DNA of 64,000 nt from Runella sp. CRIBMP. Its GTDB lineage: Bacteria > Bacteroidota > Bacteroidia > Cytophagales > Spirosomataceae. Position numbers and translations under genes: made by a program. Shown in pieces: positions 1-64,000 of the stretch. The stretch covers positions 248,001 through 312,000 of the forward strand of contig NZ_JAAAKZ010000003.1 of the NCBI RefSeq assembly GCF_009905605.1. Reading direction: 5' to 3'. Each line of letters begins with the position of its first letter. Position 1 is the first letter of the stretch. The notes under the pieces are model-generated. The model was not told where the DNA came from. It ran no database searches and saw nothing but the letters and a program-made list of their open reading frames with translations.

Positions 1-602
1 AGGGCGGCTTTTTTGGAGCGAATGAGGTGATATACTCCGTCTTTTTTGATGTAAAAAAAGTTTTTTGGAGGAAAATAAACCGTGACTTTATTGTTCTCAA
101 TCTGCTCTTGTCGTTCTTTTAGGCGCCGGGCAAGTACTTGCGTTTCTCCGTCGTACAAAAGCTGATAAAACCCCGTAGGTACTTCTATCCCTTTTTCTTC
201 ATTTTTCTCTATTCTGATAAAATGATTTTCAGCGATTGAAAAATGACGGATTCGTTCGCTTTGCAATTGCACCAGTCCCGAGCGTTCTGGATGCCGGGCC
301 ACTACGTAGCCTTTTACAATGTCATAAAGCAGGGAAACATTCTCAAACAACTGCCCGTCGTAGTGCACGGAGCCTTTTTGCCAATCTTCGACCTGAAAAA
401 ACTGGTGCTCTTTTGAGCGGCTGTCATAAATATGATAGCGGGGGCCGTTGTACAAATGGGGCGAATAAATCGTTGCCGTCTGATAAAGGGCCAACGGTGA
501 GTTTGCCGCATTTTTAGCAACGGTGCTTATATCTGCGCCTTGACCTCGACCCAATAAACTCATCCAAAGAGATGCGGTAAGAAGGAATAAAGATTTTTGC
601 AT
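1..602 (-). CDS. Exported hypothetical protein, C-terminus outside the window
   Basis: Reading the minus strand from the ATG at 602-600 gives an uninterrupted frame to the window edge, about 200 residues. The start MQKSLFLLTASLWMSL looks like a signal peptide, followed by a region rich in Tyr and His (LYNGPRYHIYD, YDGQLFENVSLLYD). I do not recognise a family. The text resembles exported Bacteroidota proteins of unknown function that alternate beta strands. The gene follows the amidohydrolase gene on the same strand, separated by 141 bp that contain a strong hairpin, so it is probably transcribed separately. The plus-strand frame covering 236-517 is a shadow of this gene. Confidence 0.7.
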   Translation of the reverse strand, partial: MQKSLFLLTASLWMSLLGRGQGADISTVAKNAANSPLALYQTATIYSPHLYNGPRYHIYDSRSKEHQFFQVEDWQKGSVHYDGQLFENVSLLYDIVKGYVVARHPERSGLVQLQSERIRHFSIAENHFIRIEKNEEKGIEVPTGFYQLLYDGETQVLARRLKERQEQIENNKVTVYFPPKNFFYIKKDGVYHLIRSKKAA

Positions 603-687
603 ATGGTGTGAATAACGAAGTTTTAGAATAAATAGAAAGTAGTTTAGTGTTGTATTTTACTCCTTTGATTTTCAGTGATTTAAAGGG

Positions 688-720
688 CTTTACAGGAGTG
701 TTGTAAACACTCCTGTAAAG
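688..720. terminator. Perfect 15-bp hairpin, possible terminator
   Basis: Two 15-base arms (starting CTTTACAGG and ending CCTGTAAAG) are exact reverse complements around a 3-base loop. It lies just after the stop of the minus-strand gene ending at 744. No T-run follows on the minus strand, so it may be a processing or stability hairpin or a short palindromic repeat rather than a classic intrinsic terminator. Confidence 0.5.
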
Positions 721-743
721 AATCCTTTTGCCTTTTTAACTTA

Positions 744-3700
744 TCACTGACGCCCTTGGCAAATACAGCGAATAGCCCCGAAACTGCGGGTTTCGGCGTG
801 CCATTCAAATGCGGCATTATAGCGATTGTTTTCCCAAAAAAACTTCTGTCGAGGGCGGTTATAATTGCCCGTTTCAGTCATGGTTTCGGCATCGTATAAG
901 CGTCCGTTTACCATTACGTATTTTATGCTTTCACTGTTGCGAAGATTTTCCAACGGATTTTTATCAAGCACCAGCAAATCAGCTAATTTACCAACTTCTA
1001 GCGAGCCAATCTCCTTGTCCAAGCCCAAGGTTTTAGCAGGGCCCATGGTGGCTTGTTTGAGCGCTTGCAGATTAGATATGCCGCCCTGACCCAGCATCCA
1101 GAGTTCCCAGTGCGCACCTAAGCCTTGCAGCTGACCGTGTGCCCCCAAATGAACGCTGACACCCGCATCGGTTAGTTTTTTGGCCGTTTGTGAATTGCCA
1201 AAGTGACCAAAATCGTCGTCGGGTAGCATTTCGCGGCGGCGCGAACGGCTGTCGATAATTGAGCGAGGAGTGAAGCGCAACAAACGTGATTGCTCCCATA
1301 CGTTGGTTTTTTGGTACCAATAATATTCCCCCGAAACACTGCCGAAACTCACAATCAGCGTGGGCGTGTAGCCCGTTTTGCTGTTACTCCACAAAGATAC
1401 CACATCTTTATAAAGGGGGTCAACGGGGATATTGTGCTCAATGGTGGTGTGACCGTCCATAATCATGGTCATGTTGTGGTTGAAGAATGACCCACCTTCT
1501 GGAACGACCAACATGCCCAGTTCGCGGGCGGCTTGAATGATTTGCTGGCGCTGATTGCGACGCGGTTGGTTATAGCTTTTGACCGAAAAAGCCCCCACCG
1601 CTTTCATCCGACGTAAATGCGAACGGGCGTCGTCGAGGCTATTCACCACGGCTTTAAAATCGCCGTCTGCTCCGTACAAAATAGTTCCTGTGGAGTATAT
1701 ACGTGGCCCAATCATCCGCCCCGATTTCACCATCTCCGCTTGACTGAACACCATTTCGGTGTTGGATGATGGGTCGTGAACGGTAGTGACACCGTAGGCC
1801 AAATTGGCGAAGTACGACCACTGCTGTTGCGCCGATTTTTCGCTGCCCGTGCCGATGTGCGCGTGGGCATCAATGATTCCAGGCATCAGTGTTTTTCCAG
1901 TGGCATCAATGACTTTTGCTTCTGCGGGAATTTTAACCTTTCCCACTGCGCCAACGGCCACAATTTTGTTGCCTTCAACAACCAGTGTTCCGTTTTTAAT
2001 TACTTCCAACTGCCCTTGGGCGTTTTCTTTCATGGTTAGAATGGTACCGCCCCTAAATGCGACGATGCCTTTGGGTACATCGGTCGGCAGCATGAGCCCA
2101 ATCGGAATGCCCGTGGAATCAATAGCGGGCAGTTTTTCGGGCGCACCCTCTACAAACAAAAAGCTTTGTTGTACAGAGCGTGTGAAATAATCGGGACCGA
2201 TGGTCCAGTGCAGTTTTTGGCTATCGTTGGACCAATGCAAATAATCGCCAGCGTCGCGCGTGACTTTATAAACGGGAAAGGCTTTGGTGTTTCCTGACAA
2301 ATCAACGGCTTTGCCCGTGGCGGGGAAGGCGGCGATGTACAAATGAAATAATTCCTGAAAGGCAATCCACTTGTTATCGGGGCTGGGAACAAACTTGGTA
2401 GCGTATTGGGAGCTAAAATGGGTTTGCTCGTCGGTATTGCTGAGGTTTACGCTTTTAAAGGATTTGGTTTGTCCGTCTTCCAGAAAGAAAATGCGGTCGC
2501 TAGTGGCGTTGAAGAGTGGCTCTTCGCCGCTGTCGCGGAGCAAGGTTCCTTCGCCGCCAGTGGCGGGCATGAGGTATAATCCGGGTTCTTTGCCGAAGGC
2601 GTAGCCCATGTAGCCGTTGCCCGTTCCTTTTCGATAAACGATTTTGGTGCCGTCGGGCGAGAACGCAGGTGTTTGGTAAAAGCCTTTTTCGGTCGTCAGG
2701 GTTTCAACGGAATTGTTGGTCAGATTCAACTTTCGGATGCTGCCCGTCAACGAGTCATTCCAAGTGGTGTAAAGTAAAAACTTCCCGTCGGGGCTGAATG
2801 TCGGCTCATATTCAAATACATCGGTGGCGGCAGTGAGGCGCTCGGGCGTGCCGTTGGGTAATGTTTTTTTGTAGAGATAGCCCGCCGCATGAAACATCAA
2901 GGTTTTTTGGTCGGGGGAGGTTCGGGCGTGGCGAATCATTTTAGATTGGAACGTCGGTGTAAAAACGGTTTGCGGAAAACGAACCGCTTCTTGTACCGTC
3001 AGGCTGGCATTGACCGTAAACGGAATTTCGGTGGCTTTGGCGCTGGCAACGTTTACCCGAAATAATTTACCTTTGGCCCAAATGACAATGTCTTTGCTAT
3101 CGGGTGTCCAGTCGTAGTTGGGATAAAGACCCATGATGGCCCAGGCTTCCTGTTGGTCTTTGTTCAGTTGGTCAAAAACGGGAAATTCTTCGCCCGTTTT
3201 TAAGTCATGTATATACAGCACCGACTTGGTGCGCACACGGCGCACAAACGCCAATTGCTTGCCGTCGGGCGAAATCTGCGGCCGCACCGCACCGCCGGGG
3301 CCCGTCACGATATTTTTTAGCGCGCCCGTTTGGCGGTCAAAACGACGAACGACGTAAATCTGTCCGTTGGGGTCTTTGTTGTACTGAAAGAAAGGACCCG
3401 GGCTCATATCTTCGCTGAAATACACGTAGCGACCATCGGGTGAAACACAGGGTTCGCCCGCGTCTTGTTGGTCATTTTTGCGTTTGGTCAACTGCAATCC
3501 CGCCGTACCGCCGCTGGCGTGATACATCCACATTTCGCCCGCACCTAATGAGCGCGACGCCGTAAAGTGCTTACGCGCAATTAGGTATTGCCCGTCGGGT
3601 GTCCAGACCGCATTGTTGAGCAATCGAAAATCTTCGTTGGAAATTTGTTTCAGGTCTGAGCCATCGCGTTTCATGGTCCAGATATTATCGCCGCCGCCCC

Positions 3701-4067
3701 GGTCGCTCGTAAAAGAGATGCGTTTGCCATCTGGGCTGTAGCGTGGCTGGATTTCTAGCGGCAATCCGCCCGAGAGTAGTTTAGCCTCGCCGCCGCCGAT
3801 GGGCAGCGTATAGAGATCACCGAGTAGGTCAAAGACGATTTCCTTGCCGTCGGGACTGACGTCGAGGTTCATCCATGTGCCTTCATTGGTGGTGAATTTT
3901 ACTTCTTTAGAAGGGCCTTGGGGTTTGGATACGTCCCAGGTTTCTTTGGGTTTTTGGGCCATGGCCTGGCAAACGGCCAAAGCTGCCGCAAGGGCGAGGG
4001 TAGCGTTTTTTTTCAAGGGAAAAGGGGCTTGGAATGATGAAATGTATGCTAAAGATGGGCTAACCAA
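744..4067 (-). CDS. TolB-type beta-propeller / amidohydrolase fusion protein
   Basis: A 1107-residue exported protein. After a hydrophobic segment ending AVCQAMAQ, residues about 60-660 carry many TolB/WD40-like blades (VSPDGKEIVFD, YSPDGKRISFTSDR, FSPDGTKIVYR), as in Tricorn-type propellers. Residues about 665-1075 form an amidohydrolase of the imidazolonepropionase/dipeptidase superfamily. The metal-binding HxH sits in GIIDAHAHIG (about residue 734), further histidines in GHTTIEHN and VSVHLGAHG, and the typical end in GSLEVGKLADLLVLD. The family is known for hydrolysing cyclic amides or dipeptides; the substrate cannot be read from the sequence. It likely acts in the periplasm. The chosen ATG puts about 15 residues before the hydrophobic segment, so a start further in, for example at a TTG near 4013, is possible. 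Confidence 0.9.
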   Translation of the reverse strand: MVSPSLAYISSFQAPFPLKKNATLALAAALAVCQAMAQKPKETWDVSKPQGPSKEVKFTTNEGTWMNLDVSPDGKEIVFDLLGDLYTLPIGGGEAKLLSGGLPLEIQPRYSPDGKRISFTSDRGGGDNIWTMKRDGSDLKQISNEDFRLLNNAVWTPDGQYLIARKHFTASRSLGAGEMWMYHASGGTAGLQLTKRKNDQQDAGEPCVSPDGRYVYFSEDMSPGPFFQYNKDPNGQIYVVRRFDRQTGALKNIVTGPGGAVRPQISPDGKQLAFVRRVRTKSVLYIHDLKTGEEFPVFDQLNKDQQEAWAIMGLYPNYDWTPDSKDIVIWAKGKLFRVNVASAKATEIPFTVNASLTVQEAVRFPQTVFTPTFQSKMIRHARTSPDQKTLMFHAAGYLYKKTLPNGTPERLTAATDVFEYEPTFSPDGKFLLYTTWNDSLTGSIRKLNLTNNSVETLTTEKGFYQTPAFSPDGTKIVYRKGTGNGYMGYAFGKEPGLYLMPATGGEGTLLRDSGEEPLFNATSDRIFFLEDGQTKSFKSVNLSNTDEQTHFSSQYATKFVPSPDNKWIAFQELFHLYIAAFPATGKAVDLSGNTKAFPVYKVTRDAGDYLHWSNDSQKLHWTIGPDYFTRSVQQSFLFVEGAPEKLPAIDSTGIPIGLMLPTDVPKGIVAFRGGTILTMKENAQGQLEVIKNGTLVVEGNKIVAVGAVGKVKIPAEAKVIDATGKTLMPGIIDAHAHIGTGSEKSAQQQWSYFANLAYGVTTVHDPSSNTEMVFSQAEMVKSGRMIGPRIYSTGTILYGADGDFKAVVNSLDDARSHLRRMKAVGAFSVKSYNQPRRNQRQQIIQAARELGMLVVPEGGSFFNHNMTMIMDGHTTIEHNIPVDPLYKDVVSLWSNSKTGYTPTLIVSFGSVSGEYYWYQKTNVWEQSRLLRFTPRSIIDSRSRRREMLPDDDFGHFGNSQTAKKLTDAGVSVHLGAHGQLQGLGAHWELWMLGQGGISNLQALKQATMGPAKTLGLDKEIGSLEVGKLADLLVLDKNPLENLRNSESIKYVMVNGRLYDAETMTETGNYNRPRQKFFWENNRYNAAFEWHAETRSFGAIRCICQGRQ

Positions 4068-4123
4068 AGTTTCCCAAAAATAACGTTAATGTATCGTAAT
4101 GGCAAGTGAGACGACGTAATGGC

Positions 4124-5107
4124 TTAAACTACCTCTTTTTTACCCATTTGTTGCGCAATCATACTGCCCACCAGTAATTGTAGCGCATGATAAATCATCA
4201 GTGGCAGCAACACCACCCCCAGTGTTACAGCATTAGGAAACAGCACTTTGCCCATTACAGCACCCTGAACTAGCGATTTCTTGGAACCACAAAACAACAC
4301 CGTGATGGTATCTGGACGGTTGAAACCAAACCAACGACTGACCAAAAACATGATTCCGAACATGACCGCAAAGAACAGCAGCATCCAAAAGCCCAGCGCC
4401 ACGATTTCACCCAAGGATTGGTCGCTGAACATATTGTTGGCAAACGATTCGCAAAAAGAAGTGTAGACAATCAACAAAATAATGACTTGGTCAAATATCC
4501 TTAGTGTACCGTTGTAGCGCTCGGTCCATTTGCCCCATTTTTTGTGCAGGAAAAAACCGAGGATAACGGGTAATAAAACTTCTAAACATAGGCGAAGGAT
4601 GATGGACGAGATGTCAAAATCGGCGTCCTGTTTTTCTAGTAATCGACTCATCCACAGTGGTGTAATAAAAATGCCAATGATGCTGGAAATACTGGCGTTA
4701 AAAATAGCAGCGGGGATGTTGCCGCCTGCAATCGCCACCATCACCACCGAAGAAGAAACCGTGGATGGGAGCGTAGCTAAATAAAAGATACCCAACCACT
4801 TCAACGAAGAAGTATCAAGGTTGAAGGCTTTTCCAATGCCAAGAATAATGAATGGAAACAACACAAAAGTGGTCAATTGAATCACCAAATGAAGTTTCCA
4901 ATTGCTCAAGCCACTTTTCAGTTTTTCGGGATTGAGTTTCAGACCGTAAAAAAAGAAGATAATAGAGACGCCATATTCGGCGATGTCGGGTAAGTGTAAA
5001 GGGCTTTGTTCGGTGCCGAAAGAGGGAAAAAAATAGGCTAATACTATCATTCCAAGCAAAGCGAAGAAAAATCCGTTGATGCCGACTTTTGCCAATAACT
5101 GAATCAT
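4124..5107 (-). CDS. Bile acid:sodium symporter family (SBF-like) transporter
   Basis: Integral membrane protein of 327 residues with nine or ten hydrophobic segments. The start MIQLLAKVGINGFFFALLG and the segment GVSIIFFFYGLKL followed by LSNWKLHLVIQLTTF are typical of the SLC10A7/SBF-like branch of the bile acid:Na+ symporter family. The family moves organic anions with sodium across the inner membrane; the substrate here is unknown. An upstream in-frame ATG at 5134 would add MYRLINRIR, but the internal ATG at 5107 places the first membrane segment as in relatives, so I prefer it. It stands alone between the propeller/amidohydrolase gene and the divergent acyl-CoA ligase gene. Confidence 0.85.
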   Translation of the reverse strand: MIQLLAKVGINGFFFALLGMIVLAYFFPSFGTEQSPLHLPDIAEYGVSIIFFFYGLKLNPEKLKSGLSNWKLHLVIQLTTFVLFPFIILGIGKAFNLDTSSLKWLGIFYLATLPSTVSSSVVMVAIAGGNIPAAIFNASISSIIGIFITPLWMSRLLEKQDADFDISSIILRLCLEVLLPVILGFFLHKKWGKWTERYNGTLRIFDQVIILLIVYTSFCESFANNMFSDQSLGEIVALGFWMLLFFAVMFGIMFLVSRWFGFNRPDTITVLFCGSKKSLVQGAVMGKVLFPNAVTLGVVLLPLMIYHALQLLVGSMIAQQMGKKEVV

Positions 5108-5342
5108 TCGTATTCTATTTATCAATCGGTACAAAGTTAATCCGATAACGCAAATAAGTAAGAATGATCCTTTAGAATGGGAAGAATCAGTGAAAACAAT
5201 CGGAGATTACGTAAGAATAGGTCACTTTTAGCGGATTAGTGCTCAAAAACCAACTTTTTTGTCCCAATAAATATATCGAACAAAAACAATTTTTTAGCGA
5301 AAAAATTATATTTTTGTTGTAAACCCTAAATCTTTATAAACG

Positions 5343-7022
5343 ATGAAAACAACGGCAACTTCTAACGGTTCGGAGCTGAAAACGGTCATAGATTATTTTT
5401 ATCAATGGGAAAAGACACAACCCAATAAGGTTTTTTTGCGCCAGCCTTTTGGTAAAAAATTCAAAGACTTTACGTGGGCTGAAACGGGAGAGCAGGTGAG
5501 GCGATTGGCTGGATACCTTGTTTCGTTGGGGTTAGAGCCACAAAGCAACATCGGGCTGGTTTCAAAAAACTGTGCAGAATGGATTATTGCCGACCTCGCC
5601 ATCATGATGGCTGGACATGTTTCGGTGCCGTTTTATCCCACCCTCACGAGCGATCAGTTAAACCAAGTATTAACCCATAGCGGCTGTCAGGTACTTTTTG
5701 TTGGAAAACTCGATAATTGGCAGGGAATGAAAAAGGGTGTTCCCGCAGGCGTCAGCTGTATTTCTTTCCCTACGTACAATCCTGACCCTGTACATATACA
5801 GTGGGATGATATTCTTGCTTACAGCAAACCGATGACTGAGTCGCCCCGACCGAAGCTAGATGATTTATTTTCCATTGTATATACCTCTGGAACCACAGGT
5901 AACCCCAAAGGAGTAATGCTTACGTATAAAGCGATGGCCAAGGTCATGCACGTCACCCAAGATATGATGCTCTATCATTTGCCCGAGACCCGTTTTTTTT
6001 CGTATTTACCGCTATGTCATATTGCCGAGCGGAATGTGGTGGCAGTAACGGCCGTAGGCACGGGCGGAACCGTGTACTTTGCAGAATCATTGGATACTTT
6101 TGCCGCCAATCTGGCCGCAGCACAGCCCACACACTTTTTTGCGGTTCCACGCATCTGGACTAAATTCCAATTGGGAATTTTGGCAAAAATGCCCCAGAAA
6201 AAGCTCGATATGTTGCTCAAAATCCCTATTCTGAGTGGTATTGTCAAGAAAAAAATCCGTAAGGGGTTGGGCCTCAATGACGCGAAATTTATTTTGACGG
6301 CGGCGGCTCCGATGCCAGTGTCATTGATTACGTGGTTTCGTCGCCTAGGAATAAAAATTCAGGAAGCCTACGGAATGACCGAAAACATGGGAGCGGTATG
6401 TATGGCCCCCGCAGATGCGCCCAAGGATGGAACGGTAGGAAAGCTGTATCCAGGGGTAGAAGTAAAAATAATGCCCGATACGGGTGAAATCCTGACGCGC
6501 GCTGAATGGAACATGTTAGGCTATTATAAGGAACCCCAAATGACTTCGGAAACCATCGACGAAGAAGGGTGGATTCATACGGGTGATGTGGGTGAAATTG
6601 ACAGTGAAGGTTATATCAAAATTACGGGCCGGGTAAAAGAAATGTACAAAACTTCCAAAGGTGAATACGTGGCACCGTCGCAGATAGAATTTGGATTTGC
6701 AGACAATAAGCTGATTGAACAAATTTGCGTAGTGGGCCAAAGTTTACCGCAGCCAATTGCGCTGGTGGTTTTGTCGGAAATAGCCCGGTCCGTTGAACGC
6801 GACGCCGTCGCCCAAAGTCTAGCTGCTACGCTTTCAGATGTGAATCCCAAACTTAAGTCTTACGAGCGCGTACAAAAAATTGTCGTAATGAAAGAAGCTT
6901 GGACGGTCGATAACAATATGCTGACGCCCACCATGAAAACCAAACGCAATGTGATTGAAAAAACCTATGGGCAAATGATGGAGCCTTGGTACGAAGGAAA
7001 AGAGAATGTTATTTGGGAATAA
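5343..7022 (+). CDS. Long-chain fatty acid-CoA ligase (AMP-forming)
   Basis: A 559-residue adenylate-forming enzyme that would activate a fatty acid to acyl-AMP and then acyl-CoA in the cytoplasm. The AMP-binding signature YTSGTTGNPKGVML is near residue 179, the A5-type motif QEAYGMTE follows, the hinge region GWIHTGDVGEID is near 410, and the C-terminal lysine motif TPTMKTKR is near 524. Length and order fit the FadD/long-chain group. There is no signal peptide. It begins 235 bp from the divergent symporter. A TATTTTTG at 5309-5316 resembles a Bacteroidota -7 element, but no good -33 partner is at the usual distance. The exact chain-length preference is not deducible. Confidence 0.9.
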   Translation: MKTTATSNGSELKTVIDYFYQWEKTQPNKVFLRQPFGKKFKDFTWAETGEQVRRLAGYLVSLGLEPQSNIGLVSKNCAEWIIADLAIMMAGHVSVPFYPTLTSDQLNQVLTHSGCQVLFVGKLDNWQGMKKGVPAGVSCISFPTYNPDPVHIQWDDILAYSKPMTESPRPKLDDLFSIVYTSGTTGNPKGVMLTYKAMAKVMHVTQDMMLYHLPETRFFSYLPLCHIAERNVVAVTAVGTGGTVYFAESLDTFAANLAAAQPTHFFAVPRIWTKFQLGILAKMPQKKLDMLLKIPILSGIVKKKIRKGLGLNDAKFILTAAAPMPVSLITWFRRLGIKIQEAYGMTENMGAVCMAPADAPKDGTVGKLYPGVEVKIMPDTGEILTRAEWNMLGYYKEPQMTSETIDEEGWIHTGDVGEIDSEGYIKITGRVKEMYKTSKGEYVAPSQIEFGFADNKLIEQICVVGQSLPQPIALVVLSEIARSVERDAVAQSLAATLSDVNPKLKSYERVQKIVVMKEAWTVDNNMLTPTMKTKRNVIEKTYGQMMEPWYEGKENVIWE

Positions 7023-7234
7023 TTGGTGTACGGGTGTGAATGGCGTGATTTTGCCCTTTAAAGGCGTAGTCCTGAACCTATTTTTTATAATTGGTTATCG
7101 TTCTCAAATGTATTGAGTTGCAGGTAGAAAGAAACCAGAAAGGGTGAGGAGAAAAGGACTTTTTTGTAGTATGTCGAATTATCTCAAGCAAGGATGTTGC
7201 CTTTTTGCTATTTTTAAGGCAAAAAAACGACACC

Positions 7235-8614
7235 ATGTCTAAACCCCAAGGACTCCTTACTATTGATCAACTACGCGAAGCTGTAGACCAACAAACCATT
7301 GAAACCATTATTGTAGCCTTTACTGACCATTACGGGCGGCTCGTCGGAAAACGTTTCGACGCTGATTTTTTTGTCGATGATATTTATAAACATGGCACCC
7401 ACGGCTGCAATTACCTCCTCACCACCGATATGGCCATGGACCCCGTACCAGGGTTTTCGTTTGCCAATTGGGAACTCGGCTACGGTGATTTTCATCTTGT
7501 GCCCGATCTTTCTACGCTGCGGGTAGCGGCGTGGCTTGACCGCACCGCGATGATTATCTGCGATGTTAAAAACGAAAAATCGCACCAATACGTTGATATA
7601 GCGCCCCGTTCTATCCTGAGAAAACAGCTTGATAAAGCCGCTCAACACGGGTTTGACGTGCTGGCTGCTTCTGAGTTGGAATATTATTTGTTTGAAAACA
7701 GTTTTCGCGAAGCGCACGAAACGGGTTTTGCTCAGCTGCGCCCCGTAGGCTGGTACATTGAAGATTATCATATTTTGCAAGGTACCCGTACTGAGCCGTT
7801 CAACGCGGCGGCGCGGCGTTATTTGAAGCAATCGGGCGTGCCCGTTGAAAACTCCAAAGGAGAGTGGGGCTTGGGCCAACATGAGCTCAATGTACGCTAT
7901 GCTGAAATACTGGACATGGCCGATCGCCACGTAGTGTACAAACAATGCCTAAAAGAAGTAGCCGATGCCATGGGTTGGAGCATTACGTTTATGGCTAAAT
8001 TTGCCGCCGACCGTGCAGGTTCTAGTTGCCACATTCACATCAGTTTGTGGAAAGATGGCGAAACCGCCTTTGCAGGCAACAATACGCTGGGACCCGTGCA
8101 ATGCTCAGATACATTCCGTTGGTTTTTAGGTGGTTGTATTGCCCACGCTCCTGATGTTATGGTATTTTATGCCCCAACTATCAACTCCTACAAGCGTTAT
8201 GTAGATGGTTCGTGGGCCCCTACGCGTTTGGCGTGGAGTTATGACAATCGCACCGCTGGTTTTCGGGTAGTAGGTCAAGGTAAAAGCCTACGAATTGAGT
8301 GCCGGATTCCGGGGGCAGACTGTAATCCTTATCTCGCTTTTGCGGGATTGCTGGCGTGTGGATTGGAAGGAATTGAAAAGCAGATTGAACCACCAGCCAT
8401 TTTTGAGGGTGATATCTATGCCGCGGCGCATTTGCCGAGAGTTCCGTACACCTTGGCCGAGTCCATTGCGATTTTCTCCAATAGTGAGTTTGCCAAGCGG
8501 AGTTTTGGGCCTGAAGTAGTGGAGCATTACACGCATTTTTATAAAACAGAGCAGGCGGCCTACAATGCATCCGTGACGGACTGGGAGCGGAAACGGTATT
8601 TTGAACAGATTTAA
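7235..8614 (+). CDS. Glutamine synthetase family protein (GlnA/PuuA-like)
   Basis: A 459-residue protein from the ATG that begins MSKPQGLL. An upstream ATG at 7205 is in frame but adds an unlikely leader. It has the beta-grasp N-domain (TDHYGRLVGKRFD) and the GS catalytic fold: glutamate motif SELEYYLF near 147, GLGQHELN near 212, the signature ending CHIHISLW near 270, then APTINSYKRY and the arginine-bearing NRTAGFRVV. It lacks the very long type III layout, and the N-domain resembles gamma-glutamylpolyamine synthetase or FluG-type paralogues. The enzyme probably joins glutamate to an amine using ATP; whether ammonia or another amine is used is uncertain. It stands alone, 211 bp after the ligase gene. 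Confidence 0.85.
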   Translation: MSKPQGLLTIDQLREAVDQQTIETIIVAFTDHYGRLVGKRFDADFFVDDIYKHGTHGCNYLLTTDMAMDPVPGFSFANWELGYGDFHLVPDLSTLRVAAWLDRTAMIICDVKNEKSHQYVDIAPRSILRKQLDKAAQHGFDVLAASELEYYLFENSFREAHETGFAQLRPVGWYIEDYHILQGTRTEPFNAAARRYLKQSGVPVENSKGEWGLGQHELNVRYAEILDMADRHVVYKQCLKEVADAMGWSITFMAKFAADRAGSSCHIHISLWKDGETAFAGNNTLGPVQCSDTFRWFLGGCIAHAPDVMVFYAPTINSYKRYVDGSWAPTRLAWSYDNRTAGFRVVGQGKSLRIECRIPGADCNPYLAFAGLLACGLEGIEKQIEPPAIFEGDIYAAAHLPRVPYTLAESIAIFSNSEFAKRSFGPEVVEHYTHFYKTEQAAYNASVTDWERKRYFEQI

Positions 8615-8730
8615 GGGGTTAGAAATAGTTGCTAAGTGAATTTTTAAATTTTTTCTTGAAATAATTCATTTAATCAATTTATCTACTACTTTTGCAACGA
8701 TTATTTCTAAACCTCTACTACAAATACTTA

Positions 8731-8765
8731 AAAAGCCTTCTGTTTCGCGCAGAAGGTTTTTTTAT
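8731..8765 (+). terminator. Rho-independent terminator after the GS-family gene
   Basis: GCCTTCTG and CAGAAGG pair around TTTCGCG, extended by an A-run before and a T-run after. The stem plus T-run is a standard intrinsic terminator for transcripts from the GS-family gene, 117 bp after its stop. Confidence 0.8.
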
Positions 8766-8855
8766 TTTTACGCAGAAAATAACTTTCGCTGCTTTTCTTG
8801 CGTTGTATTCTACGTAATATTGCACATCATTCATTAATCAACTCTTTTTAGCAAA

Positions 8856-9533
8856 ATGACAACTAAATTTCTCCGCAATGCATTTGCAATAGCATTGGCC
8901 GCAGGTTCGTTGCAGGCTATGGCACAATTTACGCAGGCTCCGCTTCCATACGCATCGGATGCTCTTGAGCCCAATATTGATAAGACTACCATGGAAATCC
9001 ATTATGGACGTCACCATAAAGCCTATATCGACAATTTGAACAAGGCCGTGGCGGGTAAACCAGAAGAAAAATTGACTCCTGATGCCCTCGTTAAGGGAAT
9101 TACGAAAGAAACTGCTCCCGCAGTGCGTAACAACGGTGGGGGACATTGGAATCACACCTTCTTTTGGAGCATCATGGGGCCCGGCAAAGGCGGTGCGCCC
9201 AAAGGAGCATTGGCAGATGCCATTACCAAAGATTTTGGTTCATTGGACGAGTTCAAAAAGAAGTTTAAAGAAGCAGGTACTACCCGTTTTGGTTCGGGAT
9301 GGGCGTGGTTGATTGTGAAAGATAAAAAATTGGTGGTCACCTCTACGCCAAACCAAGACAATCCATTGATGCCCGTAGCGGATGTACAAGGTGCGCCGAT
9401 TTTGGGCGTTGATGTATGGGAGCACGCATATTACCTAAAGTACCAAAACAAACGTCCTGATTATCTAGACGCTTTTTGGAATGTAGTAAATTGGGATAAA
9501 GTAGCTGAATTGTATGCGGCAGCAATGAAGTAA
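8856..9533 (+). CDS. Exported superoxide dismutase, Mn-type
   Basis: A 225-residue Fe/Mn superoxide dismutase with a signal peptide: [18 protein letters not shown] ends at AMAQ, with cleavage expected near residue 24. The four metal ligands are visible: His in MEIHYGRHH (H49), the second His of GGHWNH, and Asp and His in DVWEHAYY. The segment NQDNPLM is what is seen in manganese enzymes such as E. coli SodA, so Mn is more likely than Fe. It would dismutate superoxide in the periplasm or outside rather than in the cytoplasm. It is a single-gene unit between two terminators. Symbols sodA/sodB are not assigned because family and location differ from the model enzymes. Confidence 0.93.
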
Positions 9534-9556
9534 AGACTTGATTTTGTCCTTAATAT

Positions 9557-9594
9557 AAAAAAAAGAGAAGGCCCTGCGGCCCTCTCTTTTTTTA
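9557..9594. terminator. Bidirectional terminator between sod and lspA
   Basis: AGAGAAGGCC and GGCCCTCTCT pair around a 4-base loop with one mismatch, flanked by an A-run on the left and a T-run on the right. It can end transcripts from both converging genes. Confidence 0.85.
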
Positions 9595-9612
9595 TAGAGT
9601 TGGTTAAGTAAT

Positions 9613-10434
9613 CTATTCTTTAGTAGGCACTTGAGTGCTAGTGTTGTCATTTGTTGGGGGCAGGGCCTCCAAGGCAGATTCGGGTGTTTCTTCTTCCAAC
9701 GCTGACGTAGGCTCGCTGACCTCTTGTGCGGAGATTACTTCCATTTCTGAAGCGGGTATTTCGGTTTCCTCTTCAGATGAAACGATTGATGGAACGTCGG
9801 CTATTTCATCCGTTTTCGGAGCCTCTTCAATCTCTTCGTGTTCATCCAAACGCGGGAAAAAAGTGCCCTGAAACATCAAAATGATACAAACACCGATGAA
9901 AATACAGGCGTCGGCAAAGTTGAAAATAGGCGTTGTGTAGTATTGACCACCCCAAACAGGAACCCAATCTGGTACAAACCCTTCCCAAAAATCAATGAAC
10001 ACCATGTCAATGACCTGTCCGTGAAACCACGGAGTAGGAGAGCCGTAAGGGGCATTATCAATGAGTACTCCGTAAAAAATACTGTCAATCAAGTTGCCGA
10101 TGGCTCCCGCCAAAATCATGGCCATAGCCCAGAGGAGTCCGTTGGAGGCTCCTTTTTGGGCAAGGCGCAACATATAGCCAGCAATAAAAATCATGGCTCC
10201 TAGCCTGAATACCGTCAGAAACAACTTGCCGTATTCGTGGTCAATTTGCATCCCAAACGCCATGCCCGGGTTGGTTACATAATACAGCTTGAACCAATCT
10301 CCGATGAGTCTGATTTGCCCAGCAAATCCCGGAGACATATACTGGTGTACGAGCAATTTTGAAGCTTGATCTACACCGATAAGCAACAGGGCGAACAAAA
10401 AGAATTTGAGAGGGCCTTTGGGGGATTGAGTCAT
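9613..10434 (-). CDS. lspA: Lipoprotein signal peptidase II with long acidic C-terminal tail
   Basis: An inner-membrane aspartyl protease that removes lipoprotein signal peptides after lipidation. Four hydrophobic segments are present. The two catalytic aspartates lie in GNLIDSIFYG and FNFADACIFIG, with the conserved VTNPGMAFG between the first segments. The ATG at 10434 (MTQSPKG) is preferred to the one at 10455, which would overlap the stop of the upstream gene. The core ends near residue 200. A tail of about 70 residues, very rich in Glu, Ser and Thr, follows (EEETEIPASEME, EEETPESALEALP), which the enzyme does not normally have. It is 10 bp after proline dehydrogenase, so the two are probably co-transcribed. 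Confidence 0.95.
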   Translation of the reverse strand: MTQSPKGPLKFFLFALLLIGVDQASKLLVHQYMSPGFAGQIRLIGDWFKLYYVTNPGMAFGMQIDHEYGKLFLTVFRLGAMIFIAGYMLRLAQKGASNGLLWAMAMILAGAIGNLIDSIFYGVLIDNAPYGSPTPWFHGQVIDMVFIDFWEGFVPDWVPVWGGQYYTTPIFNFADACIFIGVCIILMFQGTFFPRLDEHEEIEEAPKTDEIADVPSIVSSEEETEIPASEMEVISAQEVSEPTSALEEETPESALEALPPTNDNTSTQVPTKE

Positions 10435-10444
10435 GGAATGGGAA

Positions 10445-11653
10445 TTAATGAACAACTTTCATGGTGTGGCGACGACCCACTTCACGTTTGATAAGCAAAA
10501 ACTCGCGGCTACTTTGTCCCGCAATGGATTTATTTTCTTCGGCACGACGGAACAAATACGGCATAACCGTCTCAACGGGGCCATAAGGTACGTATTTGGC
10601 TACATTATAGCCTGCATTGGCCAAGTTGTAGGAAATATTGTCACTCATTCCGAGCAACTGCGCAAACCATACGTGCGGGTCGTTGTGCGGAATGTTGAGT
10701 TTTTGCATTAATTCGATACAGTAAAAACAACTGCTTTCGTTATGGGTTCCCAAACAAATAGAAATCACGTCACGGTTTTCGAGGGCAAACAAAATAGATT
10801 TGTTGTAGTCGCAGTCGGTCTCTTCTTTGGTAGCGTGGATGGGGTCTTGGTATTCGCTTTCGTAAGCGCGTTGGCGTTCTTTTTCGAAGTAGGCACCTCT
10901 TACCAATTTAGCTCCTAAAAAATACCCTTCTACTTTTGCTTCGTGAGTGGCTTTTTTTAGATTTTCCAGCATATCGCGGCGGTACATCTGGAATGTATTG
11001 TAGACGATGGGCTTTTTGGTGTTGTATTTTTGCATTGCCTTGTAAGCCAGTTGGTCGATTACGTCCTGAATCCAGCTTTCTTCTGCATCGACAAAAATTT
11101 TAACATCTAGGTCATGGGCTTTTTGGCATAATTGGTCCACGCGTTCTTTGAGGCGTTCAAAAGCAGCCTGCTCGTTGGAAGTGAGGGGCTCTCCCGCCTG
11201 AATTTTCTCCATCAGAGGGGTTGAACCAATCCCCGTTACCTTAAAAACTGAAAACGGAATCCCTTCGGTATGGCTCGCTTTTTCGATAGTTAGCAGAATT
11301 TCGCTAGCAGTTTTATCAAAACTCTGCTCATTGTCTTCTCCCTCAACAGAATAATCTAAAATTGTCCCAATTTTAGATTTTGCCAAATTATTTATGGTTT
11401 TGTTGCACTCTTTGATGTCTTCACCTCCACAAAATTGGCCAAACAAAGTTGCTTTTATGAGGTTTTTGACAGGAAGTCGTAACAAAAGCGCGAGTTTTAT
11501 AAAAAAAGTTCCTAATTTTACAAGCCAAGGTTGATTCATTAATGCAAATAGCCAGTAAGTTTTCTTTAACTGGAAATTTGACTTTGATGAGAATGCAACC
11601 GAAGTGTCATCAAACGAAACCCCTACTTGGGGGGAAGCAACACTTATAGACAT
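10445..11653 (-). CDS. Proline dehydrogenase (monofunctional)
   Basis: A 402-residue FAD-dependent enzyme that oxidises proline to pyrroline-5-carboxylate, the first step of proline degradation. The TIM-barrel motifs are clear: FSVFKVTGIGS, KIFVDAEESWIQD, NTFQMYRRD, GAKLVRGAYFEKER, and the substrate-binding arginine pair in YLFRRAEENKSI near the C-terminus. There is no P5C dehydrogenase domain, so it is the single-function form usual in Bacteroidota. A good promoter lies directly upstream (11695-11726). The gene leads the transcript that also contains lspA. Confidence 0.92.
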   Translation of the reverse strand: MSISVASPQVGVSFDDTSVAFSSKSNFQLKKTYWLFALMNQPWLVKLGTFFIKLALLLRLPVKNLIKATLFGQFCGGEDIKECNKTINNLAKSKIGTILDYSVEGEDNEQSFDKTASEILLTIEKASHTEGIPFSVFKVTGIGSTPLMEKIQAGEPLTSNEQAAFERLKERVDQLCQKAHDLDVKIFVDAEESWIQDVIDQLAYKAMQKYNTKKPIVYNTFQMYRRDMLENLKKATHEAKVEGYFLGAKLVRGAYFEKERQRAYESEYQDPIHATKEETDCDYNKSILFALENRDVISICLGTHNESSCFYCIELMQKLNIPHNDPHVWFAQLLGMSDNISYNLANAGYNVAKYVPYGPVETVMPYLFRRAEENKSIAGQSSREFLLIKREVGRRHTMKVVH

Positions 11654-11694
11654 AATTTTAACGTGCGTTTGTTGTTATAACAATAAAACAAATG

Positions 11695-11726
11695 CAAAAT
11701 TACAAAAGTTGTCCTTAGCTATCAAA
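11695..11726 (-). promoter_or_regulatory. Bacteroidota-type promoter of the proline dehydrogenase gene
   Basis: On the minus strand TTTG (11726-11723) is followed after 20 bases by TAATTTTG (11702-11695), an exact match to the TAnnTTTG -7 element of Bacteroidota with normal spacing. The start codon is 42 bp further on. Confidence 0.75.
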
Positions 11727-11778
11727 TTGTTAATATCAGATTGTTGTACTTAATTAATTTTTTTAATTTTTCTCGATT

Positions 11779-12876
11779 ATGAGTGCCACCTTAGAAATTT
11801 TACCGATGAGTTCGTGGGTTGATACGGGAGGGAAACCACTCGTCATTGCAGGCCCATGCAGTGCCGAAACAGAAGAGCAGGTTTGGGAAACCGCGACCCA
11901 GATTAAAGCGTTAGGATATGCTAACGTACTGCGCGCGGGCGTGTGGAAACCGCGTACCCGTCCAGGAAGCTTTGAAGGAATGGGCGAGGCTGCATTGCCT
12001 TGGCTTGCTGCCGTAAAAAAAGAAACTGGTTTGCCGATTGCCGTTGAAGTAGCTACTCCTCAGCACGTTGAACTGGCCCTTAAATACGGAATCGATATTT
12101 TATGGATTGGAGCCCGTACCACCGTTAACCCGTTCAATGTGCAAGATTTGGCGGATGCGTTGCAAGGGGTAGATGTGCCAGTGTTGATCAAAAACCCGGT
12201 CAATCCAGATTTGGCATTGTGGATTGGAGCATTTGAGCGTATTAACCGTGCGGGCATCAAAAAACTCGGGGCCATTCACCGTGGTTTCTCCAATGCACAG
12301 GAAACAAAATACCGCAACTCTCCCATGTGGAATATTGCCATCGAACTCAAAACGATGTTTCCAGAGTTGCCGATGATTGGCGACCCTAGCCACATGGCTG
12401 GAAAACGTGCGTATTTGTTCGAAATCGCTCAACGGGCGTTAGATTTAAACTACGATGGTCTCATCATTGAGTCACACTGCAACCCAGACAAAGCGTGGTC
12501 GGATGCGGCTCAGCAATTGACGCCAGCTGCCTTGGGCGAAATGCTGCATGAACTGCACGTGCGTAAGCCTGAGTACGGCACAGATTATATCAATCAGTTG
12601 GAACAACTGCGCAGTAAACTCGATAATCTTGACCGTGAATTGTTAGAGATTTTGGGCACGCGTATGTCGTTGGTGGAGCAATTGGGTGAATACAAACGTG
12701 ATAACAACGTGGCCGTTTTACAAATGGATCGTTGGAGACAACTTCGTAAAAACCGCGCCGATTTGGGTAAACAAATGAATTTGTACCCCGATTTTGTGGA
12801 AGAGCTGTTTGAACTGATTCACATGGCTTCCATCCGTAAGCAAACAGAAGTAATGAACACTACGCCAGCTGCTTAA
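11779..12876 (+). CDS. Bifunctional DAHP synthase / chorismate mutase
   Basis: A 365-residue cytoplasmic enzyme of the shikimate pathway. Residues about 20-265 form a type I-beta (AroA/KDO8P-synthase-like) DAHP synthase: AGPCSAETEEQV, RAGVWKPRTRPGSF, LIKNPVNPDLALW, HRGFS, MIGDPSHMAGKR and IIESHCNPD are its phosphoenolpyruvate and metal-binding segments. Residues about 272-355 form an AroQ-type chorismate mutase (LDNLDRELLEILGTRM, then VLQMDRWRQL). The first domain condenses PEP with erythrose 4-phosphate and the second converts chorismate to prephenate. In such fusions the mutase also acts as a feedback sensor. It is divergent from proline dehydrogenase and ends at a terminator. Confidence 0.93.
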   Translation: MSATLEILPMSSWVDTGGKPLVIAGPCSAETEEQVWETATQIKALGYANVLRAGVWKPRTRPGSFEGMGEAALPWLAAVKKETGLPIAVEVATPQHVELALKYGIDILWIGARTTVNPFNVQDLADALQGVDVPVLIKNPVNPDLALWIGAFERINRAGIKKLGAIHRGFSNAQETKYRNSPMWNIAIELKTMFPELPMIGDPSHMAGKRAYLFEIAQRALDLNYDGLIIESHCNPDKAWSDAAQQLTPAALGEMLHELHVRKPEYGTDYINQLEQLRSKLDNLDRELLEILGTRMSLVEQLGEYKRDNNVAVLQMDRWRQLRKNRADLGKQMNLYPDFVEELFELIHMASIRKQTEVMNTTPAA

Positions 12877-12905
12877 CTTCAGCTTAGGCATGATTGCCAT
12901 ACCAC

Positions 12906-12936
12906 GAGGCCGCTCCAATTGGGCGGCCTTTTTTAT
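12906..12936 (+). terminator. Terminator after the DAHP synthase gene
   Basis: AGGCCGC pairs with GCGGCCT across a 9-base loop, and a T-run follows. The converging regulator gene stops at 12955, so it may serve both directions. Confidence 0.8.
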
Positions 12937-12954
12937 TTTATAGAAAAATTAGAA

Positions 12955-13887
12955 TTACGTTTTTTTGAGGGCGGGGTTGCCGTTGTTGACTTCCAGTCGG
13001 TACCCAACTCCATGCACCGCCGCGATTTTTAGCGAAGTATCTTCCTGAAGCAACTTGCGCAGACGGGAAACAAAGACATCAATGCTGCGTCCTACCGTAA
13101 CGCCTTCATCTTCCCAAACGGATTTAAGAATGAAATCTCGTTCTAAGACTTGATTCTGGTGCTTGATGAACAAGTGCAGCAATTTGGCTTCTCGGAAAGT
13201 AAGATTGTGTTTTGTATGGGAAGTATACAACATTTGATTGTCCAAGTCCATGCTTGATTCACCGAAACGAATTCGGTTAGAATTTTCAATGGGCTTTTCA
13301 TCAGGTGTCTCAATAAGCGGAGCGAGGGGCGTTTTTCTTCGAGAAAGTACAACATACGAAACGCCAATAAAGGCAATTCCCAACCCCAACGTCCACCAAA
13401 CAGGGTTGGATTTAGGGTTGTTTGCGGTAGCCAAGAAAGTTATTTTCACATTATAACAATCTATGACTTGGTCGCGCCCGATGCAGGCAACTTCCTTACT
13501 TTTGGAATAATCCAGAAAATTGTAGCCCAATTGCAATTCGTTGGTTTTGCAGTCCATGACTGCTACATCGTAATTGTTTTTGATGCCATGAAGGTCGAAT
13601 GATTCCTGCAATAAAGAAGGTAACTGATTGTAATCGAACGATTTGCTCAATTGAAGTACATACGTGTCATCATCTAATTTCCTAACCGCTGGGATGCGGG
13701 AAGTGGAATCGCCGCTTGCCAACAACAGGCGGTGGCCTGTGCGGCGAAGCGCGAGGTTCGTCTTTTCTTCAAATCGTTGCGAGTTTGTGGCATCAGTGTC
13801 AGGAGATATCCAGGCAAACTGCCCAAACAGTAAGCTGATTGCTAAAAACGAAGCCACGATTGCCAATTTCCCTACCATGATTTCCAT
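12955..13887 (-). CDS. ToxR-like membrane-anchored winged-helix transcription regulator
   Basis: A 310-residue protein with an inverted layout. A hydrophobic segment at about 8-26 is followed by a periplasmic region to about 160 that contains three cysteines (MDCKTNE, ACIGRD, IDCYN). A second membrane segment (VWWTLGLGIAFIGVSYVVL) follows at about 163-182. The C-terminus (about 205-300) is an OmpR/PhoB-type winged helix: LTFREAKLLHLFIKH, VLERDFILKSVWED, RSIDVFVSRLRKLLQ, AAVHGVGYRLE. The protein would sense something outside and bind DNA from the membrane, without phosphorylation. It is the last gene of a minus-strand series that starts at 17627, which makes those exported products candidate partners. 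Start: ATG at 13887, with a second ATG three codons on. Confidence 0.85.
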   Translation of the reverse strand: MEIMVGKLAIVASFLAISLLFGQFAWISPDTDATNSQRFEEKTNLALRRTGHRLLLASGDSTSRIPAVRKLDDDTYVLQLSKSFDYNQLPSLLQESFDLHGIKNNYDVAVMDCKTNELQLGYNFLDYSKSKEVACIGRDQVIDCYNVKITFLATANNPKSNPVWWTLGLGIAFIGVSYVVLSRRKTPLAPLIETPDEKPIENSNRIRFGESSMDLDNQMLYTSHTKHNLTFREAKLLHLFIKHQNQVLERDFILKSVWEDEGVTVGRSIDVFVSRLRKLLQEDTSLKIAAVHGVGYRLEVNNGNPALKKT

Positions 13888-13934
13888 AAGTTCTTTATCA
13901 AATTTAGCAGAAATAGCTTATAATTCCGTCTATA

Positions 13935-15041
13935 CTACCAAGGCCCTTTCTTTTTAACCTGATAAAAGCGCTTGCCATCAAATCGATAGAGTCCTTGCCC
14001 CGTACCCCACCATATATTTCCTGACTTGTCCTGATACATACTTTGAACACAACAGTTTAAGCCGTCGGCAGGTGTAAATACTGTAAATGCTTTTGGATTG
14101 GGTAAAGGAACGGAAGGGTCAAATCTCGTAGTGGCACCTCGGGCGGTAATCCAAATAATGCCTGATTGTTCTATAATGAGTCCCCAAAACTCCGTTCCGC
14201 CTAAGCCGTCTTTGGCGGTGTAGTCAGTGAACGTTTTTCCAACTGCCCGTCTGGGATCATACTTGCAAATGCCGTTTTTCATGGTAAACCACATATTGCC
14301 GGCTTTATCCTGCGCTATGCCTCCTGCGTAGTTTTCGCCCAATCCTTCCTTTTCAGCCAAATTAGTAACGGCTTTACCTTCTGCCTGTGTGGGGTCATAA
14401 CGAAAGACGCCTTTGTCCGAAGACGCAAACCAAATGTTTCCACTTTTGTCTTCCATGATGCCTGCCACGTTCATTATGGGCAGTTGCTTAACCAGAGAAA
14501 AACATTTATCGCCCTTGCTATCAGCCGCTGGGTCATATCGGTAAACGCCGCCATGTGTGCCTACCCAAATATTGCCCGATTTGTCAACAAGGATGCTTTT
14601 ACGACTTATATCCAGATGGTTTAGCCCATCCTTTTGACTATAATTTTTAAAGGTTTTTCCGTTATACCTGTACACGCCTTGGTCGGTACCAAACCACATA
14701 TTACCATCTTTATCTTCATTGATAGCATAAACAGTGTTGTTGATAAAACCATCAGGGTTGGAAAAGTAGGTCAACGTTTTTTCGTCATACCTCACAACGC
14801 CTTCTGCGATGGTACCAAACCATAAATTTCCTTTCGAATCCTGAAAAATACTTCGGAAGTATTGACTGACTAAGGTAGTGTCAAAATCGGGAGCCAAGCC
14901 AACTGCCTTAAAGTTTTTGATAACTGTTGGGCTTGGTTTTGATTCCTTAGTCGTCTCCTTTGGCTGACCATTGCAGGAATTTATAATCAACCCCACTAAA
15001 AGCCAGAGGTAAATTGGATGGTGAAACTTATATTTTGTCAT
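13935..15041 (-). CDS. Reg_prop beta-propeller lipoprotein
   Basis: A 368-residue lipoprotein. The lipobox is IINSC near residue 23, followed by a spacer with NGQPKETTKES. The rest is two-component-regulator propeller (Reg_prop) blades, each ending in motifs such as GNLWFGTIAEGVVRYD, GNMWFGTDQGVYRYN, GNIWVGTHGGVYRYD and GNIWWGTGQGLYRFD. In Bacteroidota these blades normally form the periplasmic sensor of hybrid two-component systems; here there is no Y_Y_Y domain, membrane helix or kinase, so the sensor stands alone as a lipid-anchored protein. It is 47 bp upstream of the ToxR-like regulator gene and 42 bp after a second propeller gene. Ligand unknown. Confidence 0.85.
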   Translation of the reverse strand: MTKYKFHHPIYLWLLVGLIINSCNGQPKETTKESKPSPTVIKNFKAVGLAPDFDTTLVSQYFRSIFQDSKGNLWFGTIAEGVVRYDEKTLTYFSNPDGFINNTVYAINEDKDGNMWFGTDQGVYRYNGKTFKNYSQKDGLNHLDISRKSILVDKSGNIWVGTHGGVYRYDPAADSKGDKCFSLVKQLPIMNVAGIMEDKSGNIWFASSDKGVFRYDPTQAEGKAVTNLAEKEGLGENYAGGIAQDKAGNMWFTMKNGICKYDPRRAVGKTFTDYTAKDGLGGTEFWGLIIEQSGIIWITARGATTRFDPSVPLPNPKAFTVFTPADGLNCCVQSMYQDKSGNIWWGTGQGLYRFDGKRFYQVKKKGPW

Positions 15042-15083
15042 TTTTCTCTGTTTTTCGGCTGTAAAAATGTTCGTAAAAAGTAC

Positions 15084-16100
15084 TTATTTCTGACCGGCTG
15101 CACTTTTAAAGTCCGTTAGGGTCTTTCCATCATAACGATAACGGTCAGCTCCAATCCAAATACTTCCATCATTAGCCCATAACATCCCAAAAGGTAGATT
15201 CCTAGGCCCTTCATATTTTGTCTTTATTACTGTTACATGTGGCTTTTTATCAGACAATGACTGTTCATCATAACGGAAAATAGGCCCACCTATACTAGTC
15301 AAAACGTTTCCCTTTTTATCTTCGATTATAACACCCGCACCAACCTCATCGATTTGGCTAAAGGAGCTGCCGTCATAGCGCCAAAGACCATCGGCGCCGA
15401 ACCAGATATTGTCTTTTTTGTCTTTAATCATAGACCATACGTTACTGAAAGTTTTGCCGTTTTTATCGGTGAGAGTGGTAAATGATTTTCCATCATAAAT
15501 GGAAATATCACCCCGTGATCCAAACCAAATTTTGCCTGTTTTGTCTTCAACAATAGCGTGAACATCATTATTTGACAGTCCATCCGCAGTTGTAAAATTT
15601 CGAAACGATTTACCATCTGCCCGTCTGGGATCATAGCGGCTTACACCACCTGCAGTGCCAAGCCAAATAATGCCGGCTTTATCTTCATAAATAGGCATAA
15701 CAGAGTTATCGGCAAGTCCGTCTGTTGTTGTAAAATGTTGAAAGGATTTTCCATCTGTCCGTCTGGGATCGTAATAAAAAACACCTGAGCCATACGTGCC
15801 GAACCAAAAATTTCCCTTACTATCTTCAAAAACAGAAAAAAAAGGCTCTGAGACCAGTTGGCCTGTGATTTTGGTAAACGATTTTCCATCTGCCCGTCTG
15901 GGATCGTATCGAAAAACACCATCGCTCGCTGCAAACCAAATATTCCCATTTCTATCTTGCTCGATATCCCAAATGTTAGAAGTGAGTGTGTCTGTGATTT
16001 CAGACTTGATATTATCTTTTGATGTGTTTGTTTGGTCTTGTCCATAGGATGTGTGAAAGACAAACATCAAGAACAAAGCATACACGTGTGCGTATTTCAT
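15084..16100 (-). CDS. Reg_prop beta-propeller exported protein
   Basis: A 338-residue protein with a signal peptide (MKYAHVYALFLMFVFHTSYGQ) and no lipobox cysteine. At least six Reg_prop blades follow. Three consecutive blades share the almost identical phrase YDPRR(A/T)DGKSF, visible in the DNA as a repeated block with a period of about 135-138 bases at 15622, 15760 and 15895. This points to recent internal duplication of blades. It is a paralogue of the propeller lipoprotein that follows 42 bp downstream, and both probably make a periplasmic or surface sensor. No enzymatic motif is visible. Confidence 0.85.
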   Translation of the reverse strand: MKYAHVYALFLMFVFHTSYGQDQTNTSKDNIKSEITDTLTSNIWDIEQDRNGNIWFAASDGVFRYDPRRADGKSFTKITGQLVSEPFFSVFEDSKGNFWFGTYGSGVFYYDPRRTDGKSFQHFTTTDGLADNSVMPIYEDKAGIIWLGTAGGVSRYDPRRADGKSFRNFTTADGLSNNDVHAIVEDKTGKIWFGSRGDISIYDGKSFTTLTDKNGKTFSNVWSMIKDKKDNIWFGADGLWRYDGSSFSQIDEVGAGVIIEDKKGNVLTSIGGPIFRYDEQSLSDKKPHVTVIKTKYEGPRNLPFGMLWANDGSIWIGADRYRYDGKTLTDFKSAAGQK

Positions 16101-16111
16101 AATTTAGTTAC

Positions 16112-16705
16112 TTAGCAACCGCCTTTGCGAGGTGCACGTTTAAAAATTATTTTACCATCTCGCTCTACATATTCGCCCGATACTATTGGATAGGCATACT
16201 TGGGCGCGTGCGATACGCTATGGCTTCTTATAATTATTTTGTCGTTAACTTTCAGGCTCTGCAATTGCTCAAGTTGAGACTTTTCTGGCTCAAATTTTAC
16301 AATATAATCGTCACCATTAATCCTTACCATCACTCCGAAACCTAATCTTGAGCCCAGTGGGAGAGAAAGAGAGGTTACAACAGCCTCCATATTGGTAAAA
16401 GCACTTATATGCTTTCTTATTTTAGCTTCACCTGCATACACTTTTTTACCTGCGGGAGACGCTTCCCATTTTTTGAACATTACACCATCAGGGGTAGCCT
16501 CCCATTTTTTCAATGCGGCGTTCCTTTCAGCAGTAGAGAGAGGAACGCCGCCCGACGGAACGCCGCCCGACGGCTTTGGGATTGATTTTTTAGAAGTTTC
16601 ATTTTTGATTTCGCGATTAGCAAATACCGCTCCGCTTACCACAACCAGCGGTAATAGCAGCGCATAAATGATTTTTTTTATGTTTTTTACAGGTTTAAAT
16701 TTCAT
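16112..16705 (-). CDS. Exported hypothetical protein with C-terminal Gly-Gly-Cys
   Basis: A 197-residue protein I cannot place in a family. It starts with a membrane segment or uncleaved signal (IIYALLLPLVVVSGAVFA). Then come an exact pentapeptide duplication (PSGGVPSGGVP), a repeated phrase KKWEATPDG / KKWEASPAG, and a beta-rich domain (FGVMVRINGDDYIVKFEPE, VNDKIIIRSHSVSHAPKYAYPIV) that may resemble a small OB- or SH3-like fold. It ends in RKGGC, the last codon being Cys. The next gene upstream in the operon ends in KGGDGC, so a terminal cysteine is shared. The gap to the following propeller gene is 11 bp, which suggests one transcript. Confidence 0.7.
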   Translation of the reverse strand: MKFKPVKNIKKIIYALLLPLVVVSGAVFANREIKNETSKKSIPKPSGGVPSGGVPLSTAERNAALKKWEATPDGVMFKKWEASPAGKKVYAGEAKIRKHISAFTNMEAVVTSLSLPLGSRLGFGVMVRINGDDYIVKFEPEKSQLEQLQSLKVNDKIIIRSHSVSHAPKYAYPIVSGEYVERDGKIIFKRAPRKGGC

Positions 16706-16740
16706 GGCTGTTCATTTCTTCCAAAATGATAAAAGAGAAT

Positions 16741-17205
16741 TTAGCACCCGTCTCCGCCTTTTTGTTTTGCCAACAACGGGCCCAAAATCATGTACATTAG
16801 GTCGATTTTTGCCAGTTTAATAACCCGTTTGGCCTTTATATCACTTTTTAGAGCGGGCTCGATGACCAGCTCATCGCCAAAACGCGCCAATGCCAAAACG
16901 TGGGCGACCTCTACTTCGTACAATTCTCGTGAATCAGAAGATAAACCCTTGTTGACCACCTGGCCTTCGTGTTTGAGATAAATTTTAAATGGAACTCTGG
17001 TAGCGTCTGCCGAATTGGGATTTCCTTTGACCAATGCCAATAGGCCTTTACTTCCTTTCCAAAAAGTTTGATAATCTAATGGTTTGCCGTTCAGTACCAA
17101 AGGGTTACCATAAAAGTAGTTTTCTCCGCCTTTGGAGAAGGTAGTAGTGCCAACCATGAATAAAATCAGGACAATGGTTAGTCGGTAGGTGTTAGTGTAT
17201 CTCAT
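16741..17205 (-). CDS. Small exported protein, paralogue of its upstream neighbour
   Basis: A 154-residue protein with a signal peptide ending near FSKGG. Its central part (VPFKIYLKHEG, ELYEVEVAHVLALARFGDELVIEP) aligns by eye with the upstream 133-residue protein (VPFKIAIRDEN, RKIEIQKVLAKCKKGDSIVLLTLE), so the two are diverged paralogues. The fold may be a small beta sandwich with a VxxALARFGDELVI core. It ends in KGGDGC. It lies 35 bp before the 197-residue gene and 20 bp after the 133-residue gene. No function is recognisable. Confidence 0.7.
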   Translation of the reverse strand: MRYTNTYRLTIVLILFMVGTTTFSKGGENYFYGNPLVLNGKPLDYQTFWKGSKGLLALVKGNPNSADATRVPFKIYLKHEGQVVNKGLSSDSRELYEVEVAHVLALARFGDELVIEPALKSDIKAKRVIKLAKIDLMYMILGPLLAKQKGGDGC

Positions 17206-17225
17206 GGTTTTGGTAGTTTAAATAA

Positions 17226-17627
17226 TTACTTGATTAGAATCTCATTGTGCGGCAACGCATATTGTTTTTCTAAAGTAAGCAGCACGATAGAATCCCCCTT
17301 TTTGCATTTTGCCAATACCTTTTGAATTTCAATTTTTCGGAAATCGTCGCCAGAATACATCGTCAGCGTTCGCGTGTTTTCGTCACGGATGGCAATTTTG
17401 AAGGGGACGCTATCAACGGCTTTACTTTCATTAGAAGATAGCTCGGCTGTTGCTACCGTCAGCTCGCCTCTGGCAGTTAAGGGTAAACTGCATTTGCCCT
17501 TAGGGGTGTATTCATCCACGACCATTTTATTGTCTAAAAAAGCGGCGGAACAAACTTGCTGACCGTGGCTTACGAGTGCGAGGCCACAAAACAAGAGACC
17601 TCCCATTAGTGTTTTAACTGTTTTCAT
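17226..17627 (-). CDS. Small exported protein heading the propeller/ToxR-like operon
   Basis: A 133-residue protein with a clear signal peptide (MKTVKTLMGGLLFCGLALVSHGQ). Mature-part cysteines are present in QQVCSAA, KGKCSLP and LAKCKKG. The C-terminal half is beta-rich (FRKIEIQKVLAKCKKGDSIV, then YALPHNEILIK) and matches the next gene by eye. A TACTTTTG box at 17664-17671 on the minus strand fits a Bacteroidota -7 element, 37 bp before the start codon, though the -33 partner is weak. The gene is therefore the likely first cistron of a six-gene transcript ending with the winged-helix regulator. Confidence 0.72.
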   Translation of the reverse strand: MKTVKTLMGGLLFCGLALVSHGQQVCSAAFLDNKMVVDEYTPKGKCSLPLTARGELTVATAELSSNESKAVDSVPFKIAIRDENTRTLTMYSGDDFRKIEIQKVLAKCKKGDSIVLLTLEKQYALPHNEILIK

Positions 17628-17735
17628 TGTTTTTGGTTGTTTTTGGCTCTACTATGATGTAAGCAAAAGTAGGAGACCAAAACCAACAAAAAGAAAAACG
17701 CCCGTAAAAGAATGTAAACGAAATGTAAAAGTTTG

Positions 17736-20147
17736 TTATTCGGAGCGTAACGACTGGGTTGGGTTCATTAAAGCGGCTTTAAACGTCTGAAAACCAACCA
17801 AACAAACGATCATAATTCCAAAACTTAGAACAACAGCGGCAAACGAAAGCCAACTCACCTCAATGCGGTAAGCGTAGTTTTGAAGCCATTGGTTCATGGC
17901 CATTTGTAGCAATGGAAAAGAAATGAAAGCAGCAATGCCGATGACAATCAAAAATTCCTTCAAAAACAGCAGCACCAACCCCGCGCCCGAAGCTCCCAAT
18001 ACCTTGCGAATACCCAATTCTTTGGTACGCCGCGCTACGCTCAACGACACCATCCCGATAACCCCCAATAAGACAATGATCATTGCCAAAACGGTGGCCA
18101 ATTGTGCCGCTTTTTTGAGTCGTACTTCTGATTGGTACAAATTCTGAAGCATTTCATCCAAAAAAGTAAACTCAAACGGCGCTCCTGGTAGGAGCTCATT
18201 CCACTTTTTTTCGAGTGCTGCAACCGATTTATTTAAGGATGTTGATTGAATTTTAAAGGAAAGAAAACGGTAGTTGTTGAGCGTGTTTAGGTGGATAAAC
18301 GCCAGAGGACCAATGCTTTGACGCATGGAGTCAAAATGGAAATCATCGGTTACTCCCGCTACGGTAAAAGTTTGTGGGAAACTCTGCAACCTCACTTGCT
18401 GTCCGATTGCCGCCGCCGCTGTGGCAAAGTTGAGCATCTTGGCCGCTTTAGCGTTTAGCACAATGAGGTTGGGGGCTACAGCCTGTGGGGCTTTCTGAAA
18501 AAATACGCCATTGCGTACGGGGATTTGGTAAGTACGTGCGTAATGTTCATCCGTTTGTAAAACCGGGACAAAGATCGCTTGTGTGGAGTCCTGCCCCGCA
18601 CGGAAAAGGCCCGTTTGAAATCCCGTTTTTCCGTTTGGAATTTCAAACGAAAGGCTGACTTCGCGCACGTCGGGCAGGCGCGTCATTTCTTTGCGAATGG
18701 TTTCCATTTTTTCAACGCCCTTCACCGACCAGTCGCGCGGAACGGGTGCCCAAACGATGGATTCTTTGGAATAACCTAAGTCTTTTTCGAAGAAATAGTT
18801 GACTTGGCGGGCAATGACCACAGCCGCCCCAAACACAAACAGCGCGATGGCAAACTGCCCCGTCATTAACGAATAGCGCAAACTGCTTTTTTGGTTGACG
18901 GTTTTTAATTTCCCCTTCATGGAATCAATGGAAGGCAACGCCGACAGCACAAATGCTGGATAGGCTCCAGCCACCAGCCCAACCAAAACGCCCAAAAATG
19001 CCGCGCTGACCACAAAAAACGGAAGAGCGCTAAAGATAGAGCGTAGTTCTTTGCCAAGAATTTCGGCAAAATAAGTTCGCGAAACTTCGTATAAAACCAA
19101 TGAAAAAAGCGTGCTAAAAGACGCAATCAGGATTGATTCGGTCAAAAATTGCCCAATCATTTGCCCCTTTTTGCTGCCCAATACTTTCCGGATGCCGATT
19201 TCTTTTAAACGTCCTGAAGAACTGCCGATGGAAATGTTGACAAAGTTAACCACTGCCATAAACACAATGAATAGAGCCACTAAGCTGAGTGTAAGAAGTG
19301 TTTTGTTGATTAAGCCATTATTGTTTTCACGGTGCAGCGTACTCAAAGGTTTGAGCATCACTTCAAGGTTGTCTCTGATTTGGGCCGAAGCATGGGTTGA
19401 GATGAGTTGCCTAATGGGCTTTTGTAAATCAACGGGGCGTATGCCTTTTTTTAGTTCGATATAATTGACGACGTAGGCGTTGTCCCAAACCGTCATGGCG
19501 GCATCGCGGCCAAAAAATGCCAGACTGCTCATCGGCAGCAACACTGGAATTTCTGTACTAACATAATGGGTGATGGAGTTGAAGGAAATCGGGGCAAGTA
19601 CCGCCGTAACCATAAAATTTTTTCGCTCTCTTGTAAACGACTCTATTTGAATGGTTTGTCCAACAATATCTGTTTTTCCAAAGTATTTGAGGGCCATTTT
19701 TTCTGACAGAACGACTGAGTTGGGCTGATTTAGCGCCGTGCGGGCATCTCCGTGCATGAGCGGAATCCCGTACATGGTCAGCAGTGTAGAATCCCCGATT
19801 TGAATATCTTCCCTGAAATGTTTGTCGCCTTTGGAAACCGTGGTGGAAACCCCGTCAAAGCGGTAATAATTTTCAATCAGATTGGGATATTGCTCTTTCA
19901 GCGTTTTGGCCAACGGCGCCAAAGACGTAATCTCTATGCCCATGTTGGGCTGCTTCCACTTGCTTTGAATAATATACTGGTTCTCAATATTCCGTAAGTC
20001 GGCATTGACCTGCCATTCGTTCCATACGTAACTGCCAATCAGTAGCGTAAAGGTCAGCCCGACCGAAAGGCCGAAAATATTGATAAATGTAAATATCCCG
20101 TTTTTACGCAGATTGCGCCAACCGATCTTGAAGTAGTTTTGAAGCAT
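17736..20147 (-). CDS. Duplicated FtsX/MacB-type permease, copy 1
   Basis: An 803-residue inner-membrane permease. Layout: one membrane helix (20-41), a periplasmic MacB-type domain (about 45-280), three helices (about 285-400), then a second unit with one helix (about 427-447), another periplasmic domain and three final helices (about 680-790). The cytoplasmic coupling motif occurs twice: RLKEIGIRKVLGS near 315 and RRTKELGIRKVLGAS near 710. This is the plan of the 'duplicated orphan permease' type described from Acidobacteria (TIGR03434), which likewise lacks an adjacent ATPase. It ends PTQSLRSE. Unlike the other copies it has no -24/-12 promoter with palindromes; an 11-bp inverted repeat touches its start. 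It is probably monocistronic. Confidence 0.92.
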   Translation of the reverse strand: MLQNYFKIGWRNLRKNGIFTFINIFGLSVGLTFTLLIGSYVWNEWQVNADLRNIENQYIIQSKWKQPNMGIEITSLAPLAKTLKEQYPNLIENYYRFDGVSTTVSKGDKHFREDIQIGDSTLLTMYGIPLMHGDARTALNQPNSVVLSEKMALKYFGKTDIVGQTIQIESFTRERKNFMVTAVLAPISFNSITHYVSTEIPVLLPMSSLAFFGRDAAMTVWDNAYVVNYIELKKGIRPVDLQKPIRQLISTHASAQIRDNLEVMLKPLSTLHRENNNGLINKTLLTLSLVALFIVFMAVVNFVNISIGSSSGRLKEIGIRKVLGSKKGQMIGQFLTESILIASFSTLFSLVLYEVSRTYFAEILGKELRSIFSALPFFVVSAAFLGVLVGLVAGAYPAFVLSALPSIDSMKGKLKTVNQKSSLRYSLMTGQFAIALFVFGAAVVIARQVNYFFEKDLGYSKESIVWAPVPRDWSVKGVEKMETIRKEMTRLPDVREVSLSFEIPNGKTGFQTGLFRAGQDSTQAIFVPVLQTDEHYARTYQIPVRNGVFFQKAPQAVAPNLIVLNAKAAKMLNFATAAAAIGQQVRLQSFPQTFTVAGVTDDFHFDSMRQSIGPLAFIHLNTLNNYRFLSFKIQSTSLNKSVAALEKKWNELLPGAPFEFTFLDEMLQNLYQSEVRLKKAAQLATVLAMIIVLLGVIGMVSLSVARRTKELGIRKVLGASGAGLVLLFLKEFLIVIGIAAFISFPLLQMAMNQWLQNYAYRIEVSWLSFAAVVLSFGIMIVCLVGFQTFKAALMNPTQSLRSE

Positions 20148-20148
20148 G

Positions 20149-20190
20149 GTTTTGTACGTTTAAAATGGCCTTGCAAGGTACGTACAAAAC
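20149..20190. repeat. Inverted repeat directly before permease copy 1
   Basis: GTTTTGTACGT (20149-20159) and ACGTACAAAAC (20180-20190) are perfect 11-base arms, and an inner palindrome CCTTGCAAGG lies at 20169-20178. The first arm starts one base from the ATG of the minus-strand permease, so it could be an operator or a leader hairpin affecting translation. Confidence 0.55.
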
Positions 20191-20226
20191 GTTTTTGGGG
20201 TTTGTTAAAAAACCTTAAAGAGGATA

Positions 20227-20331
20227 TAGGGGCGGGGGTGCTTGCCTCTGCCCGCTTCCTGCGTAAAATCATGTAGACGTAAGCGGGGCAGATTTAAAAT
20301 TGGGCAGCCGTAAGCGGTCCGCCGCCCCTAC
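20227..20331. repeat. GTAGGGG-family palindromic element, 105 bp
   Basis: TAGGGGCGG at 20227 and CCGCCCCTA ending at 20330 are terminal inverted repeats of 9 bp around a GC-rich centre with further small repeats (GTAAGCGG twice). It lies between permease copy 1 and the Kazal-type gene. It belongs to the same short-repeat family as the elements at 23551, 32404, 37336, 47603 and 52649. Confidence 0.6.
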
Positions 20332-20348
20332 ATTGACGGGGGTGGTAA

Positions 20349-20564
20349 TTATTTTTTACACTCGCCCTTTGAAACAATGGCAATACCTACCCGGCCTGCT
20401 TCGCAGGAGTTTCCGTAAGTTTTGCCGTTGCACCCACAAACTGGGTCATACAGGGTATAACATGCCATTCCGTTGTCTGGTTTTTCCACACATTCGTTGG
20501 CTACTTCTTCTTTCTGACAACCTGCCAAGGCCGCAATCAAAACGGTAGCAAATACTTTTTTCAT
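20349..20564 (-). CDS. Kazal-type protease inhibitor-like lipoprotein
   Basis: A 71-residue protein. The signal peptide ends in the lipobox ALAGC (Cys16), so it should be lipid-anchored. The mature part contains six cysteines in a Kazal-like pattern: C in NECVEKPD, C in MACYTLYDPVCGCNG, C in YGNSCEAG and C in KGECKK, with the hallmark PVCGCNGKTYGNSC. Kazal domains inhibit serine proteases in animals; bacterial homologues are small exported proteins of largely unknown role, so inhibition of an external protease is only inferred. It is followed on the same strand by permease copy 1 after the palindromic element, and preceded 30 bp upstream by a small lipoprotein gene. Confidence 0.85.
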   Translation of the reverse strand: MKKVFATVLIAALAGCQKEEVANECVEKPDNGMACYTLYDPVCGCNGKTYGNSCEAGRVGIAIVSKGECKK

Positions 20565-20594
20565 GGGATTTTGGAATTATTTGAATCTATGTCA

Positions 20595-20960
20595 TCAGCG
20601 TGTTATGCGTATTTCTGAAATCTCAATTTCGTCCATTTCATTGGTTTTTCCCCAGCCGCATTTGACGGTTTGTTTTTTGCCCGTAAGCGTGTATTTCATT
20701 TCTACCTCTACCGAATACACTCCGTACTGGGCAGTGGCGGCCTGAATGATAGAATTTACTTTTTCCTTCGACGAGTCGCTCGGTAAGTAAGAGACCATTT
20801 CATCCTTCAAGTCAACGGTAAAGTGCCAATCGCAGCCATCAACGGCTAGTGCATTGACCAGTTTAGCCTTGGCAATCGTCGTTTCCTGAGGCTGAACTTT
20901 GGAGGAACAGCCAAAAGTAACCGCCAACAGCAATAGGTTGAGAAATGTAATCGGTTTCAT
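20595..20960 (-). CDS. Small lipoprotein of unknown function
   Basis: A 121-residue protein with the lipobox VTFGC (Cys18). The mature part is mixed alpha/beta (VDGCDWHFTVDLKDEMVSYLP, YGVYSVEVEMKYTLTGKKQT, EIEISEIRI) and has two cysteines in the mature part that could pair. No family recognised. It lies 30 bp before the Kazal-type gene on the same strand, so the two may be co-transcribed. Confidence 0.7.
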   Translation of the reverse strand: MKPITFLNLLLLAVTFGCSSKVQPQETTIAKAKLVNALAVDGCDWHFTVDLKDEMVSYLPSDSSKEKVNSIIQAATAQYGVYSVEVEMKYTLTGKKQTVKCGWGKTNEMDEIEISEIRITR

Positions 20961-21043
20961 CTTAGTCGTTTTTAGCTAAGACGAAATTGGTGAATAAAAA
21001 GTTGTAATCCGAAAAAAGAAAGCCAATCGATGGGTAATTTCTA

Positions 21044-21086
21044 TAAAAAAAAATCCAAGCCTGACTTCTGAGAAATCAAGACTTGG
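21044..21086 (-). terminator. Terminator after permease copy 2
   Basis: On the minus strand CCAAG...CTTGG arms with an inner TTC/GAA pair (21086-21055) are followed by a run of T (21053-21044), just after the permease stop at 21111. This separates copy 2 from the small lipoprotein gene. Confidence 0.65.
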
Positions 21087-21110
21087 AATGGTAGAATTTC
21101 TCTTTGAGCC

Positions 21111-23525
21111 TTATTCGGAGCGCAAAGAAGTGGTCGGATTGGTCAGCGCCGCGCGAATGGCTTGAAAGCTAACGGTTAAAAAGGCAATCGCAATGGCGAT
21201 AAGCGCCGTGAGGGCAAATACCCACCACTGAATTGGGGTGCGGTAAGCAAAATCGGACAACCACTGATTCATAAGCCACCAGGCCGCCGGCGATGCAATG
21301 AGAATGGCGACGCCCACCATTTTGAGAAAATCGAACGACAACAGCGTCATAATGCTTATGACCGACGCCCCCAACACTTTGCGCACGCCGATTTCTTTGG
21401 TGCGTTGCGATATGACCATGATGGCAATAGCAAACAGCCCCAAGCAGGATAAAATAATGGCCAAGGTAGCGGCGCTAAAAAATATCTGGGAAATGCGCTC
21501 TTCCTTTTGGTATTGTTTATTGGTGTTTTCATCCAAGAATGAACCTAAAAATTCAGATTTGGGGGCTACTTCGTTGTAGGTTTTTCGCAATAAGCCAATC
21601 GTCTCATCGACGTGGTCGGGGGCAATTTTGACGAAAATATAATTGATGGGAAAACCATTCATAAAGAAGGAAACGGCTTCAATTTCTCGGTGTAGCGATT
21701 CAAAATGAAAGTCTTTGACCACGCCGATGACTTTGTGTTTTTCTTCGGTATTGAGCGTCACCCCAATCGGATTTTTTACGCCCAATTGTTTGGCCATTGT
21801 TTCATTGATGACGGCGGCGCCTGCGGTATCGGTAGCGAATGCTTCCGAAAAATCCCGTCCATCAATCAGCTTCAGATCGAGGGTTTTTACGTATTCATAA
21901 TCTGCCGTCCGCATGTTGGTTTTAATGCTTTTGCCATTTTGTTCAAAACTCAAGACCGACTTAGAAAAAGAGCCGTCTTGTCCGCGTCCCAGATTGACAT
22001 CGGAGCCCGTCATGCTCAAGATGCGCGGCTGATTAGCTAATCGAGTGCGGAAATGTTGCAAAAGACGCTTGCCCGAGATTTCGTGGCCAATCGGAATGCT
22101 GTATACTTGGGTAGTGTTAAATCCTAACGGTTTGGAACGCAGGTACTTGATTTGAGTCCAGACAATCATAGTACACGCAATCAACAAGACTGACATCGTA
22201 AACTGGAAGATAATGAGCATGTTACGAATCCCCCCTGAGCTGCCGCTTACTTTAATTTTTCCTTTCAATACCTCCACCGTATTAAACCGTGTTACGGCCC
22301 AAGCGGGATAACCACCCGCAATCAGCGTAATGAGGACAAAGCACAACAAAATAATGCCAATCAAGGCGGGAGTTTTGAGCATTTCAAGCGAGAGGGTTGT
22401 GCGGAAAATGGCATTATATTGGGGGATAAACAGATAGGCCAAGACGATTCCTGCTCCAAAAGCGGCCACGCAAATCAGAAAAGCTTCTCCCCAAAACTGA
22501 CCTACAATCTGAGACTTAAAGGCCCCGAGTGCTTTGCGCATTCCTACTTCTTTGGCGCGGGTAAACGATTTAGCGATTGACAAATTGATGAAGTTGATGG
22601 CCGCAATCAGCAATATCACGATACCGACAATGAGCAACGTATAGGGGTATATTTTGTTGATGGCCTGCCCGCGCCCGCCTACTTTGGTGTCAAAATGGCT
22701 GTCGGCCAATCCCATAATTCTGGTGCTAATGATTTCGCCTCGGGCATCGGGTTTGGCTCCTTCTTTTTTCAGTTGCTCGATGTTGCCTTTATAATATTTG
22801 GCCGTGAAAGGTTTCAGACGATTTTCAAAAGCGGCCAACGATGTCTTTTCGTCAAGTTTAAGATAAAGCGCGTGTTGAACATTGTCCCACCGGTCTTTAT
22901 TTAGGTTATAATCACTGACGTTTTCGATACGAACCAGAATTTCATTGTCAATGCTGGTGTTTTCTGGGCCTTTTTCTAGAATGCCCGTCACCAAAAAAGA
23001 TTGCTCTTTGTTGTCATGATTGATAGTGAGGGTTTTGCCCATTGGGTCTTGGTCTCCAAAAATATTCTTGGCAATGTCTTCGCGCAACACTACATTGCTT
23101 AAATCCTTCAGTGCGTTATTGGGGTCGCCTTTCAGCAGTTTATACCCAAAAACCTGAAAGTATTCGGGGTCGGTGAAGATAATCACTTCGTTGATGAGCT
23201 TGTCGCTTTTCAACAATTGCGCATTTCCGGTCAGAATACGTGCCGCTAGTTTCACTTCTGGGTATTCTGCTTTCAGGGCGGCGCGCATGGGTAGAGGCAT
23301 GTTGTTGCCGTATTGTTCACCCTGCGGCTCAATTACTTTTTGGTAAACGCGGTATACAGCGCCTTGTTCTTCGTGAAATTGGTCAAAAGTCAATAATCCA
23401 AATGCCGTCAAAAGCAATAAGGTGCTGATGCCGAAAGCGACCGAAAGGCCTATCAAATTGATAAAAAGGTAGGTCTTGTTTTTCCACAAGTTGCGGAAAG
23501 CGATTTTGAGGTAATTGCGTATCAT
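21111..23525 (-). CDS. Duplicated FtsX/MacB-type permease, copy 2
   Basis: 804 residues, same two-unit plan as copy 1. Coupling motifs: FTRAKEVGMRKALGA in the first half and QRTKEIGVRKVLGAS in the second; C-terminus PTTSLRSE. The start is the ATG of MIRNYLKIAFRNLWKNK, as in the other copies. It lies downstream of a tandem pair of about 100-residue genes whose promoter carries the -24/-12 and TGTCC-N6-GGACA signals. The 102-bp gap to that pair holds a palindromic element, so co-transcription is likely but not certain. A terminator follows. The first periplasmic domain is distinct from those of its neighbours (DQFHEEQGAVYRVYQK), which argues for a different ligand or partner. Confidence 0.92.
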   Translation of the reverse strand: MIRNYLKIAFRNLWKNKTYLFINLIGLSVAFGISTLLLLTAFGLLTFDQFHEEQGAVYRVYQKVIEPQGEQYGNNMPLPMRAALKAEYPEVKLAARILTGNAQLLKSDKLINEVIIFTDPEYFQVFGYKLLKGDPNNALKDLSNVVLREDIAKNIFGDQDPMGKTLTINHDNKEQSFLVTGILEKGPENTSIDNEILVRIENVSDYNLNKDRWDNVQHALYLKLDEKTSLAAFENRLKPFTAKYYKGNIEQLKKEGAKPDARGEIISTRIMGLADSHFDTKVGGRGQAINKIYPYTLLIVGIVILLIAAINFINLSIAKSFTRAKEVGMRKALGAFKSQIVGQFWGEAFLICVAAFGAGIVLAYLFIPQYNAIFRTTLSLEMLKTPALIGIILLCFVLITLIAGGYPAWAVTRFNTVEVLKGKIKVSGSSGGIRNMLIIFQFTMSVLLIACTMIVWTQIKYLRSKPLGFNTTQVYSIPIGHEISGKRLLQHFRTRLANQPRILSMTGSDVNLGRGQDGSFSKSVLSFEQNGKSIKTNMRTADYEYVKTLDLKLIDGRDFSEAFATDTAGAAVINETMAKQLGVKNPIGVTLNTEEKHKVIGVVKDFHFESLHREIEAVSFFMNGFPINYIFVKIAPDHVDETIGLLRKTYNEVAPKSEFLGSFLDENTNKQYQKEERISQIFFSAATLAIILSCLGLFAIAIMVISQRTKEIGVRKVLGASVISIMTLLSFDFLKMVGVAILIASPAAWWLMNQWLSDFAYRTPIQWWVFALTALIAIAIAFLTVSFQAIRAALTNPTTSLRSE

Positions 23526-23550
23526 GGTTGTTAGTTAAAACAAAAAAAAT

Positions 23551-23622
23551 GTAGGGGGCAGAAGTAAAACCTGCCCATTTGATATGTGTGTTGGCGTTTG
23601 GGGCAGACGTATATACCCCTAC
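23551..23622. repeat. GTAGGGG-family palindromic element, 72 bp
   Basis: GTAGGGG at 23551 and CCCCTAC ending at 23622 are terminal inverted repeats; an inner GGGCAG/CTGCCC pair forms a smaller hairpin. It lies between the small paralogue pair and permease copy 2. Confidence 0.6.
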
Positions 23623-23627
23623 GGGGG

Positions 23628-23924
23628 TTAATTTGCGCCCGTCAAAATTTGTCGTTGTTTGATTAAATCTTCTTTTTTTACGAATGTAATAGGTACGAAT
23701 TCATCCGTCGGTGCGCCGATGTAATAGAGCGTCCAGTCTTGGTCGTACTTGGAAAGAATATGACGAAGGCAGTCGGCTCTGTCAACGGTCGGAATACCGC
23801 AATCCTCCCAGTAGAAAAGCTCTACACGATAGTGCAGAGCCTGTTTTTGGCCATTGATGGTGACTTCGATTTCGATGTCCTGCTTCCCCAATTGGGTCGG
23901 AATTGGAATTGCAATATGTGCCAT
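23628..23924 (-). CDS. Small soluble protein, tandem paralogue (downstream copy)
   Basis: A 98-residue protein without signal peptide or membrane segment. It starts MAHIAIPIPTQLGKQDIE and continues with INGQKQALHYRVELFYWEDC, a Cys-bearing VDRADCLRHILSKYD and a conserved DWTLYYIGAPTDEFVPITFV. About 82 percent of the first 84 residues are identical to the upstream copy. I do not recognise a family. It lies 4 bp after the stop of its paralogue and 102 bp before permease copy 2. Its place in a permease unit makes an accessory or regulatory role possible; that is inference from context only. Confidence 0.75.
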   Translation of the reverse strand: MAHIAIPIPTQLGKQDIEIEVTINGQKQALHYRVELFYWEDCGIPTVDRADCLRHILSKYDQDWTLYYIGAPTDEFVPITFVKKEDLIKQRQILTGAN

Positions 23925-23928
23925 GTGT

Positions 23929-24231
23929 TTAAAGGTTTAATAAGGAGTATAAAAAAGGAGATAACAGCAAAGTCTCTTTTTTTCGAACAAACGTAATCGG
24001 AATGAACTGCTCTGTGGGCGAACCCATATAATAAAGCGTCCAGTCTTTGTCATACTTAGAAAGGATATGTCGCAAGCATTCCGCGCGGTCGACGGTTGGC
24101 ATACCGCACTCATTCCAATAAAATAACTCAACGCGGTAGTGCAGCGCCTGCCGTTGACCATTGATGGAAACCTCCACTTCAATGTCCTGTTTTCCGAGTT
24201 GAGAAGGAATTGGAATCGCAATGTGTGCCAT
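23929..24231 (-). CDS. Small soluble protein, tandem paralogue (upstream copy)
   Basis: A 100-residue protein starting at the ATG at 24231 (MAHIAIPIPSQLGKQDIE); a longer frame from 24294 would run through the promoter and is rejected. Conserved with its partner up to ITFVRKKE. After that the tail (TLLLSPFLYSLLNL) is unrelated and hydrophobic, perhaps created where the duplication joint fell in the old leader sequence. Both cysteines (NECGMP, RAECLRH) and the aromatic-rich strand are kept, which suggests the copy is functional. It is the first gene after the -24/-12 promoter at 24277-24294. Function unknown. Confidence 0.75.
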   Translation of the reverse strand: MAHIAIPIPSQLGKQDIEVEVSINGQRQALHYRVELFYWNECGMPTVDRAECLRHILSKYDKDWTLYYMGSPTEQFIPITFVRKKETLLLSPFLYSLLNL

Positions 24232-24276
24232 ACGTTTGAATATAATAATGATTTTAAAATGGCTGTTTTTACAATA

Positions 24277-24294
24277 GCTCAAACCTTGTACCAA
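24277..24294 (-). promoter_or_regulatory. Predicted sigma-54-type promoter, site D
   Basis: On the minus strand TTGGTAC, five bases later TTTGA: GG (-24) and G (-13) are 12 bases apart as in sigma-54 promoters. The predicted start point lies about 36 bp before the ATG at 24231. The -12 GC is replaced by GA, as at the three sister sites. Confidence 0.55.
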
Positions 24295-24348
24295 ACCCTA
24301 AATGTGGCTGATTAACAGTGTTTTGTGTGTGGACAAAAAATGAATAAT

Positions 24349-24385
24349 TGTCCGAATATGGACACCCTTTGTTCGTTGATGGACA
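24349..24385. promoter_or_regulatory. Tandem palindromic upstream sites, site D
   Basis: TGTCC-GAATAT-GGACA at 24349-24364, and a second copy TGTTC-GTTGAT-GGACA at 24370-24385, 21 bp on. The spacing TGT-N10-ACA equals that of NifA-type enhancer sites. The centre of the first palindrome is 65 bp from the -24 GG. An 11-bp inverted repeat (ACACCCTTTGT at 24362, ACAAAGGGTGT at 24390) overlaps them and may also end transcription from permease copy 3. Confidence 0.65.
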
Positions 24386-24433
24386 GCGGACAAAGGGTGT
24401 AAATTCAATAGAGCGGAGAATATAATCGTTTTA

Positions 24434-26785
24434 TTATTCTGAACGGAGTGCTTTGACGGGATTGGCAATGGCCGAGCGGTACGTTTGAAGGCCGATGGTC
24501 AGGCCACCGATAAAAAACAATAGCGCAAGGCAAGGGCCAAAGGTTTCAATGCCGATAGAAACATGGTACGAAAAATTGAGTAAAATAGCCATGCCCGCGA
24601 GGTATCCCAACGGAATCGCAATGGCCGACGCAATGAGCAGCAAACGCACAAAATCCCAGGATAGGCTCCAAATAATTTGGTGAACAGCGGCCCCCATTAC
24701 TTTCCGGATACCCACTTCTTTGGTGCGGGTTTCGGTGTTATAGGTCACCATCCCCAGTAAACCCATGCAGGCAATGGAAAAAGCAATGGCCGTCAAAACA
24801 CCCAGAAAATTATTATCATCGTCGTGAGAATGACGATCCAGAAGGTAGTCGTTGTACCACTGCCCAGCAAACGGTTCGTAAGGATACAGTTGTTTCCAGA
24901 CTTTCTCAATGGCGGCAATGGTAGTAGTAGAGCCTGCCGTTATGGTTACATTCAAAAATCGAAATTGCGCGGGTTGATACTGAAGCATCAATGGTTTTAG
25001 GGCCCACACAAAACTGGCATAATTGAAATTTTTCACCACCCCCGCAACACTGACTTCGCGGTTATCGGTCAGTAAAATTGTTTTTCCAATGGCCTCTTTG
25101 GCCGTTCCCAAACCGAAGCCTTTGAGCGCTTCTTCGTTGATAATGACCTGGTTTTTAGAGGCGTCGGTAGGCTTTAAATTCTCTCCTGCCAACAGCTTTA
25201 ACCCCAAAGCAGGTATCAACTCATGGTTGATAGAGAAATAATCAATCAGGGTTGAATCGTTTTTGTCGCGTTGGCGATACGCCCATTGGTTATCGGGATG
25301 GGAGCCAAAAAGAGCAGAAGTGGCCGCCACGTGTGCTACGCCTGCCTGTTGGTCGATGGCGCTGGCGAGTTTTTCGTAGGGTTGGTCGGGCAGGAGCGGA
25401 ATCGTCAAAACTTGTTGGCGCACAAAACCATAATCTCCTTCTGCCATGTAGGTTTGCTGACGATCTAGTACATACAGCGTAATCATGGCTAACAAAGACA
25501 CCGCAAATTGCACCACAATCAGCGATTTTCGCAACGAAATCCCCCGAATAACCTTCAGGCCAGTGTGGCTGCGGAGTACTTGAGCGGGTTCAAAATTGGA
25601 AAGAATACGGGCAGGAACCCATCCTGCCAACAGGCCCGCTACAATGCTGAAAACCACAAACAACAGACCCGTTTCCCAGCCCCATTTCACGCCGCCGATG
25701 AGCCAACGCTGCACAAATACCATGGGTTCTACCATTTTCAGCCCTACAAAAGCCAACGCTAATCCTAGTAAAGACAAAATCACCGACTCAGCCATAAACT
25801 GTGCCATCACTTGCCAGCGCAGCCCGCCGACTACTTTGCGAATGCCCACCTCCCGCGCTCGGCTCAGCGAACGGGCCAGTGTAAGGTTGATGTAATTGAA
25901 AACAGCCAGTAAAAGGGTCAGTAAACCGACGCCCATTTCCGTGGCCAATTTGCCGTAGGTCGGTTCGTAGGTGCCGCGTATCAACTCTTCATGCGCGGGC
26001 GCAATGGCCGATAGCGCCTGAGCGCGGAAGTGGTAGGAATTAATTTTAGTATTTTGAATAATTTTGGTTGTACGGGCCGCCACTGATGCTAGACTTTTCT
26101 CGAATGTCTCCTGCGTTATACCTGGCTTGAGCAGAATGTAAGTGTAGCCTTCCTGATGATTTTTCCAGTCGATTAGGGCTTCGCTTTTCAGGCTTTGGGC
26201 CGATAGCAGCATGTCAAACTTTTGGTGTGACCTTCCCAGCGTGGTATTGTCAATGATGCCAGTCACGGTAAATGCCCCAGCTCCATCATATTGAATCACT
26301 TTTCCGATTGGGTTGGCTTTTCCGAAAAACTTCTCGGCCATACTCTTGGTAAGAACCGCCGTTTGAGGCGCAGTCGCCGCGGTTCCTGAAATAATCGGGT
26401 AACCAAATACCCTAAAAAAATCTGCATCTACCCAAAAGGTCATGGGTTGGAGGCGTTTGCGGCCGTCGTCAAACTCGCCATAAGCCCGAATAAAATGCGT
26501 GGCACCTTCCACGAAGTCATAGTCTTTTTTTAGTACATCGGCTAGCGGCAGCGGTGCTGTGGCAAAAGCCATGCGGTCGTTGTTTTTGCTGATTACATCT
26601 GTCAATAGCCGATACGTGCGCTCGGGATGAGGATGGAAATTGTCGTAATCAAAGGAGCCTTTGATGTCAATCAGCGCCAATAGGCAAATCATCATTCCCG
26701 ACGCCAGCCCAAAGATGTTGATAAAAGAAAACAGCTTGTATTTTCGAAGATTACGAAAGGCGATTTTGAAGTAGTTGTAGAGCAT
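24434..26785 (-). CDS. Duplicated FtsX/MacB-type permease, copy 3
   Basis: 783 residues, the shortest of the thirteen; the periplasmic domains are reduced. First coupling motif RAREVGIRKVVGGLRWQV, second TRTKEVGIRKVMGAAVHQI; C-terminus PVKALRSE. The start MLYNYFKIAFRNLRKYK matches the family. It has its own -24/-12 promoter and paired palindromes (site C) 46-151 bp before its ATG, and the next gene downstream has its own site D, so it appears to be a single-gene unit. The second periplasmic domain (LFGSHPDNQWAYRQRDKND) is unusual among the copies. Confidence 0.92.
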   Translation of the reverse strand: MLYNYFKIAFRNLRKYKLFSFINIFGLASGMMICLLALIDIKGSFDYDNFHPHPERTYRLLTDVISKNNDRMAFATAPLPLADVLKKDYDFVEGATHFIRAYGEFDDGRKRLQPMTFWVDADFFRVFGYPIISGTAATAPQTAVLTKSMAEKFFGKANPIGKVIQYDGAGAFTVTGIIDNTTLGRSHQKFDMLLSAQSLKSEALIDWKNHQEGYTYILLKPGITQETFEKSLASVAARTTKIIQNTKINSYHFRAQALSAIAPAHEELIRGTYEPTYGKLATEMGVGLLTLLLAVFNYINLTLARSLSRAREVGIRKVVGGLRWQVMAQFMAESVILSLLGLALAFVGLKMVEPMVFVQRWLIGGVKWGWETGLLFVVFSIVAGLLAGWVPARILSNFEPAQVLRSHTGLKVIRGISLRKSLIVVQFAVSLLAMITLYVLDRQQTYMAEGDYGFVRQQVLTIPLLPDQPYEKLASAIDQQAGVAHVAATSALFGSHPDNQWAYRQRDKNDSTLIDYFSINHELIPALGLKLLAGENLKPTDASKNQVIINEEALKGFGLGTAKEAIGKTILLTDNREVSVAGVVKNFNYASFVWALKPLMLQYQPAQFRFLNVTITAGSTTTIAAIEKVWKQLYPYEPFAGQWYNDYLLDRHSHDDDNNFLGVLTAIAFSIACMGLLGMVTYNTETRTKEVGIRKVMGAAVHQIIWSLSWDFVRLLLIASAIAIPLGYLAGMAILLNFSYHVSIGIETFGPCLALLFFIGGLTIGLQTYRSAIANPVKALRSE

Positions 26786-26830
26786 ATCGGGTAACTGCTA
26801 AATGAATTTTTCTGATTACATCTTTTATTT

Positions 26831-26848
26831 GCTCAAACCCCATACCAA
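26831..26848 (-). promoter_or_regulatory. Predicted sigma-54-type promoter, site C
   Basis: Minus strand TTGGTAT, five bases, TTTGA, with the GG-to-G distance of 12. The predicted start point is about 36 bp before the ATG of permease copy 3 at 26785. Nearly the same 18 bases as site D. Confidence 0.55.
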
Positions 26849-26900
26849 GAAATTAATGTGTTGATTATTAGTGGTTTATTGAATAGAAAAAACGTTTGTT

Positions 26901-26936
26901 TGTCCGATTTTGGACATGCTTGTGCGGTTACGGACA
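26901..26936. promoter_or_regulatory. Tandem palindromic upstream sites, site C
   Basis: TGTCC-GATTTT-GGACA at 26901-26916 and TGTGC-GGTTAC-GGACA at 26921-26936, 20 bp apart. The first is centred 63 bp from the -24 GG of site C. They occupy the gap between the PA14-OmpA gene stop and permease copy 3. Confidence 0.65.
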
Positions 26937-26958
26937 GTGGTAACTTGAAGTTGTAAAG

Positions 26959-27984
26959 CTATCGAAGAATCAATTCGACGCGGCGGTTTTGGGCACGTTC
27001 CGTTTCGTTGGCATTGGACGTGAGCGGCCGCGTGCCACCGTAACCTTGAGCCATAATTCGGCCTTCTGCAATTCCTTTTTCAATAATATAATGACGAACT
27101 ACTTTGGCGCGATTTTCAGACAGCGCTAGGTTGAGGCGTGGGTCGCCGACGTTGTCGGTGTGGCCGACAATTTCTACCGTCAGGCTAGGATTCTTTCTCA
27201 AATAATCAGCCAATTTATCCAATTCTGGATAAGAACTTGGAAGTAAGTTATAGCTACTTTGCTCAAACGTAACGTGGTTCAGAACCATCGGCTGCCCTTT
27301 TTCGGGTGGGAAACCAACTTTCTCAACAGCGGCTTTGGGTAGCTCAGGGGTTTTGATGGGGGGCGTATTGACCTCTCTTTTTATGGGCAAAGAAGTGGGT
27401 GATTTAGAGGTTTTGGGGCCTGGTTTCAGGGTTGATTTAACCACAATAGGGGGCAAATCTGTTTCTGGTTTATCGGGGACGACAACGGGTTTTGGAATGG
27501 ATGCTCCGGCTTTGTACAGAAAATTGGTTTGGATAGGTTGAGGTTCCGACGCATTGGGCATTTGCCAATAAACTTGCACTTCGCCTTCAAGCATTGCATT
27601 GAAGTACTCGATTTTTAAATCATAGAATTTCCCTCCTTCAAGTTTTACATTTCCCCGAAAATTGCCCGAATCGTGCAAGCCCCACGCGTCCATGATTAGC
27701 TTCCCGCCGACCCATATTCGAACGCCATCGTCTACTTTGGCTGAAAACTGGTACACGCCCGTAGTGGGAGGATGTAATTTGCCCGTCCACCGTACGGAAT
27801 AATAACTGTTGTCCATGTTGGGGCCTGGATTGCGGCCACGCCACGAAAAATTGATTTGAGGATCGACGCGGGTAAATACCTTGCGTTCAAAATTTTGGCC
27901 ATTGAAGTACTCTCCTTGCAAGCCATGCTGCGCTCGTATTTGCATTGCCAGCAAGGCAATGCTTAAAAATAATATCGTTTTCAT
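26959..27984 (-). CDS. PA14-OmpA fusion outer-membrane protein
   Basis: A 341-residue exported protein (signal peptide MKTILFLSIALLAMQIRA). Residues about 20-150 form a PA14 domain (GLQGEYFNGQNFE, SVRWTGKLHPPTTGVYQFS, DDGVRIWVGGKLIMDAWG), usually a carbohydrate- or surface-binding module. A Pro/Lys/Thr-rich linker (about 160-222) follows. Residues about 225-341 are an OmpA-type peptidoglycan-binding domain (VEIVGHTDNVGDPRLNLALS, RAKVVRHYI, GYGGTRPL, NRRVELIL). The protein may tie an outer binding module to the cell wall. It lies 117 bp after the PQQ-like propeller gene and just before the site C regulatory block. Confidence 0.9.
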   Translation of the reverse strand: MKTILFLSIALLAMQIRAQHGLQGEYFNGQNFERKVFTRVDPQINFSWRGRNPGPNMDNSYYSVRWTGKLHPPTTGVYQFSAKVDDGVRIWVGGKLIMDAWGLHDSGNFRGNVKLEGGKFYDLKIEYFNAMLEGEVQVYWQMPNASEPQPIQTNFLYKAGASIPKPVVVPDKPETDLPPIVVKSTLKPGPKTSKSPTSLPIKREVNTPPIKTPELPKAAVEKVGFPPEKGQPMVLNHVTFEQSSYNLLPSSYPELDKLADYLRKNPSLTVEIVGHTDNVGDPRLNLALSENRAKVVRHYIIEKGIAEGRIMAQGYGGTRPLTSNANETERAQNRRVELILR

Positions 27985-28101
27985 GCTGTTTTCTTAAAGG
28001 CTGCGTGTCGTTCTGACTAAACGAAAATAACACAACTTTCAGAAATGACGAAACGAGAAATGATGAGCGGTGGCTGTGAGTTTTGGGAAATGAGGGTAGC
28101 G

Positions 28102-29304
28102 CTATTTTTTTAGCGCATAAACGGTCCCGTCAAAGCAGGTAATGACCAATAAATCGTTGGACAGTGCAGGAGTGGAAAAAATCGCGCCTAGTTGTTGGTA
28201 CATTGTTAATTGGTCTTCGGGAAAGGGCAACAGTTGCCCGATATCGTCGCGGTAATCGCCGTTTTCTTTGAAATACTTGGCTTGGTGGGTGCGCGAGGCG
28301 TCGTTGGTAAATTGCCATTTAACCGCCCCCGTTTTTAGCTCTATCCCAACCAATTGGCCTTTCAGTGTGCCGAAATAACCCATTGCTTTCCCTAAAGCCG
28401 TTCCCCCGAAAATATTAAAACTTGCATCGGCTTTCCAATGAACTTTACCCGAAGCAATGTCAACGGAAAACAGTTGTCGGTCATCGGAAGTGCCGAGGTA
28501 TATCACTGAATCATTGGGCGTAACTGGCAGTGCCCAGCCACGCGGGAAGGTTTTTATCCAATGACAATACCCGCTGTTTTCGTCAATGGCATAAAAGTTA
28601 AAATCGCGCGCGCCGACCAATACCAAGCCCTTCGCCACCACAGGATTTCCCATGATTTCCCCCTTAGGAAAATAACGTTGCCCTGTTGATTTAAACTTCC
28701 AGTGCAGTGCCCCAGTTTGAGCATTTAGAGCGTATAAATAGCCATCAAAAGAGCCAATAAAAAGTCGGTTATGGTGCAGGAATGGTTTGGTATGCACAAC
28801 GTCATCGGTTTTGTAATTCCAAACCAATTCACCATTGCTGCTTTTGACGGCGTAGACATAGCCATCGCCCGAACCAAAATAGACGATTCCATTTTGAACG
28901 ATGGGCGAGGAATGGTAATAATCGGCAAAGTCGTTGTGGCGGTCACCCAAGTAGCCCGTTGCCGTTTGAAACTTCCAGTTTTGCTTGCCCGACTTTTTGT
29001 TTAAACAATACAAAACGCCGTTGCCGCTGTATAAAAATAGATTGTCATTTTCGAGGCAAACGGTGGAGCGAATCACGCCCGAGGTTGGGTATTTCCATTT
29101 TAGGATACCCGTCTTTGTTTCAAGAGCGTACAGGCTGCGGTCGAGGCTGCCAAAGTAGACCAAATCTCCATCCATGACGGGCGAAGAAACAATGGGGCCA
29201 GCTTTGAATTGCCAAGCCAGAGTAGGAAGCTTGTCAAAATCAGGGGATTGCGAAAAGGTATTCCCGCCACACGCCAGAAGAAGAAAAAAGAAGATTTTAT
29301 GCAT
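28102..29304 (-). CDS. PQQ-like beta-propeller lipoprotein
   Basis: A 400-residue protein starting at the ATG at 29304; a GTG at 29313 would add three residues. The start MHKIFFFLLLACGG has a lipobox-like LLAC. Repeated blades of the PQQ/BamB type follow: DGDLVYFGSLDRSLYALETKTGILKWKY, repeated as GNGVLYCLNKKSGKQNWKF, SGDGYVYAVKSSNGELVWNY and SFDGYLYALNAQTGALHWKF (quoted in short pieces of the same pattern). No catalytic PQQ ligand set is evident, so a scaffold or binding role like BamB is likelier than a dehydrogenase. The start nearly overlaps the stop of the ankyrin-like gene, implying translational coupling. Confidence 0.85.
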   Translation of the reverse strand: MHKIFFFLLLACGGNTFSQSPDFDKLPTLAWQFKAGPIVSSPVMDGDLVYFGSLDRSLYALETKTGILKWKYPTSGVIRSTVCLENDNLFLYSGNGVLYCLNKKSGKQNWKFQTATGYLGDRHNDFADYYHSSPIVQNGIVYFGSGDGYVYAVKSSNGELVWNYKTDDVVHTKPFLHHNRLFIGSFDGYLYALNAQTGALHWKFKSTGQRYFPKGEIMGNPVVAKGLVLVGARDFNFYAIDENSGYCHWIKTFPRGWALPVTPNDSVIYLGTSDDRQLFSVDIASGKVHWKADASFNIFGGTALGKAMGYFGTLKGQLVGIELKTGAVKWQFTNDASRTHQAKYFKENGDYRDDIGQLLPFPEDQLTMYQQLGAIFSTPALSNDLLVITCFDGTVYALKK

Positions 29305-29313
29305 TGGACTCAC

Positions 29314-29814
29314 TTACCAAAGTTTAAATCTGACCTCTTTTAATCCTTTTGATTGCAGATAATCGAGTAATTCTTTCGCATCTTCGCCGCCGCGTTGGGC
29401 GTGATGAAGCAACGAAAATCCGTGCGCTCCTTTGGAGGTAATAAGTTGAGGCATAGCTTCCAGTTGCGGCTTGACCAAAGCAGTTTTGCCCAGCATGGTC
29501 AAGACGAAAATATTGGGACGTGCGCCTTGGGCGAGCAGATAATTCGCAATTTCTTTGTTGCCCACGTGCCCAGCCGCTTCGAGTGCTGTTTCAAAATCAC
29601 CGCCGCCCCAATCCCATGCCGCAAAGAGTAAATTGGGGTGCTCCTTGTGCATGGTCTGAATTTTTGCCAAATCTTTGTGTCCGGCTCCCACAAAATCGCG
29701 CACCAAGTCTGGGGCGTAGGCAGCAGGCTTTTCTTGTTGGGCAAAAATCAGTTGTGGAGCGGCGGCAAGGCCCGTTCCGAAGGCTATTTTCTGTAAAAAA
29801 TCAATTCTTTTCAT
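29314..29814 (-). CDS. Exported ankyrin-repeat-like protein
   Basis: A 166-residue protein starting MKRIDFLQKIAFGTGLAAAP, a signal-like leader ending near FAQQ. About three ankyrin-type helical repeats follow: ETALEAAGHVGNKEIANYLLAQGARPNIF, KTALVKPQLEAMPQL, and HGFSLLHHAQRGGEDAKELLDYLQSKG (shown in part). Such proteins usually bind other proteins. It is coupled to the propeller lipoprotein gene and lies 129 bp after permease copy 4, so both may be expressed from the end of the same transcript. No catalytic residues are seen. The ATG at 29823 is the alternative start. Confidence 0.8.
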   Translation of the reverse strand: MKRIDFLQKIAFGTGLAAAPQLIFAQQEKPAAYAPDLVRDFVGAGHKDLAKIQTMHKEHPNLLFAAWDWGGGDFETALEAAGHVGNKEIANYLLAQGARPNIFVLTMLGKTALVKPQLEAMPQLITSKGAHGFSLLHHAQRGGEDAKELLDYLQSKGLKEVRFKLW

Positions 29815-29943
29815 GAAGTGCAAAAAGGTTATACGATTAAAGGGTATCTGCTAAAGGCAATTTAATCATAAACCCTCACACCTAGCGAATCAGCGTGTTT
29901 ATGTTGCGCTAAAATCCCACGATTTGGGGGAGGTTTTAGGCGG

Positions 29944-32385
29944 CTATTCTGATTTTAATGACTTCACGGGATTCATCAACGCGGCTTTGATACTCTGAAA
30001 ACTCACGGTCAAAACAGCGATTCCCATCGACAACACACCCGCCGTCAGAAATACCCACCATTCGATGTCGATGCGGTAGGCAAAGTTTTGGAGCCATCTA
30101 TCCACGGCATACCACGCAATGGGAGATGCGATGACTATCGCAATCAGTACCAACTTGATGAAATCTTTGGAGAGCAGCGTTGTGATACTCAACACCGAAG
30201 CCCCCAGCACTTTTCGAATACCGATTTCTTTGGTGCGCTGCTGAATCACGTAGATAGCCAAGCCCAGCAAACCCATGCAGGCAATGAAAATGGCCAATAA
30301 AGAAAATACTCCAAAAATACGTTGCGATACCTGCTCCGATTGGTACAGGGCATTCCAATCGGAATCTAAAAAGGAATAATGAAACGGCTGCTCGGGTTGG
30401 TAGCGTTTCCAAATGCTTTCCATTTGACTGACCAACGGCTTGGGGTCTTGCGACTTGACCCGCACCACAATTTCATTGTTAAATCGCCTGATTAAGCGGT
30501 CGTTAAGGATAAACAAAGGGACGATTTTTTCGTGCAATGAACTGAAATGGAAGTTTTTAACCACTCCCACTATCGTATAAAAAACGGGTGGGCCGTCCTG
30601 TTGCTCAAAATTGTCGGGGCTGATGATTTGCTTGCCTATGGGGTCGGTTAGGCCTAGTTTGGTGACGGCTTCTTCGTTGAGAATGACCGATACGGAGTCG
30701 TTGAATGTACGCTCAAACGCTCTGCCAGCCAGCATGGTCATGCGCATGGTTTGTAGATATTGTTCATCCACGAGCGTACCTCGTCCTGTCACACTTTCGT
30801 TATCGCCATTTTTGCGGAAGGTGATTCCAAAAAAGCCTTGTTTTTCGCCAGGCGTTGACGAGGTTCCTCCTACGCTTTCCACCCCCGAAATTTGCTCCAC
30901 TTCCCGCTTAAAGGTCTCGGTTTTGTTCCCTAGAAAACCAACGCCTTGTAGTTTGATGATGGATTCTTTGGTAAAACCGAGTTCTTTTTCCTGCAAATAG
31001 TTCAACTGACTGTACACGATGATGGTGCCGATAATGAGAATGATGGAGATGGAAAATTGAAAAACCACCAGACCATTGCGCAGCCAATAGCCTTGACGAG
31101 TGGATAAAAATTTGCCCTTTAGAACCTTAATCGGCTCAAACGCCGACAGCACCCCCGCTGGATAACTTCCCGCCAGCAACCCCACAAAAACGGCCAATGC
31201 TGGTAAGAACGGCAGTAAAGACCAATTGAGAAAATAGCCGAGAGCCAATTGCTTACCTGCCAGATTGTTGAAAGAAGGAAGAAACAACGCTACCAAACCA
31301 ACGGAAACCAAAAAACTGAACAGGCTTAGCAAAACCGATTCGGTCAAAAACTGCGCCGCCAATTGCCCTTTTGTCGAGCCCAGGGCTTTGCGAATGCCTA
31401 CTTCGCGGGCGCGCTCAGACGACCGCGCCGTGGCCAAATTCATAAAATTGATGCACGCTATCAGCAAAATAAACAGCGCTATGACCGAAAATAAATAAAC
31501 CAGCGTGCGGCTACCGTTGGGTTGTAGTTCTGCTTCTATGTTGGAGTCAAGATGAATGTTGCGGATGGGTTGTAAGAAATAGAAATAGCCGTTTCCTGCT
31601 TTTACGTAATCTTTGTAAGAAACCCCGAAATTGCGCTCAACTTCCCCGGCAGCGTATTTTTCGACCACCTTCGGAAACTTCGCTTCCACGGCGGCGGCCT
31701 GGGTATGCGGTTTCAATAACAGATACGTATAGGCTGAAAAACCAATGTGGTTAATTTGGTCGGCCGGTCGTAAGTTGACTGTAGAAGCCAGAAAATCAAA
31801 GGTAAAATGCGCATTGGTGGGTACATCTTGGCAAACCCCAGATATTTCCAGTTTCGGTCCCTGAACGAGTTCGACGAATTTTCCGATGGGACTCACTGTA
31901 CCGAATAAACGCCGTGCGGTGCGTTGGGTTAACACGACCGTATTGGGCCGAGATAGAACTTTGGTCGGTGCGCCTTCGAGGAGGGGAATCTGAAATACTT
32001 GAAAAAAGGCCGAATCAGCAAAAAGAAAAGCGCGCTCTTCGAGGGTTTTGTTGTTATGACGTAGGAGCGTGGCGCCTTCTCCGTTAAAATTGAAGACTCG
32101 AATCGATTGCTCTATTTCGGGGATTTCCTTGCGAACCGACTGCGCATAAGACGCGGGTATGATGGCGTATTTGGTACTGCGGTCGGGGTATTTGCGTTCC
32201 AACGCCATGCGATAAATGCGCTCGCCCTGCGGCCAAAAACGGTCAAAATTCAGTTCGTCGGCCACGTACAGCACAATCAGCATACAGCAGGTCATGCCGA
32301 TGGAAAGGCCCGTAACGTTAATGAACGTATTCGTCTTGTTTTTTAACAAATTACGAAGGGCGATCTTGAAATAGTTTTGCAGCAT
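29944..32385 (-). CDS. Duplicated FtsX/MacB-type permease, copy 4
   Basis: 813 residues. First coupling motif RAREVGIRKALGSTKGQL, second QRTKEIGIRKVLGASVLSI; C-terminus PVKSLKSE. The start MLQNYFKIALRNLLKNK is the family start. It is the last of the five permeases of the second run (copies 8-4), 49 bp after copy 5, and is followed by the ankyrin-like and propeller genes. The final 60-80 bases of the gene are almost the same as in copies 7, 9 and 10, while the periplasmic domains (LNFDRFWPQGERIYRMALER) are clearly different. No internal promoter of the -24/-12 kind is seen before it. Confidence 0.92.
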   Translation of the reverse strand: MLQNYFKIALRNLLKNKTNTFINVTGLSIGMTCCMLIVLYVADELNFDRFWPQGERIYRMALERKYPDRSTKYAIIPASYAQSVRKEIPEIEQSIRVFNFNGEGATLLRHNNKTLEERAFLFADSAFFQVFQIPLLEGAPTKVLSRPNTVVLTQRTARRLFGTVSPIGKFVELVQGPKLEISGVCQDVPTNAHFTFDFLASTVNLRPADQINHIGFSAYTYLLLKPHTQAAAVEAKFPKVVEKYAAGEVERNFGVSYKDYVKAGNGYFYFLQPIRNIHLDSNIEAELQPNGSRTLVYLFSVIALFILLIACINFMNLATARSSERAREVGIRKALGSTKGQLAAQFLTESVLLSLFSFLVSVGLVALFLPSFNNLAGKQLALGYFLNWSLLPFLPALAVFVGLLAGSYPAGVLSAFEPIKVLKGKFLSTRQGYWLRNGLVVFQFSISIILIIGTIIVYSQLNYLQEKELGFTKESIIKLQGVGFLGNKTETFKREVEQISGVESVGGTSSTPGEKQGFFGITFRKNGDNESVTGRGTLVDEQYLQTMRMTMLAGRAFERTFNDSVSVILNEEAVTKLGLTDPIGKQIISPDNFEQQDGPPVFYTIVGVVKNFHFSSLHEKIVPLFILNDRLIRRFNNEIVVRVKSQDPKPLVSQMESIWKRYQPEQPFHYSFLDSDWNALYQSEQVSQRIFGVFSLLAIFIACMGLLGLAIYVIQQRTKEIGIRKVLGASVLSITTLLSKDFIKLVLIAIVIASPIAWYAVDRWLQNFAYRIDIEWWVFLTAGVLSMGIAVLTVSFQSIKAALMNPVKSLKSE

Positions 32386-32403
32386 GGGTTTTGGTTTTAA
32401 AAG

Positions 32404-32432
32404 GTAGAGGCGGAGGCAAGCCCCGCCCCTAC
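32404..32432. repeat. GTAGGGG-family palindrome, 29 bp
   Basis: GTAGAGGCGG and CCGCCCCTAC arms with one mismatch, two bases after the stop of permease copy 5 on the minus strand. Same family as the other GTAGGGG elements in this window. Confidence 0.6.
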
Positions 32433-32434
32433 GG

Positions 32435-34870
32435 TTATTCAGATTTCAGCGAATTGACCGGATTCATCAACGCCGCTCGGATGGCCTGAAAACTGACGGT
32501 CAGTAAGGCGATGCATATCGCTAAAATGCCCGCTGTCAAAAACATCCACCACGAGATTTCGATGCGGTACGCAAATTCCGTGAGCCATTGACTCATAGCG
32601 TAATAGGCAATAGGAGAGGCGATTAATACCGAAATAACTACCAGAACAAGAAATTCACCGGAGAGTAAACTCACGATATTAGGAACACTCGCTCCCAATA
32701 CTTTTCGAATACCGATTTCTTTGGTGCGTTGTTCCGCCATGTAGGTCACCAAACCGAATAGCCCCAAACAGGCGATCAAAATGGTGAGAATGGCAAAGGT
32801 CAATGCCACTTTTCCGACACGCTGCTCGGCGCGGTACATTTGGTCAAACGATTCATCCAAAAATTGGTAGCTAAAGGGCATTTCGGGAGCCATTGATTTC
32901 CATTTCGCTTCTATTTGACTCACCAACCCTGGCACATCCTTGGTGTTGATCTTGAAGGCGGCGGTCCAACTGTTGTTTCCCAACCGCATACACAAAGGTC
33001 CTACCTGCTGGCGTAGTGATTCGTAGTGGAAGTTTTTAACGACTCCCACGATTTCATAGGCGGTGTTAATGCCCGCCGTAGAACCGGTAGACGTATAGAT
33101 TTTTTTGCCGATCGGATTATCGTAGCCCAACACTTTGGCAGTGGTTTCGTTGATAAGTACCGCCGAAGAATCCGAACCGTACGATTTTGAGAAGTTTCGC
33201 CCTTTAATGACTTCCATGCCTAGCGTCGGAACGTAGTCATAATCAACATTCCAAACCTGCATATTGAAGCCGTTTTTCATGTCCATGACAGCTTCCTTGG
33301 AAAAAGTATTGTCACTGCGGGAAGAATTGGCAACGGGCAAATATCCCGCATATGACGCACTTTTTACACCCGCCATTTGACCCACCTCATTCTTGAAGGC
33401 GTCTCTGTTGGCAGTCAGAGCACCGGTACCATTGATGATCAGTACTTGGTCTTTGTCGAAACCCAGTTTTTTGGTTTGGATATAGTTGAGTTGTTGGTAT
33501 ACTATAATCGTCCCTATAACCAATACCAACGAAGTAACAAACTGAAACGTAACCAGCATGTTGCGGAGATTGCTGCGCTTAAACCCGGCGTTAAATTTCC
33601 CTTTCAAGACCTCAATGGGCCGAAACGAAGAAAGGAAAAAGGCGGGATAATAACCAGCCAAAATCCCTACGACAAAGGGTAAAATCAACAGGAAAATCAA
33701 AAGCTGAGGTTGAAAAAGCGACGAGATCGAGAAGGTCTTCGCCGAAATATCATTGAAATAAGGAATCAAAATGATGGTCAATAACAGCGCAAACAGGAAA
33801 GCCATGTAGCTCGTCAGGGTCGATTCGGCAATGAACTGCGCAATCAATGTTTGGCGCTCGGTACCCATTACCTTCCTAATTCCCACTTCTTTGGCGCGAT
33901 TGGACGACCGCGCCGTACTTAGATTCATGAAATTAATGCAGGCAATCAGCAACAAAAACAACGCCACCGCCGAAAAAATATAGACATACTGGATACTGCC
34001 ATTGACGCCTATTTCAGGATAACGATCCGATCGCAGGTGAATATCGGTCAGCGGCATCAGGCTGTATTCGAGTTTATTACCCGCTTTTTTGAACTCATCC
34101 ATGGAGTTGATCTGCATGTACTGTTTGGCCTGTGGGAGAACATAGCGTACCAAAACCTCGTCCATTTTTTTCTCAAACACTTTGTAATCAGTTCCTTCAC
34201 GGAGAAGGATGTACGTGTAGAAATTGTTGCTGAGGTAATTTCCAAAGTCATACCGAACGTTATCCATCGAAAAGATAAAATCAAAGTTGAAGTGCGAATT
34301 GGTCGGAATGTCTTTTATGACAGCCGTTACCTTATACAGGGTTTTGTCGCTTACGCCCACCTCCAGCGTTTTGCCCACCGCGTCGGTCGTACCAAAATAC
34401 TTACGGGCGGCGCTTTCACTGATTACCACCGTATTGGGGTCATCCAAAGCTGTCTTAGTATCTCCCGCAATGGCCGGCAGGGTAAACACGTCAAACAACG
34501 TTGAATCGGCATATCCTACCCGATTTTCAACAATGTATTCTTTACCCTTTTTGATGGATTTGGAACCGTCGGATGTATATAAACGTACGAACTGCTCCAC
34601 TTGAGGGTAGTCTTTTTTGAGTGTAGCGCCCATTGGGTCAGAACTCACGGCAAGTTTCAAATCGGTGCCGCCAAAGCGAATATCGGCATGAACACGGTAA
34701 ATGCGATCAGCCTTTTCGTGAAAACGGTCATAGCTCAATTCATCGGTCACGTACAGAGCGATCATGATAAAGCAGCATAGCCCAATGGCCAAACCTGCCA
34801 CGTTAATGAAGGAGAAAATCTTGTTTTTTAACAGATTTCGCCAAGCGATCTTGAAATAGTTTGTCAGCAT
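32435..34870 (-). CDS. Duplicated FtsX/MacB-type permease, copy 5
   Basis: 811 residues. First coupling motif RAKEVGIRKVMGTERQTL, second EQRTKEIGIRKVLGASVPNI; C-terminus PVNSLKSE. N-terminus MLTNYFKIAWRNLLKNKIF. The first periplasmic domain starts YVTDELSYDRFHEKADRIYR, a phrase shared with copies 6, 7 and 10 and the best hallmark of this subgroup. It is 54 bp after copy 6 and 49 bp before copy 4, with a 29-bp palindrome in the latter gap. Confidence 0.92.
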   Translation of the reverse strand: MLTNYFKIAWRNLLKNKIFSFINVAGLAIGLCCFIMIALYVTDELSYDRFHEKADRIYRVHADIRFGGTDLKLAVSSDPMGATLKKDYPQVEQFVRLYTSDGSKSIKKGKEYIVENRVGYADSTLFDVFTLPAIAGDTKTALDDPNTVVISESAARKYFGTTDAVGKTLEVGVSDKTLYKVTAVIKDIPTNSHFNFDFIFSMDNVRYDFGNYLSNNFYTYILLREGTDYKVFEKKMDEVLVRYVLPQAKQYMQINSMDEFKKAGNKLEYSLMPLTDIHLRSDRYPEIGVNGSIQYVYIFSAVALFLLLIACINFMNLSTARSSNRAKEVGIRKVMGTERQTLIAQFIAESTLTSYMAFLFALLLTIILIPYFNDISAKTFSISSLFQPQLLIFLLILPFVVGILAGYYPAFFLSSFRPIEVLKGKFNAGFKRSNLRNMLVTFQFVTSLVLVIGTIIVYQQLNYIQTKKLGFDKDQVLIINGTGALTANRDAFKNEVGQMAGVKSASYAGYLPVANSSRSDNTFSKEAVMDMKNGFNMQVWNVDYDYVPTLGMEVIKGRNFSKSYGSDSSAVLINETTAKVLGYDNPIGKKIYTSTGSTAGINTAYEIVGVVKNFHYESLRQQVGPLCMRLGNNSWTAAFKINTKDVPGLVSQIEAKWKSMAPEMPFSYQFLDESFDQMYRAEQRVGKVALTFAILTILIACLGLFGLVTYMAEQRTKEIGIRKVLGASVPNIVSLLSGEFLVLVVISVLIASPIAYYAMSQWLTEFAYRIEISWWMFLTAGILAICIALLTVSFQAIRAALMNPVNSLKSE

Positions 34871-34924
34871 GATTTTAGGTTTTCAATATATGATGAACTA
34901 CCTGCCTTAAGGGTTACACTTACA

Positions 34925-37315
34925 TTATTCTGCTTTCAATGATTTTACTGGATTCATTAGCGCGGCTTTGACGGTATGAAAACTGACCGTCAATAAAGTA
35001 ATCAGTAATACCAAGCCCGCCGAAAGTAGGAAGGTAATGGGACTGATGTTGGTTTTGTACGGGAATGGTTCGAGCCATTGATTCATAAAATACCACGCAA
35101 TCGGAAATGCAATCAGGCACGAAACCCCCACCAAATAAAGGAAGCCTTTGGAAATCAGCGTAACGATGTGGCCCGTTTCGGCACCCATCACTTTACGAAC
35201 GCTGATTTCTTTGCGGCGCTGCTCAGTTGTGAAAGCTACCAAGCCCAGTAGCCCTAGGCAAGCAATCAGCACCGTCAGCGATGAAAAGGCGGTGAAAATG
35301 GTGCCGCGTTTTTGGTCGGCTGCAAATTGCGATTGAAAATCTTGGTCCAGAAAATTATACTGAAACGAATGCTGCGGGAATACCTTTTTGTAAGACTTTT
35401 CCAAATGAGCCAAAGTGCTGGGAATATCGTTGGGACTGATTTTTGCCTGTACAGAGCCATTATTTTCACGGTACACCAAAATCAGCGGTTCAATGGGATT
35501 ATAAAGTGATTTTTGGTGAAAATCTTTGAATACGCCCACCACTTCTGCTAAGTTGGCAGTATCACCAGCGAAGCGAATTTTCTTGCCCAACGCATCGGTC
35601 CAACCCATTTTTTTGATGAGAGCTTCGTTGACAATCATACGACGCAGCGAATCGGCCCGGTCCAATTCAGTGAAATTGCGTCCTTTGGAGAGTTGAATAC
35701 CTAATGTTTGCAAATAATGAGGGTCAACACCATATACTTCAACGCCTAAGTTGACAAAGCCTGTTTTTCCTTCGATTTCCATCAAATTGAAACTCTGGCC
35801 GTTGCTGTTGGGGGTATACCACGACGAGCTCGCCGAAAGTACCTTCGGATTTTTTAGAAACTCTGATTTCATCAACTTGATTTCGTTGCGACCATCGCGG
35901 TTGATGGGCGGCATGTTTATCACCAATACTTGGTCTTTACTGTAGCCCAAGTCTTTATTTTTCATAAAGTTGAGTTGGTCATATACCACCCACGTGCTGA
36001 TGAGCATTACCATTGAGATCGTAAACTGGAGTACCACCAAGGTCTGCCGCAAAGGCGCATTGCTGGACGCTTTGGCTAGATTTCCTTTCAACACCACCAA
36101 CGGATTGAATTTGGCCAAATAAAACGCTGGATAACTGCCTCCCACTAAGCCAACCACCACCACAATCGTCAAGATACTGATGAGCGTAATGGGCTGAAAA
36201 ATGGTACCAAACGTGAACGTTTTGCCCGAAATATCATTGAAAACAGGCAGTAATATCGCAATCAAAAGAAGGCTCAAAACAAGTGAGGCCAGCGTAATCA
36301 CGGTCGATTCGGTCAAAAACTGCGCAATCAAGTGCCGCTGCAATGACCCCGATACTTTTCGAATGCCGATTTCCTTGGCCCTTCGTGCGGAGCGAGCCGT
36401 GGTGAGGTTCATGTAATTGATACAGGCAATCAAAATCATGAACAGCGCCACCGCCGAAAAGGTATAAATATACGACATACTGCCCAGCTCTTCTGGCTCA
36501 TTGTTGAGGTCTGAGCGCAGGTGAATATCAACAATGGGCTGAACAACGTAGTTTATTTTGACATTATAAGGAGAGAAAATAGAGGCCATGTATTTTTGGT
36601 ACATCGGGATTAATTTTTTCTCAAATGACTTATAATCACTGTTTTTGGTAAGTAAAGCGTAAGTGTAAAACCCAAAATTGCCCCAGTTATTTCCAAAATC
36701 TTTTCCTAAACTTGATGCCGAAATCAGCGCGTTAAATCGTAGATGCGAATTTTTTGGTACATCTTCGATAATGGCGGTGATGTTGTATGTGTCCTTTTTC
36801 CCTTGTAATGATTTCCCTACCACATTGTCGGTTGTTTGGAAGTACTTTTCAGCCGCTGATCTTGTGAGTACGAGCGAATTGGGAGCAATAAGCGCTCTTT
36901 TGGCATCGCCCGCAATGAATTTGTATGTGAATACATCGAAAACATTGCTGTCGGCATAGAAAACCTTCTCTTCAAAAAATTGCGTATCGCCTTTTTTAAA
37001 TAACGTTTTATCGCCATTTCTCACAAAACGGACCGCATGCTCTACCTCAGGAAATTCTTTTTTGAGGGTCGGCCCTAACGGAAATTGTGTAACGGCGACT
37101 TTATCTGCCCGCTCTGGTTCTTTGATGGCAGCTCCCACGCGATAAATACGGTCGGCTTTTTCGTGATAACGGTCGTAGCTGAGCTCGTCGGTAATGTAAA
37201 AAACCAAAAATAGGCTGAAGGTCAGCCCAATGGTGAGGCCCAAGATGTTGAGCGCGGTGTAGCCTTTGTCCTTCAATAGGCTTCGTACGGCAATTTTAAA
37301 GTAATTCTTTAACAT
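34925..37315 (-). CDS. Duplicated FtsX/MacB-type permease, copy 6
   Basis: 796 residues. The coupling motifs are slightly unusual: RAKEIGIRKVSGSLQRHL in the first half and EQRRKEISVRKVMGAETGHI in the second, where Gly is replaced by Ser. C-terminus PVKSLKAE. N-terminus MLKNYFKIAVRSLLKDKGY. It is a middle member of the second permease run, 43 bp after copy 7. The last membrane region (YKTNISPITFLLSAGLVLLI) diverges more than in its neighbours, so this copy was less affected by 3'-end homogenisation. Confidence 0.92.
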   Translation of the reverse strand: MLKNYFKIAVRSLLKDKGYTALNILGLTIGLTFSLFLVFYITDELSYDRYHEKADRIYRVGAAIKEPERADKVAVTQFPLGPTLKKEFPEVEHAVRFVRNGDKTLFKKGDTQFFEEKVFYADSNVFDVFTYKFIAGDAKRALIAPNSLVLTRSAAEKYFQTTDNVVGKSLQGKKDTYNITAIIEDVPKNSHLRFNALISASSLGKDFGNNWGNFGFYTYALLTKNSDYKSFEKKLIPMYQKYMASIFSPYNVKINYVVQPIVDIHLRSDLNNEPEELGSMSYIYTFSAVALFMILIACINYMNLTTARSARRAKEIGIRKVSGSLQRHLIAQFLTESTVITLASLVLSLLLIAILLPVFNDISGKTFTFGTIFQPITLISILTIVVVVGLVGGSYPAFYLAKFNPLVVLKGNLAKASSNAPLRQTLVVLQFTISMVMLISTWVVYDQLNFMKNKDLGYSKDQVLVINMPPINRDGRNEIKLMKSEFLKNPKVLSASSSWYTPNSNGQSFNLMEIEGKTGFVNLGVEVYGVDPHYLQTLGIQLSKGRNFTELDRADSLRRMIVNEALIKKMGWTDALGKKIRFAGDTANLAEVVGVFKDFHQKSLYNPIEPLILVYRENNGSVQAKISPNDIPSTLAHLEKSYKKVFPQHSFQYNFLDQDFQSQFAADQKRGTIFTAFSSLTVLIACLGLLGLVAFTTEQRRKEISVRKVMGAETGHIVTLISKGFLYLVGVSCLIAFPIAWYFMNQWLEPFPYKTNISPITFLLSAGLVLLITLLTVSFHTVKAALMNPVKSLKAE

Positions 37316-37335
37316 GGCTTTGGGTTATTAATTGA

Positions 37336-37355
37336 TAGGGGCGGCCCCGCCCCTA
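37336..37355. repeat. GTAGGGG-family palindrome, 20 bp
   Basis: TAGGGGCGG and CCGCCCCTA are perfect 9-base arms around two bases, between permease copies 6 and 7 and 3 bp from the stop of copy 7. Confidence 0.6.
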
Positions 37356-37358
37356 GGG

Positions 37359-39776
37359 TTATTCCGATTTTAATGATTTCACGGGATTCATCAATGCGGC
37401 TTTGATACTTTGAAAACTTACTGTCAACAAGGCAATGGCAATTGCCGCGATTCCAGCCCATACAAATACCCATGCGCTGATTTCGATGCGGTAGGCAAAA
37501 TCCTGCAACCATTGATTCATGCCCCAGTAGCCCAATGGAAATGCCACGACGCAAGCAATGAAAATTAGTCTCAGAAAATCTTTGGACAATAAACCGATGA
37601 TTTGTCCCACGTTGGCCCCCAATACCTTGCGCACGCCGATTTCTTTCGTGCGTTGTTCGGCGGTAAAAGTGGCTAAGCCAAACAATCCCAAACAAGCAAT
37701 GAAAATGGTTAGCCCCGAAAAAAGACTCAGGATAGTACCTGTTTTTTGTTCGGCGACGTAGGTTTTCGAGAAAAGCTCATCCATAAACGCGTACTCAAAC
37801 GGCTCATCCACCCCAAACGCTGCCCAACGGGTTTTCATAGAGGTCAGCAATCCAGACACGTCGCGGGTTTTCACTTTTACGATAAGCCCCCAGTTGTTTT
37901 CATAGACCATCAACAGTGGTGAAATGGACTCGTGGAGCGATTTAAAGTGAAAGTCTTGCACGACACCAATCACTTTATATACTTTCTTGAAGCTGTTGTT
38001 ACGTGTGATATGGTGCCCTACGGCGTTGTTGCCCCAACCAAAGGCTTTTGCGGCGGCTTCATTGATGATGATTCCCGCTGAGTCGGAAGCAAACGCTTTC
38101 GAGAAGTTACGACCTTCAACGATTTTCATGCCCAATGTGGGAATGTACTGGTCGTCGATGCCGTATTGCAACGTACGCATGATTTGCGCTTCGTTGTTTT
38201 CGGGATACGCCAGCGAATTGTTGGAGTTAGTGGGGCCAGCGGGCCGATATGGCGAAGCTGTTACGTTTACCACCCGCGAATCTTTTAAGAGTTCTTCTCG
38301 GAAAATGGCTTCGTTTTTACCCAACGCCCACGAGTTTTGCAACACCAACAATTGGTCTTTGTCATAACCGAGTTTTTTGTTTTGAATGTACGAAAGCTGT
38401 TGATAAACCACCGTTGTGCCCACAATAAGGCAAATCGAAATGCAGAACTGAAACACCACCAAGCTGCTCCGTAGGCCAATGGTTTTTTTGCTACCTGTAA
38501 ACTGGCCTTTTAACACCGCAACGGGCTTAAAAGAAGAAAGAAAAAAGGCTGGATAGCTCCCCGCCAAAACGCCGACCACCAGACCAAAGGCCAGCAGTCC
38601 TGCCAACGTGAGCGGATTAGCCATGAAGTCAAGGTGCAGGTTTTTACCAGACAAATCGTTGAAAACAGGCAACGCCACTTGAACCAAAAGCATTGAGAGT
38701 ACCACCGCAAACGACGTAAGCAGAATAGATTCGAGCAAGAATTGGCGTACTAATTCAAGTTTAACGGAGCCTAGTACCTTCCGAACCCCCACTTCGCGAG
38801 CGCGTTTGGAAGCCCCCGCCGTGGCCAAATTCATGAAGTTGATGCAGGCAATAAGGAGCATAAACAGGGCAATGGCCCCAAAAATATAGACGTATTTTAT
38901 ATCCCCACTTGCCTCCAACTCATTGGTGCCCTCTGAATAGAAATGAATATCGGTCAATTTCTGCAAGTGCAAACCAAGTTCATTGCCTTTCGTGCGAAAC
39001 TGCGACAGGCTCATGCCCATGGCCTGAAAAATTTGCGGTCCCATGTATTTTTCGACGGTAGAGGGTAGTTTAGCTTCCAGTTTTTTGTAGTCGGTCCCTT
39101 CGGCCAACAGCAGATAGGTAAAGTAATTGGAAGTCAGCCAAGAGGTTGATTTTGCCTCATCATCGGAGGCCATTGAACCCAATAAATCGAAATGAAAATG
39201 AGAGTTAGATGGAATTTTATCAAACAGCCCCGTTACTCTAAATGCTGGCGCATCGGCGCCTTTTCTAAAATGAATGACTTTGCCAATGGGGTTTTCGTTG
39301 CCAAAATACCTTTGAGCCGCAGCCTTGGAAAGCACTACGCAATTGGGTTGAATCAAGGCCGTTTTGGGGTCTCCTTGCAAGAAAGGGATGGTAAATATGT
39401 CAAAAAAATTGGCGTCAACGTAGGCCATGGGGGCGTCGTTGTATAGTTTTTCGCCTATTATTACCCTCGGTGTGCCGAAATTACGCAGTCGAGTGGACTC
39501 TTGTACCTCCGAATAATCATTTTTTAACGCTTGCGCCGTGGGAGGCATCACACACGATTCGTTGATTTTTCCGCCGTTGATGTTGGCCTTAAAAACAACC
39601 CGTACAATTCGGTCAGCATTTTCGTTGAAACGGTCGTAACTCAGCTCGTCTTGCACAAATAGGCTGATGACCAAGCACGTAGCTATCCCGATGGCTAGGC
39701 CGAAGATGTTAATAAACGAATAGACCTTATTTTTGACAAGGTTACGATAGGCGATTTTAAGGTAATTTCGTAGCAT
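37359..39776 (-). CDS. Duplicated FtsX/MacB-type permease, copy 7
   Basis: 805 residues from the ATG at 39776 (MLRNYLKIAYRNLVKNK). An upstream in-frame ATG at 39875 would translate through a palindromic repeat and is rejected. First coupling motif RAREVGVRKVLGSVKLEL, second EQRTKEIGVRKVLGANVGQI; C-terminus PVKSLKSE. It follows copy 8 by 101 bp, a gap filled by a family-II hairpin, and precedes copy 6 by 43 bp. Confidence 0.92.
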   Translation of the reverse strand: MLRNYLKIAYRNLVKNKVYSFINIFGLAIGIATCLVISLFVQDELSYDRFNENADRIVRVVFKANINGGKINESCVMPPTAQALKNDYSEVQESTRLRNFGTPRVIIGEKLYNDAPMAYVDANFFDIFTIPFLQGDPKTALIQPNCVVLSKAAAQRYFGNENPIGKVIHFRKGADAPAFRVTGLFDKIPSNSHFHFDLLGSMASDDEAKSTSWLTSNYFTYLLLAEGTDYKKLEAKLPSTVEKYMGPQIFQAMGMSLSQFRTKGNELGLHLQKLTDIHFYSEGTNELEASGDIKYVYIFGAIALFMLLIACINFMNLATAGASKRAREVGVRKVLGSVKLELVRQFLLESILLTSFAVVLSMLLVQVALPVFNDLSGKNLHLDFMANPLTLAGLLAFGLVVGVLAGSYPAFFLSSFKPVAVLKGQFTGSKKTIGLRSSLVVFQFCISICLIVGTTVVYQQLSYIQNKKLGYDKDQLLVLQNSWALGKNEAIFREELLKDSRVVNVTASPYRPAGPTNSNNSLAYPENNEAQIMRTLQYGIDDQYIPTLGMKIVEGRNFSKAFASDSAGIIINEAAAKAFGWGNNAVGHHITRNNSFKKVYKVIGVVQDFHFKSLHESISPLLMVYENNWGLIVKVKTRDVSGLLTSMKTRWAAFGVDEPFEYAFMDELFSKTYVAEQKTGTILSLFSGLTIFIACLGLFGLATFTAEQRTKEIGVRKVLGANVGQIIGLLSKDFLRLIFIACVVAFPLGYWGMNQWLQDFAYRIEISAWVFVWAGIAAIAIALLTVSFQSIKAALMNPVKSLKSE

Positions 39777-39825
39777 AATTTTTATGTAGGAAAAGAGGAA
39801 ATACAGAAAAAGAATCTGGAGTAGC

Positions 39826-39857
39826 GGAACACGGAAAACGTACGTTCTCCGTGTTCC
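39826..39857. repeat. ACACGGAG-family palindrome (family II)
   Basis: A 32-bp near-perfect palindrome: GGAACACGGA... pairs with ...TCCGTGTTCC, with a single mismatched pair and centre CGTACG. It lies between permease copies 8 and 7. A related larger element is at 42646. Confidence 0.65.
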
Positions 39858-39877
39858 CATTTCTCCTTGTTCCAATT

Positions 39878-42307
39878 TTACTCCGATTTCAATGCCTTCA
39901 CTGGATTCATCAAAGCCGCTTTAATGCTTTGAAAACCAACCGTTAAAAATGCAATCAGTACGGCCAGGCCGCCCGCAGCAGCAAATACCCACCACGAAAT
40001 GGAAATGCGGTACGCAAAATCTTGCAACCATTTGTCCATGAAATAATACGCGATGGGCGAGGCAATGAAAATGGCCAACAGTACCAACAACAGAAAGTCT
40101 TTGGATAGTAACGCCGTAATGCTTGCCACCGAAGCGCCCAGTACTTTGCGGATACCAATTTCTTTGGTGCGCGACTCTACCGTAAACGTAGCCAAGCCAA
40201 AGAGGCCCAAGCAGGCAATGAATATGGCCCACAAAGAAGCTGTGGTGAAAATATGGCTGTATTGCTGCTCCGAAACGTAGAGTTTGTTGAAATTCTCATC
40301 GACAAAAAAGTAGTCAAACGGGTTGCCTGTAAAGTACGTTTTATAGAGTTTATTCAACGACGCTATTTTTTCGGGCATCCGGTCGGCAGTTAAGCGGATG
40401 GTGAAGTAGGCGTTGTTGTTTTGGGGATAAAAAACAATGGGCTCAATGGCTTTTTGCAAGCTCGTATGGTGATAGTCTTTGACCACGCCGATGATTTCGA
40501 GGTAGCGCTCATCCCATTTGATTTTGGTGCGAATTGCCTGCTCGGCAGAGGTGAATCCTAGTTGCTGAATGGCGCGCTCGTTCATCAGAACCTTACTGTT
40601 TTGATTCCACTCCACCCTACATTCTTCAGCGGTGAAATTCCGACCCGCTTTGAGGCCAATTTCGTAGGTTTTCAGAAAACGCTCGCCGATGATGGCAAAC
40701 GAATAAGTTTTGAACTCATCGCCCGATTTTGAATTGGGCTGCGTAAAGCCAGCCGTAGAAAAATTGTACCAACCGCTGGGGATCGTTCCCGATGTGCAAT
40801 AGTCTTTTATGAAGCTCTGCTGCGTCAATTCGTTCCAAAAAGCGTTTTTACGCGCGGCGTAGGTGCTGTCTTTGCCGATTTCGGGCCCGCGAATAACCAA
40901 TAACTGCTGCGTGTTCATGCCCAGATTTTGACTTTGCATAAAGTTCAACTGGTTGTAAATCACTATCGTTGCCAACACCAGCGTAATTGAAATAGAAAAC
41001 TGTACGACCACCAGCGATTTGCGGAGAAAAACCCCTTTGGAGGTTTTGTTCAGCTGTCCTTTCATTGTTTTGATGGGATTGAAATTGGAGAGTGCAAAGG
41101 CGGTATACGCCCCCGATGCCAACGACCCAAACAATACAACGGCCAATCCCCATATCCAAACGGGAGTATAGCCTAATGTTTTGAGAGACAGTGATTTGTC
41201 AAGTAGCTCATTGAAGAAAGGTTGTAGCGCCGATACCAGCACAAGCGCCAAGACAAAACCCAATAGATTGACCAACATGGACTCGCCCAAAAACTGCTTT
41301 ACCAAATGCCACTGGGTGGCTCCGATAACTTTCCGCACGCCTACTTCATTGGCGCGTTTGAGCGAATTGGCGGTCGAAAGATTAACGTAGTTGAACCACC
41401 CGATGATTAAAATCAAAAAGGCGATTCCGCCGAGCATGTATACGTATTTGAGATTGCCCAAGGTTTGAAGGGTATCATTGAGCGATGCCGATAAATGGGT
41501 GTTTTTGAAGGCTTGCAACCGAAAACGAACCCCGTCGTTTTCTTTGCTCAATTCGTTACGCATGGCCGTCAATTTGGCTTCAAACGCGCTAGGGTTTACA
41601 CCTTTATTGAGCAAAAAAAACATATTTATGTATTGAGAATCAATGTTTTCGGTGTCGGCCCAGTCGTTGCCGATCAAGTTGGCGGGAATTTTTAAGGTTT
41701 CTAAAGAAAATACCAAGTCGTACCGAATGTCGGAGTTGGTAGGCATATCGGCATAAATGCCCTCGACAGTAAAGGACATCGTCCCAAATTGATTAGACAA
41801 CGTCAGCACTTTGCCCATTGGGTTTTCAGTTCCGAAGTATTTTTTTGCGCTTGTTTCCGACACAAAAACTACGTTGGGTTTGGCCAGTGCAGCAGGCAAC
41901 CCAGATTTGAGCGGAAAGCTAAAAAAGGAGAAGAAATTGCCCTCGGCGTAAGAAATGTTTGTTTCACGAAATGATTCGTTGGCGGGGCCTTCTTTTTTGA
42001 CAATTCCTTGCGCCATGCCGTCGGCAAAACGGCAGTAGGAATGAATATCGGGAAAGCGCTGCTTGGCCCGCGAAGCCCAACCGGGCTCCACTTCGCCCCA
42101 AGTTACTCCTTTGGGGTCTTCATTGAGCAGCCGGTACATATCTGGCAGATTGGCATGAAACTGATTGAAGCTTTTTTCATGGCTAACGTATTGGAGTATC
42201 AACAAAAAAGCCGAAATACCCATGGCCAGCCCGGCGATGTTGATGAAGCTGTACACCTTGTGACGAAGCAGGTTACGAAATGCTATTTTGAGGTAGTTTT
42301 GGAGCAT
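39878..42307 (-). CDS. Duplicated FtsX/MacB-type permease, copy 8
   Basis: 809 residues from the ATG at 42307 (MLQNYLKIAFRNLLRHK); 14 extra residues from 42349 are possible but unlike the family. First coupling motif RANEVGVRKVIGATQWHL, second ESRTKEIGIRKVLGASVASI; C-terminus PVKALKSE. The first periplasmic domain is atypical (SHEKSFNQFHANLPDMYRLL). It is the first gene of the second five-permease run. A 410-bp gap upstream contains the site B promoter, its palindromes and a large hairpin, and the predicted leader is about 200 bases, longer than at the other sites. Confidence 0.92.
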   Translation of the reverse strand: MLQNYLKIAFRNLLRHKVYSFINIAGLAMGISAFLLILQYVSHEKSFNQFHANLPDMYRLLNEDPKGVTWGEVEPGWASRAKQRFPDIHSYCRFADGMAQGIVKKEGPANESFRETNISYAEGNFFSFFSFPLKSGLPAALAKPNVVFVSETSAKKYFGTENPMGKVLTLSNQFGTMSFTVEGIYADMPTNSDIRYDLVFSLETLKIPANLIGNDWADTENIDSQYINMFFLLNKGVNPSAFEAKLTAMRNELSKENDGVRFRLQAFKNTHLSASLNDTLQTLGNLKYVYMLGGIAFLILIIGWFNYVNLSTANSLKRANEVGVRKVIGATQWHLVKQFLGESMLVNLLGFVLALVLVSALQPFFNELLDKSLSLKTLGYTPVWIWGLAVVLFGSLASGAYTAFALSNFNPIKTMKGQLNKTSKGVFLRKSLVVVQFSISITLVLATIVIYNQLNFMQSQNLGMNTQQLLVIRGPEIGKDSTYAARKNAFWNELTQQSFIKDYCTSGTIPSGWYNFSTAGFTQPNSKSGDEFKTYSFAIIGERFLKTYEIGLKAGRNFTAEECRVEWNQNSKVLMNERAIQQLGFTSAEQAIRTKIKWDERYLEIIGVVKDYHHTSLQKAIEPIVFYPQNNNAYFTIRLTADRMPEKIASLNKLYKTYFTGNPFDYFFVDENFNKLYVSEQQYSHIFTTASLWAIFIACLGLFGLATFTVESRTKEIGIRKVLGASVASITALLSKDFLLLVLLAIFIASPIAYYFMDKWLQDFAYRISISWWVFAAAGGLAVLIAFLTVGFQSIKAALMNPVKALKSE

Positions 42308-42519
42308 GGTTTCGGGAGTTTGGGCGAGAAAAAAAGAAGGAAAGAACAAAGATTCATTCTTTCCTTCACAGGCTTTTGTTTACAGATTACACGATGGCGT
42401 GCATGGGTTGATTAAAATACAAAATTCGTTCATGGCTGTATGAAACGGAAAATGCTTTATAACGAGTGAGAGGTAGTAATTGGCTGTTAGTAACCTCTTT
42501 TAAATGCTTTCTAATCTTA

Positions 42520-42537
42520 TTTCCAAATCCGTACCAA
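42520..42537 (-). promoter_or_regulatory. Predicted sigma-54-type promoter, site B
   Basis: Minus strand TTGGTAC with GA 12 bases after GG. The T-run before GA is shifted by one base (TTTGGA instead of TTTGA), so this is the weakest of the four. It would drive permease copies 8-4. Distance to the first upstream palindrome is 63 bp. Confidence 0.45.
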
Positions 42538-42589
42538 AAATATAAATATTTGATAATCAGCGATTAAAAAAATAGTAAGTGTAAAAAAA

Positions 42590-42626
42590 TGTCCATAAAC
42601 GGACAAATTTAGTTCGTTTATGGACA
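42590..42626. promoter_or_regulatory. Tandem palindromic upstream sites, site B
   Basis: TGTCC-ATAAAC-GGACA at 42590-42605 and AGTTC-GTTTAT-GGACA at 42611-42626, 21 bp apart. The outer arms TGTCCATAAACG and CGTTTATGGACA are also a perfect 12-bp inverted repeat across the whole block, so the two palindromes are mirror images of each other. Confidence 0.65.
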
Positions 42627-42645
42627 AAGAGATTTGTAAACATAA

Positions 42646-42711
42646 AACACGGAGAACAGAACACGGAGAATGTACCCATTCCGTGTTCTGTTCTCCAGCA
42701 CTCCGTGTTCC
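42646..42711. repeat. ACACGGAG-family large hairpin (family II)
   Basis: GGAGAACAGAACACGG (42651-42666) and CCGTGTTCTGTTCTCC (42681-42696) are perfect 16-base arms, with outer AACACGG/CCGTGTT copies. It separates the stop of permease copy 9 (42718) from the site B regulatory block. It has no T-run, so insulation or mRNA end protection is more likely than simple termination. Confidence 0.65.
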
Positions 42712-42717
42712 GAATAG

Positions 42718-45144
42718 TTATTCCGATTTTAAGGACTGAACCGGGTTCATCAACGCGGCTTTGATACTCTGAAAACTAACCGTGAGAAAGGCAACACTTA
42801 CCGCAAGGAGCGCCGTAGCCGCAAAAACCCACCACTCAATGTCGATTTTATACGGAAAATCAGCCAACCACTTGTTCATCACGTACCAAGCAACGGGCGA
42901 CGCAACAATCAACGCAATTAATACAAGACCGATGAACTCGACGGAAAATAGGCTCACAATTTGACCCGTAGAAGCGCCCAATACTTTGCGGATTCCCACC
43001 TCTTTGGTTCTTGATTCGGCCATGAAGGCCACGACGCCATATAGCCCCAAGCAACCAATAAAAATGGCAATGCTTGCCAACAAACGGAAGAGCGCATACA
43101 TGCGTTCTTCTTTTTTATAAAAGTTATTGAGTTTTTCGTCCAAAAACTCGTACTTAAACGCAAAATCAGGGAAAGTGGCATTCCAAGTAGTTTCTACTTG
43201 GCCGATTAATTGACTGATGGCCTCAGTGCCGCCCTGTTGCGTCGAAAGTTTAATGCCGAGTGATTGGTACGAATCGCGCCGGGTGGTTAGTATACACGGA
43301 TTGGTCTCTTGGTGGAGCGAAAAAGTATTGAAATCTCTGACCACCCCAACAATCGGTTTTTTAACCCTGCTGCGTCCGCCGATTGTTAAGTACTTGCCGA
43401 TAATCTCGTTCGGGTTTTGAAAGCCCATTTTTTTTACAAATGATTCATTAACAATGATTTCTCGAATGGTATCGGCGGGTAGGTACATTCGCCCCGCAAT
43501 CAGGTGTAGGCCGTATGTGTTGATATAAGAGGTGTCTGCCATGCGCATCACGATGCTGAAATCAGCTGGCTTTTCAGCGTTTTCAAATCGGAAACTCGAC
43601 CACCAGTTGCCGTCTGAAGAGGGAACCGAAATACCATAACTCAACGACTTAACGTTGGGCAAGGCGGCCAATTGGGCCCGTAGTGTTTCGAGTTGGCCCA
43701 GCTTGTGTTCGGGGACATTGATTGTCAGCACCGCTTCTTTGTTGTAGCCTAAATCCGCCGAACGAAGGTGAGTCATTTGATTGTAAGCGATGATGGTACC
43801 AATAACGAGCATCTGTGAAATGGCAAACTGAAATATAATCAGCCCTCGGCGAAGTGATAACTGGTTGCCCCCTGTCATGCGCATTTTGCCTTTTAGTGCC
43901 AGAATAGGTTGATAACCAGATAAAACCAATGCGGGATAAAAACCCGCCAGCACGGTTGTGACCAAAGCCAACAACAATACAAAACCCACAACGATGGGGT
44001 CAAACAGCACAAGTGCGGCGGCTTTGATGTCAAGCAATTCGGCTACGTGCGACATGGATAAATACGCCACTAAGAAGGCCAATACAATGGCGAAGCCCGT
44101 CATCAGGCCCGTTTCGCTCAAAAATTGACGCACCAACTGAAATCTGGAGCTGCCCAATACTTTACGTACCCCCACTTCTTTGGCGCGGCGCAGGGCTTGG
44201 GCGGTAGCCAGATTGATAAAATTGACGCAGGCTGTAATCAGGATAAACAACCCAATCAGCGCCATGGCCCAAATCATCTGTTTGCTGACGGTACGGCCCG
44301 CAGAGTTCTCGGTACGAGTGTCAAAATGGAGGTCAGTCAGGGGCTGTAATTCGTATTGAATCTCTTTGGCATCGTCTGGCTCTAGGTATTTGTTTACAAA
44401 CGGCACCAACCGCTGTTGCATTTGGGCGGCGGCTACTTTTTCGGGTAAAGCCAGATAAATTTGAGCACCACTGTAGGTGGAGCCCCAAGAATCCCAGTCT
44501 CCGTTGGCACCGTATTGTTTGAGTGAAGCAAACGATAGCAGAACCTCAAATGGCAAACTGGTCGTAGCTGGCGGGTCTTTTACAATGCCAGTCACGACGA
44601 AATCCATTTTATTTTCAATTTTGATGGATTTACCCATCGGGTCAACATCGCCGAAATATTTCTTTGCAATGCGTTCCGTCAATACAACCGTATTTGGATT
44701 CTTCAAGGCGGCTTTTTCATTTCCCGCTTTCCATTGATAGTCAAATAATTGAAAATACTCTGGCTCTATAAAAGCGATAACGCTGCCTTCTTCCTGAAAC
44801 TTATTGGCTTTTTGGTCATTGACCCTAACCAATGCGCCGTAGAGGTCATAAACCATCGTCACTTGGTGTTTCATTTCGGGAAAATCATTGCGGAGGGCTG
44901 CCAAAGCAGGCAATGGAATGCCCGTGTTGCGGCCATCGCCTTCGGAGGTTTTATTGTAGGTAATGAGCCGGTACGTGCGGTCGGCATTGGCGTTGTGTCG
45001 GTCGTAGCTTAATTCGTAGCGAATGGCTAAAAACAACATGAGGCAGCAGGCTAGCGCGAAGGTGAGTCCGGCAATGTTGATGAGCGAGTAATTCCAGTCG
45101 CGCTTGAGGGCGCGGAGGGCAGTTGTGACATAATTTTTTAACAT
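42718..45144 (-). CDS. Duplicated FtsX/MacB-type permease, copy 9
   Basis: 808 residues from the ATG at 45144 (MLKNYVTTALRALKRDW). The longer frame from 45279 runs through the end of copy 10 in another frame and is rejected. The N-terminal amphipathic stretch differs from the usual NYFKIAFRNL pattern. First coupling motif RAKEVGVRKVLGSSRFQL, second ESRTKEVGIRKVLGASTGQI; C-terminus PVQSLKSE. It is the last member of the first five-gene run, 17 bp after copy 10, and is followed by the large family-II hairpin. Confidence 0.92.
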   Translation of the reverse strand: MLKNYVTTALRALKRDWNYSLINIAGLTFALACCLMLFLAIRYELSYDRHNANADRTYRLITYNKTSEGDGRNTGIPLPALAALRNDFPEMKHQVTMVYDLYGALVRVNDQKANKFQEEGSVIAFIEPEYFQLFDYQWKAGNEKAALKNPNTVVLTERIAKKYFGDVDPMGKSIKIENKMDFVVTGIVKDPPATTSLPFEVLLSFASLKQYGANGDWDSWGSTYSGAQIYLALPEKVAAAQMQQRLVPFVNKYLEPDDAKEIQYELQPLTDLHFDTRTENSAGRTVSKQMIWAMALIGLFILITACVNFINLATAQALRRAKEVGVRKVLGSSRFQLVRQFLSETGLMTGFAIVLAFLVAYLSMSHVAELLDIKAAALVLFDPIVVGFVLLLALVTTVLAGFYPALVLSGYQPILALKGKMRMTGGNQLSLRRGLIIFQFAISQMLVIGTIIAYNQMTHLRSADLGYNKEAVLTINVPEHKLGQLETLRAQLAALPNVKSLSYGISVPSSDGNWWSSFRFENAEKPADFSIVMRMADTSYINTYGLHLIAGRMYLPADTIREIIVNESFVKKMGFQNPNEIIGKYLTIGGRSRVKKPIVGVVRDFNTFSLHQETNPCILTTRRDSYQSLGIKLSTQQGGTEAISQLIGQVETTWNATFPDFAFKYEFLDEKLNNFYKKEERMYALFRLLASIAIFIGCLGLYGVVAFMAESRTKEVGIRKVLGASTGQIVSLFSVEFIGLVLIALIVASPVAWYVMNKWLADFPYKIDIEWWVFAATALLAVSVAFLTVSFQSIKAALMNPVQSLKSE

Positions 45145-45161
45145 GGCTTTTTGGGATTGTA

Positions 45162-47582
45162 TTATTCTGATTTCAACGATTTTACTGGATTCATTAATGC
45201 GGCTTTGATACTCTGAAAACTGACCGTCAGAAATGCGATGCCAACCGCCAGAAAGGCAGTAACGCCCAAAACCCACCATGGGAAGTCAATCCGGTACGCA
45301 AAGTCCTTGAGCCACAGGTGCATGGCATACCAAGCGACTGGCGAAGCGATGAGGAGAGCGATAACAACGAGTTTGATAAAATCAGTTGAAAGGAGCGTTA
45401 CGACACTGCCCACGCTGGCACCCAGCACTTTCCGGATGCCGATTTCTTTGGCACGTTGCTCGGCGGTGTAGGTGGCCAAAGCAAACAGGCCCAAACAGGA
45501 AATGAAAATCGAAATAGCCGCAAAAATCAAAAAGAGCGTGCGCTGCTTTTGTTCGGCTTGGTACTGGTCGTTGAAGCGTTCATCCAGGAAGGTATATTCA
45601 AACGGATTGTTTGGGAAAAACTGTTTCCACACCTTTTCAACGTGAGCAATGGCCGCGGGCAAATCACCCGTTTTGGCACTCACCGACAGCCGGCTGCGCC
45701 AGCTTGGACGCATAAACATCACCATCGGAGCAATTTTCTGGTGCAACGACTCAAAATGAAAATCTTTGACTACGCCCACGATTTGTCCGTCGAGGTTGCC
45801 ATATTTGAAGCGTTGCCCAATGGCTGCTTCGTTGTTTTTCCATCCGATTGCTTTTATGGCCGCTTCGTTGAGAATAAAATTGGTGGTATCGGCTCCAAAA
45901 GTCTGTGAAAAATCACGGCCAGCAGCGAGTTGTATTTCGTAAGTGTTGATAAAATCATAATCGGTCGAAAGTCCCTTGATTTCGGTGCTGACGGGCGTGG
46001 TGGTATCACCTTTGGCAACGGAAGCACCCATCGAATCCAACAGCCGAATCGTGGGTACGCGTGAAGAATGCGTCACGTTGGTGATGCCTGAATGTTGTTT
46101 GAGTTGTTGTTTCAGCGTTTCAAAATCAGCCGCCGAACTTCCCACGCCCGACATGACCAAAATCTGCTCTTTTTTATAGCCTGTCTTTTGGTTCATCATA
46201 AAATCAAGTTGATTGTAGACCACGCTCGTGCAAATAATTAAGGCGCAGGCAATGGCAAACTGCGTAATCACGAGTACTTGTCGCAGTTTTCCGTTTTTGA
46301 GGGCATTCACAATACTGCCTTTCAGTACTTGAATAGGCTGGTAGGCCGTCAGGAAAAAAGCGGGGTAACTTCCCGCCGCCAAACCCGTGACTAACACCGC
46401 TAAGGTGGCCGTCAATAGAAACTGTCCGCTGAATAATTGCGTGAAAGAGAGGCTTTTGTTGGTAAAATCATTGAGTGTAGGAAGCAACGCCGCCGTGGCA
46501 ATCAATGCCAATATTAACGCAAAAAACGTCACCAAAACAGATTCGCTCAAAAACTGCCCGATGAGCTGTTGACGAAAAGCACCCACTGCTTTTCGCATTC
46601 CTACTTCCTTGGCGCGGCTGGCCGAGCGGGCCGTGGCCAGATTCATGTAATTGATGCAGGCAATCAGCAAAATGAACAACGCAATGGCCGAGAAAATGTA
46701 GACGTATTTGATGTCACCGCCCGGCTCAATTTCGTAGTCTAAGTGTGAATAAAGGTGAATATCAGGGACTTTGGTCAGATGAAGTTCAGAGTATTTAGAG
46801 CCCTTGGTACCGTTGTGCTCGGGCAGGTGCTTGTCCTGAAACGCTGGAAAGGCTTTTTCTAGTTTGGCGGGGTCGTAGTTGATAGGGAGTAAAAAATAGG
46901 TAGCAAAGTTGTTGCCGCCCCAGTCGCTGCGTAAACCTTCGGCACCATATAGGCGTTCATCGTTGAGTGAAGCCGCCGAAAACAAAACGTTGGGGTGAAT
47001 GTGCGACTGGGCGGGAAGAGGTTCAAAAACCCCCGTAATACGAAAGTCATATTGGCTATCAAACTTGATGAGTTTTCCAATGGGGCTGACGTTCCCAAAG
47101 TATTTTTCAGCCATCGGTTTTGATAAAACTACCGTAAATGGGTCTGAAAGCGCTTTGTCAGGATTTCCTTCCAACAACTTGAAATCAAAGACTTTAAAGA
47201 TATTGTCTTCGGCAAAAAACAGTTTGTCTTCGGTGTATTTTTTCTCCAAATTATCGGGCAATCTCATTGTTCCCTCGTATTCTAACAGGCGTGTTATTTG
47301 TTCTACTTCGGGAAAATCATTCTTGAAATGCGGGAAAAAAGCGGGCGCTACCGTCCCCAGTCGCAGACTGATTTGGCCATCGGTCGACTTGAAATACCGC
47401 GAAACGCGGTAAATACGGTCGGCTTTTTGGTGAAAACGGTCGTAACCCAACTCATCCTGCACGTAGAGTGCAATGACCAAAAAACTCGTCAGTCCCAAAC
47501 TGAGACCTGCAATGTTGATAAACGTAAAACCTTTGTGTTTTAAAAGGCTACGAAAAGCGATTTTGAGGTAGTTGCGTAACAT
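45162..47582 (-). CDS. Duplicated FtsX/MacB-type permease, copy 10
   Basis: 806 residues from the ATG at 47582 (MLRNYLKIAFRSLLKHKG); the frame open from 47786 overlaps copy 11 and is rejected. First coupling motif RAKEVGMRKAVGAFRQQL, second EQRAKEIGIRKVLGASVGSV, shared almost exactly with copy 11; C-terminus PVKSLKSE. The phrase YVQDELGYDRFHQKADRIYR relates it to copies 5-7 of the other run. The gap to copy 9 is only 17 bp, the tightest in the array, which supports co-transcription. The gap to copy 11 holds a palindromic element. Confidence 0.92.
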   Translation of the reverse strand: MLRNYLKIAFRSLLKHKGFTFINIAGLSLGLTSFLVIALYVQDELGYDRFHQKADRIYRVSRYFKSTDGQISLRLGTVAPAFFPHFKNDFPEVEQITRLLEYEGTMRLPDNLEKKYTEDKLFFAEDNIFKVFDFKLLEGNPDKALSDPFTVVLSKPMAEKYFGNVSPIGKLIKFDSQYDFRITGVFEPLPAQSHIHPNVLFSAASLNDERLYGAEGLRSDWGGNNFATYFLLPINYDPAKLEKAFPAFQDKHLPEHNGTKGSKYSELHLTKVPDIHLYSHLDYEIEPGGDIKYVYIFSAIALFILLIACINYMNLATARSASRAKEVGMRKAVGAFRQQLIGQFLSESVLVTFFALILALIATAALLPTLNDFTNKSLSFTQLFSGQFLLTATLAVLVTGLAAGSYPAFFLTAYQPIQVLKGSIVNALKNGKLRQVLVITQFAIACALIICTSVVYNQLDFMMNQKTGYKKEQILVMSGVGSSAADFETLKQQLKQHSGITNVTHSSRVPTIRLLDSMGASVAKGDTTTPVSTEIKGLSTDYDFINTYEIQLAAGRDFSQTFGADTTNFILNEAAIKAIGWKNNEAAIGQRFKYGNLDGQIVGVVKDFHFESLHQKIAPMVMFMRPSWRSRLSVSAKTGDLPAAIAHVEKVWKQFFPNNPFEYTFLDERFNDQYQAEQKQRTLFLIFAAISIFISCLGLFALATYTAEQRAKEIGIRKVLGASVGSVVTLLSTDFIKLVVIALLIASPVAWYAMHLWLKDFAYRIDFPWWVLGVTAFLAVGIAFLTVSFQSIKAALMNPVKSLKSE

Positions 47583-47602
47583 GGTTTTTGGTTTTGAAAA
47601 GA

Positions 47603-47636
47603 ATAGGGTAAAGGCAGACGCGAGGCCTGCCCCTAC
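47603..47636. repeat. GTAGGGG-family palindrome, 34 bp
   Basis: Minus strand GTAGGGGCAGGCC... with the other arm ending CCCTAT. The stop codon TAG of permease copy 11 (47635-47633) is part of the element's first bases. It is nearly the same sequence as 52649-52676, in the opposite orientation. Confidence 0.65.
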
Positions 47637-50080
47637 TCCGTTTTTAATGACTTCACGGGATTGGCCAATGCGGCTTTGATACTGTGAAAACTGATGGTAA
47701 ATAGGGCAACGATTATCGCGACCAGTCCAGCCACCGCAAAAATCCACCATTGAATAGTGATACGATATGCAAAATTGGCCAGCCATTTATTTAAGAAAAA
47801 ATAAGCAATCGGACTGGCAATGAGAATGGCGACGAAGATGAGTTTGATAAAATCGGCCGACAAGAGCGTTACGACACTCCCTACGCTTGCGCCCAGCACT
47901 TTTCGGATGCCGATTTCTTTGGTACGCTGCCGCACCACAAACGCAATCATGCCAAATAAACCAAAACAGGATAAGAAAATAGCCACCCCCGCAAACAACC
48001 CAATGAGCGAGGCAAATCGACTTTCTTCCAGGTAGCTATCAGCGAGCGACTCATCCAAAAAGCGGTGTTCAAAAACTTTTTCTGGGAAAAATTCTTTCCA
48101 CGTTTTTTCTACATAAGCCAATGTCGCGGGTATATTGGTCGATGAAATTTTAATGCCAAATTGAGAAAATGTTCCTGGACTTACCTCCATAAATAAGGGG
48201 CTTAGGCCCGTACGAAGGTTTTCGGAGTGGAAATCATTGACCACTCCTACCACTCGGCCTTTTTTGCCACCGCGTTGGATATTCTGGCCAATAGCCGCCT
48301 GCGGTGACCCAAAATGAAGGGCTTTTACCGCTTCGTTGTTGATAATAAAACCCTCTAAATGATCAGTGCCGTAGGTTTTGTCAAAATCGCGACCTGCTAC
48401 TATTTTCAGGTCGAAGGTTTTAATGAAGTCATAGTCTACCGAGATACCCGGAAGAACCACGCCGTCTTCAATTCTGATTTTTTCGGTCGCTATGGGGTGA
48501 CGCGCACCGCCCATTCCCGGTAGGTTTGAAGCCAAGGTAACGGCTCTAATGGAAGGGTTTTGCAGTAATTTTTCCTCAAACGCATTGGTCCGATTGCGTA
48601 GTTGTTGGTCACCAGGCGAAAACAGGTTGTTCATATTTTGACTGAATAGCGGCACCGCCAGCGTCATGTCACGGTTGAATCCCAAGGGGCGGTTTTTCAA
48701 ATAGTCAATCTGCCGCAAGACAATTCCGGCACCTGCAAGCAGGGCGACCGCTACCGTGAATTGCAGGGTAATGAGACCTTGGGTGAGCCAATTGCCCCCT
48801 TGGCCTTTGCCGCTGGCTTTGCCACGAAAAATGTCGGTGGCTTTGAAGTGCGAAGCAAAAACGGCTGGGTATACCCCTGCTAATAAACAAGCCGTTGTAA
48901 ATACGCCAAAAAACAGCAAAAGCATTTCTGCATTTTGGACGAAAGAAAAGTCGGGTTTGCGACCAAAAAAGGTTTCCATTTGGCCCAAAAACTGTTTTGT
49001 GAGCAGTAGGGCCAGCAAAAAAGCAGGAAGACCCAATAAAAAAGTTTCCGTCAATAATTGACGGACGATTTGCCACGACTGGGAGCCAAGTACTTTTCGC
49101 ACGCCCACCTCTTTGGCGCGACTCAGCTGGGCGGCGGTGCTGAGATTGATGAAATTAACCACCGCAATGGCCAGAATGAGTACTCCAATCAGGGAGAATA
49201 TTTGTAAGAAATCGGGGTTGGCAGTAGGAACAACTTCGCCCTCCGCCGTTGATTGTAAGTGGATGTCGCGTACGGGAAAGAGGGCGAAGTTTTGTTTGTC
49301 CCGTACTTCTTTCATACCGTTTTTAAGGACAAAATCCTTGAAGCGTGCGTTGACAGAGGAGGCTTTTGCCCCTTTTTTTAGTAATACGTAGGTAGTGGCA
49401 TAAGAGGCCAATTTGTTGTTTTGGATAACGTCTAGGATGCCTTCACGGGCAAAATCAGGCTCCACATCGGCGATATTGCGAAAAGGAGCCAGAAAATCAA
49501 AGGTAAAGTGAGCGTTTTCGGGCAGGGCGCGTATCACGCCGCCCACCGTGAAAGGTCCCTGATTGGCGAGCATTAACTGTTTGCCCATACAATCTTCTTT
49601 GCCAAAAAAGCGCAGGGCCGTTTTGTCGGTCAATACAATCGAAAATGGAGTGTGTAGTGCGCGGTCAGGGTCGCCTTGGAGGGTTTCAAAGCCAAAGACC
49701 TGCATGGTGGTTGAATCGGCAAAAAAAGCATTTTCTACCTCAAAGCCCTGGTCTTGGCCCGGGACTCGTACGCTGATGCTACGGGGATAAAATCGCGTAG
49801 TTTGCTCAATTTCGGGGAAATAATTCGGGAGCATTGGCGCAAAAGGCGCTGGTGAGCGCGTGATGGTGAAAGCACTTCCCGTAAAATTAAGCTCATAATT
49901 CAGGCGATACAGCCGGTCGGTTGTAGGATAGTGGCGGTCGTAAGAGTGTTCAAAACGGTACCAGATGAACGTCAAAAAACAAAACGTCAGCCCCAATGTC
50001 AATCCTGCAAAATTGACGAAGGAAAAGAGTTTATTTTTACGAATTTGCCGAAAAGCAATGCTAATGTAATTGCGTAACAT
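47633..50080 (-). CDS. Duplicated FtsX/MacB-type permease, copy 11
   Basis: 815 residues, N-terminus MLRNYISIAFRQIRKNKLF. First coupling motif RAKEVGVRKVLGSQSWQI, second RQRTKEIGIRKVLGASVGSV; C-terminus PVKSLKTE. Its first periplasmic domain (YRFEHSYDRHYPTTDRLYRL) differs from the DELSYDRF type. The stop codon TAG is formed by the first bases of the palindromic repeat that follows, where most other copies end GAATAA. Position: 80 bp after copy 12, 50 bp before copy 10. Confidence 0.92.
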   Translation of the reverse strand: MLRNYISIAFRQIRKNKLFSFVNFAGLTLGLTFCFLTFIWYRFEHSYDRHYPTTDRLYRLNYELNFTGSAFTITRSPAPFAPMLPNYFPEIEQTTRFYPRSISVRVPGQDQGFEVENAFFADSTTMQVFGFETLQGDPDRALHTPFSIVLTDKTALRFFGKEDCMGKQLMLANQGPFTVGGVIRALPENAHFTFDFLAPFRNIADVEPDFAREGILDVIQNNKLASYATTYVLLKKGAKASSVNARFKDFVLKNGMKEVRDKQNFALFPVRDIHLQSTAEGEVVPTANPDFLQIFSLIGVLILAIAVVNFINLSTAAQLSRAKEVGVRKVLGSQSWQIVRQLLTETFLLGLPAFLLALLLTKQFLGQMETFFGRKPDFSFVQNAEMLLLFFGVFTTACLLAGVYPAVFASHFKATDIFRGKASGKGQGGNWLTQGLITLQFTVAVALLAGAGIVLRQIDYLKNRPLGFNRDMTLAVPLFSQNMNNLFSPGDQQLRNRTNAFEEKLLQNPSIRAVTLASNLPGMGGARHPIATEKIRIEDGVVLPGISVDYDFIKTFDLKIVAGRDFDKTYGTDHLEGFIINNEAVKALHFGSPQAAIGQNIQRGGKKGRVVGVVNDFHSENLRTGLSPLFMEVSPGTFSQFGIKISSTNIPATLAYVEKTWKEFFPEKVFEHRFLDESLADSYLEESRFASLIGLFAGVAIFLSCFGLFGMIAFVVRQRTKEIGIRKVLGASVGSVVTLLSADFIKLIFVAILIASPIAYFFLNKWLANFAYRITIQWWIFAVAGLVAIIVALFTISFHSIKAALANPVKSLKTE

Positions 50081-50092
50081 GGTTTTTTGTTT

Positions 50093-50158
50093 GGAACATG
50101 GAAAACGGAGTTATGGAAAATATACTTATTCTGTTTTTCTTGCTCCCGTTCTCCGAAA
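50093..50158. repeat. Possible degenerate family-II element
   Basis: GGAACATGGAAAACGGAG near 50093 and CCCGTTCTCCG near 50146 resemble the arms of the ACACGGAG family but pair poorly. It lies in the gap between permease copies 12 and 11. Confidence 0.35.
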
Positions 50159-50160
50159 TT

Positions 50161-52629
50161 TCACTCCGATTTCAAAGAGGTTACGGGATTCATTAAGGCG
50201 GCTTTAACTGCCTGAAAACTTACTGTGAAAATCGCAATCAATAACGCCATTGAGCCTGCCATGGCGTACATCCACCAACTGATGTCAATGGGATACGCAA
50301 AGCCTGTAAGCCACTGATTCATAGCCCACCACGCGGCAGGCGCGGCAATCACAAAAGAAACGATAACTAATTTGAGAAAGCCCTTCGACAGGAGCATAAT
50401 GATTTGACTGACAGAAGCTCCCATCACTTTGCGAATGCCTATTTCTTTGGTTTTGGTTTCGGCCATGTACGCAATCAATCCAAACAAACCTAAACAGGCA
50501 ATCAAAATGGCCAATCCCGTAAAAATGCCGAAGACAACGCCCGTGCGCTGTTCGCGTTGATATGCTTTGGCAAATGATTCATCTAAGAAAGTATAAGTAA
50601 ACGGAGTACCGGGTGCGTAGCTTTTCCACTGTTTCTCGATGGTTGTCAACACTTTGTCCACATTTTCGCCGCTGATACGGGCCAATACGTAAGAGTTGGA
50701 TTCTTGATACGTTTTGGAGGAATGGTGAAACAACGCAAAAGGCGACTTCACGTTATGAACCGTTTGAACATCAAAATCTTTCACAACGCCAATGACTTTA
50801 AAGCGCTGCATATCCCCGCCAGGATAATCTATGTATTTACCTATTGGGTCTTTCCAGCCAATTTTCTTCACTGCCGCTTCGTTCAAAATCACCGAAGTCG
50901 AATCGTTGAATTCTTTAGAGAAACCGCGGCCTTTCGTGAGTTTAATATCAAGAGTTTTGATAAACTCGTCGTCCGTCATAAACGAGAAAAGCGTCAGATC
51001 TTTGGCAATCTGCTTGTCGCCCGTATGTTGCTCAGGGAGATAGAAATCACCAAAACGGCCACTCAACGGCACGTTGGTACTGATGGAAGTGTGAATAATA
51101 TCGGGAATACGAGCAATTTCCTGTCGGAATGCTTCCTGACTTTGTTCCAGACGCTGTGCATTAGGAATGACAATGACGTTTTCTTTCGTGAGTCCCAAAT
51201 CTTTATTTTGTGTAAAACGCAGTTGTTGAAAGACTACAATCGTGCAGATAATCAACGCCGTAGAGACCGCAAATTGAAAAACGACTAAGCCATTTCGAAC
51301 CAACAAATGAGCAATGTTCGTTTTAATGGAATTCGTTTTTAATACTTCGATGGGTTTGAACGAAGTAAGATAAAAGGCAGGATAACTTCCCGCCAGCATG
51401 CCCGTAGTGAGCATGAGCAACACAATAAATAGGCCAAAACCACCTTCAAAAAGAGCGTTAAAAGCAATGGCCTTGCCTGAAATTTGATTGAACCACGGCA
51501 ATGATACAGAGATAATTACCAATGCCAAGACCGTAGCTAAAAAGCTATACAGCAGCGATTCGGATAAAAATTGTTTGATAAGGCTACTCTGAAAAGAACC
51601 GAGCGTCTTTCGTACGCCCACTTCTTTGGCACGCTTGAGCGAGCGGGCCGTCGATAGATTCATAAAATTGACGCAGGCCAGCAAAATGATAAAGATGGCA
51701 ATAATGCCAAACATATAGACCTGTTTAATGTCGCCTGTGTTTTCATAAAACACGCTTATTTTGCCCGAATGAAGATGAACATCTTGAAAAGGCTGTAGAA
51801 TAAACTCCCATTTGCCGCCTTTTTTAATGAATTCGTCATACGGTTGTCCAATTCGATTGAATGCATACTGGGCGTGTTTGCGAATCATGGCGGGAAATTT
51901 GGCTTCCAATTGCCGAATCCGCTCGGGGTTTTGAGCAATCTTATCATTGAGCACCACAAACGTACTCACGTTGAGCCATACCCAACTCCAGTCAAAATAA
52001 CTGACAACCTGAACACTGCGGATAGGAACCAAAAAATCGAATTGCATCGAAGACTGACTCGGAATATCCTTCAATACCGCCGTGACTTTCCGAGGGCGTT
52101 CGCCAAATAAAAGCACCTTATTGATAGGGTCGCTGTCGCCAAAGTATTTTTTAGCCATTGTTTCAGTAATCACCACATCGTCCGTGTTTTGCAGGCAGGT
52201 AGCCGCATTTCCTTTTTGGAGCGCAAAGTCGAAGATTTCCAGAAAGTTGGAGTCAACGGCCATGATGTTTTTCTCGTCGAAGAAATGGTCTTTTTTGCCA
52301 TTTTGCTCGTGGCTCACCACCAAATCCATGATTTGAAAGGTGCGCGTGTAAGTTTCTATTTCCGGAAATTCGGCCATCAACGTTTTGCCCGCCGGCGGTG
52401 GCGTATAACCTCCCAGCAACTCTGAGCCGCCAAAATTTCCGTCAATATTGACCTGATAGATTTGCGGTGTTTTCTTGAAAAAAGTATCAAAATGTAGTTC
52501 GTCCTTGATAAACAGTACAATCAAAAGACACACCGCCATTCCTACTGCCAACCCAGCGATATTGATAAAGGAAAGAACCTTGTTGTTGACAAGGTTACGG
52601 ATGGCGATTTTGAGATAGTTGCGTATCAT
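50161..52629 (-). CDS. Duplicated FtsX/MacB-type permease, copy 12
   Basis: 822 residues, the longest of the copies after start correction; N-terminus MIRNYLKIAIRNLVNNKVL. First coupling motif RAKEVGVRKTLGSFQSSL, second ETKTKEIGIRKVMGASVSQI; C-terminus PVTSLKSE. The first periplasmic domain has IKDELHFDTFFKKTPQIYQV. It is second in the first five-gene run. The 141-bp gap to copy 13 contains a composite palindromic element of 125 bp that could separate or modulate expression. Confidence 0.92.
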   Translation of the reverse strand: MIRNYLKIAIRNLVNNKVLSFINIAGLAVGMAVCLLIVLFIKDELHFDTFFKKTPQIYQVNIDGNFGGSELLGGYTPPPAGKTLMAEFPEIETYTRTFQIMDLVVSHEQNGKKDHFFDEKNIMAVDSNFLEIFDFALQKGNAATCLQNTDDVVITETMAKKYFGDSDPINKVLLFGERPRKVTAVLKDIPSQSSMQFDFLVPIRSVQVVSYFDWSWVWLNVSTFVVLNDKIAQNPERIRQLEAKFPAMIRKHAQYAFNRIGQPYDEFIKKGGKWEFILQPFQDVHLHSGKISVFYENTGDIKQVYMFGIIAIFIILLACVNFMNLSTARSLKRAKEVGVRKTLGSFQSSLIKQFLSESLLYSFLATVLALVIISVSLPWFNQISGKAIAFNALFEGGFGLFIVLLMLTTGMLAGSYPAFYLTSFKPIEVLKTNSIKTNIAHLLVRNGLVVFQFAVSTALIICTIVVFQQLRFTQNKDLGLTKENVIVIPNAQRLEQSQEAFRQEIARIPDIIHTSISTNVPLSGRFGDFYLPEQHTGDKQIAKDLTLFSFMTDDEFIKTLDIKLTKGRGFSKEFNDSTSVILNEAAVKKIGWKDPIGKYIDYPGGDMQRFKVIGVVKDFDVQTVHNVKSPFALFHHSSKTYQESNSYVLARISGENVDKVLTTIEKQWKSYAPGTPFTYTFLDESFAKAYQREQRTGVVFGIFTGLAILIACLGLFGLIAYMAETKTKEIGIRKVMGASVSQIIMLLSKGFLKLVIVSFVIAAPAAWWAMNQWLTGFAYPIDISWWMYAMAGSMALLIAIFTVSFQAVKAALMNPVTSLKSE

Positions 52630-52648
52630 GATATTTTAAGTTTAAACC

Positions 52649-52773
52649 GTAGGGGCAGGCCTCGCGTCTGCCCTATCCACTGCCACCGACTATGAGAAAT
52701 TTGAGCCTAATCAAAGTTAATATGTGTTTGCCCAGATCAGCATTTTCGTTGTATCCAGGCAAACGTGCCCCTA
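52649..52773. repeat. Composite GTAGGGG element, 125 bp, MITE-like
   Basis: GTAGGGGCA at 52649-52657 and TGCCCCTAC at 52765-52773 are perfect 9-bp terminal inverted repeats. The left end also contains a complete short palindrome (52649-52676). It has no open frame of note. It provides the TAG stop codon of permease copy 13 (52773-52771). The form suggests a small non-autonomous mobile element. Confidence 0.6.
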
Positions 52774-55179
52774 CTCCGATTTCAAAGATTTTACGGGATT
52801 CATCAGGGCGGCTCGGATGGATTGCGCACTGACCGTTAATAAAGCAATACCGACGGCAACAACTCCCGCCAATCCAAATACCCACCATTGGATGTCCATG
52901 CGGTAGACAAAGTCTTTGAGCCACTCGTTCATGGCATACCACGCGATAGGCGATGCGATGACGATGGCAATCAACACGAGTTTTAAGAAATCTTTTGACA
53001 ACAACGCCGTGATTCCCAACACCGAAGCGCCCAACACTTTCCGAATGCCGATTTCCTTGGTGCGTTGGGCGGTAGTGTATGCCACCAAACCGAACAATCC
53101 CAAACAGGCCAATAAAATAGCCAAGCCCGCAAACACCGTAAACACGCGGCTGATGCGGTTTTCGTTGGCGTACATTTGGCGGTATTCTTCATCAAGGAAG
53201 GTGTAGCTGAATGGACGATGAGGCGCAAGCGTTTTCCATTTGCTTTCCAGAAAAGACAGCGTTTGCGCAATATTATTTCCCGTCATTTTAACCAACAATA
53301 CGTTGCCCCAAGTGACTGGAAAAATACCCAAAGAACCGATGGGTTGTTTCATCGAAGCAAAGTGAAAATCGCGAAAAACGCCCTTGATTTCTCCCAAACG
53401 ACCGCCCAATTTGATTTTTTTTGCAACGGCTTCCTGCGGCTTCCAGCCTAGTTGTTTGGCCAGCGTTTCGTTGATTAAAAAGCGATAATCGCTCTTGGAA
53501 TCATCTTCGGCGTTGAGCAGTTGCATGTCGGTCTCGGTAAGGTCGCTGCCCGCAATGATCTTTATATCTAAGGTTTTGGCCAAATCCTCATCGCCAGGAA
53601 ATGCCGTAATCATCTTCTGAACGGGATTGGACGTGCCTACGGTTTCCACACCGTCGCCCCATTGAATGAACGTGGGTGTTTCGTACGCCAGTGCTATATT
53701 TTTGACGTTGGGGTTTTGCGTAAATTCATTTTTCAGCGCCTTCAGATTTTTGTTGATGCGCCCATCCGTGGGTAGAGCAATAATGTGCTGTTTATCGTAG
53801 CCTAGTTTTTTGTTTTGGATATAATTCATCTGATTGTTGACCACGAGTGTACTCACAATCAGAAAAACGGAAATGATGAACTGTAACACAATCAAGGATT
53901 TACGCAACAACAACCCCGAAGCCGTATTTTTAAACGCGCCTTTCAGTACTTTGATGGGTTGGAAGTAGGATAAAGCCAAAGCAGGATAACTTCCCGCTAC
54001 AAAACTGACCAATAACCAAATGCCCGTCAATGACAGGATTCCAACGGGTTGAAAGAGAACGTTGAATGAAAGTTGGCGTTGAGAAAGTTGATTAAACAAC
54101 GGCAAAAACGTCGCTGCCGCCGCTAAACTCAGCGCCAACGCAATCAAGGTAAGCACCAACGACTCGCTCAAAAACTGCCAAAATAACTGCCCGCGCAAGG
54201 CTCCCAGTACTTTTCTCATGCCCACTTCCTTGGCGCGCTCGGTGGCGCGGGCGGTGGTGAGGTTCATGTAGTTGGTGGCGGCAATGACCAAAATAAGCAA
54301 GGCAATAACCAGAAAAATATAGACGTAGGTGATGTCGCCAGCGGCGCTCATGCCGCCTTGGGCTTCAGAATAGAGGTGAACATCGGCGAGCGGTTCGAGC
54401 AGATAAGTTACAAAATTGTTGCCAGTCATTTCGGTTTCGGCCGACTGTTGGCGCATGTACGAGGCGATTTTTGACTGAAGCGCAGCTATCGAAGTAGAAG
54501 GGCGTAGCAGTAAATAAGTGACGTAATTGGCGTTCCACCACGTCTCGGTTTTAGCGGCCGAAAGTGAGTGGAGAGACGCCACAAAGTCAAATTGTAATTG
54601 AGAATTGGAGGGAGCATCTTCGGCAATGCCTGTCACTAAATAGTCCACTTTGTCTTCTAACCGAATGATTTTGCCCACGGGTTCTTCTGTTCCAAAGTAT
54701 TTTTGGGCGGTTGAGGCCGTCAAAACCACCTGATTTGGAGCGTTGAGTACTGTTTTGGGGTTTCCTTTCAATAATTTGAACGAAAAGAAATCAAAGAAAG
54801 ATGAGTCGGCCCAGCAAAAGCGAGGCTCATTAAACAACAAGTCACCTTGTTTGACCACGACGGTACTTTGAGAGTGGGCAGGGTCGGAGACCCGAACGAA
54901 GCCTTCTACCTCGGGAAAGTCGCGCCGAAACGCTGGCCCGACTTTGGTGCCCGTCATAACGGTTTTGTTGGAGGTTCCTTCAATGCTGTAATGCATCACC
55001 GCCCGTGCAATGCGGAAACCGTTTTGGTGAAATTGGTCAAAACTCAGTTCGTGTTGGATATACAAGCCAATCAGCAGACAGGCCGTCAGGCCCGCCGCCA
55101 AACCAAATACATTGATGAATGTAAATGCCTTGTGTTTCCACAAGTTGCGCAATGTGGTTTTGAGATAATTCCGTATCAT
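52771..55179 (-). CDS. Duplicated FtsX/MacB-type permease, copy 13
   Basis: 802 residues from the ATG at 55179 (MIRNYLKTTLRNLWKHK); 13 upstream residues from 55218 are unlike the family. First coupling motif RAKEVGMRKVLGALRGQL near 318, second AQRTKEIGIRKVLGASVLGI near 711; C-terminus PVKSLKSE. The hallmark YIQHELSFDQFHQNGFRIAR follows the first helix. It is the first gene of the first five-permease run. The predicted leader is about 25 bases, downstream of the site A promoter and palindromes. Confidence 0.92.
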   Translation of the reverse strand: MIRNYLKTTLRNLWKHKAFTFINVFGLAAGLTACLLIGLYIQHELSFDQFHQNGFRIARAVMHYSIEGTSNKTVMTGTKVGPAFRRDFPEVEGFVRVSDPAHSQSTVVVKQGDLLFNEPRFCWADSSFFDFFSFKLLKGNPKTVLNAPNQVVLTASTAQKYFGTEEPVGKIIRLEDKVDYLVTGIAEDAPSNSQLQFDFVASLHSLSAAKTETWWNANYVTYLLLRPSTSIAALQSKIASYMRQQSAETEMTGNNFVTYLLEPLADVHLYSEAQGGMSAAGDITYVYIFLVIALLILVIAATNYMNLTTARATERAKEVGMRKVLGALRGQLFWQFLSESLVLTLIALALSLAAAATFLPLFNQLSQRQLSFNVLFQPVGILSLTGIWLLVSFVAGSYPALALSYFQPIKVLKGAFKNTASGLLLRKSLIVLQFIISVFLIVSTLVVNNQMNYIQNKKLGYDKQHIIALPTDGRINKNLKALKNEFTQNPNVKNIALAYETPTFIQWGDGVETVGTSNPVQKMITAFPGDEDLAKTLDIKIIAGSDLTETDMQLLNAEDDSKSDYRFLINETLAKQLGWKPQEAVAKKIKLGGRLGEIKGVFRDFHFASMKQPIGSLGIFPVTWGNVLLVKMTGNNIAQTLSFLESKWKTLAPHRPFSYTFLDEEYRQMYANENRISRVFTVFAGLAILLACLGLFGLVAYTTAQRTKEIGIRKVLGASVLGITALLSKDFLKLVLIAIVIASPIAWYAMNEWLKDFVYRMDIQWWVFGLAGVVAVGIALLTVSAQSIRAALMNPVKSLKSE

Positions 55180-55212
55180 AACAAAAGAAGAAGAAAAGGC
55201 CTGTTGAGAATT

Positions 55213-55230
55213 GTTCAAATGATGTACCAG
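55213..55230 (-). promoter_or_regulatory. Predicted sigma-54-type promoter, site A
   Basis: Minus strand CTGGTAC, five bases, TTTGA, with the 12-base GG-to-G distance. The start codon of permease copy 13 is 34 bp downstream of the element. Distance to the first upstream palindrome is 63 bp, the same as at sites B and C. Confidence 0.55.
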
Positions 55231-55282
55231 AAGAGTAAGTAGTTGATAAATAAAGATTTGTGTTTTTAGTTTCTAAAAAAAA

Positions 55283-55320
55283 TGTCCGCAAACGGACAGG
55301 TTTAGCTTCGTTTGCGGACA
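55283..55320. promoter_or_regulatory. Tandem palindromic upstream sites, site A
   Basis: TGTCC-GCAAAC-GGACA at 55283-55298 and GCTTC-GTTTGC-GGACA at 55305-55320. As at site B, the outer arms TGTCCGCAAACG and CGTTTGCGGACA form a perfect 12-bp inverted repeat over the block. It lies in the 315-bp gap shared with the divergent kinase gene. Confidence 0.65.
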
Positions 55321-55446
55321 TGCCAACGATTGATTTTTTGCCTGATTTAATACTGCTAAACTGCATTGAAGCGGGTTTTCCCCTCTATATTTTCCCCGAT
55401 AAAGTTTTAAGATACGCCCGTAAAAATGGTCTTTCTGTCGATTAAG

Positions 55447-55478
55447 TTTGAGCTTTCCCCTAATTCGTTCTAATCTTG
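55447..55478 (+). promoter_or_regulatory. Bacteroidota-type promoter of the LytS-like kinase gene
   Basis: TTTG (55447-55450), 20 bases, TAATCTTG (55471-55478), one mismatch to TAnnTTTG. The start codon is 17 bp further on, which implies a very short leader. Confidence 0.6.
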
Positions 55479-55494
55479 TAGCAAACTTAATGTA

Positions 55495-56550
55495 ATGGAA
55501 TTAGGAAAATCAATCAGCAGTTTAACCGTTTTTGTGCACCTAATGGTGTGGTTGCTGCTTGGATTTATTGTCCTTTTTTATCCACCCCTTACTTGGGATA
55601 TGACCGTTCCTACGGCCTTCTGGGTCAAGCAGATTCTGAATTTTTTTATGTTGGCAGGGATGTTTTATTTCAACGCACTTTACATGGTCCCCGCGTTTTT
55701 AGTCAATGAAAAAAAAACGGTGTTTATTGGGTGGTTTGTGGGGGCCATCGTTTGTTTTTTGATACTGGCCCGAATCATAGAAATTAATCTTCATGTAAAC
55801 GAGCAAATGGCGGCCTTAAAAGGCAGTAAAAGCGTTAAGAGTAAATATACACTTGATGTGCACCTGTTTATGGTTGCTATTTTGGTTATGGTGGTCAGTA
55901 CAGGTTTTGCCGCCGCTCAACGGTGGCAGGCAGAAGCCAAAAAGCATGAAATGATTGAGAAACAGCACATTGCTTCTGAATTGGCGTTGTTGAAAGCGCA
56001 GATAAACCCTCATTTTTTTTTCAATACCCTCAACAATATTTATGCCCTGACCTATTCAGATATTCCAGTGTCGAGAGAGGCTATTTTGAAACTTTCCCGC
56101 ATGATGCGTTATCTATTGTACGAAACCCCGTTGGAGAGGGCGTTGTTGAGTCAGGAGATTTCTTTCATGAATGACTATATTGAATTGATGAAATTACGCC
56201 TTCATGCCTGTACAACCTTGGAGGTTCAGGAATTTAAGGCGGATCATGAATATTCGGTAGCGCCAATGCTTCTGTTGCCATTTATTGAAAATGCTTTCAA
56301 ACACGGAACCAGTTCGCTGAACAAAACGGCCATTTTGATTGCACTCAACGCCCAAAATGGCTTCCTAACCCTAAAAGTAAAGAATCAAATACACGCCAAT
56401 AAGGATGCCGTTGGGGATACCAACGGAGGCATTGGGCTAGTTAATACCAAACGAAGGCTTGATTTACTCTATCCTGGTCGACATTCGCTTATCATTGATG
56501 AAGATTTTGAAAACAAAACCTACCAAGTTGAGTTGAAAGTAGAATTGTAG
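55495..56550 (+). CDS. LytS-type sensor histidine kinase
   Basis: A 351-residue inner-membrane kinase of the His_kinase (LytS/YehU) family. Four membrane helices lie in the first 140 residues with only short loops outside, so it has no large periplasmic sensor domain. A short coiled stretch (KKHEMIEKQHIASELALLKAQ) leads to the phospho-acceptor motif INPHFFFNTLNNI (His near 172). The ATP-binding parts are LPFIENAFKHG near 262 and GGIGLVNTKRRLDLLYPG near 312. It should phosphorylate the LytTR regulator encoded 27 bp downstream. It is transcribed away from the permease array from its own promoter, sharing a 315-bp intergenic region. Confidence 0.93.
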   Translation: MELGKSISSLTVFVHLMVWLLLGFIVLFYPPLTWDMTVPTAFWVKQILNFFMLAGMFYFNALYMVPAFLVNEKKTVFIGWFVGAIVCFLILARIIEINLHVNEQMAALKGSKSVKSKYTLDVHLFMVAILVMVVSTGFAAAQRWQAEAKKHEMIEKQHIASELALLKAQINPHFFFNTLNNIYALTYSDIPVSREAILKLSRMMRYLLYETPLERALLSQEISFMNDYIELMKLRLHACTTLEVQEFKADHEYSVAPMLLLPFIENAFKHGTSSLNKTAILIALNAQNGFLTLKVKNQIHANKDAVGDTNGGIGLVNTKRRLDLLYPGRHSLIIDEDFENKTYQVELKVEL

Positions 56551-56576
56551 ATACCGCCATTCCCACCAAAAAAGCC

Positions 56577-57284
56577 ATGAAATTAAATTGTATTACCGTA
56601 GATGATGAACCACCTGCACTCGGGCTGCTCAATACTTTTGTGGAGCAAACTCCCTTTTTGAATTTAACGGGCCAGTATGCCAACGGGGTGGAAGCGCTAC
56701 AAGCCATTCATAACCAGCCAATACACCTTGTTTTTTTGGATATTCAGATGCCGGATTTAAACGGAATGGAGCTGGCGCGGATTATCAGCCAAACAAATTC
56801 ATTGGTGCAAACCCGCATTGTGTTTACCACGGCCTACAACCAGTTTGCGGTCGAAGGCTACAAAGTAGATGCGCTTGATTATCTGATGAAACCATTCAGT
56901 TACGAAGAGTTTTTAAGGGCCGCCACCAAGGGAAAAAACCATTTTGAGTTGGCTGAAAATAACTTTCAAGACAACTGCATGTTTGTGAAATCTGACTACA
57001 AACTGATTCGGGTAGATTTTGATTCTATTTTGTACATCGAATCGTTCAAGGATTACGTCAAGATTCATCTCACCGCGCCTGCCGCCCCCATCATTACGCT
57101 GAGTCGCCTGAAAGCCATCGAAGATAAGCTACCTCCCTCAAGGTTTCTCCGGATACACCGCTCATTTATTGTCGCCATTCATAAAGTGGATTCAATCAGC
57201 AGAAATGCCGTTTCTATCGGAAAAACAACACTTTCGGTGGGCGATTTGTACAAGGATACTTTTAAGGAATTAATGGGCGTATAG
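56577..57284 (+). CDS. LytTR-family response regulator
   Basis: A 235-residue regulator. The receiver domain (1-120) has the acidic pair in ITVDDEP (D9, D10), the phospho-acceptor D55 in LVFLDIQMPDLNG, the Thr switch in IVFTTAYN and the Lys in DYLMKPFSYEEF. The LytTR DNA-binding domain (about 135-235) has YKLIRVDFDSILYIESFKDY, SRFLRIHRSFIVAIHKVDSI and the C-terminal VSIGKTTLSVGDLYKDTF (given in short parts). It forms a two-gene unit with the kinase. Targets are unknown; the nearby permease array is an obvious but unproven candidate, because the palindromes there do not look like LytTR direct repeats. Confidence 0.93.
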   Translation: MKLNCITVDDEPPALGLLNTFVEQTPFLNLTGQYANGVEALQAIHNQPIHLVFLDIQMPDLNGMELARIISQTNSLVQTRIVFTTAYNQFAVEGYKVDALDYLMKPFSYEEFLRAATKGKNHFELAENNFQDNCMFVKSDYKLIRVDFDSILYIESFKDYVKIHLTAPAAPIITLSRLKAIEDKLPPSRFLRIHRSFIVAIHKVDSISRNAVSIGKTTLSVGDLYKDTFKELMGV

Positions 57285-57462
57285 AAGAATTTAGGCTTAT
57301 ACAGGAGACAAATGGGGCTTGTTTGCCCGAACTTATTTCTCTGGTTAGAGAGTGCATCTGTCGATAAATTCATCCTCTCTGGCTGAGTTTTATTGTAGTT
57401 ATTGACGCAGAATAGTAGTTTTAAAGTTGCTTAATTTATTTAAGTAGATAGATAATAGACTT

Positions 57463-57497
57463 ACACCCTTTTGGCGATGCCGGAGGGGTGTTTTTTT
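57463..57497 (+). terminator. Terminator downstream of the LytTR gene
   Basis: ACACCC pairs with GGGTGT, with an inner GGC-GAT-GCC hairpin, followed by TTTTTTT. It is 178 bp after the regulator's stop; the stretch before it (57285-57462) holds no convincing gene. Confidence 0.8.
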
Positions 57498-57642
57498 ATT
57501 TGCCATACTCGTTGGATTATGTGGTTAAAGAAAACGATGATATTCCGAGGTAGTTAGCCGTCGAAAATGTTTGAAAAACGTACTAAAATAGAGTGACAGA
57601 CGTTATATTACTTTAATGTAATGTGTTATAATTCAATAACTT
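57498..57642. other. Intergenic region before the lipoprotein gene
   Basis: With the preceding 57285-57497 this makes a 358-bp gap without genes. I see no good promoter; an ATTAC/GTAAT small inverted repeat lies near 57607-57622. Nothing else is supported. Confidence 0.4.
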
Positions 57643-58461
57643 ATGAAATTCGCCGTTCTAATTTCTATTCTTGTGTTGGCAATGGGATTGTTGGCTTGTG
57701 AAAAAATAGACTCCGAAGAACCCCCAATCCCTACTGTACCAGAACTGACGCTTGCCGAAAAAGCGAAAAAATATACCGATGAACATCCAGATATTCAGTC
57801 TCCCTTGATAGTTAATGCCCTTCCTAAATCGGTAAATGTTGCGCTGGGTAGTGTATTCGTTGATACTTTTAAGTTTGGTTACAATGCACAGGAGCAATTA
57901 GTGCAAATCTCTACGGATAGAGGTCCGGTACTTGATATTACCCTTGACCAAACGGCTCGCAAAGCTACTGGTAGATTTGGTAAGCAGGAACTCAACTTTC
58001 AACTCGATCAGAACGGCTTAGCTGAAAGTGCCGTGGGTTTTTTTCCAAGTGGGAAGGAGGCTAATAATCAATATTTTTATAAAAATGGCTATTTGGTGGC
58101 CATGACGGATAAACTTTACCTGACAACCTTAAAATACAGTGGAAACGGAGATTTATTGGAGTGGAAAGGTACAACCCATCAAGGGGAAAGAGTGAATATC
58201 TCATATGAATACACTGATTACCCCAATACCATTCGCCAGGAAGTTACCTATTGGACGACTAACCATTTATCTTTCAGAGGTGATTTTTTAGGGAAATACA
58301 GCAGTAAATTGTTGAAAAAGGCAGTGATTAGTGTCCCTTCCTTAAGTGGCAGTACTTTTGTGCTTGATTTTGAATATACTTTTGACATTAAAGGCCGTGT
58401 TTCTAGAATGCTGATTAAACGAGATGCATTGTCAGATGTTTTGTATGAATATCGTTATTAG
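57643..58461 (+). CDS. Lipoprotein of unknown function
   Basis: A 272-residue protein with a clear lipobox (MGLLACEKID; Cys19), a proline/glutamate spacer and then a beta-rich domain with repeated strands such as YNAQEQLVQISTDRG, YKNGYLVAMTDKLYLTTLKYS and YTFDIKGRVSRMLIKRD. The pattern 'strand, asparagine/glycine turn, strand' recalls Bacteroidota DUF4595-like or Rhs-type sheet proteins, but I cannot name a family with certainty. It is a single-gene unit ended by a strong terminator. Confidence 0.8.
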   Translation: MKFAVLISILVLAMGLLACEKIDSEEPPIPTVPELTLAEKAKKYTDEHPDIQSPLIVNALPKSVNVALGSVFVDTFKFGYNAQEQLVQISTDRGPVLDITLDQTARKATGRFGKQELNFQLDQNGLAESAVGFFPSGKEANNQYFYKNGYLVAMTDKLYLTTLKYSGNGDLLEWKGTTHQGERVNISYEYTDYPNTIRQEVTYWTTNHLSFRGDFLGKYSSKLLKKAVISVPSLSGSTFVLDFEYTFDIKGRVSRMLIKRDALSDVLYEYRY

Positions 58462-58486
58462 AAATCACCACTGTCAATATTGCTTT

Positions 58487-58517
58487 ACTCGTCGGATAAT
58501 ATCCGACGAGTTTTTTT
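58487..58517 (+). terminator. Terminator after the lipoprotein gene
   Basis: ACTCGTCGGAT and ATCCGACGAGT are perfect 11-base arms with a 3-base loop, followed by TTTTTTT. Confidence 0.9.
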
Positions 58518-58542
58518 ATGAGTTTTTTAAAAATAACCATCG

Positions 58543-58573
58543 TTTGATATTTGCCAATCTGCCTCTACCTTTG
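58543..58573 (+). promoter_or_regulatory. Bacteroidota-type promoter of the M3 peptidase gene
   Basis: TTTG (58543-58546), 19 bases, TACCTTTG (58566-58573): exact match to both elements with normal spacing. The start codon is 34 bp downstream. Confidence 0.75.
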
Positions 58574-58606
58574 GCCTTTTGTTTTAAACTTCATTAACGT
58601 ACTGCG

Positions 58607-60724
58607 ATGAAAAAGACCGTAACCATTTTATTATCAGTAATTTACTTGACTGCGCTTGTATCGATGGATGTTGCTTCTCAAAACCCTTTTTTTAGTAACT
58701 ACAACACGCCTTTTGGCGTGCCGCCCTTTGCTCAAATCAAAAATGAGCATTTTGAACCCGCTTTTATCGAAGGCATGAAACAACAGGCGGCGGAGATTGC
58801 GGCCATTACCGCCCAAAAAGAAGCGCCAACCTTTACCAATACGATTTTGGCGCTGGAAAACAGCGGGGATTTGCTAGACCGCGTCGGAAGCGTGTTTTTT
58901 AATTTTAACAGCGCCAATACCAACGAAGGTATTCAGAAAATTGCCCAGACGCTGTCGCCAAAAATGTCTAAGCACCGCGACGATATTCAACTGAATACAG
59001 AATTGTTTAAGCGGGTAAAAACCGTTTATGACCAACGTAGTACCGCAAAATTAACGCGAGAACAGCTGATGTTGCTCGAAAAAACCTACAAAAGCTTTGT
59101 GCGTAGCGGTGCGGCCCTCTCGGCCGAGAAGCAAGAACGGATGCGTAAAATCAACGCCGAAATGTCGCTGCTAACTTTAAAATTCGGTCAGAATCTGTTG
59201 GCCGAAAACAACAATTATACGTTGGTGATTGATAAAAAAGAAGACTTGAGTGGCTTGCCAGAGTCGCTGGTTGCCGCCGCTGCCGATGATGCCAAAAAGC
59301 GAAAAATGGAAGGTAAATGGGTGTTTACGTTACAAAACCCCAGCATTATGCCTTTTTTGCAATATGCCGATAATCGTTCATTACGGGAAAAGATTTTGAA
59401 AGCCTACCTCGAACGCGGAAACCACAACGACGCTTACGACAACAAAGCCATCATGACAAACATCGTGGCGTTGCGGGCCGAAAAAGCGGCCTTGCTTGGT
59501 TACGAAAACCATGCGGCCTACGTGTTGGAAGAGAGCATGTCGAAAACATCCACCAAAGTGAGCGAGTTGTTGAACCAATTGTGGACTGCCACCGTGCCCG
59601 TGACCAAACAGGAAGCGACTGAGTTGCAGACCTTGATGGACAAAGACGGCAAAAACGAAAAACTAGAAAGTTGGGATTGGCGCTACTATGCCGAAAAATT
59701 GCGTAAGCAAAAATATGACCTCAACGAAGAGGAATTACGTCCTTATTTTTCGTTGGAAAACGTGCGTAAGGGTATTTTTACGCTTTGCGAACGACTCTAC
59801 GGCCTGAAATTTGAGTCGCGTGCCGATATTCCCGTGTACCACGAAGAGGCCACAGCCTATGAAGTAAAAGAGGCCAATGGGCAACACTTGGGCGTCATAT
59901 ACATGGATTTTCATCCGCGCGCGAGCAAGCGCGGCGGTGCCTGGATGACGAGTTACCGTAAGCAAGAAATGGAAAACGGCAAGCGGATAGCTCCAGTAGT
60001 TTCTATCGTTTGTAATTTTTCCCGCCCTTCGGGAAGTGCTCCCGCCTTGCTCAGCATGGATGAAGTGCAGACGTTCTTTCATGAGTTTGGGCACGCGTTG
60101 CACGGCCTACTGTCCAACGTCAATTACGGAAGCCTGTCGGGTACGTCGGTGCCGCGTGATTTTGTAGAGTTGCCTTCACAAATCATGGAAAACTGGGCAA
60201 CCGAGCCAGAAATGTTGAAATTGTACGCCAAACATTACCAAACAGGCGCGGTGATCCCTGAGGCACTTATTGAAAAAATGAAAAAAAGCAGTTTGTTCAA
60301 TCAGGGCTTTGAAACGTCGGAATACTTGGCGGCATCGTTGCTTGACATGAGTTACCACACTTTAAAACCTGGTCAAACGCCAACGGATGTGCTGACGTTT
60401 GAAAAAGAAGCGATGGATAAAATCGGCCTGATTTCTCAAATTCCGCCGCGTTATCGCACTACTTATTTCCAGCATATTTTCTCGGGCGGGTATTCGGCAG
60501 GCTATTACAGCTACATTTGGTCGGCGGTGTTGGATGCCGATGCGTTTGAAGTTTTTAAGCAAAAAGGCCTTTTTGACCCCAAATCGGCTCAATCTTTCCG
60601 TAAAAATGTACTCGAAAAAGGCGGAACCGACGAACCGATGTCACTTTACCTCAACTTCCGTGGTGCCGAGCCAGACATTAAACCGCTCCTGCGCCGTCGG
60701 GGATTGATGAAGGACGTGAATTAA
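58607..60724 (+). CDS. Exported M3-family peptidyl-dipeptidase (Dcp-like)
   Basis: A 705-residue zinc metallopeptidase with a signal peptide (MKKTVTILLSVIYLTALVSM, cleavage near ASQN). The N-terminal region FSNYNTPFGVPPFAQIKNEHF is typical of oligopeptidase A/Dcp. The zinc motif HEFGHALHG is near residue 490 and the third ligand Glu is in DFVELPSQ about 28 residues on. The C-terminal YSAGYYSYIWSAVLDADAFEVF is the substrate-binding loop of the family. Dcp enzymes remove dipeptides from peptide C-termini; here the signal peptide places it in the periplasm or outside. It has its own promoter and terminator. Confidence 0.93.
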   Translation: MKKTVTILLSVIYLTALVSMDVASQNPFFSNYNTPFGVPPFAQIKNEHFEPAFIEGMKQQAAEIAAITAQKEAPTFTNTILALENSGDLLDRVGSVFFNFNSANTNEGIQKIAQTLSPKMSKHRDDIQLNTELFKRVKTVYDQRSTAKLTREQLMLLEKTYKSFVRSGAALSAEKQERMRKINAEMSLLTLKFGQNLLAENNNYTLVIDKKEDLSGLPESLVAAAADDAKKRKMEGKWVFTLQNPSIMPFLQYADNRSLREKILKAYLERGNHNDAYDNKAIMTNIVALRAEKAALLGYENHAAYVLEESMSKTSTKVSELLNQLWTATVPVTKQEATELQTLMDKDGKNEKLESWDWRYYAEKLRKQKYDLNEEELRPYFSLENVRKGIFTLCERLYGLKFESRADIPVYHEEATAYEVKEANGQHLGVIYMDFHPRASKRGGAWMTSYRKQEMENGKRIAPVVSIVCNFSRPSGSAPALLSMDEVQTFFHEFGHALHGLLSNVNYGSLSGTSVPRDFVELPSQIMENWATEPEMLKLYAKHYQTGAVIPEALIEKMKKSSLFNQGFETSEYLAASLLDMSYHTLKPGQTPTDVLTFEKEAMDKIGLISQIPPRYRTTYFQHIFSGGYSAGYYSYIWSAVLDADAFEVFKQKGLFDPKSAQSFRKNVLEKGGTDEPMSLYLNFRGAEPDIKPLLRRRGLMKDVN

Positions 60725-60760
60725 GGAGTTGTCGGTTATCCGTTAATTGTTATCAGTATT

Positions 60761-60797
60761 AAGGAGATTTGAACGTTTGTTCAGGTCTCCTTTTTTT
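60761..60797 (+). terminator. Terminator after the M3 peptidase gene
   Basis: AAGGAGA and TCTCCTT arms with an inner TGAAC/GTTCA pair and a 2-base internal loop, followed by a T-run. Confidence 0.75.
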
Positions 60798-60955
60798 GCT
60801 TTGGAGAAGCCCGAGTCTTGGGGGTAGATATAATAATCGGGTTTGCTTTCCATCAGTCAATATGGCCTGTCTATCCTTTCGATTCCGGGCTTTATCCTAT
60901 TTTGCTTTCTGCGTGATTAATTCCGACTCACCTTTGTTGCATCAATCACGCAACC

Positions 60956-63523
60956 ATGAAAAAAATTTATTTTCTTCTCGCTATTACACTTCTTGCCTCT
61001 GCCCTCCTGACGCCCGCAATGGCGCAGTTTCCAATGGGGGGAGCCGCTCCGACCAAAGCTCTACCTGGAACGGCGGGTGACCAAACGCCGAAAGGTAGCT
61101 CTAAAATCACGGGTTTTGTGGTGGATTCATCGGTTACTAAAGCCGTCGAATTTGCCAATATTGCGCTCTACAACAAAAGTACTGGCAAAGCAGTAGATGG
61201 GACTGTTGCTGACGAAAAAGGGAGATTTGTTTTGAACAAAATCGTGGAAGGAGAGTATCGTTTGCTCATTTCTTTTCTGGGGTTTAAGAACAAAACGATT
61301 GAAAACATAACGCTCGCCAAAGGCCAAGAACTAGATCTTGGGGTGATAAAACTTGGGGCTAATGTGCAGACTCTCAGTGAAGTAGTCGTAACTGGGCAAG
61401 CCGCTTTGATTGAAGAAAAAGTGGACCGTTTGGTGTACAATGCCGACAAAGACATCTCCGCCAAAGGGGGAGACGCGGCCGATGTATTGCGCAAAGTGCC
61501 CTTGCTCACGGTAGATTTAGACGGTAACGTATCGCTGCGGGGTAGTCAAAATATTAGGGTGTTGATTAACAATAAACCTAGTACCATTATAGCCAGCAGT
61601 GTATCCGACGCGTTGAAACAAATTCCCGCCGACCAAATCAAAACCGTGGAAGTGATTACCAGCCCGTCGGCAAAATACGATGCTGAAGGCTCGGCAGGGA
61701 TTATCAACATCATTACCAAGAAAAACAGCCTTCAGGGTATGAACCTGAACATAGATGGTGGCGTGGGCAACCGTGGCTCTTCGTTGGCGCTCAACGGAAG
61801 TTACCGAAAGGGGAAAGCAGGATTTACACTCGGTGGATTTGGCCGCGCCAACTATAACATAATTACCAAAACGAGTTTGGAACAAACGGGCATCGTCAAT
61901 GGTATCACCACGCTGACCCGACAAACGGGCGATGGCAGTAGCAATATGTTGTTTGGGCAATACAACCTTGGTTTTGACTACGACTTGGCCAAAAACCAAA
62001 GCATTACGGCTGGGGTACGTTATGGGGTTCGAAACATGGTGAACCAACAAGATTTGGTAACAAGACTATTTACCAATGGGGTGGCGGGGTTGGCCTCAAG
62101 CCGCAATGTAGATGCTAAAAACCTGTCAGGAACGATTGATATCAACGTGGATTACCTCCATACTTACAAAAAACCTCAGCAAGAATGGAGCATTTCGACG
62201 CTCTACAGCCGCAATGGCTTGACCAATGATTTTGACGCCAATTTATTGAATAGCGAAGGCAGTTTGACAAGCCGGCAACGGAACCTTAACGCTAACGTAA
62301 ATCAGGAATTTACGTTGCAAACGGATTATCAAACACCGATAAAGAAAAACCAGTTGCTGGAGTTTGGCGCGAAAGGGATTTTTCGGGAAGTGACCAGCGA
62401 TTACCGCTATTTATTGGCGGGCCCAACGGGTGAATTTACCAAAGAAATCAATCAACCCTCTGGCGAGCTGATTTATCACCAAAACATAGCGGCGGGCTAC
62501 ACATCTTACACCTACACCACTAAAAAACGCTACACCTTCAAAGGAGGATTGCGCTACGAGCACACATTTATCGACGCCAGCACCCGCGAAGGTGGTCCTA
62601 TCGGAATCGGTGATTATGGCGTCTTGGTGCCGAGCGTCAATGCTTCTAAAACCATTAAAGGTACGACCTTAAAATTGGGCTACAACCGACGGATTCAGCG
62701 CCCGGGATTGCAGCAGTTGAACCCTAACTTCAACGCCGCCAACCCCCAAAATATCACGATTGGTAACCCAAGTTTGCGGCCTGAATTGACCAATAATTTT
62801 GAATTAGGATTGAGCAAAACCATCAAAAAAGTATTTGTAAATGCTACCTTTTTCGGGCGCGTGACCAATAACGCCATTTCGCAGGTACGACGCCCTTCCG
62901 ATACCCTTGCAGGTGCGATTGTGACTACGTTTGAAAACATTGGCCGTCAACACGCTTACGGGACCAACATTTTTGCCAACATTGCCGTTACCTCCAAAAT
63001 CAATGTGGGCATTTTCTCCAATGTATTCTACACTACCCTGAGCGGACAAGCAATGGGAGAAAACGGGGTCTCGCAAAATCTAACCAACGATGGTTTTAAC
63101 GTAAGTGGTGGGATGTTTTCGCAGGCGCAATTTAAGAATGGTTGGGGGGCACAGGCATTTGGGTTTTTGCAAGGTTCGCAGGTGCAGTTGCAAGGAATGC
63201 AGGGAGGATTCGGTTTTTATACCGTAGGAATCAAGAAAGAGTTTAAAAACAAAAAAGGTAGCATCGGATTGGCGGGAGAAAACTTCCTGAGCCGTCGTTT
63301 TAACATCCATACCGAGCTCAATTCTGCTCAATTCAATCAGGTAAGTGATGTGTACCTTTACAACCGAGGGGTACGTATGACATTCACCTACAAAATTGGA
63401 AAAATGACCATGGAGGCTCCCAAAAAGAAAGCCCGCTCGGTCAACAATGACGATGTAAAGACGGAAGGAAACGGCCAAGCGGCGCCTGGCTCAGCTCCCG
63501 CAGGCGGTGCCTCAAGACCTTAG
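60956..63523 (+). CDS. TonB-dependent receptor-like outer-membrane beta-barrel protein
   Basis: An 855-residue outer-membrane protein. The signal peptide ends at AMAQ (23-24). A low-complexity spacer precedes a CarboxypepD_reg-like domain (ITGFVVDSSVTKAVEFANIA, GEYRLLISFLGFK) at about 50-130. The plug follows at about 145-260 (LSEVVVTGQAALIEEKVDR, LRKVPLLTVDLDGNVSLRGS, YDAEGSAGIINIITKKN, in parts). The rest is a barrel of the OMP_b-brl_3 type ending MRMTFTYKIGKMTM. A further 40 residues rich in Lys, Ala, Gly and Pro extend beyond the last strand. No SusD partner is adjacent, so this is not a Sus-type glycan system. Cargo unknown. It precedes a LolA-like gene by 57 bp, probably in one transcript. 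Confidence 0.92.
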   Translation: MKKIYFLLAITLLASALLTPAMAQFPMGGAAPTKALPGTAGDQTPKGSSKITGFVVDSSVTKAVEFANIALYNKSTGKAVDGTVADEKGRFVLNKIVEGEYRLLISFLGFKNKTIENITLAKGQELDLGVIKLGANVQTLSEVVVTGQAALIEEKVDRLVYNADKDISAKGGDAADVLRKVPLLTVDLDGNVSLRGSQNIRVLINNKPSTIIASSVSDALKQIPADQIKTVEVITSPSAKYDAEGSAGIINIITKKNSLQGMNLNIDGGVGNRGSSLALNGSYRKGKAGFTLGGFGRANYNIITKTSLEQTGIVNGITTLTRQTGDGSSNMLFGQYNLGFDYDLAKNQSITAGVRYGVRNMVNQQDLVTRLFTNGVAGLASSRNVDAKNLSGTIDINVDYLHTYKKPQQEWSISTLYSRNGLTNDFDANLLNSEGSLTSRQRNLNANVNQEFTLQTDYQTPIKKNQLLEFGAKGIFREVTSDYRYLLAGPTGEFTKEINQPSGELIYHQNIAAGYTSYTYTTKKRYTFKGGLRYEHTFIDASTREGGPIGIGDYGVLVPSVNASKTIKGTTLKLGYNRRIQRPGLQQLNPNFNAANPQNITIGNPSLRPELTNNFELGLSKTIKKVFVNATFFGRVTNNAISQVRRPSDTLAGAIVTTFENIGRQHAYGTNIFANIAVTSKINVGIFSNVFYTTLSGQAMGENGVSQNLTNDGFNVSGGMFSQAQFKNGWGAQAFGFLQGSQVQLQGMQGGFGFYTVGIKKEFKNKKGSIGLAGENFLSRRFNIHTELNSAQFNQVSDVYLYNRGVRMTFTYKIGKMTMEAPKKKARSVNNDDVKTEGNGQAAPGSAPAGGASRP

Positions 63524-63580
63524 TGGAGTATCTTTAACCTATTCATAATTAACGCATTATAACTTAAAAATCCTGACAAA

Positions 63581-64000
63581 ATGAAAACTAACAAACTCTT
63601 GGTTGCGACCTTGGCCGCCTTCGTTTCAATCAGTTCGTACGCCCAAACGGTGGATGAAATCGTGGATAAACATATTGCAGCAATGGGCGGCGCAGATAAA
63701 TTAAAAGGGGTAAGTACAATAGTGATTGAGCGCACACTCGCGGTTCAAAACATGGAAATCCCTAACAAAACGACGGTGGTGGTTGGCAAGGCCTTACGTA
63801 CAGAATCGTCGGTAATGGGTAATTCTATGGTGCAGGTGGTAGAGGGTGCTACGGGTTGGATGATACGCCCAGCCATGATGGGTGGAACGGGCGACCCAGA
63901 AGACATGCCTGCTGAAATGGTGAAGCAGCAAGCGGGCCAATTAGACCCATTTGGCGAGTTGTATAATTACAAAGAAAAAGGCAACAAAGTAGAGCTGGTA
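63581..64000 (+). CDS. LolA-like exported protein, cut by the window end
   Basis: The first 140 codons of an exported protein from the ATG at 63581. The signal peptide MKTNKLLVATLAAFVSISSYA is followed by QTVDEIVDKHIAAMGGADKL, a start common in Bacteroidota 'outer membrane lipoprotein-sorting protein' or DUF4292-like families, then strands such as TIVIERTLAVQNMEIPNKTT and VEGATGWMIRPAM. It lies 57 bp after the TonB-dependent protein gene and may work on the same cargo. The end lies outside the window. Confidence 0.8.
   Translation, partial: MKTNKLLVATLAAFVSISSYAQTVDEIVDKHIAAMGGADKLKGVSTIVIERTLAVQNMEIPNKTTVVVGKALRTESSVMGNSMVQVVEGATGWMIRPAMMGGTGDPEDMPAEMVKQQAGQLDPFGELYNYKEKGNKVELV

Follow-up and report, generated by a model that had tools for sequence, protein, structure and literature searches.

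How the thirteen permeases of this locus might be brought under common control is the question raised by the window, a stretch of 64,000 nucleotides of Runella DNA that was analysed at its full length. Exact TGTCC-N6-GGACA occurs four times in the window, at 24349, 26901, 42590 and 55283, compared to a mean of 0.03 and a maximum of 1 in shuffled versions (n = 100). Each palindrome is followed on the minus strand by a -24/-12-like element with GA 12 bases past GG; the four elements fit TGGYAY-N5-TTG(C/A), GG lying 12 bases before the -12 G, and the one at 42.6 kb (TGGTACGGATTTGGA) carries a single mismatch to TGGYAYN5TTG. The distance from the palindrome centre to the -24 GG is 63, 63, 63 and 65 bp, and the four-fold layout described in a sequence-only reading of this DNA was thus reproduced in palindromes, elements and spacing alike. 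The sequence between enhancer and promoter differs among the blocks. In all four, an additional, imperfect copy of the palindrome is found 20-22 bp upstream, with 1, 1, 2 and 3 of 10 mismatches; this tandem site is absent from the earlier description. The predicted features of the four blocks are as follows.

55283..55298, minus strand: block 1, predicted enhancer palindrome TGTCC-N6-GGACA, exact pattern match
55305..55320, minus strand: block 1, predicted second, imperfect enhancer site, 22 bp upstream, 3/10 mismatches
55216..55229, minus strand: block 1, -24/-12 element TGGTACATCATTTG, pattern match
42590..42605, minus strand: block 2, predicted enhancer palindrome, exact pattern match
42611..42626, minus strand: block 2, predicted second site, 21 bp upstream, 2/10 mismatches
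42523..42536, minus strand: block 2, -24/-12 element TGGTACGGATTTGG, one mismatch
26901..26916, minus strand: block 3, predicted enhancer palindrome, exact pattern match
26921..26936, minus strand: block 3, predicted second site, 20 bp upstream, 1/10 mismatches
26834..26847, minus strand: block 3, -24/-12 element TGGTATGGGGTTTG, pattern match
24349..24364, minus strand: block 4, predicted enhancer palindrome, exact pattern match
24370..24385, minus strand: block 4, predicted second site, 21 bp upstream, 1/10 mismatches
24280..24293, minus strand: block 4, -24/-12 element TGGTACAAGGTTTG, pattern match

Twelve of the thirteen permeases had been placed under these blocks, and this assignment holds given transcriptional read-through, with 5, 5, 1 and 1 permeases behind the blocks at 55.3, 42.6, 26.9 and 24.3 kb, respectively.

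42718..55218, minus strand: proposed block 1 unit, five MacB_PCD/FtsX permease ORFs (52771, 50161, 47633, 45162, 42718)
29944..42349, minus strand: five permease ORFs (39878, 37359, 34925, 32435, 29944) behind block 2, with gaps of 2-54 bp
24434..26785, minus strand: permease ORF of 783 aa behind block 3
21111..24231, minus strand: proposed block 4 unit, two short family-less ORFs and permease ORF 21111-23525 (804 aa)

Within the block 1 unit, Pfam was run on ORF 52771-55218 only; because the 5' end listed for this leading ORF falls on the promoter, translation probably begins further into the frame. Assignment of the block 4 permease needs read-through of the two short ORFs (23929-24231 and 23628-23924), neither of which had a Pfam match at the curated cut-off. 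The 963-bp gap upstream of the thirteenth permease (17736-20147) holds no palindrome of fewer than four mismatches.

Neither a genome devoid of rpoN nor a randomly scattered palindrome, both named in the sequence-only reading as evidence against itself, was found: the Runella genome contains two rpoN genes (PF04552 on contigs C19 and C1, 187 and 175 bits), and the palindrome is rare, occurring at 12 places in 7.1 Mb compared to 4 for the reversed pattern, with 9 of the 12 no more than 71 kb from the permease cluster of the window. Counted as distinct promoters with at most one mismatch per part, the genome holds 11 blocks, ten of them in one 89-kb segment of the contig that carries the window (C23:272280-361176) and one at C55:20943-21015. 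As a control, the reversed sequence of a 135-kb region of C23 yielded zero blocks. Each of the ten blocks on C23 is preceded at 20-22 bp by a further copy of the palindrome with 0-3 mismatches in 10 positions. Left out of the count were a match at 274921 on the plus strand, with a gap of 72, whose promoter-like word runs antisense within the coding sequence 26959-27984, and another at 285618, which has two mismatches and falls within a permease gene; the palindromes at C29:4232 and C44:214246, with no strict-pattern -24/-12 element on either strand, were treated as chance. The word TTTAGGTTAAGAAA with one mismatch allowed gave 9 matches in the genome versus 16 for its reversed control, and the word was therefore considered in exact form only. 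Hairpins resembling terminators in the gap from enhancer to promoter, which seemed common by eye, were set aside, as a stem of at least 8 was present in 5 of 73 distinct gaps; the block at 333517 of the Runella genome also has such a hairpin in its gap, besides these five.

The window was said to encode no enhancer-binding protein, which is right, and one is encoded further along the contig, 31.5 kb to the right of the window: an NtrC-type response regulator (C23:343522-344892), followed by a histidine kinase gene. Its receiver (PF00072), sigma-54 activation (AAA+; PF00158) and Fis-type HTH_8 (PF02954) domains all score over cut-off. The regulator-kinase pair is divergent from an operon of an HlyD-like adaptor, an ABC ATPase and a permease, with blocks facing both directions, and in all seven named Runella loci blocks flank the regulator gene on both sides. 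Blocks are present at 12 of the 20 regulator loci examined, and none lies within 10 kb of the regulator at four Fibrella/Fibrivirga loci. From its sequence and a hydropathy scan, the kinase has two membrane segments, hydrophobic stretches linked by some four residues (PDEQ, positions 27-30), and no outer sensor domain. The sigma-54 contact loop of the regulator reads GAFTDA instead of GAFTGA, as it does in 28 of 30 ortholog loci, the other two not being read by the pattern; in the available part of one report, GAFTDA is among the GAFTGA variants held to keep activity (PMC4641369). The suggested likeness to NifA stands for the TGT-N10-ACA spacing, which is present although not specific, and fails for the protein: NifA was ruled out as the activator, since the regulator carries a receiver domain instead and reaches 322 bits against the NifA cut-off of 528.85. 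No NCBIfam equivalog cut-off was reached among the 25 matches listed for it.

Of 222 genomes of the family, 103 carry the block (357 sites; 4 matches for the reversed-pattern control). Block and regulator ortholog are both present in 100 genomes, the regulator only in 32, the block only in 3 and neither in 87 (Fisher 3e-30 at E <= 1e-170, an ortholog threshold chosen after the table was seen; the association was also seen at 1e-160 and 1e-150). Across the family this association is confounded by descent, the blocks of related genomes not being independent; within genera the contrast is seen again: g1 has 12 genomes with both and 1 with neither, g9 has 8 and 3, and g23 has 1 and 9. Of the 132 ortholog-bearing genomes, the 32 without a strict block include 24 from genus g8, and the three block-only genomes are all less than 90% complete. 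The genome table was transcribed by hand, with 38 g2 genomes sharing one value, the best among them, and splits of 44/79 in the family, 65/311 outside it and 54/78 in family f12 were counted by eye. Beyond the order, the block was detected in 7 of 377 genomes of the phylum (8 matches), compared to 2 control matches in one genome; because it is rare there, no claim is made at that range.

A paralogous regulator on contig C1, beside another FtsX pair, has a recognition helix nearly identical to that of the C23 regulator (LGLTRSALYRRLEKY versus LGLSRQALYRRMEKY), and at its locus a TGTTC-N6-GAACA site is set off by a 53-bp gap, as in the blocks; this pairing speaks for the sigma-54/enhancer reading. 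The blocks could alternatively be sigma-54 enhancers read by different or several activators, such as this paralog through cross-talk between TGTCC and TGTTC, a reading that would also accommodate one tandem site in the cluster with TGTTC-N6-GAACA (330317) and a block ahead of operons with a C1-type regulator in family f12 (L262, L263). We regard it as improbable, given that in the 90 genomes that keep other activators without this ortholog the block is absent with three exceptions, and that the sole regulator set between two blocks in the C23 cluster is the C23 regulator.

The sequence-only reading held that spacing is what is kept. This is true of the window, at 63-65 bp, but across the family several values occur, whole turns apart. 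Among 150 sites listed, block lengths are only 73, 81-85 or 92-95 bp, with 68-98 bp allowed; the length classes are one helical turn apart and are found in at least 13 genera, and the distance from GG to the palindrome centre falls into classes of about 54, 63-66 or 74-76 bp. After collapsing to 40 genus-length pairs, none of 20,000 uniform draws was as phased at 10.5 bp, the block lengths for this test being transcribed by hand and some other length sets counted by eye. In 70 blocks from 17 relatives, a second site 19-23 bp upstream was present in 55, and at control offsets of 29-33 and 39-43 none was found in the same blocks. Palindrome positions 6 and 11, which lie outside the search pattern, are R in 70/70 and Y in 69/70. 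The spacing is one turn longer in 13 of 17 PadR units and shorter in 49 of 53 other units.

TGT...ACA palindromes suit many dimeric regulators. The palindrome might therefore be the operator of another factor, e.g., the PadR proteins of the cluster, whose genes lie directly downstream of two cluster blocks and of 17/70 sampled blocks, and its nearness to sigma-54 promoters would be incidental. Helical phasing to the -24/-12 element, tandem sites, blocks flanking the activator gene and co-occurrence are, by comparison, what an enhancer predicts, and 53/70 sampled blocks have no adjoining PadR gene, so that we consider an operator very improbable. It is scarcely credible that the blocks are remnants of gene duplication that travelled with the permeases and are devoid of any regulatory role: the permeases are tandem paralogs and neighbouring blocks may share descent, yet whole-turn spacing is kept in at least 13 genera while the intervening sequence differs, and unrelated genes (adaptor, ATPase, PadR, regulator and the candidate small RNA) also lie behind blocks.

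Sampling of 13 genomes outside genus g33 gave 40 blocks, every one of them followed by a permease (20), PadR (11), adaptor (5) or ATPase (4) gene. In g33, 12 of 30 sampled blocks stand ahead of permease, PadR-permease, adaptor or ATPase genes, and 14 of 30 precede other genes, encoding small secreted-looking proteins, a DUF4097 protein and a beta-lactamase-fold protein. One Runella block, that on C55, has no ORF behind it but a conserved, terminator-ended stretch of ~89 nt (C55:20843-20931), which we regard as a candidate small RNA; an Rfam search of this stretch returned nothing near a gathering score, the best match being RF02449 with 24.5 of 60 bits.

Altogether, the two rpoN genes, the rare palindrome, the nearby NtrC-type regulator, recurrence and co-occurrence in the family and helical phasing support the sigma-54/enhancer reading, and we consider it highly probable, as judged from the genomes, that the four blocks act as sigma-54 promoters, each with tandem enhancer sites, and belong to one regulon under the C23 regulator. 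The kinase would take its signal within the membrane or from a transporter and phosphorylate the regulator at Asp54; regulator dimers on two sites 21 bp apart would build the AAA+ ring, loop the short DNA and bring sigma-54 polymerase at the -24/-12 element into its open state. With so short a loop, enhancer and promoter would have to lie on a fixed helical face, so that their spacing could shift by whole turns alone. Up to 20 of the cluster's 21 MacB-like permeases would in this way be induced together, along with the adaptor, two ATPases, two PadR regulators and the regulator-kinase pair itself, probably triggered by envelope damage or toxic amphiphiles. A broader picture is offered tentatively and with considerable doubt: a sensor-less kinase listening to the MacB-like transporters, one activator acting through phase-locked enhancers on ~20 permeases with one or two ATPases in common, a sigma-54-driven small RNA, and promoter class encoded by DNA turns. 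If true, this would be a natural, many-times-repeated enhancer-phasing experiment and a Bce-like module with its output redirected to sigma-54. Permease arrays are abundant in these bacteria with no known signal otherwise, and they now have a predicted regulator, binding site and gene list; removal of one gene pair is predicted to silence some 20 transporters, making a shared function directly testable, and a candidate small RNA would come under the same circuit. With more than 350 natural sites varying in distance by whole turns, face-of-the-helix rules for sigma-54 could be read from genomes.

Several known systems resemble this one in part. Like the ADOP family (NCBIfam TIGR03434, TIGR03433), the permeases align full-length to the ADOP model, PadR adjoins two permeases, and a perm_prefix_2 domain scores over cut-off in L029:5406-8057; unlike ADOP, they stand under sigma-54 blocks. 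Identity as ADOP permeases (TIGR03434) was rejected, three permeases tested reaching 288.4, 274.4 and 233.2 bits against a cut-off of 622.3, as was a darobactin-type exporter (DarD 279.8 of 375, DarC 203.6 of 450, DarB 113-131 of 700). Bce-type modules combine an FtsX-type transporter with a kinase lacking an outer sensor domain, and the system here likewise has FtsX-type permeases, an ATPase and a two-segment kinase with almost no loop. It differs from them in that the output is a sigma-54 activator in place of an OmpR-type regulator, ~20 permeases would be served by a single pair, and an adaptor protein is present. Sigma-54 promoters are statistically enriched before FtsX-like/COG0577 permeases in Bacteroidia, which the authors present as first evidence (PMC12316311, PLoS One 2025); the prediction concerns the same permease family, and the available text of that article names no enhancer site or activator and lacks the strings 'palindrom' and 'upstream activat'. 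The mechanism class is already known, and the regulon appears to be undescribed in the literature searched. As in NtrC-family (type Ia)/sigma-54 systems, there are a receiver, AAA+ and HTH_8 domains, a kinase partner, tandem upstream palindromes and -24/-12 promoters; what sets the present system apart from them is its MacB-like permease-array targets, its GAFTDA loop and a short enhancer distance that falls into whole-turn classes.

The sequence-only reading had placed four palindromes (TGTCC-N6-GGACA), each followed by a -24/-12 element, before permease genes in the window (C23:248001-312000), and all eight positions were confirmed. When the 7.13-Mb assembly was searched, the palindrome was detected in 12 places versus 4 for the reversed pattern, and 9 of the 12 lie within 71 kb of contig C23 (C23:272349-333538 and 343343-343358). 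The blocks outside the window, each a palindrome with a downstream predicted sigma-54 element, and one transcript are as follows:

C23:320136, block beyond the window, before a PadR regulator gene and a permease
C23:330296, block beyond the window, before three permeases
C23:333517, block beyond the window, before a PadR gene and a permease
C23:343358, block beyond the window, before an HlyD-like adaptor, an ABC ATPase, and three permeases
C23:343364, block on the opposite strand at the same spot, facing a response regulator and histidine kinase
C23:361093, block facing a second ABC ATPase gene
C55, eleventh block, with no ORF in front, facing a candidate small RNA
C55:20843-20931, minus strand, predicted sigma-54-driven non-coding transcript of ~89 nt (L033, L266)

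ORF calling over C23:228001-363000 revealed that the permease cluster extends past the window; combined with a permease profile, it gave 21 permease ORFs (~780-890 aa) located at 265-342 kb. Of these, the nine tested against Pfam/NCBIfam either contained MacB_PCD and FtsX stretches, two of each, or aligned over the full length of the duplicated-permease model ADOP (TIGR03434). Given read-through, 20 of the 21 permeases stand behind a block. The whole genome contains 57 FtsX stretches, and further FtsX genes occur outside the cluster; apart from listed exceptions, none of these has a block containing an exact palindrome. Two permease units in the window are separated by inserted ORFs (positions 26959-29823) of PA14-OmpA, PQQ-type beta-propeller, and, weakly, ankyrin-repeat type. 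A His_kinase-family histidine kinase and LytTR response regulator (55495-57284) are divergent from the 55.3-kb block.

Using the strict block pattern with a gap of 38-68, we detected 357 sites, spread over 103 of the 222 family genomes (4 matches for the reversed pattern); in an order sample, 109 of 390 genomes had a block (control, 4 matches). Counted by eye, 65 of 311 order genomes outside the family were positive, 54 of them among the 78 genomes of one other family; a phylum sample yielded 14 of 392, with 7 outside the order. Genes behind the blocks were read for 70 sites: 40 from 13 genomes outside genus g33 (probably Spirosoma), which is every listed site of these genomes bar one of the three in G162, plus 30 of the 47 from four g33 genomes. 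In the former set, the nearest matching ORF, 9-285 bp downstream, was a permease (20), PadR (11), adaptor (5), or ATPase (4), each PadR gene being followed by a permease. Among the g33 blocks, 12 of 30 precede these same kinds and 4 precede a permease with a single secreted-looking ORF in between, while 14 precede other genes, so the regulon has expanded in this genus; its other targets include a ~124-aa secreted-looking family, DUF4097 proteins, and a beta-lactamase-fold protein.

All ten C23 blocks have a second site 20-22 bp upstream of the first (0-3 of 10 mismatches), with just a TGTCC half at this position in the C55 block. In relatives, the second site was found at 19-23 bp in 55 of 70 blocks and in none at two control offsets; 15 lacked it at the mismatch threshold used. 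The fuller consensus from these 70 blocks is TGTCC-R-N4-Y-GGACA. The palindrome-to-TGG gap in the Runella genome is 43, 52-55, 64, or 66 bp, and block lengths among 150 listed of the 357 family sites were 73 (2), 81-85 (100), and 92-95 (48), with no intermediate values. For periods of 10.5 and 11 bp, these 150 gave Rayleigh lengths of 0.81 and 0.82, respectively; after collapse to 40 genus-length pairs the value was 0.82, reached by none of 20,000 uniform draws. Read by eye, the order, phylum, and further listed blocks had lengths matching these classes (72-73, 81-85, and 92-96). This helical-phasing signature is unusually clear. PadR units favor the longer spacing (13/17 versus 4/53 others; Fisher 9e-8, kinship ignored). 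A perfect terminator-like hairpin lies between enhancer and -24 element, inside DNA predicted to loop, in the C23:333517 block (L007) and in 5 of 73 gaps scanned (L197, L202, L237, L238, and L245).

The NtrC-type activator (C23:343522-344892) comprises receiver, sigma-54 activation, and Fis-type HTH domains, retains Asp54 and Lys109, and is 99% identical to its Runella aurantiaca counterpart. Among family genomes, 100 have both an ortholog (E <= 1e-170) and a block, 32 the ortholog only, 3 the block only, and 87 neither (Fisher 3e-30, with comparable results at 1e-160 and 1e-150, the threshold being picked after the data were viewed and descent confounding the test). The contrast recurs within genera g1, g9, and g23; the block-only genomes G045, G127, and G205 are 88, 66, and 84% complete, and genus g8 supplies 24 of the 32 ortholog-only genomes under the strict motif search. 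A block was present at 12 of 20 regulator loci scanned, and on both strands at 7/7 named Runella loci; no block was found within 10 kb of the Fibrella/Fibrivirga regulators, which do not adjoin permeases. A paralog beside an FtsX pair (C1:484325) has a recognition helix nearly letter-for-letter the same, and TGTTC-N6-GAACA occurs at the same 53-bp gap in its operon region (C1:477803-477872; L037:2803-2872). Both proteins carry GAFTDA as the sigma-54 contact loop, as do 28 of 30 ortholog loci, the remaining two not being read; in the genome's other five activators the loop is GAFTGA or GSFTGA, and the helix differs or was not read. A Desulfovibrio paper names GAFTDA as one of the variants considered to retain activity (PMC4641369). 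The genome has two rpoN genes; another sigma-54 activator gene (C1:265246) is ~0.6 kb away from the one at C1:264151.

The 89-nt stretch on C55 starts ~12 bp past the -12 word and is closed by a strong hairpin and T6. It is present in 5 of 13 Runella genomes (100, 98, 98, 88, and 79% identity), always preceded by the palindrome and -24/-12 element, and absent from the other 8. Its core, AGTTTAGGTTAAGAAA, immediately precedes a terminator. In 14 genomes from other genera and, as a second copy at C12, in the Runella genome, this core also follows coding sequences, most of which specify an outer-membrane-barrel-like protein; these copies have no palindrome. We read AGTTTAGGTTAAGAAA as an mRNA terminator-proximal element that in Runella is also a stand-alone transcript within the predicted regulon.

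Enrichment of sigma-54 promoters ahead of FtsX-like permeases in Bacteroidia was reported in a 2025 survey as first evidence, its accessible portion naming neither enhancer nor activator (PMC12316311). Francke et al. 2011 connected sigma-54 with the exterior of the cell; their text has no instance of 'Bacteroid', 'permease', or 'FtsX' (PMC3162934). At the level of listings, with most subscription journals outside coverage, no description of the regulon was found in literature on Runella and sigma-54, on the motif halves with sigma-54 or rpoN, on ADOP or PadR with sigma-54, or on FtsX and sigma-54 in Spirosoma, Dyadobacter, or Hymenobacter. Altogether, the results support the earlier interpretation of the blocks as sigma-54/enhancer promoters; the finding is real and larger than was visible from the window, a new regulon assembled from known parts.

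The partner kinase contains PAS and HATPase domains, with His228 in LRHEIMNS, preceded N-terminally by two hydrophobic stretches separated by PDEQ. By sequence reading no outer sensor domain fits, which suggests that its signal is received within the membrane or via a transporter, as happens in Bce-type modules.
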